64,000 nucleotides of DNA, taken from positions 1 through 64,000 of the forward strand of contig NZ_JAAIKE010000001.1 in the NCBI RefSeq assembly GCF_010915705.1, in the 5' to 3' direction. The DNA comes from Pseudotabrizicola algicola. Its GTDB lineage: Bacteria; Pseudomonadota; Alphaproteobacteria; Rhodobacterales; Rhodobacteraceae. The translations under genes and the position numbers were made by a program. Below the pieces are notes generated by a model. That model saw only the letters and a list, made by a program, of their open reading frames with translations. It made no database searches and had not been told where the DNA came from. Shown here piece after piece: positions 1-64,000 of the stretch (positions are counted from its first letter, which is position 1; every line of letters starts with the position of its first letter).

Positions 1-1
1 C

Positions 2-616
2 ACCCGGCAGGTGCTGATCAACGACGATCTCGACGCCTTCACCCGGATCCCGGCCATGTACGGCAACTCCATCGCCCAGCTGGAAAGTGACGTGGTCTGG
101 GGCATCATCACCGCCAACCCGGCCATGGCCGATGGCACGGCGCTGTTCCACGCCAACCACAAGAACCTGGCGGGCACCGGTGCAGCGCTGGCCGTCGATG
201 CGGTGGGGGCGGCCCGTGCGGCGATGGCGCTGCAGACCGGTCTCGACAAGAAGACGGTGCTGAACATCCGTCCCGCTTTCCTGATCGTGCCCGCCGCGCT
301 GGAGCTGAAGGCCGAGCAACTGGTCGCCCAGAACCTGGTGCCCGCCGCGACGTCCAGCGTGGTTCCCCAGTCGATCCGCACGCTGGCGCCGATCAGCGAG
401 CCGCGCCTCGACTCGGCCAGCGCCACCGCCTGGTATCTGGCCGCAAGCCCGAACCAGATCGACACCATCGAATACGCCTATCTCGAGGGTCAGCAGGGCG
501 CCTATATCGAGACCCGCAACGGCTTCGATGTCGACGGCGTCGAAATCAAGTGCCGCCTCGACTTCGGCGCCAAGGCCATCGACTGGCGCGGCCTCTACAA
601 GAACCCGGGCGCGTGA
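2..616 (+). CDS. Phage major capsid protein, C-terminal part (gene starts before the window)
   Basis: The reading frame is open to the left edge (Thr-Arg-Gln precede the first possible start, a GTG at 11), so only the last 204 residues are seen. They resemble the C-terminal capsid portion of prohead protease/major capsid fusion proteins and Mu-like gpT capsid proteins: a segment with AMYGNSIAQ, then a TALFHANHKN motif, and a C-terminal stretch ending in DWRGLYKNPGA. It would form the prohead shell. It is followed by a decoration protein and head-tail joining genes, the normal head-module order. Whether the missing part carries a protease domain cannot be seen. Confidence 0.75.
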   Translation, partial: TRQVLINDDLDAFTRIPAMYGNSIAQLESDVVWGIITANPAMADGTALFHANHKNLAGTGAALAVDAVGAARAAMALQTGLDKKTVLNIRPAFLIVPAALELKAEQLVAQNLVPAATSSVVPQSIRTLAPISEPRLDSASATAWYLAASPNQIDTIEYAYLEGQQGAYIETRNGFDVDGVEIKCRLDFGAKAIDWRGLYKNPGA

Positions 617-690
617 CGCCCGCTTCCTGAACCCTGACACGCGGGCGGTCCTGATGGGCCGCCCTTCGTCTTTCCACGAGGATCACCCCC

Positions 691-1026
691 ATGAAAAACT
701 TCGTCCAGCCCAGCAATACCATCACCTTGACCGCACCCTATGCCGTCGCCTCGGGCGATGGCCTGCTCGTCGGTTCCATCTTCGGCGTGGCGGCAGGCGC
801 CGCCGCCCTCGGCGAGAGCGTCGAGACCGCGCTCACCGGCGTCTTCGACATCACCAAGATCGGCTCGCAGGCCTGGACCGCGGGAGCCCGGATCTACTGG
901 GACGATACCAACAAGCGCACCACCAACGTGGCCACCTCAAACACGCTGATCGGCGTCGCCACCGAGGCGGTCGCGGGCGGGGCCGGTGACACCATCGGCC
1001 GGGTGCGATTGAACGGCGCGTTCTGA
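691..1026 (+). CDS. Capsid decoration protein, DUF2190 family
   Basis: A 111-residue protein with the DUF2190 pattern: an N-terminal MKNFVQPSNTITLTAP strand, Gly/Ala-rich beta segments, the IYWDD motif near residue 70 and a C-terminal IGRVRLNGAF. Family members are small trimeric capsid cement or decoration proteins encoded just after the major capsid gene, as here. The start has a purine-rich GAGGA sequence a short distance upstream. Its stop codon overlaps the start of the next gene (TGATG), which suggests coupled translation in the head-tail operon. Confidence 0.8.
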   Translation: MKNFVQPSNTITLTAPYAVASGDGLLVGSIFGVAAGAAALGESVETALTGVFDITKIGSQAWTAGARIYWDDTNKRTTNVATSNTLIGVATEAVAGGAGDTIGRVRLNGAF

Positions 1027-1337
1027 TGAACGCTTTCGCCGCCGCCGTCAGCGCGCTCTTTTCCGATCCGAACATCGGCAGGGATGCGGCCTACACGCCC
1101 GAGGGCGGCGCGCCCGTGCTGGTGCGCGTCGTCGCCCGGCGCGCTGACGCCATCACCGACTTCGGCGATGCGAGGCTCTGGTCCGAGACCACGCGGATCG
1201 ACCTGCGCGTCGCCGAGGTCGCGAACCCGCGACCGGGCGACCGGATCGAAGTCGAAGGCGAGGCCTTCCTCATTCAGGGCGAACCCGTCCGCGACCGTGA
1301 GCGGCTCGTCTGGACCGTCGATCTGAGGTCCGCGTGA
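1026..1337 (+). CDS. Head-tail joining protein (gpFII-like)
   Basis: This 103-residue protein has the layout of phage head-tail connector (lambda gpFII-like) proteins: an N-terminal helix (MNAFAAAVSALF) followed by an all-beta core with VLVRVVARR, WSETTRIDLRVAEV and GDRIEVEGEAFLIQGEPVRD. Such proteins close the portal side of the head and provide the tail docking surface. The assignment rests on size, pattern and position between the decoration protein and the tail genes. It overlaps both neighbours by four bases. Confidence 0.65.
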   Translation: MNAFAAAVSALFSDPNIGRDAAYTPEGGAPVLVRVVARRADAITDFGDARLWSETTRIDLRVAEVANPRPGDRIEVEGEAFLIQGEPVRDRERLVWTVDLRSA

Positions 1338-1963
1338 AACTGAAGCTCAACATCGATCCCGACATCGTCGCGATGATGCAGGCCGAGGTGGCGGCGGGGG
1401 AACGCGCGGTGACCGCTGCCATGCGCGAGGCCGGGACCGGGTTGAAGGCCGCGTGGCGCTTGCAAGTCACCGGCGCAGGGCTTGGCACACGCCTTGCCAA
1501 CACGATCCGAAGCCAGACGTTTCCGAAGGCTGGCGAGAGCCTCGACGCCGCCGCGCTCGTCTGGTCCCAGGCCCCGGTCATCGTCGGTGCGCATGACACC
1601 GGCCCGCTGATCCGCTCGAAGACCGGCTTCTGGCTAGCCATCCCGCTGCCCGCCGCAGGCAAATCTCTGCGCGGCGGCCGGATCACCCCCGGCGAATGGG
1701 AGCGGCGACGCGGGCTGCGCCTGCGCTTCGTCTACCGCCGCACCGGCCCGAGCCTGCTGGTGGCGGAGGGACGGCTGAACACGAAGGGCCAGGCGGTGGT
1801 ATCCCGCTCGAAGACCGGGCGCGGCAAGGTCACCGCGCCGGTCTTCCTGCTGGTGCCGCAGGTCAAGCTGCCGAAGCGGCTGGATCTGGCGCGGGATGCG
1901 GACCGGGCGCTCGACAGCGTGCCGGGGCTGATCGTGGCGAATTGGGTGGACGCGAAGCTATGA
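1334..1963 (+). CDS. Phage minor structural protein, DUF6441-like
   Basis: A 209-residue basic protein beginning MKLKLNIDPDIVAMM, with helices in the first 60 residues and a beta-rich C-terminal half containing FVYRRTGPSLLVAEGRL. Its position between the head-tail joining protein and the tail terminator is where HK97 gp10-like head-tail or tail-completion proteins occur. I recognise it as similar to DUF6441 phage proteins of Rhodobacterales, with moderate certainty. Immediately after its stop the plus-strand operon is interrupted by the minus-strand chromate cassette. Confidence 0.55.
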   Translation: MKLKLNIDPDIVAMMQAEVAAGERAVTAAMREAGTGLKAAWRLQVTGAGLGTRLANTIRSQTFPKAGESLDAAALVWSQAPVIVGAHDTGPLIRSKTGFWLAIPLPAAGKSLRGGRITPGEWERRRGLRLRFVYRRTGPSLLVAEGRLNTKGQAVVSRSKTGRGKVTAPVFLLVPQVKLPKRLDLARDADRALDSVPGLIVANWVDAKL

Positions 1964-1965
1964 CT

Positions 1966-1989
1966 AGCGCCCAAACAAGAGCAGCCTCA
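1966..1989 (+). repeat. Left imperfect inverted repeat of the chromate cassette
   Basis: Starting AGCGCCCAAACA, this 24-bp stretch matches the reverse complement of 4300-4323 at 19 of 24 positions (mismatches at positions 8, 13, 15, 21 and 23). It begins three bases after the stop of the phage gene and ends exactly at the chrA stop codon. No target-site duplication is evident outside it. Confidence 0.5.
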
Positions 1990-3354
1990 GGTCAAGCCCA
2001 TGGACGCCAGCGCGACACCGGCCAGCGCGCAGCCCGCAAGGACCGTCACGGCGCCCAGCCTGAAGCGGAACACCGCCACAAGCGCGGCAAGCACCAGTGC
2101 CGCAGCCGCGAGGTTCACCGTCGACCAGACGGGCACATCCAGATCGAGGCCGTACGCTGTAACGGTCCGCACCTCGTCGAAGACGACATGCAGACCGAAC
2201 CAGACGGCAAGGTTCAGGATGACGCCCACCACGGCCGCGGTGATGGCGGTCAGGGCGGCGGTCAGCACCGCGTTGTCGCGCAGACGCTCGATGAAGGGCG
2301 CGCCGAGGAAGATCCACAGGAAGCAGGGAACGAAGGTCACCCACGTCGTCAGCAGCCCGCCGAGCGTTGCCGCCATCAGGGGCGACAGGCCGCTCGCCTC
2401 GCGGAAGGCACCCATGAAGCCCACGAACTGCGTCACCATGATGAGCGGGCCGGGCGTGGTCTCCGCCATGCCGAGCCCGTCCAGCATCTCGCCGGGAGCA
2501 AGCCAGCCGTAGTACTGCACCGCCTCCTGCGCGACATAAGCCAGCACCGCATAGGCGCCGCCGAAGGTCACCACGGCCATGACGCTGAAGAAGCCCGCGA
2601 TCTGCGAAAACACGTTCTCCGGCCCGAGGGCCGCGAACAACAGCGCCACAGGGGCAAGCCAGAGGACGAGGAAGACGCCGGAAATCCGAAAGGCCCACCC
2701 CCGGTTGACCTGCGTGTGAACCGGCGATTCCTCACCCAGCAGGGTGTCGGCGTCGTCGACCTGGACCGTGCCGACCTTGCCGTGTCCGTCGCCGCCATGG
2801 AATGCGGGCAGGCCCGCACGCGCGCCGAAGAACCCGATCAGGCCAGCAACGAGGATGATGAGCGGAAACGGAATGGCGAAGCCGAAGATCGCCACGAAGG
2901 AGGCGGCGGCGATGGCGACCATCGCCCCGTTCTTGAGCGCGCGCGATCCGATGCGGATCACCGCCTGCACCACGATGGCCAGCACCGCCGCCTTGAGCCC
3001 GAAGAACAGTGCCTCGACCGGGCCGACATTGCCGTAGAGCGCATAGATCCAGCTGAGCGCCATGATCGCCACGACGCCGGGCAGCACGAACAGGACGCCC
3101 GCGATGATGCCGCCGAGCGTGCGGTGCATCAGCCAGCCGATATAGACGGCGAGCTGCATTGCCTCCGGCCCCGGCAGGAGCATGCAGTAGTTGAGCGCAT
3201 GGAGGAACCGTTTCTCGCCCAGCCAGCGCTGCTCCTCGACGAGGATCCGGTGCATGAGCGCGATCTGTCCGGCCGGACCGCCGAAGCTCAACAGGCCGAT
3301 GCGGGCCCAGATGCGGGTGGCCGCGGCCAGCGTGGGGTATGCGCGGTCCTGCAT
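1987..3354 (-). CDS. chrA: Chromate efflux transporter ChrA
   Basis: A 455-residue membrane protein of the CHR family, long (two-domain) type, which exports chromate from the cytoplasm and gives chromate resistance. Family motifs are visible in both halves: FGGPAGQIALMH near residue 25 and FGGAYAVLAY in the second half, plus a PGPEAMQLAVYIG segment and its counterpart TTPGPLIMVTQFVGF. About ten hydrophobic segments are present, with a hydrophilic linker (HGGDGHGKVGTVQ region) between the halves. The start ATG overlaps the stop of the upstream rhodanese/ChrB gene (TGATG), so the two are co-translated. It runs against the flanking phage operon. Confidence 0.92.
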   Translation of the reverse strand: MQDRAYPTLAAATRIWARIGLLSFGGPAGQIALMHRILVEEQRWLGEKRFLHALNYCMLLPGPEAMQLAVYIGWLMHRTLGGIIAGVLFVLPGVVAIMALSWIYALYGNVGPVEALFFGLKAAVLAIVVQAVIRIGSRALKNGAMVAIAAASFVAIFGFAIPFPLIILVAGLIGFFGARAGLPAFHGGDGHGKVGTVQVDDADTLLGEESPVHTQVNRGWAFRISGVFLVLWLAPVALLFAALGPENVFSQIAGFFSVMAVVTFGGAYAVLAYVAQEAVQYYGWLAPGEMLDGLGMAETTPGPLIMVTQFVGFMGAFREASGLSPLMAATLGGLLTTWVTFVPCFLWIFLGAPFIERLRDNAVLTAALTAITAAVVGVILNLAVWFGLHVVFDEVRTVTAYGLDLDVPVWSTVNLAAAALVLAALVAVFRFRLGAVTVLAGCALAGVALASMGLT

Positions 3355-4175
3355 CAGTCTGCCTTCGGCTTGTTGGTGGGCCAGTTGTGGGTCTCGTCGG
3401 TGGCGTCCCGCGCCCAACGAAAGAAGGCGTCGTAAAGCAGCATCCCGGCCTCCAGCTGCTCCAGATCGTCGGAATACATCCGCGACAGGCCGAGCGACGC
3501 GGCAAGCAGACCGGCCGCCTCGGGCGCGAGGTCGAGCCGGGCGGTATCGGCGCCGCGCACGATTGTGGCGAGCCGGTCGAGGGCGGGAATGCTCAGGCCG
3601 AACTCGGCCAGCATCACGTCGAAGGTGCAGAGGTCGTCCCGGTGGCTCCAGAACACGCCTTCGATGTCGAAGGGCGATGCGTTGTAGCGTTCGGCGACGC
3701 CGATCACCTCGGCGGGCGCCACGAACAGGATGATCGCCCGGGGATCGAGAAAGCGCCGGATCAACCAGGGACACGCGATGCGGTCGATCTTGGGGCGCGA
3801 GCGGGTGACCCAGATGGTGCGGCCCTGCGCGTCGCGCGCGGGCAGCTTCACCGGATCGATCAGCGGCAGGCCGGCGGAGCGCCATGCCTCGAACCCGCCC
3901 TCGAGATACTCGGACGGGCAACCTTCGGCGCGAAGCAAGGCGGCAGTGCCCTGACTGCGCCGGTGACCGGCCTGACAAACGGCGATCGAAGGCTGGCTGC
4001 CGAGCTGTGGCGCGAGGGCGGCGAGCGCCTGGTCGTCGATCCGGACAGAACCTGGGAGCAATCGTGGATCGGCGGCGAAATCTTCCTCGGACCGCACGTC
4101 GAGCAAAAGCGGTGCGCGGGGGGTTCCGATGATGCGGGTGAGCTTGTCGAACGAAATGGCATTGGGCGCAGGCAT
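3354..4175 (-). CDS. Rhodanese-ChrB C-terminal domain fusion (chromate resistance protein)
   Basis: A 273-residue two-domain protein. Residues 1-100 are a rhodanese domain with LLLDVRSEEDF and the active-site loop CQAGHRRS (Cys67). Residues 105-270 match the C-terminal domain of ChrB-type chromate resistance proteins: WVTRSRPKIDRIACPWLIRR followed by FDIEGVFWSH and a CTFDVML segment. ChrB proteins are associated with chromate-responsive regulation of chrA. The rhodanese domain may provide a thiol for sensing or reduction, which is inference. It is the first gene of the chr pair. Confidence 0.82.
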   Translation of the reverse strand: MPAPNAISFDKLTRIIGTPRAPLLLDVRSEEDFAADPRLLPGSVRIDDQALAALAPQLGSQPSIAVCQAGHRRSQGTAALLRAEGCPSEYLEGGFEAWRSAGLPLIDPVKLPARDAQGRTIWVTRSRPKIDRIACPWLIRRFLDPRAIILFVAPAEVIGVAERYNASPFDIEGVFWSHRDDLCTFDVMLAEFGLSIPALDRLATIVRGADTARLDLAPEAAGLLAASLGLSRMYSDDLEQLEAGMLLYDAFFRWARDATDETHNWPTNKPKAD

Positions 4176-4258
4176 GTGCGTTCCTCCGTCGCCGGGGTTG
4201 AACAGGAACGCGATCTTCAGCTGGCGCCTCGTGGGGAGCTCGCAATCCCCATGGGTCC

Positions 4259-4287
4259 AGTTACCGGAAGTGCTCTGAAACTGTCAA
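4259..4287 (-). promoter_or_regulatory. Possible promoter of the chromate cassette
   Basis: On the minus strand a perfect -35-like TTGACA (complement of 4282-4287) lies about 85-110 bp upstream of the rhodanese/ChrB start, with a weak -10-like GTAACT 17 bp downstream (complement of 4259-4264). The downstream part contains a small dyad, CCAGTTACCGG on the plus strand, which could be an operator. The -10 match is poor, so this is tentative. Confidence 0.25.
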
Positions 4288-4299
4288 GAATTGCAAAGG

Positions 4300-4323
4300 T
4301 CAAGCTGCCCATGTTCGGGCGCT
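4300..4323 (-). repeat. Right imperfect inverted repeat of the chromate cassette
   Basis: Read on the minus strand from 4323 it begins AGCGCCCGAACA and matches 1966-1989 at 19 of 24 positions. It ends 22 bp before the start of the tail terminator gene, so the phage gene's ribosome binding region lies outside the cassette. Confidence 0.5.
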
Positions 4324-4345
4324 TCGGACATCGAAGAGACCCTCC

Positions 4346-4765
4346 ATGCCCACCCCTCGTGAAACCATCCTCGCCGCGCTGCATGCGCGGCTCTCCGCGC
4401 TGCCCGCCACTGTCCTGCGCGGCGAGGTGCTGCCCGAGCGCGTGCCGGCCGAGGGCCTGCTGATCCTGCGCGACGGCGAGCCGGGGGAGCCCGAAGTTAC
4501 TCTGTCGCCGCTCGCCTACCACTACCAGCACCGCGCCGAAATCGAGGCGGTCGTGCAGGGCGCCGCCCGTGACATTGCCTTCGACACGCTGACCGCCAGC
4601 ATCGGCGCGGCACTCGCCGCCGACCGCACGCTGGGCGGGCTCTGCGACTGGGTCGAGGCGGAGGCTCCGCGCCCGGTCGATCTGCCGGTCGAGGGCGCGG
4701 CCAGCCTGAAGGCCGCGGTGATCCCGGTCGTGCTGCACTATTCCACGGCCGACCCGCTCGGCTGA
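4346..4765 (+). CDS. Phage tail terminator protein
   Basis: A 139-residue protein with the tail-terminator (gpU-like/minor tail) layout: N-terminal helix MPTPRETILAALHARL, then VLRGEVLPERVPAEGLLILRDG, a conserved LSPLAYHYQHRAEIEAVVQG strand pair, and C-terminal LKAAVIPVVLHYST. Tail terminators cap the tail tube and set the join to the head. The gene directly precedes the tail tube gene, as expected. It is the first phage gene after the chromate cassette, and a possible RBS (GAAGAGA) lies a short distance before the ATG. Confidence 0.7.
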   Translation: MPTPRETILAALHARLSALPATVLRGEVLPERVPAEGLLILRDGEPGEPEVTLSPLAYHYQHRAEIEAVVQGAARDIAFDTLTASIGAALAADRTLGGLCDWVEAEAPRPVDLPVEGAASLKAAVIPVVLHYSTADPLG

Positions 4766-4789
4766 CCCCGACAACCCGAGGAGAACACC

Positions 4790-5728
4790 ATGGCACGAGC
4801 CCAAGGGGCGCGGGCGCAGATGGCGCTTGCGTTCGAAACGACCTATGGCACTCCGCCGGCAGGCGGCTTCACGAAGATGCCCTTCGCCAGCACCACGCTC
4901 GGCGCGGAGCAGCCGCTCTTGAACTCGGAACTGCTCGGCTACGGCCGCGACCCACTGGCACCGATCAAGGACGCGGTCACGGCCGACGGCGACGTCGTCG
5001 TGCCGCTCGACGCGGAGGCCTTCGGCTTCTGGCTGAAGGCGGCCTTCGGCGCGCCGACGACGACGGGCACCGGTCCCTGGACGCACGAATTCCGGTCCGG
5101 CGCCTGGACTCTACCGAGTCTCTCCATCGAGACCGGCATGCCGGAGGTGCCGCGCTACGCCATGTATTCCGGCTGCGTGCTCGACCAGATCACCTGGCAA
5201 ATGCAGCGCTCGGGGCTGCTGACCGCCACGGCGCGCTTGGTTGCGCAGGGCGAAACGGTCGGCACGACCACCAGCGCCGGCACGCCCGCCGCGCTGGAGC
5301 TGAAGCGCTTCGGCCATTTCAACGGGTCGATCACTCGGAACGGCACTGCCCTCGGCAATGTGGTCTCTGCCGACATCACCTACGCCAACAACCTCGACCG
5401 GATCGAAACCATCCGCTCGGACGGGCGCATCGATGGCGCAGACCCGTCCATCGCGGCTCTGACCGGCTCCATCGAGGTCCGCTTCGCCGACAGCACGCTG
5501 GTCACGCAGGCGATCAATGGCGATCCTTGCGAGCTCGAGTTCGCCTACGTCCTGCCGTCCGGCGAGAGCTTCACCTTCACCGTGCATGCCGTCTACCTGC
5601 CGCGCCCGCGCATCGAGATTTCTGGGCCGCAGGGCGTGCAGGCGACCTTCGACTGGCAGGCCGCGCGCGACAGTGTGGTCGGCCGTATGTGCACGGCAAC
5701 CCTGATCAACGACATCGAGGTATACTGA
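4790..5728 (+). CDS. Phage tail tube protein
   Basis: A 312-residue beta-rich protein starting MARAQGARAQMALAFETTYGTPP, the signature start of the tail tube proteins of this phage group (a response to an ETTYGT motif near residue 16). It has an IETGMPEVPRYAMYSGC segment mid-protein and a C-terminal VQATFDWQAARDS region. It would polymerise into the tube of a non-contractile tail. Its size is that of a two-domain tube protein. A clear GAGGAG ribosome binding site precedes the ATG. It is followed by the assembly chaperone, as in lambda-like tail modules. Confidence 0.75.
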   Translation: MARAQGARAQMALAFETTYGTPPAGGFTKMPFASTTLGAEQPLLNSELLGYGRDPLAPIKDAVTADGDVVVPLDAEAFGFWLKAAFGAPTTTGTGPWTHEFRSGAWTLPSLSIETGMPEVPRYAMYSGCVLDQITWQMQRSGLLTATARLVAQGETVGTTTSAGTPAALELKRFGHFNGSITRNGTALGNVVSADITYANNLDRIETIRSDGRIDGADPSIAALTGSIEVRFADSTLVTQAINGDPCELEFAYVLPSGESFTFTVHAVYLPRPRIEISGPQGVQATFDWQAARDSVVGRMCTATLINDIEVY

Positions 5729-5730
5729 GA

Positions 5731-6168
5731 ATGCTGACGCTCGACCTGACCAATGCGCCCCGCTGGCATGACCTCGCGCCCGGTGTGCGCGTGCAGCTGC
5801 GCCCACTGACGACCGCGCTGATGGTGACAACGCGCAGCGATGCCGCCGTCGAAGCGGTGTCCGAGGAGGCTTCCGACGAGGAACGTGCCGTCGCCTTCGC
5901 CAAGGCGCTGGCGCGGCGGGCGGTGCTCGCCTGGGAGGGTATCGGCGATGCGGACGGCAAGCCGATCGATCCCAGCCCTGAGGCCATCGACGCGCTGCTC
6001 GACATCTGGCCGATCTTCGAGGCGTTCCAGTTGACCTACGTCTCCAAGGGTCTGCTTCTGGAGCGGGAAAAAAACGCCTCCGCGCTCTCGCCGAATGGTC
6101 CTTCGGCGGGGGCGAGCGGTACTGCGAAGCCTGTACGCAAGCGTGCGAAGACTGCCCGGCGCGGCTGA
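5731..6168 (+). CDS. Tail assembly chaperone, short form (gpG-like)
   Basis: The zero-frame product is 145 residues (MLTLDLTNAPRWHDLAPG start, a WEGIGDADGKPIDPS region, a Lys/Arg-rich C-terminal tail). It lies between the tail tube and tape measure genes, where siphophages encode gpG-type chaperones that coat the tape measure during tail assembly. The start two bases after the tube stop codon suggests coupling. Codons 113-115 lie on a slippery A-AAA-AAC heptamer, where a fraction of ribosomes should shift to make the longer form (5731-6395). Confidence 0.7.
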   Translation: MLTLDLTNAPRWHDLAPGVRVQLRPLTTALMVTTRSDAAVEAVSEEASDEERAVAFAKALARRAVLAWEGIGDADGKPIDPSPEAIDALLDIWPIFEAFQLTYVSKGLLLEREKNASALSPNGPSAGASGTAKPVRKRAKTARRG

Positions 6169-6395
6169 ACCGCCCGCTCACGTATGAAGGCTGGCAGGTC
6201 TGGGACCTGGTCGGCCGTCTCGGCGGCCAACTGCGCGTCCTGCCCGGTGCGGTGATCGGCTGGGACATGTCGGCGGCACTAGCGCTCGGTGACGCCCTCG
6301 GCGTGCCGCCGCTCGCCATGGCCGAACTGCTGCCCGTCATCGAAGCGGTGATGGTCGCCAAACTCAACGAACAGATGGAACGCCCCAATGGCTGA
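5731..6395 (+). CDS. Tail assembly chaperone, -1 frameshift form (gpGT-like)
   Basis: A -1 shift at 6069-6075 leaves the zero frame after codon 115 and continues through a second frame that is open without a stop from 6075 to 6395, adding 106 residues (total about 221). The extension includes a Cys-rich stretch YCEACTQACEDC, then RPLTYEGWQVWDLVGRL, typical of the second domain of tail assembly chaperones, and ends just inside the tape measure start. The second frame has no convincing start of its own. Lambda and many siphophages make gpG and gpGT this way; here it is inferred from the sequence, not measured. Confidence 0.65.
6069..6075 (+). other. Slippery heptamer for programmed -1 frameshift (A-AAA-AAC)
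   Basis: The bases read A AAA AAC in the zero frame of the chaperone gene, the canonical X-XXY-YYZ slippery sequence, within a run of seven A residues in an otherwise GC-rich gene. The -1 frame is open for over 300 bases downstream. A GC-rich downstream region could form the stimulatory structure, which I did not fold. Confidence 0.7.
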
Positions 6396-8823
6396 AAAAC
6401 GCGTCAGCGTCCGCCTTGCGGCAGTCGGTGGTCGGCAGGTGCGCGCCGAACTGGAAGGCGTCGGCGAAGCCGGTGCTCGAGGCCTCGGACGGCTGAGCCG
6501 CGAGATGGAAGCCGCAAACGCCCGGCTCGCAGCCTTCTCGCGCCGGGTGCGTGTGGCCGCCGCAGCCGCCGTGGCAGCGGCCACCGCCGCTGGCGTGGCG
6601 ATGATCCGCTCCGGCCTCCAGACCGTCGATGCGGAGGCCAAGCTCGCGCAGTCGCTGGGGACCACCGTCGCCTCGATCCAGACGCTGGAGCGCGCGGGCG
6701 AACTGGCGGGCGTGTCCATGTCCGGCATCGAGCAGGCCACCAAGGATCTGACGCGCCGTCTCAGCCAGGCGGCCGCCGGGACCGGTCCCGCCGCCGATGC
6801 GCTGGACCGGCTGGGTCTTTCGGCCAACGACCTGATCGCGCTGCCGCTGGACCAGCGCGTCGGCGCGATCAACGCCGCCATCGAGAATTTCGTGCCTGCC
6901 GCCGAGCGTGCGGCCGTCGCGGGTCAGCTTTTTGGCGAGGAAGGCTCCATCGCCATGTCGCGCATCGACACTGCGACACTGCGCCAGGCGACCGAGGACG
7001 TGCTTGCCTTCGGCGTCGCCGTTTCCGAACAGGACGCCGACCAGATCGAGCGCACGAACGATGCCATCTCCCGGCTTGGGCTGATCTGGCGGGGGCTGTC
7101 GAACCAGCTGGCCGTTGCCGCTGCCCCCGCGCTGGAAGCCGTCGCCAACGCCATGGCGGCGGTCGCCAGCCGGACCGGCCCGCTCGGTATCGCCATTCGT
7201 GGCCTCTTCGACAATATCGGCCGCCTGACCACCTATGCCGTGACCTTCGCGACCTTCCTCGCGGGCCGCTGGGTCGCCGGGCTGGCCGCCGCCGCGCTGT
7301 CGGTCCGTGGGTTGGCCACCGCGCTCGTCGTGTTGCGCGGGGCGCTGATCCGCACCGGCATCGGCGCTCTGATCGTCGGCGTCGGGGAGCTGATCTATCA
7401 ACTTTCCCAAATCGTCGCCCGCGTGGGCGGGGTCGGCGAAGCGTTCCGGCTGCTCTCCGATCTGGCCTCCGAGGTCTGGTCGCGCATCGGGCTCGCGCTC
7501 GACGCCGCGCTGGCCCGCATGGCGGCGGGATGGGAAGGGCTGAAGGCCGCCGCGCTCTCGGCGCTCGACGGCGCCGTCGCAGGCGTCGTGGGTTTCGGGG
7601 ATCACACCGTCGCGACCTTCCAAGGGGCCTATGACGGCGCGGTGGCGATCTGGGGCAGCCTGCCGGGGGCTATCGGCGATTTCGCCTACCAGGCCGCGAA
7701 CGGTCTGATCGGCGGGGTGGAGGCCATGCTGAACGGCGTCGTCACCCGCATCAACAGCTTCATCGAGACCCTGAACGCCGCGCTGGCCCTGCTGCCTGAA
7801 TGGGCGACCGGCGAAGGCGGCGTGCGGATCGGCACGCTCGATGCGGTGGACCTGAGCCGGATCGACAATCCGTTCGAGGGGGCCGCGACGGCGGCGGGTA
7901 CGGCGGCGGCCGATGCGTTCTCGGCGGCGCTTGCCCGAACCTACATCGCGCCGCCCGATCTCGGTCTCGGCGCCATGTCGGAGGACGCACGCGCCCGGGC
8001 CGATGCCTATCGCGAGGCCGCGGGCATGCTGACCGATGCCGCGACCCGGCCCCTCGCCGCCTGGCAGGCGCTGAAAGATGCCGTGACCGGGTCCGGCACG
8101 GAGGCCGAGGCCGCGCTGGCGGATGCCGCGACCTCCGCCGATGCGCTCGCGACCGGGCTCGACGGCACCACTGCCGCTGCCAATGGCGCCGGAGGTGTTG
8201 CCCGCGATGCCGGAACCGCCGCTGGCGAAGGGGCCGAGCGTGCGCTGACCGGATGGCAGGCGGTGACGGCGGCGCTCTCGGACTATGCCAGCCGGGCGCG
8301 GGAGATCGGTGGCGATATCGGCCAGAGCCTTGTCAGCGCGTTTCAGTCGGCCGAGGACGCGGTCGGGGAATTCGTGAAGACCGGCAAGCTGAACTTCCGC
8401 GATCTTGTGACCTCGCTTATCGCGGACCTCGCGAAACTGGCGGCGCGGCGGTTCATCCTCGGCCCCATCGCCAACGCGCTCTCGGGCGCGCTCGGTAGCA
8501 CGGGCGGGATCTTCGCCAATATCCTGCACGCGGGCGGCATCGTCGGATCGTCCGGCCCCTCGCGCATGGTCCCGGCCATGGCCTTCGCCGCCGCGCCCCG
8601 GATGCATTCAGGCGCTGCGGTCGGTCTTCGCCATGACGAAGTGCCTGCAATCCTGCAAAGGGGCGAACGGGTCCTCTCGCGCCGCGAGGCGCAGAGCTAC
8701 GGCACGAGCGGCGGGGTCAACGTCACCATCATGGCCCGCGACGCCGAGAGTTTCAGGCAATCCCGGACGCAGGTCGCGGCGGACATCGCACGGGCGGTCT
8801 CGCTCGGGCGGAGGGGGATGTAA
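6388..8823 (+). CDS. Phage tail tape measure protein
   Basis: An 811-residue protein, long and Ala-rich with hydrophobic central segments (about residues 280-345) and long helices, as expected of tape measure proteins that set tail length and pass into the host envelope. The N-terminus has VSVRLAAVGGRQVRAELEGVG. The C-terminus carries the LRHDEVPAILQRGERVLSRREAQ-type signature seen at the end of lambda-family tape measure proteins of alphaproteobacterial phages. It overlaps the end of the frameshifted chaperone and is followed three bases later by the DUF2460 gene. Confidence 0.88.
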   Translation: MAEKRVSVRLAAVGGRQVRAELEGVGEAGARGLGRLSREMEAANARLAAFSRRVRVAAAAAVAAATAAGVAMIRSGLQTVDAEAKLAQSLGTTVASIQTLERAGELAGVSMSGIEQATKDLTRRLSQAAAGTGPAADALDRLGLSANDLIALPLDQRVGAINAAIENFVPAAERAAVAGQLFGEEGSIAMSRIDTATLRQATEDVLAFGVAVSEQDADQIERTNDAISRLGLIWRGLSNQLAVAAAPALEAVANAMAAVASRTGPLGIAIRGLFDNIGRLTTYAVTFATFLAGRWVAGLAAAALSVRGLATALVVLRGALIRTGIGALIVGVGELIYQLSQIVARVGGVGEAFRLLSDLASEVWSRIGLALDAALARMAAGWEGLKAAALSALDGAVAGVVGFGDHTVATFQGAYDGAVAIWGSLPGAIGDFAYQAANGLIGGVEAMLNGVVTRINSFIETLNAALALLPEWATGEGGVRIGTLDAVDLSRIDNPFEGAATAAGTAAADAFSAALARTYIAPPDLGLGAMSEDARARADAYREAAGMLTDAATRPLAAWQALKDAVTGSGTEAEAALADAATSADALATGLDGTTAAANGAGGVARDAGTAAGEGAERALTGWQAVTAALSDYASRAREIGGDIGQSLVSAFQSAEDAVGEFVKTGKLNFRDLVTSLIADLAKLAARRFILGPIANALSGALGSTGGIFANILHAGGIVGSSGPSRMVPAMAFAAAPRMHSGAAVGLRHDEVPAILQRGERVLSRREAQSYGTSGGVNVTIMARDAESFRQSRTQVAADIARAVSLGRRGM

Positions 8824-8826
8824 GCC

Positions 8827-9453
8827 ATGGCGTTCCATGAGGTCCGGTTCCCGGACAACATCAGCCGAGGCGCGCGCGGTGGGCCCGAGCGGCGCACGCA
8901 AATCGTCGAGCTGGCCTCGGGCGACGAGGAACGCAATGCCAGCTGGGCCAACTCGCGCCGCCGTTACGACGTCGCCTACGGCATCCGACGCGCCGACGAT
9001 CTGGCGGCGGTCGTGGCCTTCTTCGAGGCGAGGAACGGTCGCCTCCATGGCTTCCGGTTCAAGGACTGGGGCGATCACAAATCCTGCCTGCCCTCGGACA
9101 CGCCTTCGCCGACCGATCAGTCGATCGGCACCGGCAATGGCGCGACGACCGCCTTCCAGCTGGCGAAGCGCTACGCCTCGGGCAGCCAGACATGGGTGCG
9201 GACCATCGCCAAGCCGGTCGCAGGTTCGGTCGCGGTCGCCTTGAATAGCGCGCCCCAAGCGTCCGGCTGGTCCGTCGATACCACGACCGGCGTCATCACC
9301 TTCACCACCGCGCCGGGTTCTGGCGTCGCGGTCACCGCAGGCTTCGAGTTCGATGTCCCGGTCCGCTTCGACACCGACGTGCTCGACGTGACGCTCGACC
9401 TCGAGCGGCTGGGCTCGATCACCTCCATTCCGCTCCTGGAGATCCGACGATGA
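8827..9453 (+). CDS. Tail-tip protein, DUF2460 (GTA gp12-like)
   Basis: A 208-residue DUF2460 protein: MAFHEVRFPDNISRGARGGPERRTQ at the N-terminus, WANSRRRYDVAYGIR, an ARNGRLHGFRFKDWGDHKS motif, and a beta-rich C-terminal half ending in RFDTDVLDVTLDLERL. Homologues form the distal tail protein of the Rhodobacter gene transfer agent and related siphophages. In GTA clusters this gene sits directly before the DUF2163 gene; here a lysis cassette separates the two. Confidence 0.88.
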   Translation: MAFHEVRFPDNISRGARGGPERRTQIVELASGDEERNASWANSRRRYDVAYGIRRADDLAAVVAFFEARNGRLHGFRFKDWGDHKSCLPSDTPSPTDQSIGTGNGATTAFQLAKRYASGSQTWVRTIAKPVAGSVAVALNSAPQASGWSVDTTTGVITFTTAPGSGVAVTAGFEFDVPVRFDTDVLDVTLDLERLGSITSIPLLEIRR

Positions 9454-9800
9454 ATGACGAAACCGGATTTCTGGCGGCGGCGCTGAAGGAACTGCTCGCC
9501 TCCACGGCGGTGATCCTCGCCGCCTGGGGCGCGCTCGGGGGCGCGACCAACGCGCTGACCACGAAGATGCGGCTGCGCGACGCGCTGCGCCACATCCTGC
9601 TCGGCGGGCTGATCGCGGCCGGGATGGGCAGCCTCTCGATGGCGATCATCACCCGCTGGCTTGGCCTGCCGCCCGAGGCGATCCCGGCCGGGGGCGCGGC
9701 GGGTTCGGCCGCCTATCTGGTCGGCGTCTTCGGTCCCGCCTTCATCGAGGTGCTGCTCGCCCGTCTGCGCCATGCCGGGAAAGGCGATGGCGATGCATGA
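9450..9800 (+). CDS. Holin-like membrane protein
   Basis: A 116-residue protein with about three hydrophobic segments (residues 8-30, 46-70, 78-102) and a short charged C-terminus (RLRHAGKGDGDA). With the endolysin two genes downstream, a holin role, permeabilising the inner membrane for lysis, is likely but not proven by sequence. The ATG overlaps the DUF2460 stop codon by four bases. Confidence 0.55.
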   Translation: MNDETGFLAAALKELLASTAVILAAWGALGGATNALTTKMRLRDALRHILLGGLIAAGMGSLSMAIITRWLGLPPEAIPAGGAAGSAAYLVGVFGPAFIEVLLARLRHAGKGDGDA

Positions 9801-9924
9801 CCTTCTCCGTCTCGCGCGCTCCCTGCGCTGCGACCCGGCCGATCCCGGCCAGGCCTTCCGCCACCGCCTGGGCATCGGCATCGCCGTCGCCGCGCTGATC
9901 CTGATCCTCTCGCTTCTGGGGTAA
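9787..9924 (+). CDS. Small membrane protein of the lysis cassette
   Basis: About 45 residues beginning MAMHDLLRLARSLRC and ending in one strongly hydrophobic segment (IGIAVAALILILSLLG). It overlaps the end of the holin-like gene. Starts at 9772, 9787 or 9793 are possible; a GGGAAAGG ribosome binding-like sequence favours the later two. It ends five bases before the endolysin gene. A single C-terminal membrane segment would suit a holin partner or pinholin-type protein, which is inference. Confidence 0.45.
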   Translation: MAMHDLLRLARSLRCDPADPGQAFRHRLGIGIAVAALILILSLLG

Positions 9925-9929
9925 CTTCC

Positions 9930-10574
9930 ATGCAGATGACTGACCGGGGCCTTCTGGCCCTCGTCCGGCACGAAGGCATCGTGCCCGGACCCTACCGTGA
10001 TGTGAAACAGGTCTGGACCTTTGGCATTGGCCACACCGCCGCTGCCGGGGCACCCGATCCGGCCGCGATGCCGCGCGGCATGCCCGCCAATCTAGATGCA
10101 GGGATCCGCGAGGCTTTTGGGGTCTCCCGCGCCGACCTCGCGCGTTACGAGGCCGCCGTCCTGCGCGCCGTGAAGGTGCCGCTCAAGCCGCACGAGTTCG
10201 ATGCGCTGGTTTCGTTTCACTACAATACAGGCGGCATCGCCAAGGCTGCGCTGACCCGGCACCTGAACGCGGGCGACCGGGTTGCAGCTGCAGCGGCTTT
10301 CATGGGCTGGCTCAAACCCGCCGCGATCCAAGCGCGGCGTGAGGCCGAGCGCGACCTCTTCGCCACGGGCCGCTATCCCGCCGGCACCATCCCGGTCTGG
10401 TCGGTCGACCGCAACGGCCGGGTCGATTTCTCGCGACCGATCCGGCGTCTGACCGAGAACGAGGCGCTGGCGCTACTTCGGCCGTCGACTGCGTCGGTGC
10501 CGACGCAATCCGTTGTCGCTCCGCCGTGGTGGCGGAGGCTGTTGGACCACTTCAAAGGAAAGGCAACATCATGA
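9930..10574 (+). CDS. Endolysin, GH24 (T4-type) lysozyme
   Basis: A 214-residue muramidase cutting the glycan strands of peptidoglycan to release phage. The catalytic triad spacing of T4 lysozyme is exact: Glu15 (RHEG), Asp24 (PYRDV) and Thr30 (WTFGIGHT), followed by VSFHYNTGG and a GWLKPAAIQARREAERDLF segment. No signal peptide or N-terminal SAR segment is visible, so export would rely on the neighbouring holin-like proteins. A C-terminal extension (residues 150-214) of unknown role follows the lysozyme fold. Confidence 0.88.
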   Translation: MQMTDRGLLALVRHEGIVPGPYRDVKQVWTFGIGHTAAAGAPDPAAMPRGMPANLDAGIREAFGVSRADLARYEAAVLRAVKVPLKPHEFDALVSFHYNTGGIAKAALTRHLNAGDRVAAAAAFMGWLKPAAIQARREAERDLFATGRYPAGTIPVWSVDRNGRVDFSRPIRRLTENEALALLRPSTASVPTQSVVAPPWWRRLLDHFKGKATS

Positions 10575-10780
10575 ACTGGAACCTTGCGCGTGGGCTGATC
10601 TACCTTGCCTGTCTGGCGGCCTCTGGTCTGGCGATGGCCGGGCTGGCGGATTTCGATCTGGCGACCGGCACCTTCGACTTGAGGCCCTTCAACATCTACG
10701 CGCTGACCGGCGCTGGCGGCGGTGTCGTCTCGTCCGCACTGGCCTCTCTGGCGTTGCTTCGCGGCTGGGGGCGGAAGTGA
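10571..10780 (+). CDS. Small two-span membrane protein
   Basis: A 69-residue protein with two hydrophobic segments (residues 7-25 and 43-64) and a basic end (RGWGRK). It overlaps the endolysin stop (ATGA) and its own stop overlaps the DUF2163 start (GTGA). The topology fits a class II holin or spanin-like accessory protein; I cannot assign it firmly. Confidence 0.5.
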   Translation: MNWNLARGLIYLACLAASGLAMAGLADFDLATGTFDLRPFNIYALTGAGGGVVSSALASLALLRGWGRK

Positions 10781-11661
10781 AATCCCTCTCGCCCGAGCTT
10801 CAGGCCCATCTCGACGAGGGCACGACGACGCTCGCCTGGTGCTGGCGGATCACCCGGGCCGATGGCGTCACCTTCGGCTTCACCGATCACGACCGCACGC
10901 TCAGCTTCGATGGCACGGACTTCGAACCCGAGAGCGGGCTGACGGCGTCCGAGGTGCGCTCGGGCTCGGACCTGTCGGTCGATGCGCAGGACGCGGAAGG
11001 CGTGCTGACCTCGGACCGCATCACCGAGACCGACATCCTCGATGGCCGCTGGGACAACGCGGCGGTCGAGGTCTGGCGCGTGAACTGGGCCGACACCGGA
11101 CAGCGCGTGCTGATGCGGCGCGGAGCCATCGGTCAGATCCGGCGCGGGCGGCTGGCCTTCGTCGCCGAGGTGCGCTCGCTCGCCCATGTCCTCGGCCAGA
11201 CGGTGGGGCGGACTTTCCAAGCGACCTGCGATGCCGCGCTCGGCGATGCGCGCTGCGGCGTCGATCTGGCGGAACCGGCCTTCAAGGGAACCGGCGCCGT
11301 CATCGATCTTCTGCGCGACCGCGGGTTCACCGCCTCCGGTCTCGGCACCTTCGAGGTTGGCTGGTTCACATTCGGCACGCTGGACTGGACGAGCGGCGCG
11401 AATGCTGGGCGGCGCACCGAGGTGCTGGGCCATGACGTCACGGACGGCATCGCGGTCCTGACCCTGCTCGAGGCCCCGGTGCGGGCCATCGCCGAGGGCG
11501 ACGCCTTCACCATCCGCGCGGGCTGCGACAAGCGGATCGAGACCTGCGGGGCGAAGTTCGCGAACACCACCAACTTCCGCGGCTTTCCGCACATCCCCGG
11601 ACAGGATGCGGTCCTGCGCTACGCGACGAAGGATGGCGGGCATGACGGGGGTGTGCTGTGA
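10777..11661 (+). CDS. Tail-tip protein, DUF2163 (GTA gp13-like)
   Basis: A 294-residue protein starting at a GTG that overlaps the previous stop. The DUF2163 pattern is clear: TTTLAWCWRITRADGVTFGFTDHD, then TFQATCDAALGDARCGVDL, and the C-terminal motif AGCDKRIETCGAKFANTTNFRGFPHIPG with conserved cysteines. Homologues form the hub or megatron part of GTA-type tail tips. The next gene (NlpC/P60) overlaps its stop, as in GTA clusters. Confidence 0.9.
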   Translation: MKSLSPELQAHLDEGTTTLAWCWRITRADGVTFGFTDHDRTLSFDGTDFEPESGLTASEVRSGSDLSVDAQDAEGVLTSDRITETDILDGRWDNAAVEVWRVNWADTGQRVLMRRGAIGQIRRGRLAFVAEVRSLAHVLGQTVGRTFQATCDAALGDARCGVDLAEPAFKGTGAVIDLLRDRGFTASGLGTFEVGWFTFGTLDWTSGANAGRRTEVLGHDVTDGIAVLTLLEAPVRAIAEGDAFTIRAGCDKRIETCGAKFANTTNFRGFPHIPGQDAVLRYATKDGGHDGGVL

Positions 11662-12092
11662 GGCCGGCCGACCCCGACAGGGTGATCGCGGCAGCGCGGT
11701 CGTGGCTAGGCACGCCGTACCATGACCAGGCGAGCCTCAAGGGCGTTGGCTGCGACTGCCTCGGGCTGGCGCGCGGCGTCTGGCGCGAGGTTGTCGGTCC
11801 CGAACCGTTCCTGATCCCGCCCTATAGCCGCGACTGGGGCGAGACCGGCCCGCTCGAGGTTCTGGCCGAGGGCGCGCGCGCCATGATGATCGAGGTGTCG
11901 CCCTCCGAGGCGGGTCCCGGCGCGTTGGTCCTGTTCCGCATGAAACCGCGCGCCATCGCCAAGCATGTCGGCATCCTGACCGGGCCAGACAGCTTTCTCC
12001 ACGCCTACGAGCGGCTCGGCGTGATCGAGGAGCCGCTGACCCAAGCCTGGCGGCGGCGCATCGCCTTCGCCTTCCTCTTCCCGCAACGCTGA
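11658..12092 (+). CDS. NlpC/P60 tail peptidase (GTA gp14-like)
   Basis: A 144-residue NlpC/P60-family cysteine peptidase with WLGTPYHDQASLKGVGCDCLGLARG at the N-terminus (catalytic Cys34 in the DCLGL motif) and His103 in KHVGIL. In GTA and related phage tails this protein is thought to cut peptidoglycan cross-links during DNA entry. A GTG start overlapping the DUF2163 stop gives coupled translation. It should not be confused with the separate lysis endolysin upstream. Confidence 0.9.
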   Translation: MRPADPDRVIAAARSWLGTPYHDQASLKGVGCDCLGLARGVWREVVGPEPFLIPPYSRDWGETGPLEVLAEGARAMMIEVSPSEAGPGALVLFRMKPRAIAKHVGILTGPDSFLHAYERLGVIEEPLTQAWRRRIAFAFLFPQR

Positions 12093-12101
12093 GACCTCGA
12101 C

Positions 12102-15100
12102 ATGGCCACCCTCATTCTCGGCGCCGCCGGTGCCGCCATCGGCGGCTCGATCGGTGGCGCGATCCTCGGCGTCAGCGCCGCAACCATCGGCGGCTTCATC
12201 GGCTCCACCATCGGCTCGGTCGTCGACAGCTGGATCGTGTCCTCGCTCGCACCGACGCAAAGGATCGAGGGCGCGCGGCTCGACAGCTTGCGCATCACGT
12301 CTTCGACCGAGGGGGCCGTGATCCCGCGCCTCTACGGCCGGATGCGGATCGGTGGCAACATCATCTGGGCCACCGATTTCCGCGAGGAAACCAAGACCAC
12401 CACGCAGGGTGGCGGCAAGGGCGGCGGGGGCGGCAAGGTCAAGACGACCGAATATCTCTACTACGCGAGCTTCGCGGTCGCGCTCTGCGAGGGGCCGATC
12501 ACCGGCATTGGCCGCATCTGGGCCGACAGCAAGCCGATGGACCTCTCCGGCGTCACCTGGCGCTGGTATCCCGGCGACGAGGCGCAGACCGCCGATCCGT
12601 TCATCGCCGCGAGGATGGGCGCGGCCAGCACGCCGGCCTATCGCGGCACGGCCTATGTGGTCTTCGAGGAACTGCCGCTGTCGAGCTACGGCAATCGTCT
12701 GCCGCAGCTCTCCTTCGAGGTGTTCCGGCCGCTCGCCGACCCCGACACCGCCGAAGGCCTGACCCGCGCCGTCACCCTGATCCCGGCCTCGGGCGAGTTC
12801 ACATATGCCACGCAGGCCATCCGCAAAACCTCCGGCGGTGCGACGCAGGCCGAGAACCTGAACGCGCTCTCGGACACCGCCGACTCGGTGGTCGCACTTG
12901 ACCGACTGCAGGCCATGGCGCCCACCGTCGAAAGCGTCAGCCTCGTCGTGGCCTGGTTCGGCGATGACCTGCGGGCCGGATCTTGCAAGCTGCGCCCCGG
13001 CGTCGAGGTCTCGGCCAAATCGACGACGCCGGTTGGCTGGTCGGTCAATGGCGTCAGCCGCGCCGATGCCTTCGTCGTCAGCCGCGACGCCGAGGATCGC
13101 CCGGTCTATGGCGGCACGCCGGCCGATTTCGCGGTGGTGCAGGCCATCCGGGAGATGAAGGCGCGTGGGCTGCGCGTCACCTTCTATCCCTTCATCCTGA
13201 TGGACGTCCCGCCCGGCAATACGCTGCCGAACCCGTATTCCGATAACGCCGCCGAGACCGGCCAGCCCATGTTCCCCTGGCGCGGCCGGATCACCTGTTC
13301 GCCCGCGGCGGGCTATGCCGGGAGCGTGGACAAGACAGCCACCGCGTCGAGCCAGGTGGCGGCGTTCTTCGGCAGCGCCAGCCCCTCCGACTTCGCGATC
13401 TCCGGCGAGACCGTCTCCTGGACCGGCCCGTCCGGCGACTGGGGTCTGCGCCGGATGATGCTGCACTACGCGCATCTCTGCGCGGCGGCGGGCGGGGTCG
13501 ATGCCTTCCTGATCGGCTCGGAAATGCGCGGCCTGACCACCATCCGCTCGAGCGCCAGCACCTATCCCACCGTCACCGCGTTCAAGGCGCTCGCCGCCGA
13601 CGTTCGGGCCATTCTCGGTGCTGGCACGGACATAGGCTACGCGGCCGACTGGTCGGAATACTTCGGCCACCATCCGGGCGACGGCAGCGGCGACGTCTAT
13701 TTCCACCTCGACCCGCTCTGGTCGGACGCCAACATCGATTTTATCGGCATCGACAACTACATGCCGCTCTCCGACTGGCGCGACGGCTTCGGGCACGCGG
13801 ACGCGGCCGAGGGCTGGCCCGCGATCTACGACCGGGCCTATCTGCAGGCGAACATCGCGGGCCGCGAAGGCTTCGACTGGTTCTACGCATCGGCGGCGGA
13901 TCGGTCGGCACAAGTGCGCACGCCAATCACGGACGGCGCGGCGGCTAAGCCGTGGGTCTTCCGCTACAAGGATCTGCGCAACTGGTGGAGCAACCTGCAT
14001 CATAATCGCCCCGGTGGGGTGGAGAGCGGCACGCCGACCGCGTGGTTGCCGGAGTCCAAGCCCATCCGTTTCACCGAACTCGGCTGCCCGGCCATCGACC
14101 GGGGCACCAACCAGCCCAACGTGTTCTTCGACCCGAAGTCGTCGGAGAGTTTCACGCCCTATTTCTCACGGGGCTGGCGCGACGACACCATCCAGCGCGC
14201 CTATCTCGAGGCAACCTATCTCTTCTGGGGTGAGGTCGCGAACAACCCGCTGTCCTCGGTCTACGGCGGCCGGATGGTCGACGTGCCGGAATGCGCGGCC
14301 TGGACCTGGGACGCGCGGCCGTATCCGTTCTTTCCCGAACTGACCGATGTCTGGACCGATGGCCCCAACTGGCGGCTCGGCCATTGGCTGACCGGACGGC
14401 TGGGAGCCGTGTCGCTCGCGGCGCTTGTCCGGCACCTCTGTCTGCGCGCGGGATTGCCCGAGGATCGCATAGACGTCACCGGGCTCTGGGGCGCGGTCGA
14501 GGGTTATGCCATCGGGGCGCTCGAGAGCCCGCGCGCCTCGATCACCACGCTCGCGCGGCACTTCGGCTTCGATGCCGTCGAGACCGAAGGCGTTATCCGT
14601 TTCGTCATGCGCGGCCGGGCGGCGGTGGCGAGCGTCGAACCGGACGATCTGGTCGCCGCGCGCGAAGGTGACGTGCTGGAACTGACGCGCGGCCAGGAGA
14701 CGGAACTGCCCCAGGCCCTGAAGTGGCAGGTCGCCCGGGCCGACGAGGATTACGAGGCGGCTCAGTTCGAGGCCCGGCGGATCACGGTCGATACGACGCG
14801 GGTCGCCTCTGAAAGCTTCCCCATGGCAGTGCCGCCCGATGAGGCCGAGCGCCGCTGCCGCCGCGCGCTGATGGAAGCCTGGACCGGCCGTGAGAGCGCA
14901 ACCTTCCGCTTGCCGCCCTCGCGGCTGGCGCTCGACCCTTCAGATGTCGTCATGCTCGCCCATGACGGCCGGTCCATCCCGCTGCGGCTCATCTCGATTG
15001 CCGATGCCGACGCGCGCGGCATCGAGGCAGTGCGTCAGGACCGAGAGGCCTACGACCTGCCACCTGGCGCACCGCGACCCTCGGCGCTGGCGCAGGCCGT

Positions 15101-16067
15101 GGTTTTCGGCGCGCCCGAGGCGGCCCTCCTCGACCTGCCGCAGCTGAACGAGGACCAGCCCGCGCATCGGCCCTTCGCGGCGGCGCATGCCGTGCCATGG
15201 CCCGGTGAGGTCGCAGTCTACCGCAGCCCCTCGACAGATGACTTCGACCTGCTGACCACGTTTGGCACACGCGCCCGGTTCGGCACACTGGTCTCGGACT
15301 TCTACGCCGGGCCGACGTCACGCTTTGATCTCGGCAATGCGCTGGTGGTCGATCTGCTGACCGGCACGCTGGAAAGCGTCACCGACCTGACCCTGTTCGG
15401 CGGCGCCAATGCGGTGGCCATCGAGAGCGCGCCCGGTGTCTGGGAGATCGTGCAAGCGGGCGCGGCCGAACTGATCGCCCCCGGCCGGTATCGCCTGACC
15501 CGGCTCCTGCGCGGCCAGCGCGGCACCGAGGGCGCCATAGGCAACCCCGTGTCGGCGGGGGCCCGGGTCGTGGTGCTCGACGCAGCGCTGGCATCGCTGC
15601 CGATCGCCGAGGCCGATCTCGGCATTCCGTGGAACTGGCGCATCGGCCCCGCGAGCCGCCCGGTCAGCGACGAGACCTATGTGGCGCAGGCCTTCACGCC
15701 CGAGGGCGTGGGGCTTCGCCCGTTCTCGGTCGCCCATGTCGAGCAGCCTTGGCGCAGACCGCGCACGGCCGGGGACCTGACCATCCGCTGGACGCGCCGA
15801 TCCCGCGCACTCGCCGCCGACAGCTGGGGCGGGCTCGAGGTGCCGCTGGCCGAGGAAATGGAGGCTTACGAGGTTGAGATCCTCGACGGTGCAGTTGTCA
15901 AGCGATCCTTGACCACTGCCACGACCAGCGCGCTCTACACCGCCGCCGCCCAGACCACCGATTGGGGCGCGCTACTCGGTCCAGGCGACACGCTCGACAT
16001 CCGCATCTTTCAGCTCTCCGCCCTCGTCGGGCGGGGCGCGCCGAAATTCGTCACGTTGATCTTCTGA
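12102..16067 (+). CDS. Tail hub / host specificity protein with GTA TIM-barrel domain
   Basis: A 1,321-residue protein, the largest phage gene here. It opens with a Gly/Ala-rich membrane-active segment (MATLILGAAGAAIGGSIGG), then the ARLDSLRITSSTEGAVIPRLYGR motif typical of GTA gp15 and gpJ-like hubs. Residues about 390-720 match the GTA TIM-barrel-like domain (AADWSEYFGHHPGDG, DPLWSDANIDFIGIDNYMPLSDW, FTELGCPAIDRG). The rest resembles phage tail proteins (residues 750-950) with beta-rich C-terminal domains. It likely forms the central tail fibre that contacts the host. Confidence 0.9.
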   Translation: MATLILGAAGAAIGGSIGGAILGVSAATIGGFIGSTIGSVVDSWIVSSLAPTQRIEGARLDSLRITSSTEGAVIPRLYGRMRIGGNIIWATDFREETKTTTQGGGKGGGGGKVKTTEYLYYASFAVALCEGPITGIGRIWADSKPMDLSGVTWRWYPGDEAQTADPFIAARMGAASTPAYRGTAYVVFEELPLSSYGNRLPQLSFEVFRPLADPDTAEGLTRAVTLIPASGEFTYATQAIRKTSGGATQAENLNALSDTADSVVALDRLQAMAPTVESVSLVVAWFGDDLRAGSCKLRPGVEVSAKSTTPVGWSVNGVSRADAFVVSRDAEDRPVYGGTPADFAVVQAIREMKARGLRVTFYPFILMDVPPGNTLPNPYSDNAAETGQPMFPWRGRITCSPAAGYAGSVDKTATASSQVAAFFGSASPSDFAISGETVSWTGPSGDWGLRRMMLHYAHLCAAAGGVDAFLIGSEMRGLTTIRSSASTYPTVTAFKALAADVRAILGAGTDIGYAADWSEYFGHHPGDGSGDVYFHLDPLWSDANIDFIGIDNYMPLSDWRDGFGHADAAEGWPAIYDRAYLQANIAGREGFDWFYASAADRSAQVRTPITDGAAAKPWVFRYKDLRNWWSNLHHNRPGGVESGTPTAWLPESKPIRFTELGCPAIDRGTNQPNVFFDPKSSESFTPYFSRGWRDDTIQRAYLEATYLFWGEVANNPLSSVYGGRMVDVPECAAWTWDARPYPFFPELTDVWTDGPNWRLGHWLTGRLGAVSLAALVRHLCLRAGLPEDRIDVTGLWGAVEGYAIGALESPRASITTLARHFGFDAVETEGVIRFVMRGRAAVASVEPDDLVAAREGDVLELTRGQETELPQALKWQVARADEDYEAAQFEARRITVDTTRVASESFPMAVPPDEAERRCRRALMEAWTGRESATFRLPPSRLALDPSDVVMLAHDGRSIPLRLISIADADARGIEAVRQDREAYDLPPGAPRPSALAQAVVFGAPEAALLDLPQLNEDQPAHRPFAAAHAVPWPGEVAVYRSPSTDDFDLLTTFGTRARFGTLVSDFYAGPTSRFDLGNALVVDLLTGTLESVTDLTLFGGANAVAIESAPGVWEIVQAGAAELIAPGRYRLTRLLRGQRGTEGAIGNPVSAGARVVVLDAALASLPIAEADLGIPWNWRIGPASRPVSDETYVAQAFTPEGVGLRPFSVAHVEQPWRRPRTAGDLTIRWTRRSRALAADSWGGLEVPLAEEMEAYEVEILDGAVVKRSLTTATTSALYTAAAQTTDWGALLGPGDTLDIRIFQLSALVGRGAPKFVTLIF

Positions 16068-16077
16068 GGGCCATCCC

Positions 16078-18003
16078 ATGTCCGACGCCACGACCCATCT
16101 GCTGCTGCCCTACATCCTCGCGGCGCAGGCCCAGAAGCACATCACCCATAACGAGGCGCTGCGGATCCTCGACGGGCTGGTCCAGCTCTCCGTTCTCGAC
16201 CAGAATCTGACCGTTCCGCCGGGAAGCCCCGCCGATGGCGACCGTTTCCTCGTCGCTTCAGGTGCCACCGGCGACTGGGCGGGGTGGGACCTGAACATTG
16301 CCCTCTGGACCGACGGTTCCTGGCTGCGCCTGCCGCCCCGGACCGGCTGGCGGGCATGGGTCGAGGACGAGGCCGTACTGCTCGTTTGGACCGGCGCGGC
16401 CTGGGAGGTCGTGGGCGAGCCGAGCGACATCTCGGACGCCATATTCAGCCTCGTGAACGACGCCGATCCCACCAAGAAGGCCGTCTTCTCGCTGTCCGGC
16501 ATCAGCACCAGCACGACCCGCAGCTATACCCTGCCGAATACCTCGTCGGAACTGGCGATCCTGGCAGGTACGCAGACCTTCACGGGCAACAAGACCTTCT
16601 CGGGCACGCTGACCGCCTCCGGCACCGTCACGGTCTCGGGCGCGACGGCCACCATCGGCACCGCGACGGGCACGGCGACCTACGGCATGGGCACCGGGGC
16701 GACGACGACCGGCCTCACCAAGACCGTGAACCTCGGCACCGGCGGCGCATCGGGATCGAATACCGTCGTCAACATTGGCCCCGCGACCTCGGGCGCGAAT
16801 GGCACGACAGTGATCAACACGCCGACCGTCACCTTCGCCAATGCCGTGACGCAGGTTGGCATGCCCCAGGCCAACCTGACCGCCCAGCTTCTGGGCCTCG
16901 GCGGGGCGACGGCCGACAGCTACAATCGGCTCTCGGTCAACACGCCCGCGGTGCTCCTGAACAACGCAGGTGCCGGGATCGAGGCGACGGTCAACAAGGC
17001 CGCGGCCGGAAACGATGCCAGCTTCGCCTTCAAGACCAACTGGTCGGCGCGGGCGCTGATCGGCCTTCTCGGCAGCGACGATTTCAGCTTCAAGGTCAGC
17101 CCGGATGGCTCGGCCTTCTACGAGGCGCTCCGCATCGACCGCGCGAGCGGCCGGGTCGAGATGCCCGAGCCCGTCGTGCTCCCGGCGCTCGATGCCGTTC
17201 CCGCGCCGCCGCCGACTGGCAAGCTCGCCCTCTATGCGCGGGACCGCGCAGGGGCCGGATGGCTCGACGTCCAGCGCCCCTCGGGGCGGTTCTTCCCGCT
17301 CCAGCCGCATTTCGGGGTGAACCGGATCGCGACCTGGGCGCCGTCCACCGGCACGACCGTCAACACAAACGGCATGCCGCGCACCGCTGTCGGCACAGTC
17401 GCCACGCCGACGCTCGCCACCACGAACCTCTCGACCTCGATGCGCCGCTGGCGCGTGACCAGCGCCGCGACCGCCGATGCAGCAGCCGAGGAACGCTCGG
17501 CCGGCTGGGTCTGCTGGCGCGGTAACGCAGATGGGCTGGGCGGCTTCACCTATGTGAACCGGCTTTCGCTGGTGACGCTGCAGGGGACCGGCATGGGCTT
17601 CTTCGGCCTCTATGGCTCGACAGCAGCGCTGGCCACGACCCTGACGTTGTCGGCCGTGGTGAACTGCATCGGCATCGGCTTCCAGCGCGGCACCCACACG
17701 AACTGGCAATTGGTGCAGAACGATGCTTCCGGCGCGCCCACGCTCACCGATCTCGGGGCGAGTTTCCCGGTCGCGAGCACGACCAACGTCCTGACGCTCA
17801 CACTCCTCGCGGCGCCGAACAGCAGCGAGATCGGCGTCCGGGTGGTCGAGGAGGTCAGCGGGGCGGTGGTCGAGGCTATGCTCGACACCGACATCCCGGC
17901 CGCGACGCAACTCCTGAGCCCGCGCAACTACATGAACAACGGCGCAACGGCAGCGGCAGTCGCATATGATTGCTCGGGCGTATATGTCGAGACAGATTAT
18001 TGA
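16078..18003 (+). CDS. Tail fibre protein, DUF2793 N-terminal domain
   Basis: A 641-residue protein. Residues 1-110 are a DUF2793 domain (LLLPYILAAQAQKHITHNEALRILDGLVQ, then WLRLPPRTGWRAWVEDEAVLLVW). Residues 150-260 are a low-complexity Thr/Gly/Ser/Ala beta-strand region, as in fibrous shafts, followed by globular domains that probably bind the cell surface. DUF2793 proteins commonly end the tail modules of Rhodobacterales prophages. It is the last phage structural gene; the defence operon converges on its 3' end after 43 bp. Confidence 0.8.
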   Translation: MSDATTHLLLPYILAAQAQKHITHNEALRILDGLVQLSVLDQNLTVPPGSPADGDRFLVASGATGDWAGWDLNIALWTDGSWLRLPPRTGWRAWVEDEAVLLVWTGAAWEVVGEPSDISDAIFSLVNDADPTKKAVFSLSGISTSTTRSYTLPNTSSELAILAGTQTFTGNKTFSGTLTASGTVTVSGATATIGTATGTATYGMGTGATTTGLTKTVNLGTGGASGSNTVVNIGPATSGANGTTVINTPTVTFANAVTQVGMPQANLTAQLLGLGGATADSYNRLSVNTPAVLLNNAGAGIEATVNKAAAGNDASFAFKTNWSARALIGLLGSDDFSFKVSPDGSAFYEALRIDRASGRVEMPEPVVLPALDAVPAPPPTGKLALYARDRAGAGWLDVQRPSGRFFPLQPHFGVNRIATWAPSTGTTVNTNGMPRTAVGTVATPTLATTNLSTSMRRWRVTSAATADAAAEERSAGWVCWRGNADGLGGFTYVNRLSLVTLQGTGMGFFGLYGSTAALATTLTLSAVVNCIGIGFQRGTHTNWQLVQNDASGAPTLTDLGASFPVASTTNVLTLTLLAAPNSSEIGVRVVEEVSGAVVEAMLDTDIPAATQLLSPRNYMNNGATAAAVAYDCSGVYVETDY

Positions 18004-18046
18004 CTTACGTGCCAAGCAATCATCACACTTGGCCGATTTGAATGGA

Positions 18047-18811
18047 CTAAATTTTGCGGATGACCTTGGTTTCAATCAACGCATGGAGGTGCGCGCGAAG
18101 CCCTGTTGGCACATGCCCACCGTTGATCACGACGCCCGCTTCCATGTTCTTTTCTAAGGCATGTCCAGTGAGATTTGCGCTGGTCAGGAACGCGGCTTTG
18201 CCGTCTGCTACCGCAACTTTCGCATGAACTCTCCCCTCGGTGAAAGGTGGCGGTCGCTCAGTCCAAACAAATAGCGCTGCCGAAGGCACATAACGCCGCA
18301 TGGTCGCAATCGGATCGACAGATAGGCTGCCCCCGTGACTCGATGACGTTTCCAAAAGAATTTGAATGTTGACGCCGCGATTTGACGCCGCATTCAACGC
18401 GTCTACGACCGAAGAAACGTCGTAGACCACGAAGCTTACGAGAAAGAGGTCGCTTTGCGCTAGACCGATGATGTCTAGAAGGACCTGTTCGGTGCGCCGG
18501 GTAGGAACGAATGGCGTAGTCGGACCTGTCCAGACAAGCTCGACTGTACTCTCTCGCTGTGACTTCTCTCGGGCAAAAGTCGCTCCGATCAGTATTCCGG
18601 CGAGTACATCTCCTGAGATGTCGGTCTGTTCCCAAACAGCAATGAGGCGATCAAGCGCTGCTCGAGCTGACGGAGTCGTCACAAGTTTGCGCAGGCTCCC
18701 AACACTCCCTGTCGCGTCCGATGTGCGGACACGAGCAGCGAGGGCTTCAATCCTAGAGGGTGACAACAGGGTCACGAGGTCTGCGGCAGCAATCAGCAAG
18801 GCATCCATCAA
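18047..18811 (-). CDS. drmC: DISARM protein DrmC, phospholipase D-like
   Basis: A 254-residue PLD-superfamily protein with a single HKD motif near the C-terminus: His196, Lys198, Asp203 (HAKVAVAD) followed by Asn213 and Glu224. One motif per chain implies dimerisation to build the active site, as in Nuc-type nucleases. A putative nuclease, it is the third core DISARM component. The N-terminal 100 residues are helical and typical of DrmC. Its start overlaps the drmB stop by four bases and its end faces the phage tail fibre gene 43 bp away. Confidence 0.88.
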   Translation of the reverse strand: MMDALLIAAADLVTLLSPSRIEALAARVRTSDATGSVGSLRKLVTTPSARAALDRLIAVWEQTDISGDVLAGILIGATFAREKSQRESTVELVWTGPTTPFVPTRRTEQVLLDIIGLAQSDLFLVSFVVYDVSSVVDALNAASNRGVNIQILLETSSSHGGSLSVDPIATMRRYVPSAALFVWTERPPPFTEGRVHAKVAVADGKAAFLTSANLTGHALEKNMEAGVVINGGHVPTGLRAHLHALIETKVIRKI

Positions 18812-20649
18812 ATGCTCCCGAAGAATGCCGCATCGGGGTTTTCGAGCGTGGGTACGACAAGCGCGCGATCGAGGTGGCGGTTCCCTCGCTCACACGACGT
18901 CTCAGAGACGAACGAACAGGCGTGACATGCTGCTCCGTGAAGAGACTGGTCCTTGCTCGGGTCGTGTTCTGCGCAGAGTGGGTCCGAGGCGCAGATGTGG
19001 GCGCGATCCAGAGCTTGGCGCAGAAGTCTTCCGAGATTCTCAGGCTTCCCGAGCTCCACGAGACCACCGAGAGTTCCATCCGAGTCCGCAGCGGCCGTGT
19101 AAATGAGAAACCCGGCTTGATCCCTGCCGTCATCTACGTCTGCATAAATGCGCTCACGAATGCTAGCGGCATTGTATCCGCATTCCAACGCCAATTCCCG
19201 GATCAGCATGTGGGCTAGAGTGTGCAGCATGACATAGCGCACCCCTGGATAACCTTCGTTTGGATCCAGATTCCTCTTTTGGCGCCAGCCGCGATGACCT
19301 TGTCGGAGCCGCGAATCGAGAGCTTTTACAGGATCTTTATCTGCCCAAGCCTTCAAAGCATCCGTGTCGAAGCGAATGAAAATCCCTTCACCGTGAACTT
19401 GAGTCGCGGGCACCCAATTCGGCGCTGCACGCGCGAGAGGCGCTCGCGGGGTGGCCTGGTCTCCTGTGCCCTCGTCGGGGGACTCGACCCTCGTGAACCC
19501 AAGAAGGGCATTTACCTCACGTAGCCGCTCCAAGAGCAGCACGCGTTTGATTGCCGAACCGAAACCCGTGGGAATCCCAACTTTCGTACTCATGAAATGG
19601 GGATAATCGGTGGGAGGATTCTCAGCGGTGAGGACGTCCCATTCTGGTCCTTTCAGGTCACGCTGATCGACGTCCGATCCGCCGTTGCGATGGTTTTCGA
19701 TAGCAGACCAGATTTGCTCGTCAGTGAACTGCTCGATGCCGGGCAACTGAGCGGTCTTTCTCAGCGTCTTGACGACAAACGCCACTTCCGCTGCTGAGGC
19801 GACGTCGTCAAAGAATGTCCAACCGTCCGCGACGAGTTGCGCAATAGGGCTTCCGACTTGCGGGATGGCGAGGACCGAAAGCGTAACCGGAAACCAGCTG
19901 TTGGTCGCCCCTAGGAGGATGGCCCGAGGATCATTGGCACAATCATCGTCGTAGCGGTCGATATGCGGGTGTCGGCCACGACAGGCTGGTAGATTGTCGC
20001 GTCCTGCTTGACCGAAGGCCTGTGACATATTTTTGGACGCACCGCAGCCATCGCATTTGACCCAAAGGTTTTCAGTCTGCAGAGAAGCTCCGCTCTCGAA
20101 GAACCTCAGTGTTGCACGGCAGGTACTGGGCCCACCGTGAACGAACCAGTGCCAGGCAAAGTCATCCAAATGACCGGCGCGACAAGCCATCAGGAAGCGC
20201 GCCGGAACAGCGTCCGCATCCCTGGCCCGTTGATCGTTGTTTGACCCCCGGCACCCTTCATGAACGAAACGCGTCAGCTCAGGACGGTATCTATTTTCCT
20301 TCAGCTTGAACAAGCCTGCGTCATAGGGCGAAAGCAAACCGCATTTGACGCAGCGAAGCCATCGAGGGAAGGGCTTAACCGGCACGCCGATCAGGGCCGC
20401 CGCCGAAAACGGGTCTGTGATTTCCCTCTCGCCCACGGGTGGCATGCGCAGCGACTCGACCTGAGGCCCGAGCACGCTTCTGACATTGGCGAGCAAACGA
20501 GCCTCTTGAATCGGCTGGCACCTATCTTTTTCCCAGCGGTCGATCCCCATCGTGACAACCGACATATTCGGTAGGTCGATGAGGGCGCCTGGTCCATAAG
20601 TCCAAAGCAACTGGCTCGGACGAATTTCTCCTACGGGTGTCCTACTCAT
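18808..20649 (-). CDS. drmB: DISARM protein DrmB, DUF1998
   Basis: A 613-residue DUF1998 protein that partners with the helicase DrmA. It begins MSRTPVGEIRPSQLLWTYGPGALIDLP, the usual DrmB start, has a first zinc-binding Cys cluster (WLRCVKCGLLSP, later VKCDGCGA) and the C-terminal DUF1998 signature with VRYVMLHTLAHMLIREL and a Cys-rich end (CASDPLCAEH, HGAACHACSF, ETSCERGN). The ATG at 20649 overlaps the drmA stop; an in-frame start 39 bases further upstream is less likely because it lies inside drmA. DrmA and DrmB form a complex that binds DNA, with loading favoured by a 5' overhang according to published structural work. Confidence 0.92.
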   Translation of the reverse strand: MSRTPVGEIRPSQLLWTYGPGALIDLPNMSVVTMGIDRWEKDRCQPIQEARLLANVRSVLGPQVESLRMPPVGEREITDPFSAAALIGVPVKPFPRWLRCVKCGLLSPYDAGLFKLKENRYRPELTRFVHEGCRGSNNDQRARDADAVPARFLMACRAGHLDDFAWHWFVHGGPSTCRATLRFFESGASLQTENLWVKCDGCGASKNMSQAFGQAGRDNLPACRGRHPHIDRYDDDCANDPRAILLGATNSWFPVTLSVLAIPQVGSPIAQLVADGWTFFDDVASAAEVAFVVKTLRKTAQLPGIEQFTDEQIWSAIENHRNGGSDVDQRDLKGPEWDVLTAENPPTDYPHFMSTKVGIPTGFGSAIKRVLLLERLREVNALLGFTRVESPDEGTGDQATPRAPLARAAPNWVPATQVHGEGIFIRFDTDALKAWADKDPVKALDSRLRQGHRGWRQKRNLDPNEGYPGVRYVMLHTLAHMLIRELALECGYNAASIRERIYADVDDGRDQAGFLIYTAAADSDGTLGGLVELGKPENLGRLLRQALDRAHICASDPLCAEHDPSKDQSLHGAACHACSFVSETSCERGNRHLDRALVVPTLENPDAAFFGSI

Positions 20650-23600
20650 TGCTGATCCTCCTCGGGCTGCGTCACCCGCGGGCGCCAAGTCGGATCACTT
20701 GTCGAGCGGTCGTCTTCCATTACGAGCCGAACTCCTGGCTCGACTTCGCGCATGGACATTGGAACCGTCCAATTGGTCCAAGGCTTTGTTCCCGGCACTG
20801 ACAGGAGCGGATAGGATGTGGGGCCCGCGCCATGCTTTTGATAGACGAGCGTGCGGCCACCGACGCCAGATTCTTTAGCCCAATCGTCAGCACGACTCTT
20901 CATCGCGTCTTCAGTGAGCTTCTTCTTTTGCGAGTCCTCGGTCACTTCCCACGTCCGGGCAGCGACGGCGCCTACCGTTTCCAGCATTTCATTGCGACTG
21001 GGACTGTTCATGGCGCCAGCGCCGTCATTGGGTGCAAAGGGGTCATAGGCGTGGCGCATGATGGAGAGCATTGCCCCTGTGAGACCGCGATCCAGAGCTC
21101 GCGGAGAGAACGGGGTTACGGACTGGGCCTCGACATGTTGATAGAAGGTCGCGTGATAATGCTCGAAGGTCTCATAGTGCGACAGATCACGAGGCCGTGC
21201 CCATGTCAGCACGGTGGCTACGAGGCCCGGCGGTGTCCGGCCAACACGGCTGGTTGCCTGAATGTACTCTGCCGTGCCCTTCGGTTGACCATTTACCACC
21301 ATGACACCGAGACGATTCACGTCGACACCGACAGACAGCATGTTCGTTGCAAGAACTGCATCGATTGGCCGGGCATCTCCGGGGTTCCTGTTGTTTACCC
21401 ACTTTCCAAGTGACGGGTCGAACATGCCGTCGAAGGGGACCTCGAGCCGGTCAAGGTATCGAGGAATGTCTTGGCTAGAGACGCGAGAAGTTAGTTCGCT
21501 GATTTCCTCCACTCTACGCTGCGAAAGCCCGGGCCGGTCCACCAAGCTCATTTCGACACGGAAGGAGCGCGTTTGGACGTCGTCTTCCGCCAAACGCTTC
21601 ATCCCACCGAGCTCTCGCAGCGAATTGAAGTAGCCTACGAGGGTCATGTAGGGGTCGGCAACCGGGCCGAACCGGTCAAACAGCGCTTGTGCAGCGGTGA
21701 GGAATGCAGTGTAGGTCCTGATAAGAACCGCAGGGCGGGAGCTGCCGGGTGCGCAGATTCCCATGTACCGTCGGCCCGGCTTCTCGCCGATAGATCTCTG
21801 GACCGAGAAGAAATTGTCCTCGACGTCCAGGCCGGAAGGCGGAAACACGGAAATGCGGCGCATGAACACATTACGCACCTGGTCGTCGGCCCGCCGTACG
21901 GTGGCTGTCGAAGCGACGACCTTTGGGCGGACCTTCTTGTCGCCCAGAGCCCAACTGCTCAGCTCGTCGACGGCCGTTTCGTAAAGCCCCACCATGGTGC
22001 CCAACGGACCGCTGATGAGGTGGAATTCGTCCTGGATGATCAGATCTGGCGGTCGGATTGCGCGAACCGGCTTCACACTGGCAGCCGGATACATCCCCCT
22101 TGCTCTGTGCCCGGTACCACAGTCGTGACTCGGCCAGAGCAAACCATGTCGCCCGCATTCCTGCTCCACGCGGCCGAAAAGATTCCGAACTTCGGGGCGC
22201 CACGCCATCATCGCGAACTTGTCCACGGTTGCGATCATCATCGTCGGCGGGCGGTGATAGATCTCCTCGTCGACGACTTTCACGGGAAGACCCGGATGGG
22301 GCTGCCCGCTGGATTTGGCCTTCGAGAAATCGCAGCTACCGAGCTTATCGCCGCAGTGAATCAATGTCCGGCCCGCAATCCTGTCGACCTCTATGTCGCG
22401 CCCGCCTGAAATCTCCGAACCACACCAAGGGCAGCTCGTCAGCTGCGCTGGTGATGCAATGCCTGACTTGTTGCGGTCGTTGTTTCGAATGGCCTCGACA
22501 GCCTGGTGAGACGCTTCGGTCGTGCCCGGTGTCACGCGATTGCCGACCCAGAGACCGAGCGTGAAAGGTTCCGTGCCCCAGGTCTTGTCGTCTGCACGAC
22601 GGATGACCTCCATCGCGCACAGCAGCGTCGTGGCCCGCTGGAATTGTTGTAGCGTCAGAAGGCGCAGCGTGTAGCGCATGATGACTGCGAGACCGCGTGA
22701 AGCGTCGAGGCCGCCTAGATCATTTTTCAAGCGGCGCATGGCCATGGCGAAGGCCGCCACACCGAGATAGGCTTCGGTCTTCCCGCCACCCGTCGGAAAC
22801 CAGAGGAGGTCCGCGAACGCCTCGACCGGCTTCGTCCGGTCCGGATGAGCGGGATCGGCCAGGGACGGGATCGATAGCAGCAGGAATGCCAGCTGGAACG
22901 GGCGCCAAGACCTGTTCTTGGGCACGTCCAATGTGCCCACGTCGACGGTCTCGTTCCGTCTGCGCTTCAGGGCGTAGATGCTTCGGACGCGCTGCATCGC
23001 CATGGAGCGGTTGGCGAAGCGGAATGCCTCCAGCGCCTTCGGATCAGCAAAGAGTGTTTCCATCCCATCTCGTAGACGACACAGGATCTCCTGGCAGCGC
23101 TCGATGACATCTTTACCTGGATTATCGAAGCCGGTGATCTCCGCACCCAACCGGGCATTCTGTTCGCCGATCCAAACGGCATAATCTTCAACGAGACACG
23201 AAAGGGCGTCGCGCAGCGCGTCCGGCGCCATCTCCGCCAGCCGCGTCATGTCGAGCCAGCCCTCGTCAACCATGCGTTGCATGGCTGGGCGATCCCTGGG
23301 ATCGGAGCCGGGAGTTTCGGTCACGGCTACTTCGTAGCGCGGGATGATCTCGGTTCGGACGCGGTGCGCTTTCGTAGGGTCGTCTGAAGTCGTATCGGCG
23401 TGAACGGAAACGCCGTGCCCAACCGAGAACTCCAGCCGGTTACGATAGATGAGGGCGAGACGGTCGCGTTCGGGGTCATCGACGACCACTTCGTTGGAGG
23501 GGCGACGCCGGAAGACCGATTTGTCATCCTGATCTTCAGGGGCCTCGACGGTGATCTCGGGCTGGAAGAGCCAGGCGCTATCCTTGTTGTCCTCGGGCTC

Positions 23601-24635
23601 CAGCTGTCCGTTCACGAGGAACAGAGTGACGAGACGCTCACCCTTGTTGTTCGTCCGAACCGTGCCTTGAAGCCGAACATCCGGTTGGTCGGGGTCGGGG
23701 ATAGACGGGGGGAGCGGCCCATCGATCAACGGCAGGGGGACGACACCGCCACACGGGACGCGCTGCCATACCTTGACCTTCACCTGTTCTTCTCGGCCGG
23801 TCTGGCGATTGCGCCGGGTCTTGGTGATGTCGTGCTCTGCATTGGGGACCCGTTCGTAACGCCCCCACCGGGCGTCTACCGCCAACGATTGAACGTCTGC
23901 GGCGACGCAGAAGGTCAGTCCCATGCTCGAAGGCACCAGCGACTGGTTGTTCGTCGTGTCGATCTCGTCGAGCGCGTCGTCTTCTGGCTCCACCCGGCCG
24001 GTGGCAGTCGGGAACTCCGCCCCGGGCTCGTGGAGGGGTGCGGCACGCTCTTCCTCGAGGTCGCCCGCCTCATCGGCACCGGAAGCCGGCTCCACATGCG
24101 CGGCCTGATCGTCACTCGGGCGTCGGGGTGCCAACTTGCCAACCAGATAGCGATCGCGGACGCTCATGTCCTTGATGAGCTCGTGCGGCCCTTCCGCTGG
24201 GCCGAGCAGATCGTCTCGCACCGAGACCTCGAGAAGATCGCGAACGTAGGTCACGTCTTGGATCAGCGGCACCGCGTCGGGTGAAGCAGCGCCGAGCGAA
24301 GGCAGTACACGAAGGAAATCATCCCATGGCAAACGTGTCGTCGGGGCGCTCGGCGCGGTCAGGCCGAGCGCGGTCAGGGGAACCGCCGGACCAACGGCAT
24401 GAGCCTGGTCGAAATGGATGGTGCGACCGCCGGTATCCGACCGGACGCGCAGAATGCGTCCGACGATCCTTACCGCGTCGTCGGACCCGACGATGATTGC
24501 CCAGTCACCAGGAGCGACGGCGGTTTCGTGGGTCGGGCCGAGTTCGATCCGGAGTGCACGTCCGTTGCTGGCAGGCTCGCCATGGAGGATCCACGCAGCA
24601 TTCTGGGGGGCGGCTTGTTCAATCAACTCGGTCAT
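20646..24635 (-). CDS. drmA: DISARM helicase DrmA
   Basis: A 1,329-residue superfamily 2 helicase. Walker A is FPTGGGKTEAYLG near residue 615, the DEAD-box-like motif II is IIQDEFHLISGPLG near 865, motif III ASTATVRRA follows, and the C-terminal helicase lobe has ATNMLSVGVDVNRLG and QATSRVGR. A zinc-binding insertion (SCPWCGS about 735, HCGDKLGSC about 765) separates the motifs. A long N-terminal domain with an acidic linker precedes the motor. An ATG three bases after the preceding stop was preferred over an in-frame TTG at 24641. DrmA with DrmB is the DISARM core. Confidence 0.93.
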   Translation of the reverse strand: MTELIEQAAPQNAAWILHGEPASNGRALRIELGPTHETAVAPGDWAIIVGSDDAVRIVGRILRVRSDTGGRTIHFDQAHAVGPAVPLTALGLTAPSAPTTRLPWDDFLRVLPSLGAASPDAVPLIQDVTYVRDLLEVSVRDDLLGPAEGPHELIKDMSVRDRYLVGKLAPRRPSDDQAAHVEPASGADEAGDLEEERAAPLHEPGAEFPTATGRVEPEDDALDEIDTTNNQSLVPSSMGLTFCVAADVQSLAVDARWGRYERVPNAEHDITKTRRNRQTGREEQVKVKVWQRVPCGGVVPLPLIDGPLPPSIPDPDQPDVRLQGTVRTNNKGERLVTLFLVNGQLEPEDNKDSAWLFQPEITVEAPEDQDDKSVFRRRPSNEVVVDDPERDRLALIYRNRLEFSVGHGVSVHADTTSDDPTKAHRVRTEIIPRYEVAVTETPGSDPRDRPAMQRMVDEGWLDMTRLAEMAPDALRDALSCLVEDYAVWIGEQNARLGAEITGFDNPGKDVIERCQEILCRLRDGMETLFADPKALEAFRFANRSMAMQRVRSIYALKRRRNETVDVGTLDVPKNRSWRPFQLAFLLLSIPSLADPAHPDRTKPVEAFADLLWFPTGGGKTEAYLGVAAFAMAMRRLKNDLGGLDASRGLAVIMRYTLRLLTLQQFQRATTLLCAMEVIRRADDKTWGTEPFTLGLWVGNRVTPGTTEASHQAVEAIRNNDRNKSGIASPAQLTSCPWCGSEISGGRDIEVDRIAGRTLIHCGDKLGSCDFSKAKSSGQPHPGLPVKVVDEEIYHRPPTMMIATVDKFAMMAWRPEVRNLFGRVEQECGRHGLLWPSHDCGTGHRARGMYPAASVKPVRAIRPPDLIIQDEFHLISGPLGTMVGLYETAVDELSSWALGDKKVRPKVVASTATVRRADDQVRNVFMRRISVFPPSGLDVEDNFFSVQRSIGEKPGRRYMGICAPGSSRPAVLIRTYTAFLTAAQALFDRFGPVADPYMTLVGYFNSLRELGGMKRLAEDDVQTRSFRVEMSLVDRPGLSQRRVEEISELTSRVSSQDIPRYLDRLEVPFDGMFDPSLGKWVNNRNPGDARPIDAVLATNMLSVGVDVNRLGVMVVNGQPKGTAEYIQATSRVGRTPPGLVATVLTWARPRDLSHYETFEHYHATFYQHVEAQSVTPFSPRALDRGLTGAMLSIMRHAYDPFAPNDGAGAMNSPSRNEMLETVGAVAARTWEVTEDSQKKKLTEDAMKSRADDWAKESGVGGRTLVYQKHGAGPTSYPLLSVPGTKPWTNWTVPMSMREVEPGVRLVMEDDRSTSDPTWRPRVTQPEEDQQ

Positions 24636-24637
24636 TT

Positions 24638-24868
24638 TCAATCACTCTCTGAAATGCGGTAGCGGGCGCTGCGGCGTTCGCCCTGACGTTCGACGGTGCC
24701 GTGCGCCAACAGATCATTGATCGCGGTACTCCACTGGGCGCCATGAATTTCAACACAAGCGCGAGTGTCCGACTTCCCAAGCCAGCGGCAATTTGCTCCG
24801 ACTGGCATGGATGCCCATTCTGGTACGGAAAAGAAGTAGGAAATTTGGCTATCTATGCACGCCATCAT
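24638..24868 (-). CDS. Small protein between drmMI and drmA, possible winged helix
   Basis: 76 residues, coupled at both ends: its start overlaps the methyltransferase stop and it ends three bases before drmA. The C-terminal part (WSTAINDLLAHGTVERQGERRSARYRISE) has the helix-turn then basic beta-wing pattern of winged-helix domains; the N-terminal half is unremarkable, with two cysteines (Cys4 and Cys27). I do not know a named DISARM component of this kind. It could be a detached DNA-binding domain of the methyltransferase or helicase, or a regulator. Its position in a tightly packed operon argues that it is expressed. Confidence 0.6.
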   Translation of the reverse strand: MMACIDSQISYFFSVPEWASMPVGANCRWLGKSDTRACVEIHGAQWSTAINDLLAHGTVERQGERRSARYRISESD

Positions 24869-27213
24869 TCGTCTTCCGTTTCCAATTCAACCCCTTCATT
24901 TTCTACGGGTTCGCCAAAGTTTCTAGCGAATGCTGCTGTTACACTGGCGGCGCTCACCGAATACGCACGACAAATTACAGCTTCGATTTCTTCAGGCGAG
25001 CTTGATGCGATTTCTCCTAGATCCAACTTCTTAGGCACTGGAAATGCGGAAATTTGTGGCGGCCCAAACCTCAAGTAGCCTCCGGAAAGCGCTAGCCCGC
25101 TGTAGAGACCAAAATAAATCAGAGCCGCGATCCTGGAATTCAGGATCGCTGTTATTGCGCTCAAATCTACTGTCTCTTTTGGGTCGTAGACTATTACCGT
25201 TGACTTCCCCGAAAGGTACTCCCCATTTGCATCGAGTGCTGCAACAGGACGCTTGGCCATACCCGATATGATTACTTTCGGTTTTTGAGCCTGAGTCCGG
25301 CGACCCTCTGGAATTTGGTTGAGGTTGACAACAGGTTTGTCAAACCGACTTTTCAAATATTGGACTGGAGCAACATCCCAAGTAGTGCGGAAAGGCCGAA
25401 TGTTCCCGCTCACGACAAACCTACAAAAATTGGGTGGCACCTCTGTTCCGCCTAATTCCCTTACCGCAGGCTTTATTTCATAGGCTTCTGCCACGGTAGC
25501 CGCGCCAGATACCGTGGCAAGAGATCCAAGCGGTCTGGTATTCAGCAATGCAGCCTCAACAAGTTCCGCAAAGTCCGTAAGAATAAATGCCCACAGATAT
25601 GACGGTGCTTTCGCAAAGGCTGATTGCTTCACAAAACGGCGCGGTCCCTTTTGCATTACCTCAATTGAGCAGTCGGCATCGGTCTTCTTTCGCCTCAGAA
25701 CCAAGACCACCGGATAGACGCTCGCTGAAAATACCTTGATCGACGAATAATCTGAAATGGCCTGTATTTCCGCATCCCTGATGAACAATCCCCTGAGGGC
25801 TTCTGCATACTCGGCGCTCAATATTTTATTTGGAATAATGAACCCAATTACTCCCTCACGTCCGCAAATGCGAATGGCCTGTTCGAAGAACAGCACATAG
25901 AGATCATAAGTTCCCTTCGCCGATTCATAATCCACAGTAAGAAATTTCTTCAAATTCCCGGATTCGTCAGCATCCGATAGCACCACGGCGTTAACATAGG
26001 GGGGGTTGCCAATGATCGCATCAAAGCCACAATCGCCATCAAGGAACACCTCAGGGTACTCAAGGGGCCAATGGAAAAAGTCATCCCTCCTCTTCTTTTC
26101 AACGCTACCACCGGTCGAGAAAAGCTTGTCGGCGTCGGAAGCTAGAACCTGTAGTGCGGTTCTAAGTTCGCGTGCCTTCTTTGAGTGATTAATCGAAGAG
26201 CGAACCAATCTGTCGGCTAATTCGAAGGTCGCATTCAGGATTTCCCTTGATTCCCTGTCAAGCGCGGCCATCGCATCCACATCCCCGATGTCCCGGATGG
26301 GGATTGAGCGCAAGCGGGTGCGCAGTTCGATGGCCTTGTCGACAGCAGCCTGAATACTCCGGCCAAACAACCTGAGCTGCTTGGACCCCTTCGGGACCAT
26401 GCTGAGTTCGGTCAGTTGCCGGATGTCATGGATCCCGAGGAGGCTGTCTCCGCTGCGCAGGTTGTGGTCGAGGAAGCCAAAGGGCCGCCCCTTTGACATG
26501 GTGGTGAGCCAGAGCGAGAGCTTGGCCAGCTCCACGGCAAGCGGGTTCTTGTCGACGCCATAGAGGCACCGTTCCGCTACGAGGCGACGTGCGACGATCG
26601 CGCGTTCCTCGACGTCCTGCGACAGCGGGTCGAACCCCTCGGTCGCATCATCGAAGATGCGTCCTTCGCTGTCGATCCGCTTGCCGTCGGCCTCGGCCGC
26701 CGCCCAGGCCTCGACCAAGCGGTCGGAGAGCCAACGGCACGCCTGCACCAGGAAGGCGCCGGACCCCATCGCAGGGTCGCAGATCTTGAGATCCAGCAGC
26801 TCTTCGGCGCTCTTCAGCTCCCAGTCCTCGGGCACCTTGCCTTCGGCCGGGCCGCGGTAGGCGACCGGCGTCAGCGTTTCTGCGACGATCTTTTCGGTCA
26901 GGCTCTTAGGCGTGTAGTGCGTGCCGCTCTCGCGCCGGTCGGCACCGAGGACTACGACGAACGCGCCCTTGTGGTGCACGAGCGGATAGCCCCAGGGGTC
27001 GGTCCGCAGTAGCGGCGCATAGGGTAGAATGCGGTCGCGCAGACCGACATCACCACGACAGACGCTGAGCAGACGTGCCGCAAGCCGATCGTCGGCCGTC
27101 CGTTCGAGGGCGTTGCGGATGGCGGACTCCGATCGTTCGCTCCGCTCCTTGAGCAGTTCGGCCACTCTGACAGCGCCATCGAGTCGCGCCGACTCCATTT
27201 CGCCGAGCGTCAC
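24865..27213 (-). CDS. drmMI: DISARM adenine methyltransferase DrmMI, catalytic part
   Basis: A 782-residue N6-adenine DNA methyltransferase of the Eco57I/PglX type. SAM-binding motif I is DPAMGSGAFL near residue 146, the catalytic motif IV is NPPY near 410, with an SGTHYTPKSLTEKIV motif upstream (about 97) and a C-terminal target-recognition region ending in GYLRFGPPQISAFPVP. It marks host DNA as self for DISARM. It starts at a GTG overlapping the previous stop, and the residues before motif I are short compared with full-length relatives, so the preceding gene probably supplies the missing N-terminal domain. The 3' half (about 24,865-26,300) is visibly richer in A+T than the rest. Confidence 0.85.
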   Translation of the reverse strand: MTLGEMESARLDGAVRVAELLKERSERSESAIRNALERTADDRLAARLLSVCRGDVGLRDRILPYAPLLRTDPWGYPLVHHKGAFVVVLGADRRESGTHYTPKSLTEKIVAETLTPVAYRGPAEGKVPEDWELKSAEELLDLKICDPAMGSGAFLVQACRWLSDRLVEAWAAAEADGKRIDSEGRIFDDATEGFDPLSQDVEERAIVARRLVAERCLYGVDKNPLAVELAKLSLWLTTMSKGRPFGFLDHNLRSGDSLLGIHDIRQLTELSMVPKGSKQLRLFGRSIQAAVDKAIELRTRLRSIPIRDIGDVDAMAALDRESREILNATFELADRLVRSSINHSKKARELRTALQVLASDADKLFSTGGSVEKKRRDDFFHWPLEYPEVFLDGDCGFDAIIGNPPYVNAVVLSDADESGNLKKFLTVDYESAKGTYDLYVLFFEQAIRICGREGVIGFIIPNKILSAEYAEALRGLFIRDAEIQAISDYSSIKVFSASVYPVVLVLRRKKTDADCSIEVMQKGPRRFVKQSAFAKAPSYLWAFILTDFAELVEAALLNTRPLGSLATVSGAATVAEAYEIKPAVRELGGTEVPPNFCRFVVSGNIRPFRTTWDVAPVQYLKSRFDKPVVNLNQIPEGRRTQAQKPKVIISGMAKRPVAALDANGEYLSGKSTVIVYDPKETVDLSAITAILNSRIAALIYFGLYSGLALSGGYLRFGPPQISAFPVPKKLDLGEIASSSPEEIEAVICRAYSVSAASVTAAFARNFGEPVENEGVELETEDE

Positions 27214-28550
27214 ACGCGGGCTCTGGCCTTCGATCCGCCATCTAGTTCGAGTGTGACGTCATCGACGCGCTTCACAGTGCGCTCGAGGAGGCCCTCGTAG
27301 ACATGCCCGATCTGTTCCACGTCGAGCGCGCGGTAGGACAGCGTGCGACCTTCGAAGATCTGGATCGCGTCCAACAGCAGGAGAACGGTGCGATCGTCGA
27401 TCGGCAGTGGTTCGGCCGGATCGCTTCGCCAACTCGTACCCTTCTTCCGCCCTTCGAGGAAAGGATAGCGATCCGGGTCGAACAGAGAACCTCCGAGCGC
27501 CGGTAGCTGCAGGGTCGGGTGATCGATCCCGCCATACACGCCGCGAAACAGGGCGAGCAGCCGCGACCACGCGGACCGACGGCGCTCGAGGATTTCCTCG
27601 GAGTCCGCGCGCAACTGCATCCGGAGGCTGGAGATGGCGTAGAAGGCGTCGTAACGCGGGTCGCCGAGCAGCAGTAGGGCGCGTTCCTCGGCAGCCAGCA
27701 AAAACACGAGCCGCATCATCACGGTCAGGCCGGCCTCATAGAGCTCTCGCGGATCGACGTCACGCAAGAGTTCGCGATTTCGGTCCTGGTCGGCGCGGTC
27801 GAGAGCCTGGACGAGTACTTCGACGGCGCGGCGGACTTGTTCTCCGAGCGCTTCGGTAACGTCATCCTGATGCTTCAGGGATCGTTCATAGAGCGCCGGA
27901 AGCTTGCCGTCGTCGGGGCCGAAAAAGCGGCGGACGCCCAGAAGGCTGACGAATGCCCGCAACGTTTCTGGTTCCTGACCCCAAAGGCGCGCATACCAGC
28001 TCGCGAAGCTTGCCACGGCGCCTACGGGCGCGTGGACGAGCATCCAGCGCTCGCCATTGGTGACGACGCCAGTTGGACATCCAGTCGCCCGGAGCAGAGC
28101 GACCATTCGATCGGCCGGGGTAATCGCCAGGCCATCGAAGCGGCGCGTCGCATCAAGATCAGTATCGGGTCCGTAAACTTGGATGAGCAGGAGCGGCTCG
28201 TCGGAGTTCGTGGGGTTCACGATAGCCAGATCGGGCGCGACTTCGACCCCGTGTTCTGGCAACGAGACAGTCAGCTGCTCGGGCAGCGCCACCCCCCTGC
28301 GAAGGACCGTCTCGTCCATCTCGAGAGCATTTATCAGCACATCATCTATCCAAGCCGCGTGCAGCGCGGAAAGGTCGAGATCGTCTGTGTCGACTGCATC
28401 ACGCCATTCCTCGTAGGTGCGCCGAAGTCGCTGAGGTCGTCCCGAGTGCAGCGCCTCGAGGCCTTGAGGAAAGACGTCGCGCAGCACGGGCACCGCGAGG
28501 AAGGGCCCTGATACTTCGATCAGGTTCAGCCATTCGTGATCGTTGCTCAT
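27210..28550 (-). CDS. DrmMI N-terminal half-like protein, separate gene
   Basis: A 446-residue protein without methyltransferase motifs. The N-terminal 200 residues look like a nuclease- or PglX-type N-terminal region (PDLAIVNPTNSDEPLLLIQVYGPD, then GVVTNGERWMLVHAP, resembling the restriction-enzyme-like fold of Type IIG proteins), followed by a helical domain ending VEQIGHVYEGLLERTVKRVDDVTLELDGG. The last motif (GHVYEGLLE) normally precedes the HYTP methyltransferase motif in one polypeptide in Type IIG/PglX enzymes. I infer a split DrmMI in two overlapping genes; a sequencing or natural frameshift at 27,210 is the alternative. Confidence 0.65.
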   Translation of the reverse strand: MSNDHEWLNLIEVSGPFLAVPVLRDVFPQGLEALHSGRPQRLRRTYEEWRDAVDTDDLDLSALHAAWIDDVLINALEMDETVLRRGVALPEQLTVSLPEHGVEVAPDLAIVNPTNSDEPLLLIQVYGPDTDLDATRRFDGLAITPADRMVALLRATGCPTGVVTNGERWMLVHAPVGAVASFASWYARLWGQEPETLRAFVSLLGVRRFFGPDDGKLPALYERSLKHQDDVTEALGEQVRRAVEVLVQALDRADQDRNRELLRDVDPRELYEAGLTVMMRLVFLLAAEERALLLLGDPRYDAFYAISSLRMQLRADSEEILERRRSAWSRLLALFRGVYGGIDHPTLQLPALGGSLFDPDRYPFLEGRKKGTSWRSDPAEPLPIDDRTVLLLLDAIQIFEGRTLSYRALDVEQIGHVYEGLLERTVKRVDDVTLELDGGSKARARV

Positions 28551-31500
28551 CTGCGCTTCTCCGTCGCGAGGGAATCCGGAACCAGCAGCACGACGGCCAC
28601 GGGGAACGTATGGTCGACGGCATTGGAATGCCGTTCCTCGATCGCCTTCAGCTCCTGCTCGCGCTCGTTCGGGATTCTGGCCAAGCGTGCTTCCAGGGCT
28701 GCAAGGTCGCGCTTGAGCTGCGTCCGTTCGTCTTCTGAGAAAAGTGAGAGCTGGACGGGTATTTGCTCTGCGGCGATCTCGGTTTTCAGCGCCTTTTCGA
28801 GGTCGTCCAGAACTTGGCGGATGTCCTCGGCTTCCTTGCGCTTGCGGGTCTCGATCGTGTTCACCAGAAAACGGAGACGGTCCTTGGATCGAGCGTCGAC
28901 GGCCGCCAAAATGCTATCACGCTGCTTGTCGAAACGTGTCCTCAAGGCGTCGAATGTTGCATCCGACAGTGCCGCAGGCTGAGATTGTTCGAGCCAACGC
29001 CGAACTTCCGTGACCCCCTCACGTCGGAAACCGGTATCACGCATATAGCCGCCAGCCTCCGTGAGCTCCTCGTGCAGGCGGTGATGGTTCCCGCCGGTCA
29101 CGACGAGCCGGGACATCACCACCACGGCTGGTCCTTCGATTTCCCCATCCGGGAGAGAGCGTACGGTTGCCCGGTGGAGCTTCTTTACGTCGTCACGGGC
29201 CCAGATTTCCGCGCGCAAGAGCCGCAGGCTCATCTGAACAAGTCGATGGTTGAGGTGAATGAGGACGACGTCATCTCGTCCCTTGGCCACATCGTGGTCG
29301 AAGGTGATGGGGCGGACCTTCTGTGTATACGGGTGTTCTAGCCCCTCAAGGCAACGGGACCAGGAACCCGAGAGGGGCGGCATTCGGAAAACCGTGCCAT
29401 CCGGAGCGCCCGTCAGGGAAACGGGTTCCAGGTCAGGTTTGTCCGCAAGACGAAGTGCAGTGCTGACGGCGCGCTGAATGTGGTCGGGCACGAGGCTTTG
29501 TTCACGTCGAGTCTCGCTCAGCCGTTCGTGGAGTTTTGCCACACGATCGCGAAGATCGCGTTCAGCCTTCACGAAACGGCGAGACTTCTCCATGCGTATT
29601 TCGGCTTCCCTCGTGTCCAGGTCACGGCGGCGTCCTTCAAGCAAATCAGGTAGTTGCGGCGCAATGACTGGATTTACGCTGCCCATGTCGGCGCGCATCG
29701 CATCCAGCTTGCGGAGCGCGCGCAGGATGTCGTCGCCTTGGCCGCCTTCGGCATCTACCGGATGCCATATGACGACTTCGCCGGCGCGTTGCCCATGGCG
29801 GTCGATGCGGCCGTTCCTCTGTTCCATTACATTCGGGTTGTATGGGATTTCGAGGTGGATCATCAGATGGCAATGGTTCTGGAGGTCGATGCCTTCTGAT
29901 GCAGCATCTGTCGCCAGCAAAATCCTGACCGGGGATTCCGAGGGGTTCGCTTGGAACGCGGCCTTCACGCTCTCGCGTTCTTTTGGGTCCATGCCGCCAT
30001 AGATGAGAGCCAACCTGTCGCCCCCGAAGCCGTTCGATGCGAGGATCTCCTGCATCCATTGCTGAGTGGCGCGATACTCCGTGAACAGGATCACTCGTTC
30101 ATTCGTCCATCTGTCACCGTCCTTCAGGTGACTGGCCAGCCAATCCAGTACGGCGGTGGCCTTGGCGTCGGACCGACGAGCCGCCTGCTGAGCCCAGGAT
30201 CGCAGCCGGTCAAGCATCCGGCGTTCTTCGTCGGTCGGTGGCCGGACGTGCTTGCCTGCTTCCTCAATCGCTTCCGCCTCGGCGGCGTCGCGCTGCGCGT
30301 CGTCCGCGTAGTCCTCTTCGGTCTTGGCTATCGCTCGCCGAAGAATGCGGTCATCGAATTTTTTCTGGCTGCGGTCGCTAACCGAGCGACCTTCGATCGT
30401 CGCTATATGCCGCTCCAGCGTGGCGGCGAACGCAGCAGGAGATGATGATAGGCGCTTGCGCAGCAACTGGTGTACGAAGTGATCGACGGCCCGTCCTCCA
30501 TCAGCACCGCCTTCGCGGCTCTTGATGTATGCGTCGAGTTGGCTCCGGGCATTCCTCTCGTCGCCCTCATATTCTACCGGCAATGCCTCAAGTCTCCGCT
30601 CGGGATAGATGCGCTTGCCGTTGGCGTCGACCAGATCGCTCTTTAGCCGACGGACCATAACGCGGGTCAACTGGGGGTCACTCGGAAGGACATTTCTCGC
30701 GAACCTCTGATCGTCGAGAAGCTCAAGGAGCGCGGTGAAGGATTCAGTATAGCCGTCATGCGGCGTGGCCGTGAGAAACAGCTTGTGTTGGAAGTGTGGC
30801 GCGGCCAGACGAACAAGCCGCGTCCTGAGGCTTTCGACGGCATAGCGGCCGACGGTCGGGGCGACGTTGTGAGCCTCGTCGATGATGAGCAGGTCGAACT
30901 TCCTGGGATGGCTCACATGCGGGGGCAGTGCGTCCCGCAGAAGGCGCAATCCTTCGCCCTGTTTGGCCCAGTCCACTGAGGTGATCAGACGGGGAAAAGA
31001 CGTCCACGGATTAGCGTGGAGACCGCGCTCGCGGCGCAAACGCTTGACATAGTCCGTATCGACGATCCGGAACTCGAGCCCGAACTTCTCCTGCATCTCG
31101 ACTCGCCACTTTTCCTGCAAGGAGGCAGGGCAGAGCACGAGGACCGTGCGGGCGCGGTGACGCAGGAGCATCTCTTGAATGACGAGCCCGGCCTCAATGG
31201 TCTTGCCGAGGCCGACGTCGTCGGCGATCAGAAGATTGGTGCGCGCCATGTCGATTGCTCGCACGAGCGGATCCAGTTGGTAATCTTCGATGCTTACACC
31301 GCTGCGGAATGGGGCCTGCAAATAGCCCCGATCAGCGTTCGTCGCGGCACCCCATACGACTGCATCAAGGAAGGCTTGCAGTGTCGAAGGGTCGTCCAAG
31401 CCGGTCAAGCGAGGCAAACCGGCCCTCTCGATGACATGAGCTCCTGGCTCGAGCTCCCAGAGGACCTCAATCTCTTCGCCGAGCGCATCCTCGTCGATGG

Positions 31501-31663
31501 AGGCCAACCGGACGAGATGCCGTTTGGGCAAACCGGGTGCGACCGACCCGCCGTTGACTTCCGAGACCATCCATTGGCGACGACGAGCCTCGACGAGTTG
31601 GCCCGGTTCCGGCGCAGCAGAGTGAGCTACCGCGGCCATCAATTCGTCTGCTGTCATGGTCAT
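28547..31663 (-). CDS. drmD: DISARM SNF2-like helicase DrmD
   Basis: A 1,038-residue SNF2-family ATPase, the class 1 DISARM marker. Motif I is ADDVGLGKTIEAG near residue 150, motif II IIDEAHN near 265, motif III FLTATPHDG, and the C-terminal lobe has LLATDAASEGIDLQ and QRNGRIDRHGQ. A long C-terminal region with coiled-coil-like charged helices follows (from about 760). It overlaps vsr at its start and the next gene at its end, each by four bases. Its motor is likely to act on DNA with the DrmMI methyltransferase, an inference from class 1 gene association. Confidence 0.92.
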   Translation of the reverse strand: MTMTADELMAAVAHSAAPEPGQLVEARRRQWMVSEVNGGSVAPGLPKRHLVRLASIDEDALGEEIEVLWELEPGAHVIERAGLPRLTGLDDPSTLQAFLDAVVWGAATNADRGYLQAPFRSGVSIEDYQLDPLVRAIDMARTNLLIADDVGLGKTIEAGLVIQEMLLRHRARTVLVLCPASLQEKWRVEMQEKFGLEFRIVDTDYVKRLRRERGLHANPWTSFPRLITSVDWAKQGEGLRLLRDALPPHVSHPRKFDLLIIDEAHNVAPTVGRYAVESLRTRLVRLAAPHFQHKLFLTATPHDGYTESFTALLELLDDQRFARNVLPSDPQLTRVMVRRLKSDLVDANGKRIYPERRLEALPVEYEGDERNARSQLDAYIKSREGGADGGRAVDHFVHQLLRKRLSSSPAAFAATLERHIATIEGRSVSDRSQKKFDDRILRRAIAKTEEDYADDAQRDAAEAEAIEEAGKHVRPPTDEERRMLDRLRSWAQQAARRSDAKATAVLDWLASHLKDGDRWTNERVILFTEYRATQQWMQEILASNGFGGDRLALIYGGMDPKERESVKAAFQANPSESPVRILLATDAASEGIDLQNHCHLMIHLEIPYNPNVMEQRNGRIDRHGQRAGEVVIWHPVDAEGGQGDDILRALRKLDAMRADMGSVNPVIAPQLPDLLEGRRRDLDTREAEIRMEKSRRFVKAERDLRDRVAKLHERLSETRREQSLVPDHIQRAVSTALRLADKPDLEPVSLTGAPDGTVFRMPPLSGSWSRCLEGLEHPYTQKVRPITFDHDVAKGRDDVVLIHLNHRLVQMSLRLLRAEIWARDDVKKLHRATVRSLPDGEIEGPAVVVMSRLVVTGGNHHRLHEELTEAGGYMRDTGFRREGVTEVRRWLEQSQPAALSDATFDALRTRFDKQRDSILAAVDARSKDRLRFLVNTIETRKRKEAEDIRQVLDDLEKALKTEIAAEQIPVQLSLFSEDERTQLKRDLAALEARLARIPNEREQELKAIEERHSNAVDHTFPVAVVLLVPDSLATEKRR

Positions 31664-32094
31664 GGTTGGGCCCCATTCTTTCTGCGTGCGCGTACGAGTT
31701 CTGCAATGCGGCTCGCGGCGTGGTTGGCATCTTCATGCTCCCAGATGCGAACCGACTCCCACCCAAGAGCCTGCAGCCGTTGGTCAGTGTCTGCGTCCCG
31801 TGAGCGATTGGTTTCGATTTTCTGGCGCCAGAAATCGGCGTTGCTCTTAGGCCAAGAGGCATGCTCGGGACACCCGTGCCAAAAGCATCCATCGACGAAC
31901 ACGGCAATCTTGGTCGCAGGAAACACGATATCTGCGATGCGTCTGGGCTTCGCCAGAAGTGGAACATGGAGCCGATAACGCAGGCCTTGGGCATGCAGAG
32001 CCTTGCGGAGATTCAGCTCCGCTCGCGTGCCCTTTTGCCGCACGCGCGCCATTCTACGGCTGGCCTCAGGCGACGAGGGGCTTGCATTCGCCAT
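31660..32094 (-). CDS. vsr: Very short patch repair (Vsr) endonuclease
   Basis: A 144-residue Vsr-family nuclease that nicks next to T:G mismatches arising from deamination of 5-methylcytosine. Conserved features are visible: RMARVRQKGTRAE at the N-terminus, Asp55 (ADIVFP), the zinc and catalytic block VDGCFWHGCPEH with Cys70, His73, Cys75 and His78, then NADFWRQKIETNRSRD and a C-terminal WEHED. It overlaps the cytosine methyltransferase gene by 29 bases, the usual dcm-vsr pairing. Presence in a DISARM operon suggests it counters mutation from the 5mC mark. Confidence 0.93.
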   Translation of the reverse strand: MANASPSSPEASRRMARVRQKGTRAELNLRKALHAQGLRYRLHVPLLAKPRRIADIVFPATKIAVFVDGCFWHGCPEHASWPKSNADFWRQKIETNRSRDADTDQRLQALGWESVRIWEHEDANHAASRIAELVRARRKNGAQP

Positions 32095-33160
32095 TGAGCG
32101 ATTGTCTTTCCGAATTCAGGTCGGCATCAGAAAATTGCTGAAGATGGGCAATGATGCTTCGCCCAATCACTTCGCCCAAGGTTACTGGGACGGCGTTACC
32201 AATCATTCGACCCAAGGATTTAAAATGGATAGGCTCGCCCTCAGGCACGAACGAATAGGTCGTAGGGAAGCCTTGGAGGATCGCGCCCTCTCTCAATGAA
32301 ATTGCTCTGTCTTGGTCCGGGTGCCCAAATCGTCCGTTCCCGAACCCGTAATATTGAGTAGTCAGAGTCGGCGCAGGGTTGTCCCACTCCATCCTGCCGT
32401 AAACGCCAGGGTACGTCTTGCCGCTATCTTTCTTATGACACGCGGCGACCAGATGCTCTGGCCAATCACGCCAAGAACCGCCGGGCTTGGAAGCACGAAT
32501 ACGTTCGACGTTTAGCGGCGACAGCCGCGATGCGGTATGTAACGGGTCTGCGGAGCAACTCTCGCCATGGGAAATCGGCGGCAGATCTCCAATTGCATCA
32601 CGTACGCTTCGCGCATGTTCCAGATCAGGTGCGGCGGTGCGAATGGGCCCAAATTTTGAAGCAAGCAAGACCATGCGTCGCCTCGTCTGGGGAAGGCCGT
32701 ATTTGATGCAGTCAATGACCTCTCTATGAACGAAGTATCCCTGACTTTCGAGCGAAGCTGAGAAATCGTCGAAGACGGCGTGTTTCGCAACGGTTGGGAC
32801 ATTCTCCATGGTAACGATGTCTGGACGCGTCTCTTTCACCAGTCGGTCGAACTGATAGAGAAGCCCCCAGCGTGGGCTGCTGAGCACGTCGTACCTCTGC
32901 GAATATGTAGAGAAGGGCTGACACGGGGCACATCCGGCAAGGACCTTTACCCCGCCATTCCCGAAAAGCTCGTCGAGTCTCGCACCGGACACCTTGCTGA
33001 TGTCCTCTTTGATGAAAATGGCATCATTATTGAACTCGAAAGGGTGTCGGCAACTTTCCTCGATGTCGACGCCAGCTACGACATTGATGCCCTCTTTCTC
33101 GAGGCCGTGGGTCAATCCACCGGCACCGCAAAAAAGGTCAATGCAAGTAACGTCCTTCAT
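32066..33160 (-). CDS. DNA (cytosine-5) methyltransferase (DrmMII/Dcm-like)
   Basis: A 364-residue C5 methyltransferase with the motif order of the family: motif I IDLFCGAGGLTHGL, motif IV APCQPFS with catalytic Cys80, motif VI Glu119 (MENVP), motif VIII QTRRRMV and motif X GNAVPVTLGE. A variable target recognition region lies around residues 190-280. The target sequence cannot be read from the protein. It is the second gene of the operon, 30 bp after the HTH gene, and overlaps vsr. Class 2 DISARM has a 5mC enzyme (DrmMII), so its presence in a class 1 operon is notable. Confidence 0.92.
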   Translation of the reverse strand: MKDVTCIDLFCGAGGLTHGLEKEGINVVAGVDIEESCRHPFEFNNDAIFIKEDISKVSGARLDELFGNGGVKVLAGCAPCQPFSTYSQRYDVLSSPRWGLLYQFDRLVKETRPDIVTMENVPTVAKHAVFDDFSASLESQGYFVHREVIDCIKYGLPQTRRRMVLLASKFGPIRTAAPDLEHARSVRDAIGDLPPISHGESCSADPLHTASRLSPLNVERIRASKPGGSWRDWPEHLVAACHKKDSGKTYPGVYGRMEWDNPAPTLTTQYYGFGNGRFGHPDQDRAISLREGAILQGFPTTYSFVPEGEPIHFKSLGRMIGNAVPVTLGEVIGRSIIAHLQQFSDADLNSERQSLNGECKPLVA

Positions 33161-33190
33161 TCATCTTCTCACTTTTCGCCTGGTTTGTGA

Positions 33191-33379
33191 TCAGGCGCTT
33201 AGGTCGTCGGCGGCCTTTCCGTTTCTGACCCATTCGTCGATTTCGTCAGTCTTGAATTTCCAAAGTCGACCGACCTTGTGCGCTGGCATCTCGCGCTTGG
33301 AAATCCACCCGTAAACAGTATCTTTGCTGACACCGAGATAATCAGCGATCTCCTCGACGGAGAGCCAGCGATCAGTCAT
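33191..33379 (-). CDS. Small helix-turn-helix protein, first gene of the DISARM operon
   Basis: A 62-residue excisionase/MerR-like HTH_17 protein: LSVEEIADYLGVSKDTVYGWI is the helix-turn-helix, and VGRLWKFKTDEIDEWV the wing and recognition extension. Proteins of this sort control operons or act in excision; its place 30 bp before the methyltransferase makes a regulator of the operon the likely role. Direct repeats about 60-90 bp upstream (33,440-33,469) could be its operator. An excisionase role for the element cannot be excluded. Confidence 0.8.
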   Translation of the reverse strand: MTDRWLSVEEIADYLGVSKDTVYGWISKREMPAHKVGRLWKFKTDEIDEWVRNGKAADDLSA

Positions 33380-33439
33380 GGTGCGGCCCTTCCAAGTGCA
33401 GCCTGCGTATTTGAGTACAATCTTTACACCCTCCGTCGG

Positions 33440-33469
33440 CCGAGTAAACCGGATTTAGTCGGATTAGAC
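33440..33469 (-). repeat. Three 10-bp-phased degenerate direct repeats upstream of the DISARM operon
   Basis: On the plus strand the segments CCGAGTAAA, CCGGATTTAG and TCGGATTAGAC follow one another at about one helical turn. They lie 61-90 bp upstream of the HTH start, where an operator would be expected. The copies are degenerate, so the function is tentative. Confidence 0.35.
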
Positions 33470-33661
33470 CTGTTTTGCTGTACTTGCGCTTGAGCTTTCG
33501 CTGACGAGATGCCCGGCGTCGGCACTCGCGGTGAAGGAGGCGCGCTGGGAGCGACCGGCGCCCTTTGCCTCGTGGAAGGTGGCACGGCAGTGCGATGTAC
33601 CCTGCATTGGCCGTGCTGTACTGGTCCTGGCGCACAGGGGATGGCAGGCAATCGGTATGGT

Positions 33662-33862
33662 TCAGCCCCCGGCCTTGTCCGGTGCGATCTCGCTCAGCTC
33701 CCGGTTTTCGAATGCCACGACATCCTCCATCCGGTAGATAACGCGGCGTCCGATCTTGATGAAGCGAGGTCCGTCACCAAGAGAGCGCCAGTATTCGAGG
33801 GTCCTGTGGCTGATCCTCCATCGTGCTGCCAGCTCGATTTGGGTCAGACGTGTGTCAAACAT
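33662..33862 (-). CDS. AlpA-like helix-turn-helix regulator
   Basis: A 66-residue AlpA/excisionase-family protein: TQIELAARWRISHRTLEYW (helix-turn-helix), GPRFIKIGRRVIYRMEDVVAFE (wing). The start ATG at 33862 has a good AAAGGA ribosome binding site. These small proteins regulate integrase or excision functions of prophages and integrative elements. It diverges from the plus-strand cluster beginning at 33950 and precedes the DISARM leader gene on the same strand, with about 280 bp between them that hold no convincing gene. Confidence 0.75.
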   Translation of the reverse strand: MFDTRLTQIELAARWRISHRTLEYWRSLGDGPRFIKIGRRVIYRMEDVVAFENRELSEIAPDKAGG

Positions 33863-33949
33863 TTTTGTTTCCTTTCGTGCGACCTTAACGGCCGAAATGC
33901 GAATTCCCTGCGCGTCCGATACGAAGCTTCGCGCAGGGTTTTGCTGACG

Positions 33950-34177
33950 ATGTCCCCCGTGCCAGTTTCGGTGAAGGTGCTGTGCCTGACACTGACCGAG
34001 GCGCAACGGTTCGGCCTGATCCCTGCCGACTTGGGTAAGGACGAGACGCTTGAAGGGGACGCGGACCGTCGGCAGTTCGTAATCCGCACCCTCTGGGACA
34101 TCGTCCGCAACAGCAACCAAGCGAAGCCCCGCGCTGATGCGCTGGACATGCTCAAGCAACTGGGGGCCATGACATGA
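33950..34177 (+). CDS. Hypothetical element protein
   Basis: 75 residues if started at the ATG at 33950 (MSPVPVSVKVLCLTLTEAQRFGL..., C-terminus DALDMLKQLGAMT). A longer frame is open upstream but its translation does not look protein-like, so the later start was chosen. No strong ribosome binding site is visible. The function is unknown. It begins a run of five overlapping genes reading towards the tRNA, diverging from the AlpA-like gene. Confidence 0.55.
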   Translation: MSPVPVSVKVLCLTLTEAQRFGLIPADLGKDETLEGDADRRQFVIRTLWDIVRNSNQAKPRADALDMLKQLGAMT

Positions 34178-34386
34178 ACGCTGACGATGATGACCTGCGC
34201 GGCCAAGCGAAGCGCAACCGCGAGGCGGAGGAACACCGCGCCGCGCTGGATGCCATCCAGAAGCGCCGCGAGGAAGCTGCCGAGACGGAAGCCCTGCGCG
34301 GCGAGATGGAGTTTGCCCGGTGCCTCAGTGCAGCCCCATCGCTGGTGGCCGCGTTCGAGAAGCTGAAAGGTGCAGGCCGTGGCTAA
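34174..34386 (+). CDS. Hypothetical coiled-coil element protein
   Basis: 70 residues, highly charged (Arg, Glu, Lys, Gln) and helical from residue 8 to 45, probably a coiled coil (AKRNREAEEHRAALDAIQK). The start overlaps the stop of the previous gene (ATGA), so it is probably co-translated. No function recognised. Confidence 0.55.
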   Translation: MNADDDDLRGQAKRNREAEEHRAALDAIQKRREEAAETEALRGEMEFARCLSAAPSLVAAFEKLKGAGRG

Positions 34387-34555
34387 GGGTGACCACAGCA
34401 AGCCGCAGCCCAGTGCCCGCGCTGTCGCCCGCGCCGTGGACCGCGTGTTCGCGGCGCAGGAGCAGCGCGAGGAACAGACGAAAGCGCTGATGCGGATGCA
34501 GCGCACCATCAAGTCCCTGCGCCCCCGCTGGCTCAAGGGCGAAGGGCGTGCCTGA
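34370..34555 (+). CDS. Hypothetical basic helical element protein
   Basis: About 61 residues, basic and helical, with RAVARAVDRVFAAQEQREEQT and an Arg/Lys-rich end (LRPRWLKGEGRA). Start is a GTG at 34370 or, with better placement of an AAAGG sequence, the GTG at 34379. It overlaps its neighbours on both sides (TGATG with the next gene). It may bind nucleic acid given its charge; unproven. Confidence 0.5.
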   Translation: MQAVAKGDHSKPQPSARAVARAVDRVFAAQEQREEQTKALMRMQRTIKSLRPRWLKGEGRA

Positions 34556-34803
34556 TGGCAAGCGCCCAAGCCCTTCTCAAGCGGGTGGCGAAGCTGGAAG
34601 CCGCCCGCAACCCGCGCCCGTCACCTATTGCGGCCATCTACGGCAGCACGGAGGCCTTCGCCGCTGAGTGCATGGCCGAGGTGGAGGCGGGCAAGCTGTG
34701 CGGCACCGACATGCCCGTGCTTCTCGACTGCCTGCGGCGGTGGGACAGCGAGGGGTCATGGGATGTGCGCCGCGCCACAGGCAACGGGGTCTGGCGGCGA
34801 TGA
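34555..34803 (+). CDS. Hypothetical element protein
   Basis: 82 residues with an N-terminal helix (ASAQALLKRVAKLEAAR) of coiled-coil character and a compact C-terminal part (YGSTEAFAAECMAEVEAGK, then LLDCLRRWDSEG). Translationally coupled to genes on both sides by TGATG and ATGA overlaps. Not recognised. Confidence 0.55.
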   Translation: MASAQALLKRVAKLEAARNPRPSPIAAIYGSTEAFAAECMAEVEAGKLCGTDMPVLLDCLRRWDSEGSWDVRRATGNGVWRR

Positions 34804-35228
34804 CCACACTAGTCACCCTTGAGGACGCCAAGCGGCAGGGGCTGGTCCGCTACTTCACGGGCGAACCATGCAAGCACGGCCACGTTGCTGAGCGCTACGT
34901 CAATGGCAGGCAATGCGTCGTCTGCGACCGCGAATGGAACAAGGCGTCACGGCAACCCAATGCCCCGAAAGCGGCGCGGGTTGCGCGTGAGCCTGTTATG
35001 GCGTCAGCTTCCAAGGCATACGGGTTCAGCGAACCGAAGCCGTGGGAATGGGATGGCGGGAAGCGCCGCGAACCCGTGCTGGACATGGACCGGCATCCGC
35101 CCGTTGCGGTTCGGCATGTCGGCTGGCGCTGCTGTATGCGCTGCGCCAAGCCATTCTTCAGTGAGGACGTGAAGGCCCTGCGCATCTGCGACGGATGCAA
35201 GGGAGCCAGCACAGCGAATCTCGGGTGA
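34800..35228 (+). CDS. Zinc-binding element protein with two Cys clusters
   Basis: 142 residues starting at the ATG overlapping the previous stop. Two metal-binding motifs are visible: residues about 20-45 with PCKHGHVAERYVNGRQCVVCD (Cys/His cluster), as seen before HNH or zinc-finger domains of phage proteins, and residues about 110-135 with WRCCMRCAKPFFSEDVK then ICDGC, a zinc ribbon. No nuclease motif follows. It is the last gene of the cluster before the terminator. It is probably a DNA- or RNA-binding protein; I do not know the family. Confidence 0.6.
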   Translation: MTTLVTLEDAKRQGLVRYFTGEPCKHGHVAERYVNGRQCVVCDREWNKASRQPNAPKAARVAREPVMASASKAYGFSEPKPWEWDGGKRREPVLDMDRHPPVAVRHVGWRCCMRCAKPFFSEDVKALRICDGCKGASTANLG

Positions 35229-35317
35229 TGATGGCAGCCCCCGAGCGTCCTAAGGGAACCGTCGGACGATAAACGAACGGTCTCAGCGCTAGGGTGACCC
35301 CATGCCCCGCTAGCGTA

Positions 35318-35348
35318 GCGCCCTGCACCCCTCGGTGTAGGGCGCTTT
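35318..35348 (+). terminator. Rho-independent terminator after the small-gene cluster
   Basis: A 12-bp stem GCGCCCTGCACC / GGTGTAGGGCGC (one G-U pair) with a CCTC loop, followed by TTT, about 90 bp after the last gene of the cluster. Confidence 0.7.
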
Positions 35349-35402
35349 GCTATTCGGCACGGGTGAGGTGCTGCCGCTGCTATTGATGAGCTTATGACCC
35401 CC

Positions 35403-35451
35403 AAAAGCAACACTCACCGAGGTCGTTAGACCTTCGGTAAGTTGCTGTTTT
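35403..35451 (-). terminator. Bidirectional hairpin downstream of tRNA-Asn
   Basis: The stem runs from AGCAAC (35406-35411) to GTTGCT (35441-35446) with an inner stem ACCGAGGTC / GACC-TCGGT and a GTTA loop. A T run follows on both strands (AAAA on the left, GTTTTTG on the right). It lies just past the 3' end of the minus-strand tRNA, and may also close the plus-strand cluster. Confidence 0.6.
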
Positions 35452-35463
35452 TGTAGGGATTTT

Positions 35464-35538
35464 TGGCTCCGGCGGTAGGGATCGAACCTACGACCAATTG
35501 ATTAACAGTCAACTGCTCTACCGCTGAGCTACGCCGGA
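35464..35538 (-). tRNA. tRNA-Asn (anticodon GTT)
   Basis: Read on the minus strand, a complete cloverleaf of 75 nt including an encoded CCA: acceptor stem TCCGGCG / CGCCGGA, D-arm GCTCAGCGGTAGAGC, anticodon loop CTGTTAA with anticodon GTT, and T-arm GGTTCGATCC. Its 3' end points to the prophage/DISARM side, which makes it the likely attachment site of the element. The matching 3' repeat was not found in this window. Confidence 0.95.
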
Positions 35539-35597
35539 ACACGTGGGCCGTATAGCAACTGGTTTTGGGGGCGTAAAGGGGCATTTGGGAAAAATCG

Positions 35598-36497
35598 TCA
35601 CTTGGGATCACATCTCGTAAAGATTGTTCCGGAAGCAGGAAGTTCTTGGCAGGTCACAAGGTTTCTTTGCGCAAGATCAATGAGATGGGCGAGCACGTTT
35701 CTTTCGGCTGCGGCGTGCAGCGCAGGGGGAATGCTGTGGTAGATCGCGCGGGTCAGGGTGGCAGGTGTGGCGGGTGCGGCGCTCAGGGCTGTCAGCACCT
35801 CGGCCTCGCGCATCTGGCGGTGGGTGGTCAGGGCTTGCAGCCGCGCGGCGACCTCTGTCACCTCCGGGCCGTGGCCCGGAAGCATCAATGCCCAGTGCGT
35901 GCGGGCGAGACGTGCGAGGGAGGTCATATAGGCCCCCATGTCGCCATCGGGCGGGGAAATCAGGCTCGAGGCCCAGCCCATTGCGTGATCGCCCGACAGG
36001 AGCACATCTCCGAGCGCAAGGCAGATGTGGCCTGCCATGTGGCCGGGTGTATGGATGATCCGCAGCAACGTGTCGCCGCATGGCAAGGTCTGGCCATCGT
36101 GCAAAGTCCGGTCCGGGCGAAAGCGGGTGTCTGTCCCCTCGCCGCCGCCGGAAAGTCCGGCTTGCGCAAGCTGTTCCATCAGTGGGCTGCGCCCTGCGTA
36201 GGCATCGCCGAAGGCCAGCACCGGCGCGCCGGTCTGCGCCGACAGCCGGGGTGCGGCGGCGGAATGGTCTTTGTGGGCATGGGTCACGATGATGGCGGCA
36301 ATCGCTTCACCCGGGTCAAGGGCTGCGTGCAGCGACGCGAGGTGGGCAGGGTCATCGGGGCCGGGATCGACAAGGATGACCCCTGCACCCCTGCCAAGCA
36401 GATAGCTGTTGGTGCCGGGGCCAGTCATGGCCGAGGGGTTGGGGGCCAGAACACGGCGGATGTCTCTGGCTATCCGGTCGACCCTGCCTGCCTGCAT
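35598..36497 (-). CDS. MBL-fold metallohydrolase (LACTB2-like)
   Basis: A 299-residue metallo-beta-lactamase-fold protein with the metal motif THAHKDH (His73, His75, Asp77, His78), a PGHMAGH motif further on and LLSGDHAMGW. The C-terminal 90 residues (LTTHRQMREAEVLTAL onward) form a winged-helix domain typical of LACTB2-type hydrolases, whose eukaryotic members cut RNA or thioesters. The exact substrate is unknown. It diverges from the histidine kinase gene. Confidence 0.8.
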   Translation of the reverse strand: MQAGRVDRIARDIRRVLAPNPSAMTGPGTNSYLLGRGAGVILVDPGPDDPAHLASLHAALDPGEAIAAIIVTHAHKDHSAAAPRLSAQTGAPVLAFGDAYAGRSPLMEQLAQAGLSGGGEGTDTRFRPDRTLHDGQTLPCGDTLLRIIHTPGHMAGHICLALGDVLLSGDHAMGWASSLISPPDGDMGAYMTSLARLARTHWALMLPGHGPEVTEVAARLQALTTHRQMREAEVLTALSAAPATPATLTRAIYHSIPPALHAAAERNVLAHLIDLAQRNLVTCQELPASGTIFTRCDPK

Positions 36498-36543
36498 CTG
36501 TTGCGCGCTTTCCTTTGGCCTGTGCTGCCGCTAGGCTAATCAC

Positions 36544-37866
36544 ATGCGCCTGAGCCTCAAGCCCTTTTTGCCCCGTAGCCTGTTCGGCCGTGCCGCGCTG
36601 ATCCTGATCGTGCCGACGGTGACGATCCAGTTGATCGTGTCGGTGGCCTTCATCCAGCGCCATTTCGAAGGGGTGACGCGGCAGCTTGTGAATGGAGTGG
36701 TGATCGAGCTGAGCCTGCTGCGCGATGTGATCGAGGCGGCAGGCAGCGCGGATGCGGCGCTTGCGGCGGTGCAGCCGCTGGCGCAGGCGGTGGAAATGCG
36801 GGTGGAACTGCCTGCGGCAGAGGTTGCCGAGGAGGACCGACGCGCGTGGGAGGATCTGACCGCAGGCGCGGTGATTGCCGAGCTGCGCCAGCGCCTGCCG
36901 AATGTGGTGTCGATCGATCTGGCCAGTGTGCGCGGCACGGTCTTGCTGACCGAGCAGACGCGCTTTGGCCCCATGCGGGTATCGGTGGCGCGGGGGCGGG
37001 TCTCGGCCTCTAATCCGCATCAGCTTTTGGTCATCATGCTGCTGGCGTCGGTTTTCATGACGCTTATCGCCTACATTTTCCTGCGCAACCAGTTGCGCCC
37101 GATCAAGCGGCTGGCCGAGGCGGCGGAGGCTTTTGGCAAGGGCGAGGCGGTGCCGTATCGGCCGCGCGGTGCGCTGGAGGTGCGGGCGGCAGGGGCGGCG
37201 TTTCTGGACATGCGGGCGCGGATCGAGCGGGCGATCGAGACTCGCACGCTGATGCTATCGGGGGTCAGTCACGATTTGCGCACGCCGATCACACGGCTGC
37301 GGCTCGGGTTGTCGATGCTGCCCGAGGACGAGGAAGTAACAGCGCTTTTGTCCGATGTGCGCGAGATGGAGCGGCTGGTCGACGAGTTTCTGGCCTTTGC
37401 CCGTGGCGATGCGATGGAAGAGTCGGTCGAGGTGGACCCCGCCGAGATTGCCGCGCGGGTTGCCGACAATGTGGCGCGGTCAGGCGGACAGCTGGAGTGG
37501 GAATCGCGCCTGAACGGGCGGATGGTGCTGCGGTTGCGCCCGCAGGCCGTGCAGCGGGCGGTGGAAAATCTGGTCGGCAATGCGCTGCGGCACGGAATGC
37601 GCGTGCGGCTGACGCTGTCGGCAAGCGAACGGGCGGTCCGTTTTGTCGTCGAGGATGACGGACCCGGCATTCCAGAGGCGCAGCGCGAAATGGCGATGGC
37701 GCCCTTTGCCCGGCTTGGTGCGGCGCGCGACCCCAACCGGGGGGGCGGCGTCGGGCTTGGTCTCTCGATTGCCGCCGATGTTGCGCGCAGCCACGGCGGG
37801 CGTCTGGTGCTGGGCCGCTCCGAGACCTTGGGCGGGCTGCGGGCCGAATTGTTGCTGGCGCGGTAG
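36544..37866 (+). CDS. EnvZ-like sensor histidine kinase
   Basis: A 440-residue membrane kinase. Two transmembrane segments (about 15-37 and 160-180) flank a periplasmic domain of about 120 residues. A HAMP linker follows (RNQLRPIKRLAEAAEAF), then the dimerisation box with phospho-acceptor His243 (SGVSHDLRTPITRLR), N box VENLVGNALRHG, G1 DDGPGIP and G2 GGGVGLGLSI. It autophosphorylates and phosphorylates an OmpR-type response regulator. No regulator gene adjoins it here; such kinases normally sit directly after one. Confidence 0.9.
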   Translation: MRLSLKPFLPRSLFGRAALILIVPTVTIQLIVSVAFIQRHFEGVTRQLVNGVVIELSLLRDVIEAAGSADAALAAVQPLAQAVEMRVELPAAEVAEEDRRAWEDLTAGAVIAELRQRLPNVVSIDLASVRGTVLLTEQTRFGPMRVSVARGRVSASNPHQLLVIMLLASVFMTLIAYIFLRNQLRPIKRLAEAAEAFGKGEAVPYRPRGALEVRAAGAAFLDMRARIERAIETRTLMLSGVSHDLRTPITRLRLGLSMLPEDEEVTALLSDVREMERLVDEFLAFARGDAMEESVEVDPAEIAARVADNVARSGGQLEWESRLNGRMVLRLRPQAVQRAVENLVGNALRHGMRVRLTLSASERAVRFVVEDDGPGIPEAQREMAMAPFARLGAARDPNRGGGVGLGLSIAADVARSHGGRLVLGRSETLGGLRAELLLAR

Positions 37867-37873
37867 GGCCGGT

Positions 37874-38527
37874 TCAGAGCGTGACGGGCTGGCCCAGCGG
37901 GCTGATGACCGGACCGCCTGCGGCATGGGCATCTTCGGCATCATGCGTCACCAGAATTGCGGCCAGTCCCTTCTGGCGGATGCGCGAGAGCACAAAGCTG
38001 CGGATCTGGCTGCGCAGGCTGGCGTCGAGGCGGGAAAACGGCTCGTCCAGCAGCAGGGCGCAGGGTTGGGCGAGCAGGGTGCGCATGAGTGCCACCCGGG
38101 CGCGTTGGCCGCCGGACAGCGTGGCGGGATCGCGGCTTGCAAAGCCCGAGAGTTCGGCCTGATCCAGAGCGGCATCGACCAGCGCGCGGCGGGCGGCGCG
38201 GCCCTTGATCGTCGGTGGCAGGGCAAAGGCCAGATTGGCCCCCACCGACAGATGCGGAAAGAGCACATCATCCTGAAACAGCAGACCCACCCGCCGTTGA
38301 TGCGGGGGCAGGGCGGTGATGTCACGTCCGGCAAGGATGATGCGGCCCTGCTGGCGGAAGGCCGGAGCCAGCGTGCCGAGAATCGCCGAAAGCGCGGTGG
38401 ATTTTCCCGACCCCGAGGGCCCCATGATGGTAAGCACCTCACCGGGTGCGACGCTCTGGTTCAGCGCGACGACCGGGGTTGTTCCCTGATCGATGCGCAG
38501 GTCCTGCAAGATCAGCGCGCCGCTCAT
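37874..38527 (-). CDS. ABC transporter ATP-binding protein (YnjD-like)
   Basis: 217 residues with Walker A GPSGSGKST, Q-loop LLFQDDVLFPHL, signature TLSGGQRARVAL, Walker B LLLDEPFSRLD and the H-loop VTHD. Size and order (binding protein, fused permease, ATPase) match E. coli YnjBCD, an uncharacterised uptake system related to thiamine/iron transporters. The start overlaps the permease stop (ATGA). Confidence 0.85.
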   Translation of the reverse strand: MSGALILQDLRIDQGTTPVVALNQSVAPGEVLTIMGPSGSGKSTALSAILGTLAPAFRQQGRIILAGRDITALPPHQRRVGLLFQDDVLFPHLSVGANLAFALPPTIKGRAARRALVDAALDQAELSGFASRDPATLSGGQRARVALMRTLLAQPCALLLDEPFSRLDASLRSQIRSFVLSRIRQKGLAAILVTHDAEDAHAAGGPVISPLGQPVTL

Positions 38528-40197
38528 GTCGCGACCGCCATGCCACGGCGGTTGCGGAAGGCAAGGGCGGGCAGCAGCAGCGCGAGGGCAAAGCCCAAGG
38601 CAGGCAGCAGCATTTGCAGCAAGGCATAGGCCCCGATCAGGCGGCGGTTGCCGCCCGAGGACAGCGCGACCGCCTCGGTCGTCAGGGTTTCCACACGCCC
38701 TCCGCCGATCAGCAGAGTCGGCAGGTATTGTCCGACCGACACCGCCACCCCGACCGCCGCCGCCGTCAACACCGGACGCAGCAACATTGGCAGACGCAGG
38801 CGCCAGAACACGCGCGCGGGGCTTGCGCCAAGGGCCAGACCGGCGGTGGCGATGCGCCCGTCCCAGGCGCGATAGGCGGGGGCGAGCGACAGAAAAACAT
38901 AAGGAAGCACAAAAACCAGATGCGCGGCGGCCACGGCCAGCCAGTGCCCTTCGACGCCGCTGCGCAATGCGGCGCCTTGAAGGCCCGGCAGGAAGGCCAC
39001 CTGCGGCACCAGAAGGGGCAGATAGAGCACCCAAAGCGCGGCTCCGCGCGGCGAGAGGGCAAAGCGCTGCTCGGCCTCGAGGCAGGCGATCACCAGCGCC
39101 AGTGACAGGGCGGTCGCGGTCGCTGCGATCATCACTGTCACCGCGCCCGTGCTGACCAGATCGGGCGCGGCGCGCATCCATGTGCGCAAGCTGAGGCTTT
39201 GGGGCAGCACATCGGGGAACTGCCAGAGCCCCGCCAGCGACCAGACCGCAAGCCCCGCCAGCCCGAGGATAAGCGCGCCCGCCGTGAGCCCCCCCGTCAG
39301 CAGCGCCGCGCCCCGCGCAAAAGCGTCCAGCGCATGGGCACGAACCCCCGCCTCGGCAAGGCGCACCAGTGCGCGGCGGGCGACGCGTTCAACCAGCGTC
39401 CAGAGCAGCAAGGCGGCAATGACGACGCAGAGTTGCAGCACCGCTCCGGCGGCGGCGGTGGCCTGTGCGGTCAGCATCGGGTCTGCCATCCAGATCACCA
39501 CCTGCGCCGACAGCGTGGCGGGGCGGGTGGGGCCTAGGATCATCGCCATCTCGACCGCGGTCATCGAATAGGCCAGCACAGCATAGACAGGCAGGCGCAA
39601 CTGCCGGTAGAGGCCGGGCAAAACCGCAACCGCAAAGGCCGCGATCTTGCCTGCCCCGAGGCTGTGCGCGACTTGCATCCGACGCGCGATATCGGTTTGC
39701 GGCAGGGCGGCCAGCGCCATGAGGAACAGGAACGGCACTTCTTTGGCGATCAGACCCAGTGTCAGTGACAGCCCGTAAGGATCATTCAGGATCAGGAGGT
39801 CCGGCGGCTGTGTCCAGCCCGTTGCCCAAGGCGACAGCAGCCGTGCGATCCAGCCCGAGGGGGCGATCAGAAAGGCCAGACCAAGCGCCGCCGCCGCATG
39901 TGGCACCGACAGCAGGGGCGCGAGAAGGTGCAGGATCAGCGCGAACAGCCGCGTTCCCCAGAGGCTGGCCACCAGCAAAAGCGTGATCGCCAGCGATAGC
40001 GCGGTTGCGCCGAGCCCGGTGCCCAGCGACAGCCGCACCGCAGGCCAGAGGCCGGGCCATTCAACAAGCGCGCGAAAGCCCTTGGCATCGTTCGAAAATG
40101 CCGGAATGAGCGTGCCAAGCAGGCCCGCCGCGACCGGCACCACCAGAAGTGCCAGGGTGAAGCGGGGCGCCCACCGCAGCGGGCCGCCCCAAATCAT
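38524..40197 (-). CDS. ABC transporter permease, fused two-domain (YnjC-like)
   Basis: 557 residues with about twelve membrane segments and two copies of the permease EAA-loop region (ARRMQVAHSLGAGKIAAF near 185 and TAGLALGASPARVFWRL near 465), so one gene supplies both permease halves. The ATG at 40197 overlaps the binding-protein stop; an in-frame codon upstream (40224) would lie inside that gene. Middle gene of the ynjBCD-like operon. Confidence 0.83.
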   Translation of the reverse strand: MIWGGPLRWAPRFTLALLVVPVAAGLLGTLIPAFSNDAKGFRALVEWPGLWPAVRLSLGTGLGATALSLAITLLLVASLWGTRLFALILHLLAPLLSVPHAAAALGLAFLIAPSGWIARLLSPWATGWTQPPDLLILNDPYGLSLTLGLIAKEVPFLFLMALAALPQTDIARRMQVAHSLGAGKIAAFAVAVLPGLYRQLRLPVYAVLAYSMTAVEMAMILGPTRPATLSAQVVIWMADPMLTAQATAAAGAVLQLCVVIAALLLWTLVERVARRALVRLAEAGVRAHALDAFARGAALLTGGLTAGALILGLAGLAVWSLAGLWQFPDVLPQSLSLRTWMRAAPDLVSTGAVTVMIAATATALSLALVIACLEAEQRFALSPRGAALWVLYLPLLVPQVAFLPGLQGAALRSGVEGHWLAVAAAHLVFVLPYVFLSLAPAYRAWDGRIATAGLALGASPARVFWRLRLPMLLRPVLTAAAVGVAVSVGQYLPTLLIGGGRVETLTTEAVALSSGGNRRLIGAYALLQMLLPALGFALALLLPALAFRNRRGMAVAT

Positions 40198-41393
40198 TGT
40201 GCGACGCCGTAGCGCTGCATCCAATCCTGGCTGATGCGCACCATCCAGCTGGCGTGCGGCTCGAGCAAGGCGGGACCAAGATCGGCAGGCGACAGGGTGG
40301 CGATGCCGAGGTCGAGCGCGTCAAAACGGGCCTTGTCTGGCGCATCGAGCGAGGAAAGGTCCAGAACCGTCTGGAAACCCAGCACATTCGGGTCTTGCGC
40401 GCGCGCCTGGATCTCGGGGTCGAGCAGCAGGTTTGCCACCACTTGCGCGCCTGCGGCATGCGCCGCGTTAAAGGGGATGGCGACAAAAGAGGCGTTGCCG
40501 ATGGTGCCGCCTTGCAGGGTAAAGGTGCGCACGGTTTCGGGCAGGTTGCCTGCCCCGATCTCGGCGCTGGCGCGTCCGGGGTTGAAGGCGAAGCCGATGT
40601 CGACTTCTGCATCGGCGAGCAGTTGTCCGAGCGCGGGTTCGTTCTGCGGATAGGCCTTGCCGGCGCGCCACAGGGCGGGCGTCACCGCGTCGAGCCATGC
40701 CCACATCGGCGCGATGGTGGCCTCATAGCTGGCCTCGTCCAGAGGGGCCTGCATGACTGACGGGTCTGACAGGGTGCCATAGGCCACCTGCTTGAGGAAG
40801 GTGAGGCCCAGATAATCGGGCGGTTGCGGATAGGTGAAGCGGCCCGGATGGGCGATGATCCAGTCCTTGAGCGCATCGAGGGTTTGCGGCGGTTCCGGCA
40901 GGCGGGCGCTGTCATATTCGAACACCAGCTGCGCCATCGCCCAAGGCGATTCATAGCCCTCGGTCGGCAGGGTGAAATCGGTGACAACAGCGGGTTTGCC
41001 TGCGACATCCACATAGCGCCAATTCGGCAGGCTTTCGGCGAAGGGGCCGAAGAGCAATCCCTGATCCTTCATGGCGGCAAAATTCTCGCCGTTGATCCAG
41101 ATCAGGTCGACCGCCCCGCCGGTCAAGGTGCCTGCGTTGCGCTCGGCCTGAACGCGGGCGACCGCATCGGCGGTGGAGGCGAGCTTGACATGCTCGAGGG
41201 TGACACCGTGGCGCTCTTGCGCCTCTTGCCCGACGAAGGCGATGAAATCGTTGATCTTCGGGTCACCGCCCCAGGCATGCCAATACACGGTTTGGCCCCG
41301 AGCGGCATCCAGCACCGATTCCCAAGCGGTTTGCGCCTGGGCAGGCAGGGCAAACAGGGCGGCGGTGGCAAGAAGGAAGTGGCGTCTGAGCAT
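40194..41393 (-). CDS. ABC transporter substrate-binding protein (YnjB-like)
   Basis: A 399-residue periplasmic binding protein with a signal peptide (MLRRHFLLATAALFALPAQAQ, cleavage after AQA). Features of the YnjB family are VYWHAWGGDPKINDFIAFV, VDLIWINGENFAAMK and ESPWAMAQLVFEYD. The substrate is unknown; relatives carry thiamine or other small solutes. First gene of a three-gene operon with four-base overlaps; about 190 bp separate it from the divergent CDP-alcohol phosphatidyltransferase gene. Confidence 0.85.
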   Translation of the reverse strand: MLRRHFLLATAALFALPAQAQTAWESVLDAARGQTVYWHAWGGDPKINDFIAFVGQEAQERHGVTLEHVKLASTADAVARVQAERNAGTLTGGAVDLIWINGENFAAMKDQGLLFGPFAESLPNWRYVDVAGKPAVVTDFTLPTEGYESPWAMAQLVFEYDSARLPEPPQTLDALKDWIIAHPGRFTYPQPPDYLGLTFLKQVAYGTLSDPSVMQAPLDEASYEATIAPMWAWLDAVTPALWRAGKAYPQNEPALGQLLADAEVDIGFAFNPGRASAEIGAGNLPETVRTFTLQGGTIGNASFVAIPFNAAHAAGAQVVANLLLDPEIQARAQDPNVLGFQTVLDLSSLDAPDKARFDALDLGIATLSPADLGPALLEPHASWMVRISQDWMQRYGVAQ

Positions 41394-41581
41394 GGAAACC
41401 CCTGTTTGATGGCCGTCTTGGCGGGCCGGATCTGAGCGTGTCGCAGGATATAGCGCTGGGATAGGCAAGGCATAGTCTTGTGCGCAAGGGATATTCTGTC
41501 TGGACAAGCGTTCGTGACGGGCTGACACAGGTGGCGAGGCAGTGCGGCGTTTCGCGCTTTGCCACGCAGGAGGGGGTGAGC

Positions 41582-42223
41582 ATGTTGGACGGGGCCATGC
41601 GCCGCTTGATCGATCCGGCACTGAATCGCGGCGGGCGCTGGCTTGCCGCGCGCGGGGCGACGGCGGATGGCATAACGCTGCTTGGCCTCGGCTTTGGCCT
41701 GCTGGCGGCGGCGGCCCTCGCGGCAGGCTTGCCGGGCTGGCTGGCTTTGCTGCCGCTGGTGGTCGGTCGCGTGCTGGACGGACTGGACGGCGCTGTGGCG
41801 CGCGCGACGTTCAAGACCGATTTCGGCGGCTATTTCGACATCTTCTGCGACTTTGTGTTCTATGCCGCGATTCCCCTTGCCTTCGTGATGCGGGACCCCG
41901 CAGAGAATGCCGTGGCGGGGGCGTTTCTTTTGGCGGCATTTTACGCGAATGCTGCCAGTTTTCTGGGCTATGCCATTATCGCCGCCAAGCGCGGGATGAC
42001 CACGACGCAGCAGGGTGAAAAATCGCTCTATTATGCGGTCGGATTGCTGGAAGGCACCGAGACCATCGCCTTTTTTGTGCTGATCTGCCTGTTTCCGGGG
42101 CTGTTCGCCCCGGCGGCGCTGATTTTTGGTGGCTTGTGTCTGGTCACTGCCGCCGCGCGGGTGGTGCTGGCGCGGCGGGTGTTCTTTGATGCGCCTTCGG
42201 GGGCCGAGCACGGCACGCGTTGA
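41582..42223 (+). CDS. CDP-alcohol phosphatidyltransferase family protein
   Basis: 213 residues, about five membrane segments, and the full family motif: D-x2-D-G-x2-A-R-x8-G-x3-D-x3-D read as DGLDGAVAR ... GGYFDIFCD near residues 65-90. It joins a CDP-linked lipid head to an alcohol acceptor during phospholipid synthesis; which acceptor cannot be told. The ATG at 41582 was chosen for its GGAGG ribosome binding site; an upstream in-frame start exists at 41480. Its stop is directly next to the end of the photolyase-like gene (convergent). Confidence 0.82.
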   Translation: MLDGAMRRLIDPALNRGGRWLAARGATADGITLLGLGFGLLAAAALAAGLPGWLALLPLVVGRVLDGLDGAVARATFKTDFGGYFDIFCDFVFYAAIPLAFVMRDPAENAVAGAFLLAAFYANAASFLGYAIIAAKRGMTTTQQGEKSLYYAVGLLEGTETIAFFVLICLFPGLFAPAALIFGGLCLVTAAARVVLARRVFFDAPSGAEHGTR

Positions 42224-43426
42224 TCAGACCAGATTGCGCGCCGTTTGATGGAACCGGAAAAAGCCATGTGTGGCATGCGGCCAGAGCGCGGCATCATAGG
42301 GGCGCATTGCCCGCACAAGGCGGATGTTTTCCGCCGCGAGGCGGGCATCGAGCGAGGCAAGCAAGCCTGCCACCGGCCCGACCGGAGCAAAGGGGGTGAC
42401 GATCTGCAAGGCTGCGGTTTGCCGCGCCCAGGCCACCAGCGCGTCAACCGCGCCCGGACCCTGGACGGGCCCGTGAATGGTGGCGAGATCGGCCGACAGG
42501 CGGCGGCTGCAGTCATCGGTCGCGTGGCGCAGGAAATCCTTGACGAGTGGCGAGACCGGGCGGGGCGAGCGATCGTCGGCGGCAAGCAGGAAGGCCGTGG
42601 ACAGGGGGCGCAGGCCCGCGTCCAGCAGCCAGTCTGGCGACAGGTCATCCTCGTGCAGCAGCAGCGCGGTGGGCAACCGGTGATCCCACACTCCTCCTTG
42701 CGGGCAGGGCCCCGGCTTGGGGTTCGGCGCGCCGTTCACCGGAAAATCCAGTGCGGCCAGCCCCTTGGGCCGATGCCGCCCGTCGCTGAGTCCGGTTATG
42801 ACGTCGGCTTTGGCAAGGTATGTCTTTCCCGGCGTGTGCAATCCGGCGACCCAGCGCCATGACAGCGTGTTCGAGGCCGGATCGCCATCCAGAAGATGCC
42901 GCAGAAAGAAATCGGCCCCCAGTTCCCACGGCAGATGCAACGTGAACACCCAGATCGAGGCAAAGCACATGCGCTGGTGGTTGTGCATATAGCCGGTCGT
43001 GACCAGATCCTGCGCCCAGTCGTCAAAGCCGTCGATGCCGGTCTTGCCCGCGCAGGCCGCTTCGTAAGTGCGGGCAAGATCGGCGTCGCGGTCCAGCCGT
43101 GCGAGTGCCGCCAGCACGCCGGCACGCGTCTCGCGCCAGACTTGCGGGCGCATTTCGAGCCATCCTTTCCAGTAGGCGCGCCACAGCACCTCGGCCACAA
43201 AGGTATCGGCCCCGTCGCCATGCCGGGCGCGGGCGGCGTCGATCACCTCTGTTTCGGTCACGAGCCGGCTGCGCAGGTAGGGCGACAACCGGGACACATG
43301 CGGATGGCCGGGGCGGTGAAGGTTGCGGTTCTTTGCGTAGGCGGTGCCAGCGAGCGGCAGAAACTGGCGCAGCAGCGCCAGGGCATGATCGCGCGTCGCG
43401 GCGGTTGGGAAGTTGGGCGTGTTCAT
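42224..43426 (-). CDS. Photolyase/cryptochrome-like protein, domain order apparently swapped
   Basis: A 400-residue protein that starts directly in the photolyase FAD-binding domain: SRLSPYLRSRLVTETEV, EVLWRAYWKGWLEMRP near 85, TTGYMHNHQRMCFASIWVF, and LLDGDPASNTLSWRWVAG. The usual N-terminal antenna domain is missing; instead the C-terminal 150 residues (LLHEDDLSPDWL, STAFLLAADD, VKDFLRHATDDCSRRL, LVRAMRPYDAALWPHATHGFFRF) resemble such an alpha/beta domain. It probably binds FAD and may repair DNA or sense light. The permutation is my inference; the start at 43426 was preferred over an upstream in-frame start. Confidence 0.75.
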   Translation of the reverse strand: MNTPNFPTAATRDHALALLRQFLPLAGTAYAKNRNLHRPGHPHVSRLSPYLRSRLVTETEVIDAARARHGDGADTFVAEVLWRAYWKGWLEMRPQVWRETRAGVLAALARLDRDADLARTYEAACAGKTGIDGFDDWAQDLVTTGYMHNHQRMCFASIWVFTLHLPWELGADFFLRHLLDGDPASNTLSWRWVAGLHTPGKTYLAKADVITGLSDGRHRPKGLAALDFPVNGAPNPKPGPCPQGGVWDHRLPTALLLHEDDLSPDWLLDAGLRPLSTAFLLAADDRSPRPVSPLVKDFLRHATDDCSRRLSADLATIHGPVQGPGAVDALVAWARQTAALQIVTPFAPVGPVAGLLASLDARLAAENIRLVRAMRPYDAALWPHATHGFFRFHQTARNLV

Positions 43427-43605
43427 GGCCCAGTGATGGTAGATCACGCCTTGCCGCGTTCAAGTGCGCAGATCAACACAACCGATCCGCCGTTCCGCGA
43501 TCCGCGGAAAAAGCCGGCTGCCCTTGCAGCCCCCGCATCGCCCCACTAAGACTCTGTCAATGACCGCCCCGTATTCACCTATCAGACATCCAAGAGGCAG
43601 GCCCG

Positions 43606-44238
43606 ATGCGCGACCCCGTTGACCACTACATGAATACCCTCGTTCCCATGGTCGTCGAGCAGACCAGCCGGGGCGAGCGGGCCTATGACATCTTCTCGCG
43701 CATGCTCAAGGAACGGATTATCTTTCTGTCCGGCCCTGTGCATGACGGCATGTCGAGCCTGATCTGCGCGCAGCTGCTGTTCCTTGAGGCGGAGAATCCG
43801 TCGAAGGAAATCAGCATGTATATCAACAGCCCCGGCGGCGTGGTGACTTCGGGTCTCTCGATCTATGACACCATGCAATACATCAAGCCCAAGGTCAGCA
43901 CGCTGGTGATCGGGCAGGCGGCGTCGATGGGGTCCTTGCTGTTGACGGCGGGCGAAAAGGGGATGCGGTTCTCGCTGCCCAACTCCCGCGTGATGGTGCA
44001 CCAGCCTTCGGGCGGCTATCAGGGGCAGGCGACGGATATCATGATCCACGCCCGCGAGACGGAAAAGCTCAAGCGCCGCCTGAACGAGATTTACGTCCAC
44101 CACACCGGCAATTCCTATGAAACCGTCGAGGCCGCGCTGGAGCGCGACAATTTCATGTCGGCGGAAGATGCCAAGGCCTGGGGGCTGATCGATGAGATCG
44201 TCGCCAGCCGCGGCAAGATGGATGACACGACGAAGTGA
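43606..44238 (+). CDS. clpP: ATP-dependent Clp protease proteolytic subunit
   Basis: 210 residues with the serine protease triad Ser107 (GQAASMGS), His132 (MVHQPSGG) and Asp181 (ERDNFMS). It forms the tetradecameric barrel degrading proteins unfolded by ClpX or ClpA. Length and motifs are those of alphaproteobacterial ClpP. A CTTGCAG-N11-CCCCAC sequence at 43523-43546 is weakly like a sigma-32 promoter. clpX follows after about 100 bp with a terminator between, so the two are separately transcribed at least in part. Confidence 0.96.
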
Positions 44239-44241
44239 CGC

Positions 44242-44277
44242 ATTGCCCCCCGCAGGATGACTGCGGGGGGCAATTTG
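44242..44277 (+). terminator. Terminator between clpP and clpX
   Basis: A perfect 14-bp stem ATTGCCCCCCGCAG / CTGCGGGGGGCAAT with a five-base loop (GATGA), followed by TT and more A/T-rich sequence, immediately after the clpP stop codon. Confidence 0.7.
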
Positions 44278-44336
44278 ACATTGTGGAGGGTTCGGGCTTG
44301 GCCTAGACTTTCCTTTGACAAGGCTTGAGGAAACCC

Positions 44337-45602
<1,266 letters not shown>

Positions 45603-45628
45603 CGCCTGCGCAGCGGATGGTGAAATAG

Positions 45629-45664
45629 GGCGCGGGCGGTATTCTCCCGCGCCCTCTCTTTTTG
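45629..45664 (+). terminator. Terminator after clpX
   Basis: A 9-bp stem GGGCGCGGG / CCCGCGCCC with a nine-base loop, followed by TCTCTTTTT. It lies 27 bp after the clpX stop. Confidence 0.85.
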
Positions 45665-45809
45665 CGAGAATTGCGCGCCTGTACGGGGGCAGGATTTTTC
45701 TGCGAAAAATCGCTCACAGCGGCGGCACAGTCGCGTCAGGAGCATGTGCAGGCCCTAGACCTTGCGGCACATTTCCGCCATATCAGGCACAAGCAACCGG
45801 AGGCCCCCG

Positions 45810-46193
45810 ATGTATTTCCTCAAGCGCCTGCTCACATGGTGGAACAGCCAGACGATCGGCACCCAGATCTTTACCGCCCGCAAAGGCATTAAGGTGGGAG
45901 AGGATGATCAGGGCAACATCTATTACCAGACCGCCGATGCCAAAAAGCGGTGGGTCATCTACAACGGTGAAATGGAAGCCTCGCGCGTCTCGCCCGAATG
46001 GCATGGCTGGCTGCATTTTACCTGGGACGAGCCGCCCACCAAGGCCCCGCTGCGCCGCAAGGCTTGGGAAAAGCCGCATCAGGAAAACCTGACCGGAACC
46101 GCTGGGGCCTATGCCCCCGCCGGATCGCTGCGCCGCGTTGCACCGGCTTCGGCCGCCCCGCGCGCCGATTATGAAGCGTGGCAGCCGGAATAA
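45810..46193 (+). CDS. Complex I NDUFA12/17.2 kDa-type subunit
   Basis: 127 residues of the NDUFA12 (17.2 kDa subunit) family: [19 protein letters not shown] start, [34 protein letters not shown], and a proline-rich C-terminal tail. It is an accessory subunit of NADH:ubiquinone oxidoreductase in alphaproteobacteria. The ATG at 45810 has a GGAGG site six bases upstream. It overlaps the start of the mlaD-like gene (TAATG), suggesting an operon. Confidence 0.9.
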
Positions 46194-46663
46194 TGGCCTC
46201 TGAACGCGCTGAAATTCTGGCGGGCGCCGCGGTGCTGGCTGTGGCGGTCGGCTTTCTTGCCTATGCGGCCAATTCTGCCGGGCTTATGGCGCGTGTCGGT
46301 GACACCTATCCGCTGACAGCCAGCTTTCGCGCGATGGACGGGATCAGCGTCGGGTCCGATGTGCGCATGGCGGGCATCAAGGTTGGCACCATCAGCGAGA
46401 TCCGGCTGAACCCGCAGACGTTCTTCGCGGATGCCACCATTTCGCTGCGCAAGGACATCTTGCTGCCCGAGGATAGTGCGATCCTCATCTCTTCCGAAGG
46501 TCTGCTGGGCGGCAATTTCGTCGAGATCGTCCCCGGCGGCTCGCCTGACAATCTTGCACCGGGCGATGAGATCGAGGATACCCAAGGCGCGGTCAGCCTG
46601 ATCACGCTCTTGATGAAATTCGTGAGCGGTGGCGGCTCGGACAGCGCCGGAGATACGCCATGA
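46193..46663 (+). CDS. mlaD: MlaD-family lipid transport protein
   Basis: 156 residues: one N-terminal membrane segment (ILAGAAVLAVAVGFLAY) and an MCE/MlaD domain with YPLTASFRAMDGISVGSDVRMAGIKVGTIS and ILISSEGLLGGNFVEIVPG. MlaD is the periplasmic substrate-binding subunit of the ABC complex that retrieves phospholipids from the outer membrane. The rest of the mla genes is not next to it here. Its stop overlaps the start of the DUF2155 gene. Confidence 0.88.
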   Translation: MASERAEILAGAAVLAVAVGFLAYAANSAGLMARVGDTYPLTASFRAMDGISVGSDVRMAGIKVGTISEIRLNPQTFFADATISLRKDILLPEDSAILISSEGLLGGNFVEIVPGGSPDNLAPGDEIEDTQGAVSLITLLMKFVSGGGSDSAGDTP

Positions 46664-47082
46664 TGAAGCGGCTTCTTGTGGCTTTGGCCCTGCTTGTCCC
46701 GACGACAGGGGCTGCGCAGGACATGGCCTCTGCGCCCGGTGGCACCTTGCGGTTTCTTGACAAGGTGACAGGGCGGGTGGAGGATCTGTCACTTTCACGC
46801 GGTCAGGCTGTGCTTCTGGGGCGGTTGACAGTGCAGCTGGATGAATGTCGGTATCCGCGCGACAATCCGGCGGCGGATGCGCAGGCGCATCTGACGGTGA
46901 TGGAGACGGAAGGCGCGCGCCAGATGTTCTCGGGCTGGATGCTCGCCTCCAGCCCTGCTTTGTCCGCGATGGACCATCCGCGCTATGATGTCTGGGTCTT
47001 GTCTTGCGATTCCGGTTTTGTCGCGCCCGAGGTGACCGAGCCGGACAACGAAGAGCCGCTTGAAGAAATCAACGAAGGGTAA
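46660..47082 (+). CDS. DUF2155 periplasmic protein
   Basis: 140 residues with a signal peptide (MMKRLLVALALLVPTTGAAQ) and the DUF2155 core LRFLDKVTGRVEDLSLSRGQ, LTVQLDECRYPRDNPAADAQAHLTV, MFSGWMLASSPALSAMDHPRYDVWVLSC. The function is unknown. Two conserved cysteines may form a disulfide. Its last 100 bases overlap the 3' end of aat on the other strand. Confidence 0.88.
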   Translation: MMKRLLVALALLVPTTGAAQDMASAPGGTLRFLDKVTGRVEDLSLSRGQAVLLGRLTVQLDECRYPRDNPAADAQAHLTVMETEGARQMFSGWMLASSPALSAMDHPRYDVWVLSCDSGFVAPEVTEPDNEEPLEEINEG

Positions 47083-47687
47083 GGGGCATAGCCCTTGGGG
47101 GCGAAGGCGGCGTTTTGATTCAGGGCGCGCGCCAGCCTGCGGTGATACTCGGCACGAGGGATCTCTTCCGCGCCAAGGCTGGCCAGATGCGGCGTCAGGA
47201 ACTGGGTGTCAAACAGGCTGAAGCCGCCCGCGCGCAAGCGATGCACAAGCCATGCGAGCGCGATCTTCGAGGCGTTGGTGCGGCGCGAAAACATCGACTC
47301 GCCGAAAAACGCTCCACCCAGCACCACGCCATAGACCCCGCCGATCAGAGCGCCGTCTGCCCAGACCTCCAGGCTGTGGGCGTGGCCTTGCTGGTGCAAG
47401 GTCTCATAAAGCGTGAAGATGGCGGGGTTGATCCATGTTTCGGGGCGGTCGGCACAGCCAGCAACCACACCGGCGAAATCGGTGTCGATCGTCACGCTGT
47501 AGTCGGGCCGCAGCAAGGCGCGCCGCAACGAGCGCGAGATGTGGAAGCGGTGCAGATCGAAAACGCCGCGCCGCTTGGGGTCGATCCAATGGATGTCGGG
47601 CGAAGTCGCAGACTCGGCCATCGGAAAAATGCCCAAGGCATAGGCTTGCAGCAGGAGTTCCGGGGTGATCCGGTCAGAGAGCGTCAT
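46983..47687 (-). CDS. aat: Leucyl/phenylalanyl-tRNA-protein transferase
   Basis: 234 residues matching Aat of the N-end rule pathway: LLLQAYALGIFPMAES start, IHWIDPKRRG, SLEVWADGALIGGVYGVVLGGAFFGESMF and the FSLFDTQFLTPHLASLGAEEI region. It attaches Leu or Phe to N-terminal Arg or Lys of proteins destined for ClpAP. The start ATG at 47687 was preferred over an upstream ATG at 47702. The C-terminal 20 residues lie in the overlap with the convergent DUF2155 gene. Confidence 0.93.
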   Translation of the reverse strand: MTLSDRITPELLLQAYALGIFPMAESATSPDIHWIDPKRRGVFDLHRFHISRSLRRALLRPDYSVTIDTDFAGVVAGCADRPETWINPAIFTLYETLHQQGHAHSLEVWADGALIGGVYGVVLGGAFFGESMFSRRTNASKIALAWLVHRLRAGGFSLFDTQFLTPHLASLGAEEIPRAEYHRRLARALNQNAAFAPKGYAPYPSLISSSGSSLSGSVTSGATKPESQDKTQTS

Positions 47688-47709
47688 GAAAACCATTGCC
47701 ACGCCAAGA

Positions 47710-47731
47710 CGGGGGGCAAGGATGCCCCCCG
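47710..47731 (-). terminator. GC-rich hairpin after accC
   Basis: A 9-bp stem CGGGGGGCA / TGCCCCCCG with a 4-base loop, 8 bp past the accC stop on the minus strand, but lacking a clear T run, so terminator activity is weak or uncertain. Confidence 0.4.
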
Positions 47732-47738
47732 CAAGCGT

Positions 47739-49085
47739 TCAGCCAAATTGTGCGGCCAGCCATTTTTCCAGCCAGTGGATGTTATAGTCACCCGACTGGA
47801 TGTCCGGCTCGTTCAGAAGCGCATCAAACAGCGGGACGGTGGTTTCAACACCGTCGATGATCAACTCTCCCAATGCGCGGCGCAGGCGGGCCAGCGCCTC
47901 GGGCCGGTCGCGGCCATGCACGATCAGCTTGCCGATCAGGCTGTCGTAGTAGGGAGGGATCGAATAGCCCGAATAGAGCGCGCTATCCATCCGCACGCCA
48001 AAGCCGCCAGGTGCGTGGAACATCTGCACCTTGCCGGGGCACGGGGAAAAGTTCGGCAACTTTTCCGCGTTGATCCGCACCTCGATGGCGTGGCCGTTGA
48101 TCTCCAGATCCTCTTGCCCGAAAGACATCGGCAGACCGGAGGCGACGCGGATCTGTTCGCGCACCAGATCGACGCCGAAGATGTATTCGGTCACGGGGTG
48201 TTCGACCTGAAGGCGGGTGTTCATCTCGATGAAGTAGAACTTGCCGTCTTCATAGAGAAACTCGATGGTGCCCGCGCCGATGTAATTGATCTTGGCGACG
48301 GCATCGGCACAGATCTTGCCGATTTCGGCGCGCATCTTGGGAGTGATTGACGGGCCGGGGGCCTCTTCGAACACCTTCTGGTGGCGGCGCTGCAAGGAAC
48401 AGTCCCGCTCGCCCAGATGCACAGCCTTGCCCTTGCCATCGCCAAAGACCTGAATCTCGATATGGCGCGGCTTTTGCAGGTACTTCTCGATGTAGACTTC
48501 ATCGTTGCCGAAGGCGTTCTTGGCCTCGGAACGGGCGGTCCGGAAGGCGATTTCCAGTTCGGCGGCATTCTTTGCCACCTTCATGCCGCGCCCGCCACCG
48601 CCTGCCGTGGCCTTGATGATGACCGGAAAGCCGATGCTTTCGGCCACGCCGATCGCCGTTTCAAAATCGGACACACCGCCATCCGACCCCGGCACGACAG
48701 GGATTCCCAGATCCTTGGCGGTGACCTTGGCGGTGATCTTGTCGCCCATGATGCGGATATGTTCTGCATTGGGGCCGATGAAGGTCAGCCCGTGGTCTTG
48801 CAGCGCCTGTGCAAAGCTGGCGTTTTCCGACAGGAAACCATAACCCGGATGCACCGCCTGTGCGCCGGTGATCTCGCAGGCCGAGATGATCGCGGCCTTG
48901 TTCAGATAGCTTTCCGAACTGGGCGCGGGGCCGATGCAGATCGATTCATCAGCCATGCGCACATGCATGGCATCGGCATCGGCGGTGGAATGGACGGCGA
49001 CCGATTTGATCCCCATCTCGCGGCAGGCGCGGATCACGCGCAGCGCGATTTCCCCCCGGTTGGCGATCAGGATTTTTTCAAACAT
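47739..49085 (-). CDS. accC: Acetyl-CoA carboxylase biotin carboxylase subunit
   Basis: 448 residues: [20 protein letters not shown] start, the ATP-grasp glycine loop [25 protein letters not shown], and the catalytic [18 protein letters not shown] region. It carboxylates biotin on AccB using bicarbonate and ATP, the first step of fatty acid synthesis. The ATG at 49085 gives the usual length; a GTG overlapping the accB stop (49094) is the alternative. Co-transcribed with accB. Confidence 0.96.
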
Positions 49086-49090
49086 CGGCG

Positions 49091-49585
49091 TCACTCGATG
49101 ATCAGCAGCGGTGCGCCGAATTCAACGGGCGTGCCGTCCTCGACCATGATGCGCTTGACGGTGCCAGAACGCGGGGCTGGGATGTGGTTCATCGTCTTCA
49201 TCGCCTCGATGATCAGCACGGTCTGACCTTCGGCGACGCTGGCGCCCACGGTGATGAAGGGCGTCGCGCCCGGTTCGGCGGCCAGATAGCAGGTGCCGAC
49301 CATCGGCGAGGTGACGGCGCCCGGATGCTGGGCCGGGTCGTCATTGCCTGCGGGCGCCGCTGCCGGTGCCGGTGCCGCGCTGGGGGCCGGGGCCTGCGCA
49401 TAGACAGGGGCGGGGGCCGCCGCCTGCGTGGTGACGATATTCGCCTGTTTCACAACCCGCACTTCGAGGCTGTCATCTTCGCCGTATTCGCGTTTGACGC
49501 TCAATTCGGTGAGTTCGTTCTTGTTCAAAAGCTCTGCAAGGGCCGAGATAAAGGCCACATCTGCGTCGGGGGAATGTTTGCTCAT
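49091..49585 (-). CDS. accB: Biotin carboxyl carrier protein of acetyl-CoA carboxylase
   Basis: 164 residues: an N-terminal helical region, an Ala/Pro-rich flexible linker (about residues 56-85), and the C-terminal biotinyl domain with [18 protein letters not shown] and the biotinylation motif EAMK (Lys130). Directly upstream of accC. The gene upstream on the other strand is preT rather than aroQ, which often precedes accBC in other alphaproteobacteria. Confidence 0.96.
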
Positions 49586-49836
49586 GCCGTCCTCTGGTTG
49601 GCTTATTTGCCAGTTGGTGACCGTTCTCCCTTGGCGCAAGGGCCGGGTATCGGGGCTGACCGCTTATAGCTTGCGTTTTCCCGCGAGAAAAGCACCCATT
49701 CCGCTGTGCAATTTTTGGGCAGGTCTTGGGGCAGTTTCCGAAATTTTGTGGCGGAGTAAAATTTACCGTTTGATAAAAAAACGGACCTGTGCCAGCGTTT
49801 TCCTAAAGATCACAAAAATCAGGGAGACCATCGCCG

Positions 49837-51153
49837 ATGACTCACAGCCCGCTGACGCCCGGCATTGTGTCCGGCCGCCTGCCAGCCGACAGGATCGCTG
49901 CGAACTTTGCCGATCACACCCCGCCGCTGGATGCGCATGAAGCGCATGTTGCCGCAGACCGGTGTTACTTCTGCCATGATGCGCCTTGCATCACCGCTTG
50001 CCCGACCAGCATCGACATTCCGCTGTTCATCCGCCAGATCGCAACCGGCACGCCAGAGGCGGCGGCCACGACGATCTGGACGCAGAACATCCTTGGCGGC
50101 ATGTGCGCCCGCGTCTGCCCCACCGAGACGCTTTGCGAAGAGGCTTGCGTGCGGGAAGTGGCGGAAGGCAAGCCGGTTGAGATCGGGCGCTTGCAACGTT
50201 TTGCCACCGACACGGCCATGGCCAAGGGCCTGCATCCCTTTGCCCGCGCAGCCAGCACCGGAAAAACCGTGGCGGTGGTCGGGGCGGGGCCTGCGGGCCT
50301 GTCCTGTGCGCACCGTCTTGCGATGCACGGGCATGACGTGGTGGTCTACGAGCGCCGCGCCAAGGCGGGGGGCCTGAACGAATACGGTATCGCCAGCTAC
50401 AAATCGACGGGCGATTTCGCGCAAAAAGAGGTGGAGTGGCTGCTGCGGATCGGCGGCATCACGGTGCAGACCGGAGTGGAACTGGGCCGCGATGTGACGC
50501 TGGACGCGCTGCTTGCCCGCCATGACGCGGTGTTTCTGGGCATCGGTCTTGGCGGTGTCAATGCGCTGCGTGCCGAAGGTGAAGACCGCGCGGGCGTGGC
50601 CAATGCGGTGGATTTCATCGCCGATCTGCGCCAGACGGCAGACCTGACGAAGCTGCCCGTTGGCCGCGACGTGGTGGTGATCGGCGGCGGCATGACGGCG
50701 GTGGATGCCGCCGTGCAAAGCAAGTTGCTGGGCGCCGAGAATGTCACCATCGTCTATCGCCGCGGACAAGAGAAGATGTCGGCCTCTGGCTATGAGCAGG
50801 AGCACGCCACCAGCGCGGGCGTGCGCATCATCTGCAACGCTGCGCCTGTCGCCGTGCATGGCAATGGCGCGGTGCGCGAAGTGGAATTCGGCTATATGGC
50901 CGACACGCCCGAAGGGCTGAAAGCAACCGGCGAGACGTTCCGGCTGAAGGCGGATCAGGTGTTCAAGGCGATCGGGCAAACTTTGGCAGGCGCGCCCGAG
51001 GGTGCCGTGCTGGAGGGCGGCAAGATCGCGGCCTTGCCCGCGCGGGTCTGGGCGGGCGGTGACTGCACCGCGGGCGGCGAAGACCTGACAGTGACGGCGG
51101 TGGCGCAGGGGCGCGACGCGGCCGAACAGATCAACATTTTCCTGAGGGGGTAA
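49837..51153 (+). CDS. preT: NAD-dependent dihydropyrimidine dehydrogenase subunit PreT
   Basis: 438 residues. The N-terminal part has the iron-sulfur cysteine pattern of the GltD/DPD family (CYFCHDAPC, CPTSIDIP, CARVCPTETLCEEAC), followed by an FAD-binding Rossmann fold VVGAGPAGLS near 147 and an NAD-binding fold VVVIGGGMTAVDAA near 285. It feeds NADH electrons to PreA to reduce uracil or thymine. The gene has a 250-bp upstream region with an A/T-rich stretch (around 49,770-49,800) that may hold the promoter. preA follows four bases later. Confidence 0.9.
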   Translation: MTHSPLTPGIVSGRLPADRIAANFADHTPPLDAHEAHVAADRCYFCHDAPCITACPTSIDIPLFIRQIATGTPEAAATTIWTQNILGGMCARVCPTETLCEEACVREVAEGKPVEIGRLQRFATDTAMAKGLHPFARAASTGKTVAVVGAGPAGLSCAHRLAMHGHDVVVYERRAKAGGLNEYGIASYKSTGDFAQKEVEWLLRIGGITVQTGVELGRDVTLDALLARHDAVFLGIGLGGVNALRAEGEDRAGVANAVDFIADLRQTADLTKLPVGRDVVVIGGGMTAVDAAVQSKLLGAENVTIVYRRGQEKMSASGYEQEHATSAGVRIICNAAPVAVHGNGAVREVEFGYMADTPEGLKATGETFRLKADQVFKAIGQTLAGAPEGAVLEGGKIAALPARVWAGGDCTAGGEDLTVTAVAQGRDAAEQINIFLRG

Positions 51154-51157
51154 GCAG

Positions 51158-52459
51158 ATGGCCAACCTGACAACCGACTTTATCGGCATCAAATCCCCCA
51201 ATCCGTTCTGGCTCGCATCCGCGCCACCCACGGACAAGGAATACAACGTGCGCCGCGCCTTCGAGGCAGGCTGGGGCGGGGTCGTGTGGAAAACCCTCGG
51301 GTCCGAAGGGCCGCCGGTGGTGAACGTCAACGGCCCGCGCTATGGCGCGATCTGGGGCGCGGACCGCCGCCTGCTGGGGCTGAACAACATCGAACTCATC
51401 ACCGACCGCCCTCTGGAGGTGAACCTGCGCGAGATCAAGTCGGTCAAGCGCGATTACAAGGACCGCGCGCTCATCATCTCGCTGATGGTGCCTTGTGACG
51501 AGGACTCGTGGAAAGACATTCTGCACCGGATCGAGGATACCGAGGCGGATGGGGTAGAGCTGAACTTTGGCTGCCCGCATGGCATGGCCGAACGCGGCAT
51601 GGGCTCTGCCGTGGGGCAGGTGCCGGAATACATCGAGATGGTCACACGCTGGGTGAAAAAGCACAGCCGTATGCCCTGTATCGTCAAGTTGACGCCGAAT
51701 ATCAGTGACATCCGCAAACCTGCCGAAGCTGCCAAGCGGGGCGGGGCGGATGCGGTCTCGCTCATCAACACCATCAACTCGATCACCTCCGTCAATCTCG
51801 ACACCTTCAGCCCCGAGCCGATGATCGATGGCAAGGGCACCCACGGCGGTTATTGCGGGCCGGCGGTCAAGCCGATCGCGCTGAACATGGTCGCCGAGAT
51901 TGCCCGCAGCCCCGACACGCACGGCCTGCCGATTTCCGGTATCGGCGGGGTGACGACATGGCGCGATGCGGCAGAGTTCATGGCGCTTGGCGCGGGCAAT
52001 GTGCAGGTCTGCACGGCGGCCATGACCTATGGCTTCAAGATCGTGCAGGAAATGATCTCGGGCCTGTCGCAATACATGGATGAGAAGGGTTTCACCTCGA
52101 CCGCCGATCTGGTGGGCCGCGCGGTGCCGAACGTGACCGACTGGCAGTATCTGAACCTGAACTATGTGACCAAGGCCCACATCGATCAGGACGCCTGCAT
52201 CAAATGCGGGCGCTGCTATGCGGCTTGCGAGGACACCAGCCATCAGGCCATCGCGATGAAACCGGGCCGCGTGTTCGAGGTGATGGATGACGAATGCGTC
52301 GCCTGCAATCTCTGCGTCAACGTCTGCCCCGTGGACAGCTGCATCACGATGGTCGAATTGCCCAAGGGTGCCGTGGACCCGCGCACCCAGACAACCGTGG
52401 GTGACTATGCGAACTGGACCACGCATCCGAACAACCCGAGCGTTCAGGCCGCAGAATAA
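51158..52459 (+). CDS. preA: NAD-dependent dihydropyrimidine dehydrogenase subunit PreA
   Basis: 433 residues. The FMN-binding TIM barrel of dihydroorotate dehydrogenase type (PNPFWLASAPPTDKEYNVRRAFEAG, ELNFGCPHGMAERGMGSAVG with an active-site region, KLTPNIS, GIGGVTTWRDAAEF) is followed by two 4Fe-4S clusters (CIKCGRCYAAC and CVACNLCVNVCP). With PreT it catalyses the first step of reductive pyrimidine breakdown. The usual downstream partners, dihydropyrimidinase and beta-ureidopropionase, are not in this window. Confidence 0.93.
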   Translation: MANLTTDFIGIKSPNPFWLASAPPTDKEYNVRRAFEAGWGGVVWKTLGSEGPPVVNVNGPRYGAIWGADRRLLGLNNIELITDRPLEVNLREIKSVKRDYKDRALIISLMVPCDEDSWKDILHRIEDTEADGVELNFGCPHGMAERGMGSAVGQVPEYIEMVTRWVKKHSRMPCIVKLTPNISDIRKPAEAAKRGGADAVSLINTINSITSVNLDTFSPEPMIDGKGTHGGYCGPAVKPIALNMVAEIARSPDTHGLPISGIGGVTTWRDAAEFMALGAGNVQVCTAAMTYGFKIVQEMISGLSQYMDEKGFTSTADLVGRAVPNVTDWQYLNLNYVTKAHIDQDACIKCGRCYAACEDTSHQAIAMKPGRVFEVMDDECVACNLCVNVCPVDSCITMVELPKGAVDPRTQTTVGDYANWTTHPNNPSVQAAE

Positions 52460-52492
52460 GGCGTGGACAGTCCCGCCTAACCCGAAACAGCA

Positions 52493-53350
52493 TTACCGCG
52501 CGCCGGGGGTCATCCTGCGGCGCGCGGCTTGTGTCAGGCGTTTGTGTGTGGTGCCTGTCCGGTTGCGCAGATGCATGGCGGCATAGACAGGTTGACGGAT
52601 CACGGGGGCATCGGCGACCATCTGGTATCCGCCTGCCGCGACCAGAGAGCGGGCCTGCGTTTCCAGCACATAACCTGCACCGCCCATCTGCGCCAAAAGC
52701 AGCGCCACCGCGCTGCTTTGCCCCACTGACAAGGGGGTTGCCGAAAGGTGCGGCAAAAGCTGGCGATGCGCGGCCTCGAAGGCGGGCGAGAAATTGGCGC
52801 AGACATAGGTTTCCGGCGCAAGGCTTGCCAGCGTCTCGGCCGTGGTCGAGATCAGGCGGTAAGGCAGTTCGGCCAGCGTCTCGAAATACAGGTCCGGCTG
52901 CGGCTTGGGTGTGAACAGCAGTGCGAAATCCAGGGCTCCGGTCACGAGATCGGCGCACATCTGCGTCGAGTAATCCGGTTCGATATACAGGGCCGCCTGC
53001 GGCAGCAACGCGCGGAAATCTGCAACGAGGGCACCGAGATGCGCCGGCGCCAGATCATTCTGCACCCCGATCCGCAGTGTCATCGCCGCCGTGCCGCTGG
53101 CGAGGACGGCCCGCCGCGCCATCGTCCATTCCTGCCGCAACAGACGCGCATGGGGCTCGAACTTCAGCCCCTCGGTCGTCAGTTGCGCACCGGCGCGCGA
53201 GCGGGTGAACAGCCGTGCGCCGACAGCCTGTTCCAGCGCCACCAGCCGCGCCGAGACGGTGGATTGCGTGAGGCCCATGCGCTCTGCCGTGCGGTTGAAG
53301 CTGCGGGTTTCGATCAGGTCCAGAAAAGTATCGATCTGGTCCATCTGCAT
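52493..53350 (-). CDS. LysR-family transcriptional regulator
   Basis: 285 residues: N-terminal HTH (DTFLDLIETRSFNRTAERMGLTQSTVSARLVALE) and C-terminal ligand-binding domain. It is transcribed away from the first flavoprotein gene, with about 115 bp between them, the typical arrangement for a LysR regulator and its target operon, so the demethylation cluster is its likely target and an amine or its breakdown product the likely inducer. It converges on preA. Confidence 0.9.
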   Translation of the reverse strand: MQMDQIDTFLDLIETRSFNRTAERMGLTQSTVSARLVALEQAVGARLFTRSRAGAQLTTEGLKFEPHARLLRQEWTMARRAVLASGTAAMTLRIGVQNDLAPAHLGALVADFRALLPQAALYIEPDYSTQMCADLVTGALDFALLFTPKPQPDLYFETLAELPYRLISTTAETLASLAPETYVCANFSPAFEAAHRQLLPHLSATPLSVGQSSAVALLLAQMGGAGYVLETQARSLVAAGGYQMVADAPVIRQPVYAAMHLRNRTGTTHKRLTQAARRRMTPGAR

Positions 53351-53466
53351 GTGAACAGCCTCCGCCGTGCCCTGATCGGTTTTTTCGATTGATAGCCCCC
53401 TCCCTGCCGAATTGAAAGCCAGTTCGCACGGGCGGATAGTGCGGCAAAAGCAGGGGAGTCCGGGGC

Positions 53467-55908
53467 ATGGCAGCACTGCCTTCAAGCGCGCGCGTGGTGA
53501 TCATCGGGGGCGGTGCCGTGGGGGCCTCCTCGCTCTACCATCTGGCGTTGGCGGGCTGGACGGATTGCGTTCTGCTTGAAAAGAACGAGTTGACGGCGGG
53601 CAGCACTTGGCATGCGGCGGGCAATGTGCCGACCTTTTCGTCAAGCTGGTCGATCATGAACATGCAGCGCTATTCGGCCAGCCTGTATCGGGGCCTTGGC
53701 GAGGCTGTGGGCTATCCGATGAACTACAACGTGACCGGCTCGGTCCGGCTGGGCCATACGGCGGAGCGGCTGCTGGAATTCAAGCGCGTGGTCGGCATGG
53801 GCCGCTCGCAAGGCATGGCGCTCGATATCCTGTCGCCGGAGGAGATCCGCAGCCGCTATCCTTTTGCCGAGACGCATGACCTGACCGGCGCGCTTTACGA
53901 TCCCTATGACGGTGACATCGATCCGGCGCAGTTGACGCAGGCGCTTGCCAAGGGTGCGCGTGATCTGGGCGCGCATGTGGAGCGGTTCTGCCCGGTCACC
54001 GCCGCGCGCTGGACCGGGGCCGAATGGGTGCTGACCACGCCGAAGGGCGAGATCCGCGCCGAATACGTCGTCAATGCGGGCGGCTATTACGCCGCGCAGG
54101 TGGGCCGCATGTTTGGCCGCCGCGTGCCGATGATGGTGATGAGCCATCAATACATGCTGTTCGACACAATCCCCGAACTCGACGCTTGGACGCGGGAGGT
54201 GGGCCACAAGCTGCCGCTGCTGCGGGATGTGGATTCGAGCTATTACCTGCGGCAGGAAAAGATGGGCTTCAACCTTGGCCCTTATGAAAACCCCTGTCGC
54301 GCGCATTGGGCGACGCCGGACGACCCGATGCCGGATGACTTCAGCTTTCAGCTCTTCCCCGATGATCTGGAGCGGCTGGAGTTCCAGATCACCGATGCGA
54401 TGGCGCGCGTGCCACTGTTGGCGCAGGCCAGTCTGCAAAAGGTGATCAACGGGCCGATCCCCTATACGCCGGATGGCAATCCGCTGATCGGGCCGATGCC
54501 GGGGGTGCCGAACGCCTTCGAGGCGACGGTGTTCACCTTTGGCATCTGTCAGGCCGGGGGGGCGGGCAAGGTGCTGGCCGAATGGGTGACGGAAGGCGCG
54601 ACCGAATGGGACATGTGGTCGTGCGACCCGCGCCGCTTCACCGGCTGGGAGGATCACGATTACTGCGTGAAGAAAGGGATGGAGGTCTATGGCCATGAAT
54701 ATGCCATCCATTTCCCGCATCACGTCTGGTCTGCGGGGCGGATGAAGCGCTTGTCTGCCGTGCATGACCGCACCGCCGCCCTTGGCGCGCAGTTCGGCCC
54801 CTATAACGGCTGGGAGCGCGCGCTGTGGTATGCAGAGCCCGGCGATGACACATCCGAGGCGGCGCAGCGCACATGGGCGCGCGGCGGGCCTTGGGCGCGG
54901 GCGGTCAAGGCGGAATGCGAGGCGGTGCGCGATGCCTGCGGCATCCTCGATCTGCCGGGATTTTCGCGCTTTGTCGTCAAGGGGCCACAGGTCGCCGACT
55001 GGCTGGCGCGCCAGATCACCGGCAAGGTGCCGGGGGTGGGGCGGCTGGGGCTGGCCTATTTCGCCGATGAAAAGGGGCGGATCGTTACCGAAATGAGCGT
55101 GGCGCGGCTGGCCGAGGACGAGCTGCTGTTGATCACCGCCGCCACCGCGCAGGAGCATGACAAGGCATGGTTGCTGCGCCATCTGGAAGATGGGCTTGCC
55201 CTCGCCGACGAAAGCGATCGGTGGAGCACGCAGATCGTGACGGGGCCAAAGGCGCGGGACGTGCTGGGCGCGGTGTGCGACGGCGATCTTTCGCGGCCGT
55301 GGCTGACATGGCAGCACGCACGGATCGCGGGGGCCGAGGTGCTGCTGATGCGGGTCAGTTTTGCGGGCGAACTCGGGTGGGAAGTCCATTCACGCGTGGC
55401 GGATACGCCCGCCGTCTGGGATGCGATCTGGGCGGTGGGGCAGGGGCAGGGTTTGCGCCCCTTTGGCATGTTTGCGTTGAACGCGTTGCGGATCGAAAAG
55501 GGCTATCGGGCGTGGAAGGGCGATCTTTCTACCGATTACACTGTTCTGCAGGGCGGGCTGGAGCGCTTTGTCGATTGGGGCAAACCCGAGTTTCGCGGAC
55601 GCGCGGCGCTGCTGGCGGAACGGCAGGCTGGCGTGACCAAGCGATTTGTAACGCTGGCGATCGAGGCGGGGGATACGGACCCGCCCTACATGTCCACGAT
55701 CTGGCACGAGGGGCGGGCGGTGGGCGAGGTGACTTCCGCTGCATGGGGGCACCGTGTGGGCGTCTGCCTTGGGCTTGGGATGCTGCGGGCCGATCTGGCC
55801 GTGGCGGGGACTGCGGTGGAGGTCGAGGTGTTCGGGGAACGCCGCGCGGCGCAGGTGCTGGCCGATGCGCCGGTGTGGGATGCGAAAAACGAGCGGTTGC
55901 GCGGCTGA
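53467..55908 (+). CDS. FAD-dependent dimethylglycine/sarcosine dehydrogenase-like protein with GcvT domain
   Basis: 813 residues in two parts. An N-terminal flavin domain (Rossmann GGGAVGAS, residues 14-21) with His49 in STWHAAG, the site of covalent FAD attachment in dimethylglycine and sarcosine dehydrogenases, and a C-terminal GcvT/aminomethyltransferase domain (from about 440, VRDACGILDLPGFSRFVVKGP, then RIEKGYRAWKGDL). Family members demethylate N-methyl amines, passing the formaldehyde unit to tetrahydrofolate. The substrate is uncertain. First gene of a plus-strand cluster. Confidence 0.88.
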   Translation: MAALPSSARVVIIGGGAVGASSLYHLALAGWTDCVLLEKNELTAGSTWHAAGNVPTFSSSWSIMNMQRYSASLYRGLGEAVGYPMNYNVTGSVRLGHTAERLLEFKRVVGMGRSQGMALDILSPEEIRSRYPFAETHDLTGALYDPYDGDIDPAQLTQALAKGARDLGAHVERFCPVTAARWTGAEWVLTTPKGEIRAEYVVNAGGYYAAQVGRMFGRRVPMMVMSHQYMLFDTIPELDAWTREVGHKLPLLRDVDSSYYLRQEKMGFNLGPYENPCRAHWATPDDPMPDDFSFQLFPDDLERLEFQITDAMARVPLLAQASLQKVINGPIPYTPDGNPLIGPMPGVPNAFEATVFTFGICQAGGAGKVLAEWVTEGATEWDMWSCDPRRFTGWEDHDYCVKKGMEVYGHEYAIHFPHHVWSAGRMKRLSAVHDRTAALGAQFGPYNGWERALWYAEPGDDTSEAAQRTWARGGPWARAVKAECEAVRDACGILDLPGFSRFVVKGPQVADWLARQITGKVPGVGRLGLAYFADEKGRIVTEMSVARLAEDELLLITAATAQEHDKAWLLRHLEDGLALADESDRWSTQIVTGPKARDVLGAVCDGDLSRPWLTWQHARIAGAEVLLMRVSFAGELGWEVHSRVADTPAVWDAIWAVGQGQGLRPFGMFALNALRIEKGYRAWKGDLSTDYTVLQGGLERFVDWGKPEFRGRAALLAERQAGVTKRFVTLAIEAGDTDPPYMSTIWHEGRAVGEVTSAAWGHRVGVCLGLGMLRADLAVAGTAVEVEVFGERRAAQVLADAPVWDAKNERLRG

Positions 55909-55917
55909 CGGGGCGGA

Positions 55918-55964
55918 CCGGGGGCCAGCCCCCGGACCCCCGGGATATTTGGGGACAGAAAATG
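55918..55964 (+). repeat. Intergenic hairpin repeat, copy 1
   Basis: A CGGGGGC / GCCCCCG hairpin (55919-55934) followed by GACCCCCGGGATATTTG and ACAGA before an ATGA. The same layout recurs at 58421-58471. It lies in the short gap between the two flavoprotein genes. Elements of this type (GGACCCCCGAGGATATTT) seem common in Rhodobacterales genomes; that statement is from general knowledge. Confidence 0.6.
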
Positions 55965-55971
55965 AGGCGGA

Positions 55972-58413
55972 GTGGTGGCTGAGATTCCAACCAAGGCGCG
56001 GGCGGTCATTATCGGGGGCGGTATTTCGGGATGCTCTGTCGCCTATCATCTGGCCAAGGCCGGGTGGACGGATGTGGTGCTTCTGGAGCGCAAGCGGCTG
56101 ACCTCGGGGACGACATGGCATGCGGCGGGGCTGATCGGGCAGTTGCGCGGCAGTGCCAACATGACGCGGCTCGCACGGTATTCGGCAGGGCTCTACGTGG
56201 GACTGGAGGCCGAGACGGGCATCGCCACGGGGATGCGGCAGGTCGGATCGATCTCGGTCGCGCTGAAGGCGGACCGGATGGAGGAATTGCGGCGGCAGGC
56301 AACGCTGGCGCGGATTTTCGATGTGGAAGTGCAGGAGGTCTCGCCCGCCGAGATCAAGGCGATGTATCCCCATCTGAATGTGTCGGATGCGGTGGGCGGG
56401 GTGCACCTGCCGCTGGATGGCCAATGCGACCCGGCCAATATCGCGATGGCGCTGGCCAAGGGCGCGCGGATGCGCGGCGCGGTGATTGCCGAGGGCGTGC
56501 GGGTGACGCGCGTGACGCAGGCCGCAGGCCAGGTGACCGGAGTCGATTATGAAAGCGCGGAAGGGCCCGGGCATATCGCGGCAGATGTGGTGATCAACTG
56601 CGGCGGCATGTGGGGGCGTGATCTGGCGGCGCAGAACGGCGTGACCCTGCCGCTGCATGCCTGCGAGCATTTCTATCTGGTGACCGAGCCGATCGAGGGC
56701 TTGGGTCATTTGCCGGTGCTGCGGGTGCCGGATGAATGTGCCTATTACAAATCGGATGCGGGCAAGATGATGCTGGGGGCCTTCGAGCCGAAGGCAAAGC
56801 CCTGGGGGATGGGGGGCATCCGCGCCGATTTCGAGTTCGATACGCTGCCCGAGGATTGGGACCATTTCCAGCCGATCCTCGAGGCGGCGATGGAGCGGAT
56901 GCCTTTGTTCCAGAGCGCTGGCATCCATACATTCTTCAACGGGCCGGAGAGTTTCACCCCGGATGATCGCTATTATCTTGGCCCCACGCCCGAACTGGGC
57001 GGCTACTGGGTGGCGGCGGGGTATAACTCCATCGGGATTGCCTCGTCCGGTGGCGCAGGCATGGCCCTTGCGCAATGGATCACCGAAGGGGAGCCTCCGT
57101 TCGATCTGTGGGAGGTGGATATCCGCCGCGCGCAGCCGTTCCAGAAGAACCGCCGCTACCTCAAGGAGCGGGTGAGCGAGACGCTGGGGCTGCTCTATGC
57201 CGATCACTATCCCTATCGGCAGATGGGGACGAGCCGGGGCGTGCGGCGCAGCCCGCTCCATGCGGCGCTGGCCGCACGGGGGGCGGTGTTTGGCGAGGTC
57301 GCGGGCTGGGAGCGGGCGAACTGGTTTGCGATGCCGGGCCAGACGGCAGAATACCGTTATGGCTGGGGACGCGCGAACTGGTTCGACAACCACCGCGCCG
57401 AGCATATGGCGGTGCGGACGGGTGTGGGCCTGTTCGACATGACCAGTTTTGGCAAGATCCGGGTCGAGGGGCGCGATGCCTGCGCCTTCCTGAACCGGGT
57501 CTGCTCGGCCCAGATGGATGTGGCGGCGGGGCGCATCGTCTATACCATGATGCTGAACGCGCGAGGCGGGATCGAGGCGGATCTGACTGTCACGCGGTTG
57601 AGCGAGACGGAATATCTGCTGGTGGTGCCGGGCGCGACACTGACACGCAATCTGGCCTGGCTGCGGGCGCATCTGGGCGACGATTTCGCGGTGGTCACGG
57701 ATGTGAGCGCGGGGGAGGCGGTTCTGTGCCTGATGGGCCCGCTCGCGCGCGAGGTGATGGCGCGGGTGAGTCCGCAGGATTTCTCGAATGGCGGGCATCC
57801 GTTCGGCCAGGCACGGGAGATCGAGATCGGCATGGGCCTCGCCCGCGCGCATCGGGTGTCCTATGTGGGCGAACTTGGCTGGGAGCTTTATGTGCCGACC
57901 GATCAGGCGGCCCATGTCTTCGAGATATTGCTCGAAGCCGCGCCCGAGATGCGGCTGTGCGGCCTGCACGCGCTGGACAGTTGCCGGATCGAGCAGGCCT
58001 ATCGGCACTGGGGTCATGACATCACCGACGAGGATCATGTGCTGGAGGCAGGGCTTGGGTTTACCGTCAGCCGCAAGAAAACCGGATTCATCGGGCGCGA
58101 GGCTGTGCTGCGCCGCGAGGAGGCGGGGCTGTCGCGGCGTCTGGTGCAGTTTCTGGTGCGTGACCCCGAGGCGATGATCTTTCACAACGAGGCGATCGTT
58201 CGCGACGGGCGTATCGTGGGTCCGGTCACCAGCGGGAACTATGGCCATGCGCTGGGCGGGGCTGTGGGGCTTGGCTACGTTCCGTGCGCCGGGCAGAGCG
58301 AGGCCGAGGTGCTGGGTTCGGCCTATGAGATCGAGATTGCAGGGCGGCGCTACCGGGCAGAGGCGAGCCTGCTGCCGATGTATGATCCGGCTTCTGGGCG
58401 GATGCGCCTGTGA
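55972..58413 (+). CDS. Second FAD-dependent dimethylglycine/sarcosine dehydrogenase-like protein
   Basis: 813 residues, a paralogue-like twin of the previous gene with the same domain order: Rossmann GGGISG (15-20), covalent-FAD-type His50 (TTWHAAG), and a C-terminal GcvT domain with VSYVGELGWELYVPTDQ and DSCRIEQAYRHWG. Together the two could take successive methyl groups from a di- or trimethylated substrate. A GTG start at 55972 (or the next codon) is used, after a GAGGCGG sequence. The differing details suggest different substrates. Confidence 0.88.
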   Translation: MVAEIPTKARAVIIGGGISGCSVAYHLAKAGWTDVVLLERKRLTSGTTWHAAGLIGQLRGSANMTRLARYSAGLYVGLEAETGIATGMRQVGSISVALKADRMEELRRQATLARIFDVEVQEVSPAEIKAMYPHLNVSDAVGGVHLPLDGQCDPANIAMALAKGARMRGAVIAEGVRVTRVTQAAGQVTGVDYESAEGPGHIAADVVINCGGMWGRDLAAQNGVTLPLHACEHFYLVTEPIEGLGHLPVLRVPDECAYYKSDAGKMMLGAFEPKAKPWGMGGIRADFEFDTLPEDWDHFQPILEAAMERMPLFQSAGIHTFFNGPESFTPDDRYYLGPTPELGGYWVAAGYNSIGIASSGGAGMALAQWITEGEPPFDLWEVDIRRAQPFQKNRRYLKERVSETLGLLYADHYPYRQMGTSRGVRRSPLHAALAARGAVFGEVAGWERANWFAMPGQTAEYRYGWGRANWFDNHRAEHMAVRTGVGLFDMTSFGKIRVEGRDACAFLNRVCSAQMDVAAGRIVYTMMLNARGGIEADLTVTRLSETEYLLVVPGATLTRNLAWLRAHLGDDFAVVTDVSAGEAVLCLMGPLAREVMARVSPQDFSNGGHPFGQAREIEIGMGLARAHRVSYVGELGWELYVPTDQAAHVFEILLEAAPEMRLCGLHALDSCRIEQAYRHWGHDITDEDHVLEAGLGFTVSRKKTGFIGREAVLRREEAGLSRRLVQFLVRDPEAMIFHNEAIVRDGRIVGPVTSGNYGHALGGAVGLGYVPCAGQSEAEVLGSAYEIEIAGRRYRAEASLLPMYDPASGRMRL

Positions 58414-58420
58414 CCAGCGC

Positions 58421-58471
58421 CGGGGGGCTGTCTGCCCCCCGGACCCCCCGAGGATATTTGGAAACAGATGA
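58421..58471 (+). repeat. Intergenic hairpin repeat, copy 2
   Basis: CGGGGGGC / GCCCCCCG hairpin (58421-58441) then GACCCCCCGAGGATATTTG and ACAGATGA. It parallels copy 1 at 55918-55964 base for base in layout and precedes the MttB-family gene by 17 bp. Confidence 0.6.
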
Positions 58472-58487
58472 AGGCAAAGGCGTTGCG

Positions 58488-60053
58488 ATGACTGATCTGG
58501 AAGCTGATCTGGGCGAAGTTTGCGAGCCTGCGCGGGCGCGGAGGTCTGGCGGGCGGGGGGCGAGGGTGGCCTTGCGGGCGGCCCCGCTGTCGGAGGAGAT
58601 GCGGCCTGTCCGGCCCGGGATGCGGGGCGGGCAGTACCGGCCGCTGACCGAGGCGGGGGTTGCGCGCATCCATCAGGCTGCCTTGCAGGCGCTGGAGGAA
58701 ATCGGGCTTTCGCAGGCGCCGCCCTCAGGTGTTGAGGTGATGACGGCTGCGGGCGCGGTGCTGGGAAGCGACGGTCGCCTGCGCTTTCCGCGCGCGCTGG
58801 TCGAGGACATGCTGGCGGTGGCGGCGCGCGATATCACGCTTTTTGCCCGCGATCCGCGCCATGATCTGCATCTGACGGGGACGCGGGTGCATTTCGGCAC
58901 GGCGGGCGCGGCGGTGCATATCGTGGACCCGTTCACGCTGGAATACCGCGACTCGACCGCGCAGGATCTTTATGACGCCGCCCGCCTGGTGGACAATCTG
59001 GACAACATCCACTTCTACCAGCGCACGATGGTGTGCCGCGATGTGACAGACAACCGCGACATGGATCTGAACACGCTTTACGGCAGCCTTGCGGGCACCG
59101 TGAAACATGTAGGCACCTCGTTCAGTGATCCGTCGCATGTGGCCGATTGTTTTGATCTGATCTACATGGTGGCGGGCGGCGAGGAGAAATGGCTGGATCG
59201 GCCTTTTGTCAGCAATTCCAATTGCTTCGTGGTGCCGCCCATGAAGTTTGCCGAAGAGTCCTGCATCACGATGGAGGCTTGCATCCGCCGGGGCATGCCG
59301 ATGCTGCTTCTGTCGGCGGGGCAGGCGGGAGCCACGGCGCCGGCGCCCATTGCGCTGACCATCGTGCAGGCGGTCGCGGAATGTCTGGCCGGCGTGGTCT
59401 ATGCCAATGCGATCAAGCCCGGCGCGCCCTGCATCTTTGGCACATGGCCCTTTGTCAGTGATTTGCGCACCGGAGCGATGTCGGGGGGCAGCGCCGAGCA
59501 GGCGCTGCTGACAGCGGGCTGCGCGCAGATGCACCAGTTCTACGGCCTGCCGGGCGGGGCTGCGAGCGGCATATCCGACAGCAAATTGCCCGACATGCAG
59601 GCCGGATGGGAACAGGGGATCACCAATGTGCTGGCGGGCCTGTCGGGGTTGAACATGTGTTACGAGGCCGTGGGGATGCATGCCAGTCTGCTGGGCTTTT
59701 GCCTTGAAAGTCTGGTGCTGGGCGATGACCTGCTGGGTCAGGCGATGCGCTGCGTGCGCGGCATAGATGTGACCGAGGACAGCACCAGCATCGAGGCGAT
59801 GAAAGAGGTCTGTCTGGGCGGGCCGGGGCATTACCTCGGGTCAGACCAGACGCTGCGGCTGATGCAGACCGAATACACCTATCCCGTCGTTGGCAACCGC
59901 ATGAGTCCCAAGGAATGGAACGAGGCGGGCAAGCCGCTGCTGCTGGAAAAGGCGCTTGAGCGGAAGAACGCGATTCTGGCCAAGGCGGGGTCACGGATCG
60001 ACCCGCAGATCGATGCGGCAATCCGCGCCAGATACGCGATCCATTTCCGGTGA
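58488..60053 (+). CDS. MttB-family (trimethylamine methyltransferase-like) protein, non-pyrrolysine
   Basis: 521 residues of the MttB/MtgB superfamily: an N-terminal low-complexity stretch, then YRPLTEAGVARIHQAALQALEEIG, RVHFGTAGAAVHIVD, LVDNLDNIHFYQRTMVCRDV, and the core segments SNSNCFVVPPMKFAEES and PGGAASGISDSKLPD. No in-frame TAG occurs, so this is the non-pyrrolysine type; characterised ones transfer a methyl group from glycine betaine or similar to a corrinoid protein. ATG at 58488 was chosen over an upstream in-frame ATG at 58410, which lies within the repeat region. Confidence 0.85.
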   Translation: MTDLEADLGEVCEPARARRSGGRGARVALRAAPLSEEMRPVRPGMRGGQYRPLTEAGVARIHQAALQALEEIGLSQAPPSGVEVMTAAGAVLGSDGRLRFPRALVEDMLAVAARDITLFARDPRHDLHLTGTRVHFGTAGAAVHIVDPFTLEYRDSTAQDLYDAARLVDNLDNIHFYQRTMVCRDVTDNRDMDLNTLYGSLAGTVKHVGTSFSDPSHVADCFDLIYMVAGGEEKWLDRPFVSNSNCFVVPPMKFAEESCITMEACIRRGMPMLLLSAGQAGATAPAPIALTIVQAVAECLAGVVYANAIKPGAPCIFGTWPFVSDLRTGAMSGGSAEQALLTAGCAQMHQFYGLPGGAASGISDSKLPDMQAGWEQGITNVLAGLSGLNMCYEAVGMHASLLGFCLESLVLGDDLLGQAMRCVRGIDVTEDSTSIEAMKEVCLGGPGHYLGSDQTLRLMQTEYTYPVVGNRMSPKEWNEAGKPLLLEKALERKNAILAKAGSRIDPQIDAAIRARYAIHFR

Positions 60054-60064
60054 AGGGGCAGGAC

Positions 60065-60964
60065 ATGACAATCGGTTACATCGGTCTGGGCAATCTGGGC
60101 GGGCATCTGGCGGCAAGCCTCATCCGCGCGGGGTTTTCGGTTGTGGTGCATGACCGCGATCCCAGCTTGGCCGAGCGCCATCGGGCCATGGGGGCGGGCG
60201 TGGCAAGCAGTCCGGCGGAACTGGCGGGCCGGGTTGACCATGTGTTCACCTGCCTTCCGTCACCGGCCGTTTCGGAGGCGGTTCTGGCAGAGGTGCTGAC
60301 GGCGGCGCGTCCCGGCCTCACATGGGTGGAGAACTCGACGCTCGGACGCGATGACGTGTTGCGACTGGCCGCCCTTGCGCAAAAGGCCGGGGTGCGGATG
60401 CTGGAGGCTCCGGTAACCGGCGGGGTGCATCTGGCGGCGCGCGGCGAGATCACGGTGCTGGCAGGGGGCGATGCGGACCTGCTGGATCACCACCGCGCCG
60501 CGCTGATAGCGATTGGCAACCGCCTGTTTCACATGGGTCCGCTTGGCTCTGCCGCCGTGATCAAGGTGATCACCAATATGCTCGCCTTCATCCATCTGGT
60601 GGCCGATGGCGAGGCGCTTATGCTGGCCAAACGCGGCGGGCTTGATCTCAAGACCGCGTGGGAGGCGATTGCGGCCTCGTCAGGCAGCAGTTTCGTGCAT
60701 GAAACCGAAGGCCAGCTGATCCTGAACGGCAGTTATGACATCGCCTTCACCATGGATTTGGCGCTCAAGGATCTGGGCTTTGCCATGGGCTTCGGGCAGG
60801 AGTTCGGTGTGCCGCTCGATCTGGCGGGGCAGACGATGCAAACCTTTGTCAAGGGCCGCGCGGCCTATGGCGGGGCCGCGCAGTCCACGCAGATCGTCAA
60901 GCTGCTGGAGGATGCGCTGGGCACCGACCTGCGCGCCGAAGGCTTTCCTGCGCGGCTGGAGTAG
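60065..60964 (+). CDS. NAD(P)-dependent dehydrogenase, 3-hydroxyisobutyrate dehydrogenase family
   Basis: 299 residues with the dinucleotide-binding loop YIGLGNLGGHLAASL at the N-terminus, SSPAELAGRVDHVFTCLPSP, the catalytic segment VTGGVHLAARGEITVLAGG and Lys in ALVIKVITNM-type region (VIKVITNMLAF). Such enzymes oxidise beta-hydroxyacids or reduce semialdehydes. Following the MttB-like gene by 12 bases, it is probably in the same operon. Substrate unknown. Confidence 0.85.
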   Translation: MTIGYIGLGNLGGHLAASLIRAGFSVVVHDRDPSLAERHRAMGAGVASSPAELAGRVDHVFTCLPSPAVSEAVLAEVLTAARPGLTWVENSTLGRDDVLRLAALAQKAGVRMLEAPVTGGVHLAARGEITVLAGGDADLLDHHRAALIAIGNRLFHMGPLGSAAVIKVITNMLAFIHLVADGEALMLAKRGGLDLKTAWEAIAASSGSSFVHETEGQLILNGSYDIAFTMDLALKDLGFAMGFGQEFGVPLDLAGQTMQTFVKGRAAYGGAAQSTQIVKLLEDALGTDLRAEGFPARLE

Positions 60965-61009
60965 CAGGCGGACGCTGCCACCGCGCCGCTTCCTCCGGAG
61001 CAATTTCAG

Positions 61010-61038
61010 GAGGTGCAAGCGCAGCGGGTTTGCACCTT
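61010..61038 (+). terminator. Hairpin after the demethylation cluster
   Basis: AGGTGCAA (61011-61018) pairs with TTGCACCT (61030-61037), loop of eleven bases, followed by TCCTT rather than a full T run. It lies about 45 bp after the last cluster gene. Weak evidence. Confidence 0.35.
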
Positions 61039-61077
61039 CCTTAAACATTCGCGCCGGAGGCGTCCGGCGGTGCCGCC

Positions 61078-62001
61078 TCAGCGCCAGATGGGATTTGACC
61101 AAGCTCTCTTGCCGGCGGCGTCTATCAGCGTGACGCGCAACCACGGGCTGTTGCCAAAGCGGGTCAGCTCCATCGAGGACGTGGTCATCGAATGGCCATG
61201 CACGGCGCGGGCGGCGGTGCCCTGACCCTGCACGATCATTGCGGCAACAGCGGAGTGGTCGACTTCGATCCGGTCGTCAAACAGGCGGATGTCGCGCAGG
61301 TCTGGGCCTTGGCTTGAATAGAACTCGCCTGCCTTGAGTGCAGCGAGCAAGGACCCGGGCGTGTTTTCCGTCGACTTGACCATGACCCAGCCGCCGAAGT
61401 GGTCGGGTTCGTAGAAATGCGCGTCATCCGTGGCCACCATCGTCAGGCGCCGCCCTTCGCTCAGCAACAGGTCGGCGATGGCAAAACCGTCGGGTCGGTC
61501 GCAGCCGTTCGCGCAGCCGTGGTTGTAGACTTCCACCGCATGCGCGGCGGTGACGCTGCGGGCGTCGGCCAGCGTGAGACCAGACCATTGCGGGTGGGCG
61601 ATGGCGACGAAGGCCCCCGCTGCCACGGCGCGGGCGGCAAGCTCTGCCGCAGTTTCCTGCCCCGGTTTGGCATGGAAATCCGGGCTGTCCGAGTGTGCGA
61701 AATCGGCGGGCAGGCCTACGGCCAGAATGTGCCAAAGCTCGCCGTTTGCCATTGCGCCGGAATGCAGTTCCGCCCCCAGAAGGGTGGTGAAACCCTCCTG
61801 CCGATAGGGCAGCGTATCGACGATGGGATAGCCGTAGACGCCGATGAAGTGATCTGTCAGCGCCAGAAAGTCATACCCTTCGTCCCGATAGCGGCGGCAA
61901 ACCTCCTCGGGGGAGAGCACACCGTCGGACCGCGTGGAATGGGTGTGCAGATTGCCGCGCCAGAAGCGGCCGGGGGCGGTGAAGGCGGTGGGGCGGTGCA
62001 T
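61078..62001 (-). CDS. PHP-domain phosphoesterase
   Basis: 307 residues with metal-binding PHP motifs: His19, His21 and Asp26 in NLHTHSTRSDG, then LTDHF, and later IAHPQWSG and ATDDAHF. PHP-domain proteins cut phosphate esters, such as histidinol phosphate or phosphorylated nucleosides; the substrate is not known. It lies between the end of the demethylation cluster and tyrS, and the terminator at 62022-62047 separates it from tyrS. Confidence 0.85.
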   Translation of the reverse strand: MHRPTAFTAPGRFWRGNLHTHSTRSDGVLSPEEVCRRYRDEGYDFLALTDHFIGVYGYPIVDTLPYRQEGFTTLLGAELHSGAMANGELWHILAVGLPADFAHSDSPDFHAKPGQETAAELAARAVAAGAFVAIAHPQWSGLTLADARSVTAAHAVEVYNHGCANGCDRPDGFAIADLLLSEGRRLTMVATDDAHFYEPDHFGGWVMVKSTENTPGSLLAALKAGEFYSSQGPDLRDIRLFDDRIEVDHSAVAAMIVQGQGTAARAVHGHSMTTSSMELTRFGNSPWLRVTLIDAAGKRAWSNPIWR

Positions 62002-62021
62002 GCTGCGTCCTGCAATGACAA

Positions 62022-62047
62022 AGGCCCCGGAAGGCTATCCGGGGCCT
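62022..62047 (-). terminator. Terminator after tyrS
   Basis: A 10-bp stem AGGCCCCGGA / TCCGGGGCCT, followed on the minus strand by TTTGTCATT. It ends tyrS and precedes the PHP gene. Confidence 0.75.
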
Positions 62048-62068
62048 GTGATGCATTCAAGGCGGCGC

Positions 62069-63319
62069 TTAGCCCAAGGTCACCAGAGCGTGACGTTTCT
62101 TTCCGGCGGTCAGCTTCAGCGGTTCGGCCAGATCACCCGCGCCATAGCGCAGCCCGCTGTCGGTCACGATGTCATCATTCACCCGCGCGCCGCCTTCCGC
62201 GATCAGCCGCTTGGCATCCTTGCCGCTGGCCGACAATCCGGCACGGACGAAAAGCTGCACGATGCCGATGCCCTCCGATACTTCTTCGGGCGACAGGGTG
62301 ACGGTGGGCAGATCGTCCCCGATGCCGCCCTTCTCGAACACCTCGCGCGCGGTGGCTTCGGCGGCCTGCGCAGCTTCGGCCCCGTGCAGAAGCGTGGTCA
62401 CCTCATTGGCGAGGATGATCTTGGCGGCGTTGATCTCGGACCCTTGCAGCGCGCCGAGGCGGTCACATTCCTCGATCGGCAGTTCGGTAAACAGCTTGAG
62501 GAAGCGGCCCACATCGGCATCGGTCGAATTGCGCCAGAACTGCCAGAATTCGTAGGGCGAGAGCATCGCGCCATTGAGCCAGACCGCGCCATTGGCCGAC
62601 TTGCCCATCTTGCGCCCGTCGGATGTCGTCAAGAGCGGCGTTGTCAGGCCGTAAACCTCATGATCCACCACACGGCGCGTCAGGTCCACACCGTTGACGA
62701 TATTGCCCCATTGATCGGACCCGCCCATTTGCAACAGGCAACCATAGCGGCGGTTGAGCTCGAGGAAATCGTAGGCTTGCAAGATCATGTAATTGAATTC
62801 GAGGAAGGACAGCGATTGCTCGCGATCCAGCCGGGATTTCACGGAGTCAAAGGACAGCATCCGGTTGACGCTGAAATGCCGCCCGATGTCGCGCAGGAAT
62901 TCAAGGTAGTTCAGATGGTCGAGCCATTCGGCGTTGTTGAGCATGATGGCATCGGTTTCCCCGTCACCATAGGCGAGGTAGCGGGCGAACACCTGTTTCA
63001 TTCCGGAGATGTTCTCGTCGATCTTTTCCGGCGTGAGCAAGGGCCGTTCTTCGGCACGGAAGGACGGATCGCCCACCTTTGTGGTGCCACCCCCCATCAG
63101 GGTGATCGGCTTGTGCCCGCACTTCTGCAACCAGCGCAGGACCATGATGTTCAGAAGGTGGCCGACATGCAGCGAGGCCGCCGTGGCATCATAGCCGATA
63201 TAGGCTGGCACGACTCCCTTCAGAAACGCCTCGTCCAGCGCCTGATAATCCGTGCAATCGGCCAGGAAGCCACGGGTCATCATCACGCGCATGAAGTCTG
63301 ATTTCGGATGGTAGGTCAT
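62069..63319 (-). CDS. tyrS: Tyrosine-tRNA ligase
   Basis: 416 residues: the class I HIGH-type motif HVGHL (residues 51-55), KMSKS-like KMGKS near 240, [11 protein letters not shown] for tyrosine and ATP binding, and a C-terminal S4 RNA-binding domain ([19 protein letters not shown]). It charges tRNA-Tyr. It diverges from anmK, a common arrangement in Rhodobacterales. Confidence 0.97.
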
Positions 63320-63375
63320 TGCGTCCTCGTGTCATACTTGCGGGCGGTATAGCGGTGTGGGGGGCGCAAGGGAAG

Positions 63376-64000
63376 ATGCGAGCTTCGGAGGCGATCTGGG
63401 CTTTGGGCGCGATGTCTGGCACCTCGCTTGACGGGGTGGATGCGGCAATGGTGATGACCGATGGCTACAGCCTGTCAGGCTTTGGCCCCGACGCCTATCG
63501 CCCCTACAGCGCGGACGAGCGCGCGGTGATCCGCCGCGCCTTTGGGCTCTGGCCCGGAGATGAGGGCGTAGAGGCCGCGGCAGAAGTGGTCGAGGCTGCC
63601 CATGCCGAGGTGCTGTCGCGGTTTTCGGGTGTCGATGTGGTTGGTTTTCATGGCCAGACTCTGGCGCATGATCCGCGCGGGCGCGGCACGCATCAGGCGG
63701 GCAATGGCGCGCTGCTTGCCGAAGTGCTGGGTGTTCCGGTGGTCTGGGATTTCCGGAGCACCGATGTGCGGATGGGCGGGCAGGGCGCGCCGCTGGCCCC
63801 GTTCTTCCACCATGCCTGCGCGCGCTTTGCCGGGTTGGAGCATCCGGTGGCCTTTCTCAACCTCGGCGGTGTGGGCAATCTGACATGGGTTGACCCGCGC
63901 GTGACCCGCCCCGAGGCCGCAGGTGCTTTGCTGGCCTTTGACACGGGGCCTGCCAATGCGCCGCTCAATGATCTGATGCTGGAACGGCGCGGCGCGGCGC
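63376..64000 (+). CDS. anmK: Anhydro-N-acetylmuramic acid kinase, 5' part (gene continues past the window)
   Basis: The first 208 residues are visible and the frame is open at the right edge. [16 protein letters not shown] is the AnmK ATP-binding signature, with [27 protein letters not shown] and a later [10 protein letters not shown] and [12 protein letters not shown]. AnmK phosphorylates 1,6-anhydroMurNAc released by peptidoglycan turnover, giving MurNAc 6-phosphate, so the cell wall sugar can be reused. Confidence 0.92.

Follow-up and report, generated by a model that had tools for sequence, protein, structure and literature searches.

A probable class 1 DISARM sub-variant led by cytosine-5 methyltransferase and vsr genes in Pseudotabrizicola algicola

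The genome of Pseudotabrizicola algicola (GCF_010915705.1) contains a DISARM operon that, on the minus strand from 33379 to 18047 of the window (the whole stretch of 64,000 nt analysed here, NZ_JAAIKE010000001.1, positions 1-64,000), comprises genes for a helix-turn-helix (HTH) protein and a cytosine-5 methyltransferase (C5M), followed by vsr, drmD, drmMI, drmA, drmB and drmC. It is read here, with a joint probability of about 0.8 for its class and its proposed mode of action, as a recurrent sub-variant of class 1 DISARM that has C5M and vsr as its first enzyme genes, occupies a phage-adjacent slot for defence cargo, and would mark self DNA and repair the mutagenic product of its own mark. What is new is the recurrence of vsr in DISARM, as no report of vsr in a DISARM operon was found in the open-licence literature. 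Other bacteria and viral contigs show the same C5M-vsr pairing, so the operon is a variant of a known system and not a new system.

Operon content and class assignment

The single run of HTH, C5M, vsr, drmD, drmA, drmB and drmC genes described in an earlier sequence-only reading is borne out by profile matches above curated cut-offs (TIGR/NF models) and by PF12728 for the HTH protein (Table 1). The four-base overlaps of that reading hold at most junctions, being 4 nt by coordinates at each of vsr/drmD, drmD/drmMI-N, drmMI-N/drmMI-middle and drmMI-middle/small ORF, and about 4 nt at the three 3' junctions of the operon, where the value varies with the chosen start codon; they do not hold for C5M/vsr, which overlap by 29 nt, or for HTH/C5M, which are separated by a gap of 30 nt. 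A scan for promoters and terminators gave counts no higher than in shuffled sequence.

Assignment to class 1 is suggested by the presence of drmD, by drmA, drmB and drmC all scoring over their cut-offs, and by a drmMI gene that is present but frameshifted; DrmE is absent among the PADLOC matches listed for the operon proteins (best 25 per protein). The best PADLOC match of C5M is to DrmMII (PDLC02651, 303 bits), with the general MTase_II model close behind (286 bits). The literature does not support the hybrid of the earlier description as a novelty: DrmMI, DrmMII or both may be present in a DISARM operon, and the published operon of Serratia sp. SCBI already combines enzymes for 5mC and 6mA (PMC9142583). 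The term class 1 is not used in that paper, but the trigger loop described there is assigned to DISARM class 1 in PMC12458937.

Table 1. Features of the window: the DISARM operon, the adjoining phage module and the far edge of the slot.
Feature	Position	Strand	Profile matches and remarks
Phage head-tail module	1..18003	+	PHROG 122, 8462, 778, 329, 4271, 13925; PF13547, PF13550, PF10983
Last tail gene, DUF2793	16078-18003	+	within phage head-tail module
drmC, PLD-type protein, 254 aa	18047..18811	-	NF038319 249 bits, cut-off 133
drmB, DUF1998/MZB protein	18808..20688, likely start 20649	-	NF038324 761 bits, cut-off 240; PF09369
drmA, YprA-type helicase, 1331 aa	20646..24641	-	NF038325 1461 bits, cut-off 950
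Left-over drmMI C-terminal tail (small ORF), 76 aa	24638..24868	-	PHROG 25988 positions 1377-1424 of 1429
drmMI middle piece, 782 aa, adenine methyltransferase domain	24865..27213	-	PF07669, PF12950
drmMI N-terminal piece, 446 aa	27210..28550	-	PADLOC DrmMI positions 1-451
drmD, SNF2-like helicase, 1038 aa	28547..31663	-	NF038317 1362 bits, cut-off 610
Vsr-family endonuclease, 144 aa, VDGCFWH variant	31660..32094	-	TIGR00632 119 bits, cut-off 98
C5M, DrmMII-like, 364 aa	32066..33160	-	PF00145 182 bits; TIGR00675 124 bits, cut-off 101
HTH_17 protein, 62 aa, first operon gene, probable regulator	33191..33379	-	PF12728 68 bits; PHROG 66
Excisionase-like HTH gene, far edge of cargo slot	33662..33862	-	PF12728 29 bits; PHROG 66
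tRNA-Asn, possible attachment site	35464..35538	-	

Recurrence of C5M and vsr beside drmD

A census covered 84 drmD loci; the search behind it listed the best 80 among 580 confirmed candidates, many of the loci are cut by contig ends, and the counts cover the whole stretch of up to 10 kb on each side (more for plasmids), not direct neighbours only. C5M is present in 10/10 and vsr in 8/10 of the census loci whose DrmD is at least 55% identical to that of the window, against 3/74 and 1/74 of the remaining loci (Fisher p=3e-8, a statistic that ignores relatedness). The order HTH-C5M-vsr-drmD, for which the sequence-only reading had proposed a search in other genomes, was found in five further loci (L009, L010, L011, L030, L089) and in six viral loci, so that one gene order is shared by Alphaproteobacteria, Betaproteobacteria and viral contigs. 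L007 has C5M-vsr-drmD, with the HTH side outside the stretch compared, and L040 has the same three genes in order, but with a C5M from an unrelated clade; vsr is arranged otherwise in L038, L090 and L198. Homologs of the HTH gene precede C5M in L009, L010, L011, L012 and L030 and in 9/11 viral drmD loci. Among the 11 strong drmD loci of viral contigs, all have C5M and seven have vsr, and an endolysin gene lies just before the operon in two (L224, L229). That vsr is missing from L012 and L025, both among the ten loci closest to the window, and from 4/11 viral loci indicates that it is not required.

Could C5M and vsr be an independent type II restriction-modification (R-M) remnant that lies upstream of a class 1 DISARM operon by chance? 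C5M-vsr neighbours are common outside DISARM (17/28 Vsr places in a sample of the class Alphaproteobacteria start within 2.5 kb of a C5M gene, and Vsr-like "V elements" occur in some m5C R-M systems according to PMC10855626), vsr is on the strand opposite C5M in L038 and L090, and C5M of the window has diverged further from its relatives than DrmD has (dN to L009 of 0.26 and 0.049, respectively). Nevertheless, such an origin is very improbable, given the gene overlap with drmD, the one order held across two proteobacterial classes and viral contigs, the lack of a restriction enzyme gene between C5M and drmD, and the phylogeny of C5M, in which 11 of the 12 members of its clade are DISARM-linked (SH-aLRT 99; tree built with a quick method), including members without vsr. 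A clade so nearly confined to DISARM suggests that C5M is hardly an R-M remnant and is probably a dedicated component of one class 1 DISARM branch. An unrelated dcm-vsr neighbour was likewise dismissed on the evidence of this clade, the census association and the viral loci; the recurrent order and the DISARM-linked clade also speak against the prospect, raised with the sequence-only reading, that dcm-vsr is an independent remnant in all relatives. Transcription cannot end between vsr and drmD, as had also been considered, because the two genes overlap.

Purifying selection acts on C5M and Vsr wherever dS is unsaturated (dN/dS between L010 and L030 of 0.045 for C5M, 0.09 for Vsr and 0.057 for DrmD; when C5M of the window is compared with that of L007, L009, L089 or L010, dS is saturated) and, with the recurrent order and the vsr/drmD overlap, upholds the earlier placement of both genes within the operon.

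Vsr endonuclease and proposed mode of action

The window Vsr aligns with E. coli Vsr (1cw0, E=2.2e-12). Among the active-site positions of the E. coli enzyme it keeps an N-terminal Glu, the D-x-V Asp, the GCFWH block and an Arg-Asp further on, whereas the E. coli His directly before GCFWH is Asp. Because of this variant active site, its substrate may differ from that of E. coli Vsr. Asp is found at this position in 18/18 DISARM-linked Vsr proteins whose motif was read, and in 2/24 non-DISARM proteins with a readable motif from Alphaproteobacteria (27 loci tried). Asp as a signature of DISARM was rejected, being common in the sampled actinomycetes (28/30 loci, taken best-scoring first), with C5M beside 19 of these 28. 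The baseline samples were of 115 genomes and of 148 genomes (54 with Vsr; the best-scoring 30 loci used), and one row of the motif reading (L103) was a chance match. A search for papers on Vsr with His64 returned none in the open-licence literature. The eight Vsr rows with the order C5M-vsr-drmD form one clade (support 98/87, from few alignment columns) in a tree that omits the short rows L101 and L118 as well as duplicates of DISARM loci (L158-L162, L165, L166).

The likeliest reading, judging from its protein family, is that Vsr guards against deamination of 5-methylcytosine. C5M, together with DrmMI where that is intact, would mark self DNA, and DrmA-DrmB together with DrmD would act on unmarked incoming DNA. 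Vsr, with a specificity that presumably matches the C5M target, would nick the T:G mismatches left by deamination, so that a permanent mark would not become a mutation hot spot, and carriage on a mobile element may favour placing the methylase first. All of these activities, self-marking included, are predictions.

An alternative is that Vsr is an effector, nicking incoming DNA to give DrmAB a 5' overhang or single-stranded entry. DrmAB binds ssDNA and 5' overhangs but not dsDNA (PMC9142583); Vsr-type nuclease domains are fused to the YprA helicases of ARMADA (PMC12458937) and, in type III-B CoCoNuTs, likewise to the helicase (PMC11090510); and vsr stays beside drmD in L040 despite the unrelated C5M. 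If true, this would fill the nuclease role left open by the published DISARM model and would parallel the ARMADA domains. It is nonetheless improbable, since the Asp form is the usual Vsr among the sampled actinomycetes, several close DISARM loci lack vsr, all nine census loci with vsr also have C5M (best 80 of 580 candidates), and the ARMADA-like helicase of G549 gives no match to the Vsr profile. The guarding role is preferred. Vsr genes generally lie near C5M genes, so that vsr may simply follow C5M, a point against the proposed sub-variant.

A broken drmMI gene with an exchanged target half

The drmMI-like pair of the sequence-only reading proved to be one drmMI gene split by a one-base frameshift. 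Its two large pieces score 900 and 569 bits with PADLOC DrmMI, a DNA alignment of nine sequences places the frameshift at their junction, and a single open frame crosses this junction in 13/13 relatives examined (12 relatives and G295). The small ORF before drmA, formerly taken as a separate gene, is a remnant of the DrmMI C-terminal tail; its homology to the ends of the DrmMI proteins of L011, L012, L021 and L090 (38-58% identity over 43-50 C-terminal residues) rules it out as a new gene.

The target half of drmMI (approximately 24868-26253, from residue ~320, including the NPPY motif and the target-recognition domain) has been exchanged. At residue ~320 identity to G295 drops from 75-98% to 15-52% and GC content from 0.63-0.67 to 0.46-0.52, and the same drop in identity is seen against L009, L089, L010 and L030; the alignment to G295 itself ends at residue ~464, but identity and GC fall together earlier. 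A search of plasmids with the exchanged part gave no DNA match, and a further plasmid search gave eleven records, the best with 31% identity over 84%. As to a possible nuclease activity of the N half of DrmMI, inspection by eye of an alignment of 24 rows revealed no invariant acidic-acidic-lysine set.

Because drmMI is broken, its 6mA half may be dead or may rest on separate peptides, and the two working methylation chemistries proposed earlier are doubtful in this genome. The frameshift, the foreign segment and the left-over tail could even mean that the operon is decaying, its defence lost and its remaining genes persisting by linkage. This is unlikely: no other gene of the operon is interrupted, there is no sign of relaxed constraint on the N piece (dN/dS to L007 of 0.053), a possible restart codon overlapping the break could allow separate peptides to be made, and the frameshift could be an assembly error.

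Phage setting and defence-cargo slot

The operon sits between the last tail gene of a phage head-tail module, which the sequence-only reading had not noticed, and a tRNA-Asn gene, and looks like cargo at the edge of an integrated virus. The genome has further copies of the head-tail module, with 75-83% DNA identity to this one, and in these sibling copies the same slot holds Zorya, a type III R-M system with a DrmD_b-like helicase, or a type I R-M system; an ARMADA-like set occupies the slot of a sibling element. In G549 (66%) and C2 (55%), too, a homolog of the excisionase-like gene is found on the far side of the cargo. Neither a second copy of the tRNA-Asn 3' end (att) nor a match to the integrases of the sibling elements was found within the window.

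DISARM gains in vsr a partner that has been acquired repeatedly. One class 1 branch has a 5mC enzyme as a component of its own, and operons that are otherwise near-identical differ by a swapped target half of their 6mA enzyme. This branch of DISARM is also placed on phage-like elements, where one defence system can take the place of another in the same slot. Confirmation would open two questions to testing: what a permanent 5mC mark costs DISARM and how that cost is met, and whether recombination changes its methylation code.

Comparison with known systems

Class 2 DISARM has drmE and the 5mC enzyme drmMII. The window operon resembles it in having a 5mC methyltransferase with a PADLOC match to DrmMII, but has no DrmE among the PADLOC matches listed and possesses the drmD and drmMI of class 1. 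In R-M systems, dcm and vsr occur as pairs, for example dcm-vsr of E. coli; these likewise place a C5M gene against a Vsr-family gene, probably with the same repair logic, whereas the window pair lies within a DISARM operon, its Vsr has Asp before GCFWH where that of E. coli has His, and its C5M belongs to a DISARM-linked clade.

The DISARM operon of Serratia sp. SCBI has 5mC and 6mA methyltransferase genes, as does the window (PMC9142583), and in Lelliottia L025, taken as the closest available proxy for the Serratia operon, drmD directly follows a C5M gene whose product falls in the clade of the window C5M. It differs in that "Vsr" does not occur in the text of the paper and no vsr is found in L025, and in that the window drmMI is broken and has another target half. 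The operon of Microvirga terrae plasmid pR24_2 (NZ_CP102847.1) has HTH, C5M, vsr, drmD, drmMI, drmA, drmB and drmC in the same order, with a DrmD 88.7% identical to that of the window, but is plasmid-borne, has drmMI as one open frame, and carries genes for an ATP-binding protein and an O-methyltransferase between drmMI and drmA. Satellite-like elements with ARMADA and Druantia, as described in PMC12458937, are similarly phage-like and have an exchangeable defence system as their cargo, whereas the slot in the window follows a DUF2793 tail gene and its siblings carry Zorya and type III and type I R-M systems.

Operon content and sequence exchange within drmMI

The class 1 DISARM operon comprises an HTH_17 gene, a cytosine-5 methyltransferase gene (C5M), vsr, drmD, a fragmented drmMI, drmA, drmB and drmC. 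Among the products, C5M, Vsr, DrmD, DrmA, DrmB and DrmC score above curated NCBIfam cut-offs; DrmMI is assigned by PADLOC and Pfam, and the HTH protein by Pfam. The vsr gene shares 29 nt with C5M and 4 nt with drmD (ATGA, also present at this junction in the Kaistia, Brevundimonas and Caldimonas loci L010, L030 and L011), so that the four-base overlaps described in the sequence-only reading hold for the second junction and not the first. The overlap with drmD leaves no room for a transcript to stop between the two genes, an outcome that would have refuted that reading. GC content is 0.55-0.63 in the operon genes, with about 0.50 for the exchanged segment of drmMI, against 0.69 in the phage module on the left side and 0.67 in the right-hand chromosomal flank.

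What had appeared to be a drmMI-like pair is a single gene: the frame is open throughout in all 12 relatives examined and in another genome, G295, and a DNA alignment of nine sequences places a one-base frameshift at the junction in the window. The downstream piece opens with a GTG overlapping the stop codon of the upstream piece, so that translational restart could yield both peptides; alternatively, the break could be recent or an assembly error. The N-terminal piece is under constraint equal to that of intact relatives (dN/dS 0.053 to locus L007 and 0.069 to the Caulobacter locus L009). The small ORF, formerly read as separate, aligns with the DrmMI C-terminal tails of L011, L012, L021 and L090 at 38-58% identity across 43-50 residues.

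Measured per 40 residues, identity to G295 drops from 75-98% to 15-52% at residue ~320 of the middle piece (~766 of intact DrmMI), where GC declines from 0.63-0.67 to 0.46-0.52; identity drops likewise against L009, L010, L030 and the Microvirga plasmid locus L089. Both the NPPY motif (residue 403) and the target-recognition domain fall within the exchanged part. The exchange point recurs in other locus pairs: L010 and L030 are 85-100% identical per bin over 760 residues and then 15-62%, and identity between L009 and L089 falls after ~800 residues; between L009 and G295 the fall is milder (32-80% beyond the point). C5M has no such collapse, being 90-100% identical per bin between L010 and L030 and mostly 80-95% between L009 and L089; in the latter pair a single bin in the second half falls to 52%, and the first bin stands at 30%, the stop-to-stop frame extending there upstream of the start. 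A brief literature search found no description of exchange of the DrmMI target half.

Recurrence and ancestry of C5M and vsr

A census of 84 drmD loci (the best 80 of 580 candidates, two further loci and two plasmids) was made with iterated profiles. Where DrmD is at least 55% identical to that of the window, C5M is present in 10/10 stretches and Vsr in 8/10; the other 74 loci, 62 of which have at least 2.5 kb upstream, include three with C5M and one with Vsr. The order HTH-C5M-vsr-drmD, whose recurrence the sequence-only reading had proposed to check, is found in five other loci: Caulobacter (L009), Kaistia (L010), Brevundimonas (L030), the betaproteobacterium Caldimonas (L011) and a Microvirga plasmid (L089), which is annotated likewise in its record. 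L007 and an Anaerolineae locus (L040) have C5M-vsr-drmD; Solidesulfovibrio (L012) and Lelliottia (L025) have C5M-drmD without vsr; in Arthrobacter (L038) vsr is divergent from C5M-drmD; a Deinococcus plasmid (L090) has vsr and C5M after drmC; and L198 (genome G492, of the same class as L038), found from the Vsr baseline sample and not from the drmD search, has an oppositely oriented vsr flanked by drmB-like and drmD-like genes. Window-type DrmD is rare, occurring in 3 of 385 alphaproteobacterial genomes, the source genome counted. In the Microvirga operon, drmMI and drmA are separated by genes for an ATP-binding protein and an O-methyltransferase.

The window's C5M is clearly more diverged than its DrmD (dN to L009 0.26 versus 0.049). 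A C5M tree made by a quick method (77 rows) groups it (SH-aLRT 99) with L007, L009, L010, L011, L012, L025, L030, L089, L090, L198 and L147, the last having no DISARM gene found nearby on a contig that ends ~2 kb further on; L026, L038, L040 and L070 fall outside. In a Vsr tree of 75 rows and few alignment columns, eight DISARM rows form a clade (98/87): the window, L007, L009, L010, L011, L030, L089 and L040, in which vsr adjoins drmD although its C5M belongs to another clade. Since four or more changes of the DISARM label are required over the whole tree, Vsr was probably recruited to DISARM on more than one occasion.

Vsr next to C5M is ordinary, since 17 of 28 Vsr places in 115 alphaproteobacterial genomes start within 2.5 kb of a C5M (17 of 73 C5M places have Vsr that near); the unusual part is that it holds a constant position within a DISARM operon. 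The source genome has a second vsr-C5M pair (L091, L130), with Asn before GCFWH. All 18 DISARM-linked Vsr read (10, seven viral and L175) have Asp before G[CN]FWH, at the position of a His in E. coli Vsr. This motif is not special to DISARM: it prevails in an actinomycete sample, in 28 of the best-scoring 30 Vsr loci (148 genomes, 54 with Vsr), 19 of the 28 beside a C5M.

Phage setting

The operon follows a DUF2793 tail gene with six copies in the source genome, one a partial match, and the genes that come next differ from copy to copy (Table). The tail gene of G549, of another genus in the same family, is 95% identical; its cargo is named ARMADA-like after systems described in PMC12458937. 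Homologs of the window's excisionase-like HTH lie beyond the cargo in G549 (66%) and contig C2 (55%). A WYL regulator is common to C29, C2 and G549 but absent from the window. Given the varied cargo and shared HTH, the likeliest position of the operon is a defence-cargo slot in a prophage family. Counting against this reading, the integrases of the sibling elements have no match in the whole window, the tRNA-Asn 3' end has no second copy there, and the window's DISARM is absent from the best 80 of 249 viral contigs with the tail gene, many of which end just past it; other cargo proteins match in seven of the 80. The window opens with base 1 of its contig, so the element's left part lies outside it. 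A brief literature search found no description of a cargo slot in this phage family.

Coordinates of features in the window and in related elements
Sequence	Position	Feature
Window	33379-18047, minus strand	DISARM operon, after DUF2793 gene
Window	~26253	drmMI exchange point
Window	1-18003	Phage head-tail module: head decoration, tape measure, tail assembly, GTA-like tail protein, DUF2793 tail gene
Window	33662-33862	Excisionase-like HTH
Window	4173-4255, minus strand	Rfam chrB-a RNA match (67 bits), inside head-tail module
Window	59571-59670	Rfam PYLIS_3 match (44 bits; gathering score 38)
Source genome, contig C29	G000:C29:48385-56751 (L211 2385-10751)	Directly after tail gene: complete type I Zorya (zorD, zorC, zorB, zorA), then WYL regulator, integrase
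Source genome, contig C2 (with RepB)	G000:C2:66001-77668 (L200 2-11669)	After tail gene: type III R-M set, DrmD_b-like helicase (698 bits on partial stretch, below cut-off 950), further REase-like protein
Source genome, contig C8		After DUF2793: Orf5/HEC-06-like protein, type I R-M, integrase
Source genome, contig C28, first copy		IetAS ~2 kb past DUF2793
Source genome, contig C28, second copy		No PADLOC match in the two nearest proteins scanned
G549, contig C11	L219 4721-18243	After tail gene: HNH, DrmMI-like, DpdE/DrmD-like, DruE-like proteins
Source genome, second vsr-C5M pair	G000:C6:34950-36207	vsr, C5M
Microvirga plasmid	L089 25250-27664	ATP-binding protein, O-methyltransferase

The PYLIS_3 match (pyrrolysine insertion sequence of mttB) is perhaps, as a guess, a non-pyrrolysine mttB homolog.

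DISARM with C5M, vsr present or not, occurs on several kinds of contigs predicted to be viral by the IMG/VR collection. Among 12 DrmD relatives, 11 are strong, and C5M is present in all 11 of these loci, though in L233 the match is only partial, at 25%; seven of them carry Vsr (L223, L224, L228, L229, L230, L231 and L233). Phage tail families precede the operon in L224, L225, L229 and L232, among the proteins tested, and an endolysin directly precedes it in L224 and L229; the tested proteins of L230 and L231 have no PHROG match, and the single one of L223 matched only families of unknown function.

Comparison with known DISARM systems

According to PMC9142583, DrmAB binds single-stranded DNA and 5' overhangs, unmethylated DNA stimulates its ATPase more than 5mC DNA does, and both methylases are present in the Serratia operon. 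Drawing on these facts, the likeliest working is that C5M would mark self DNA and that Vsr would initiate repair where deamination of the mark leaves a T:G mismatch; as the first enzymes of the operon, they would presumably allow the mark to be made before the helicases act, on a mobile element. No description of vsr in a DISARM operon was found in the open-licence literature, and the Microvirga record names it without comment. The two methylation chemistries, which had been read as a hybrid, are already combined in the DISARM operon of Serratia (PMC9142583), and their presence in one operon is not new.
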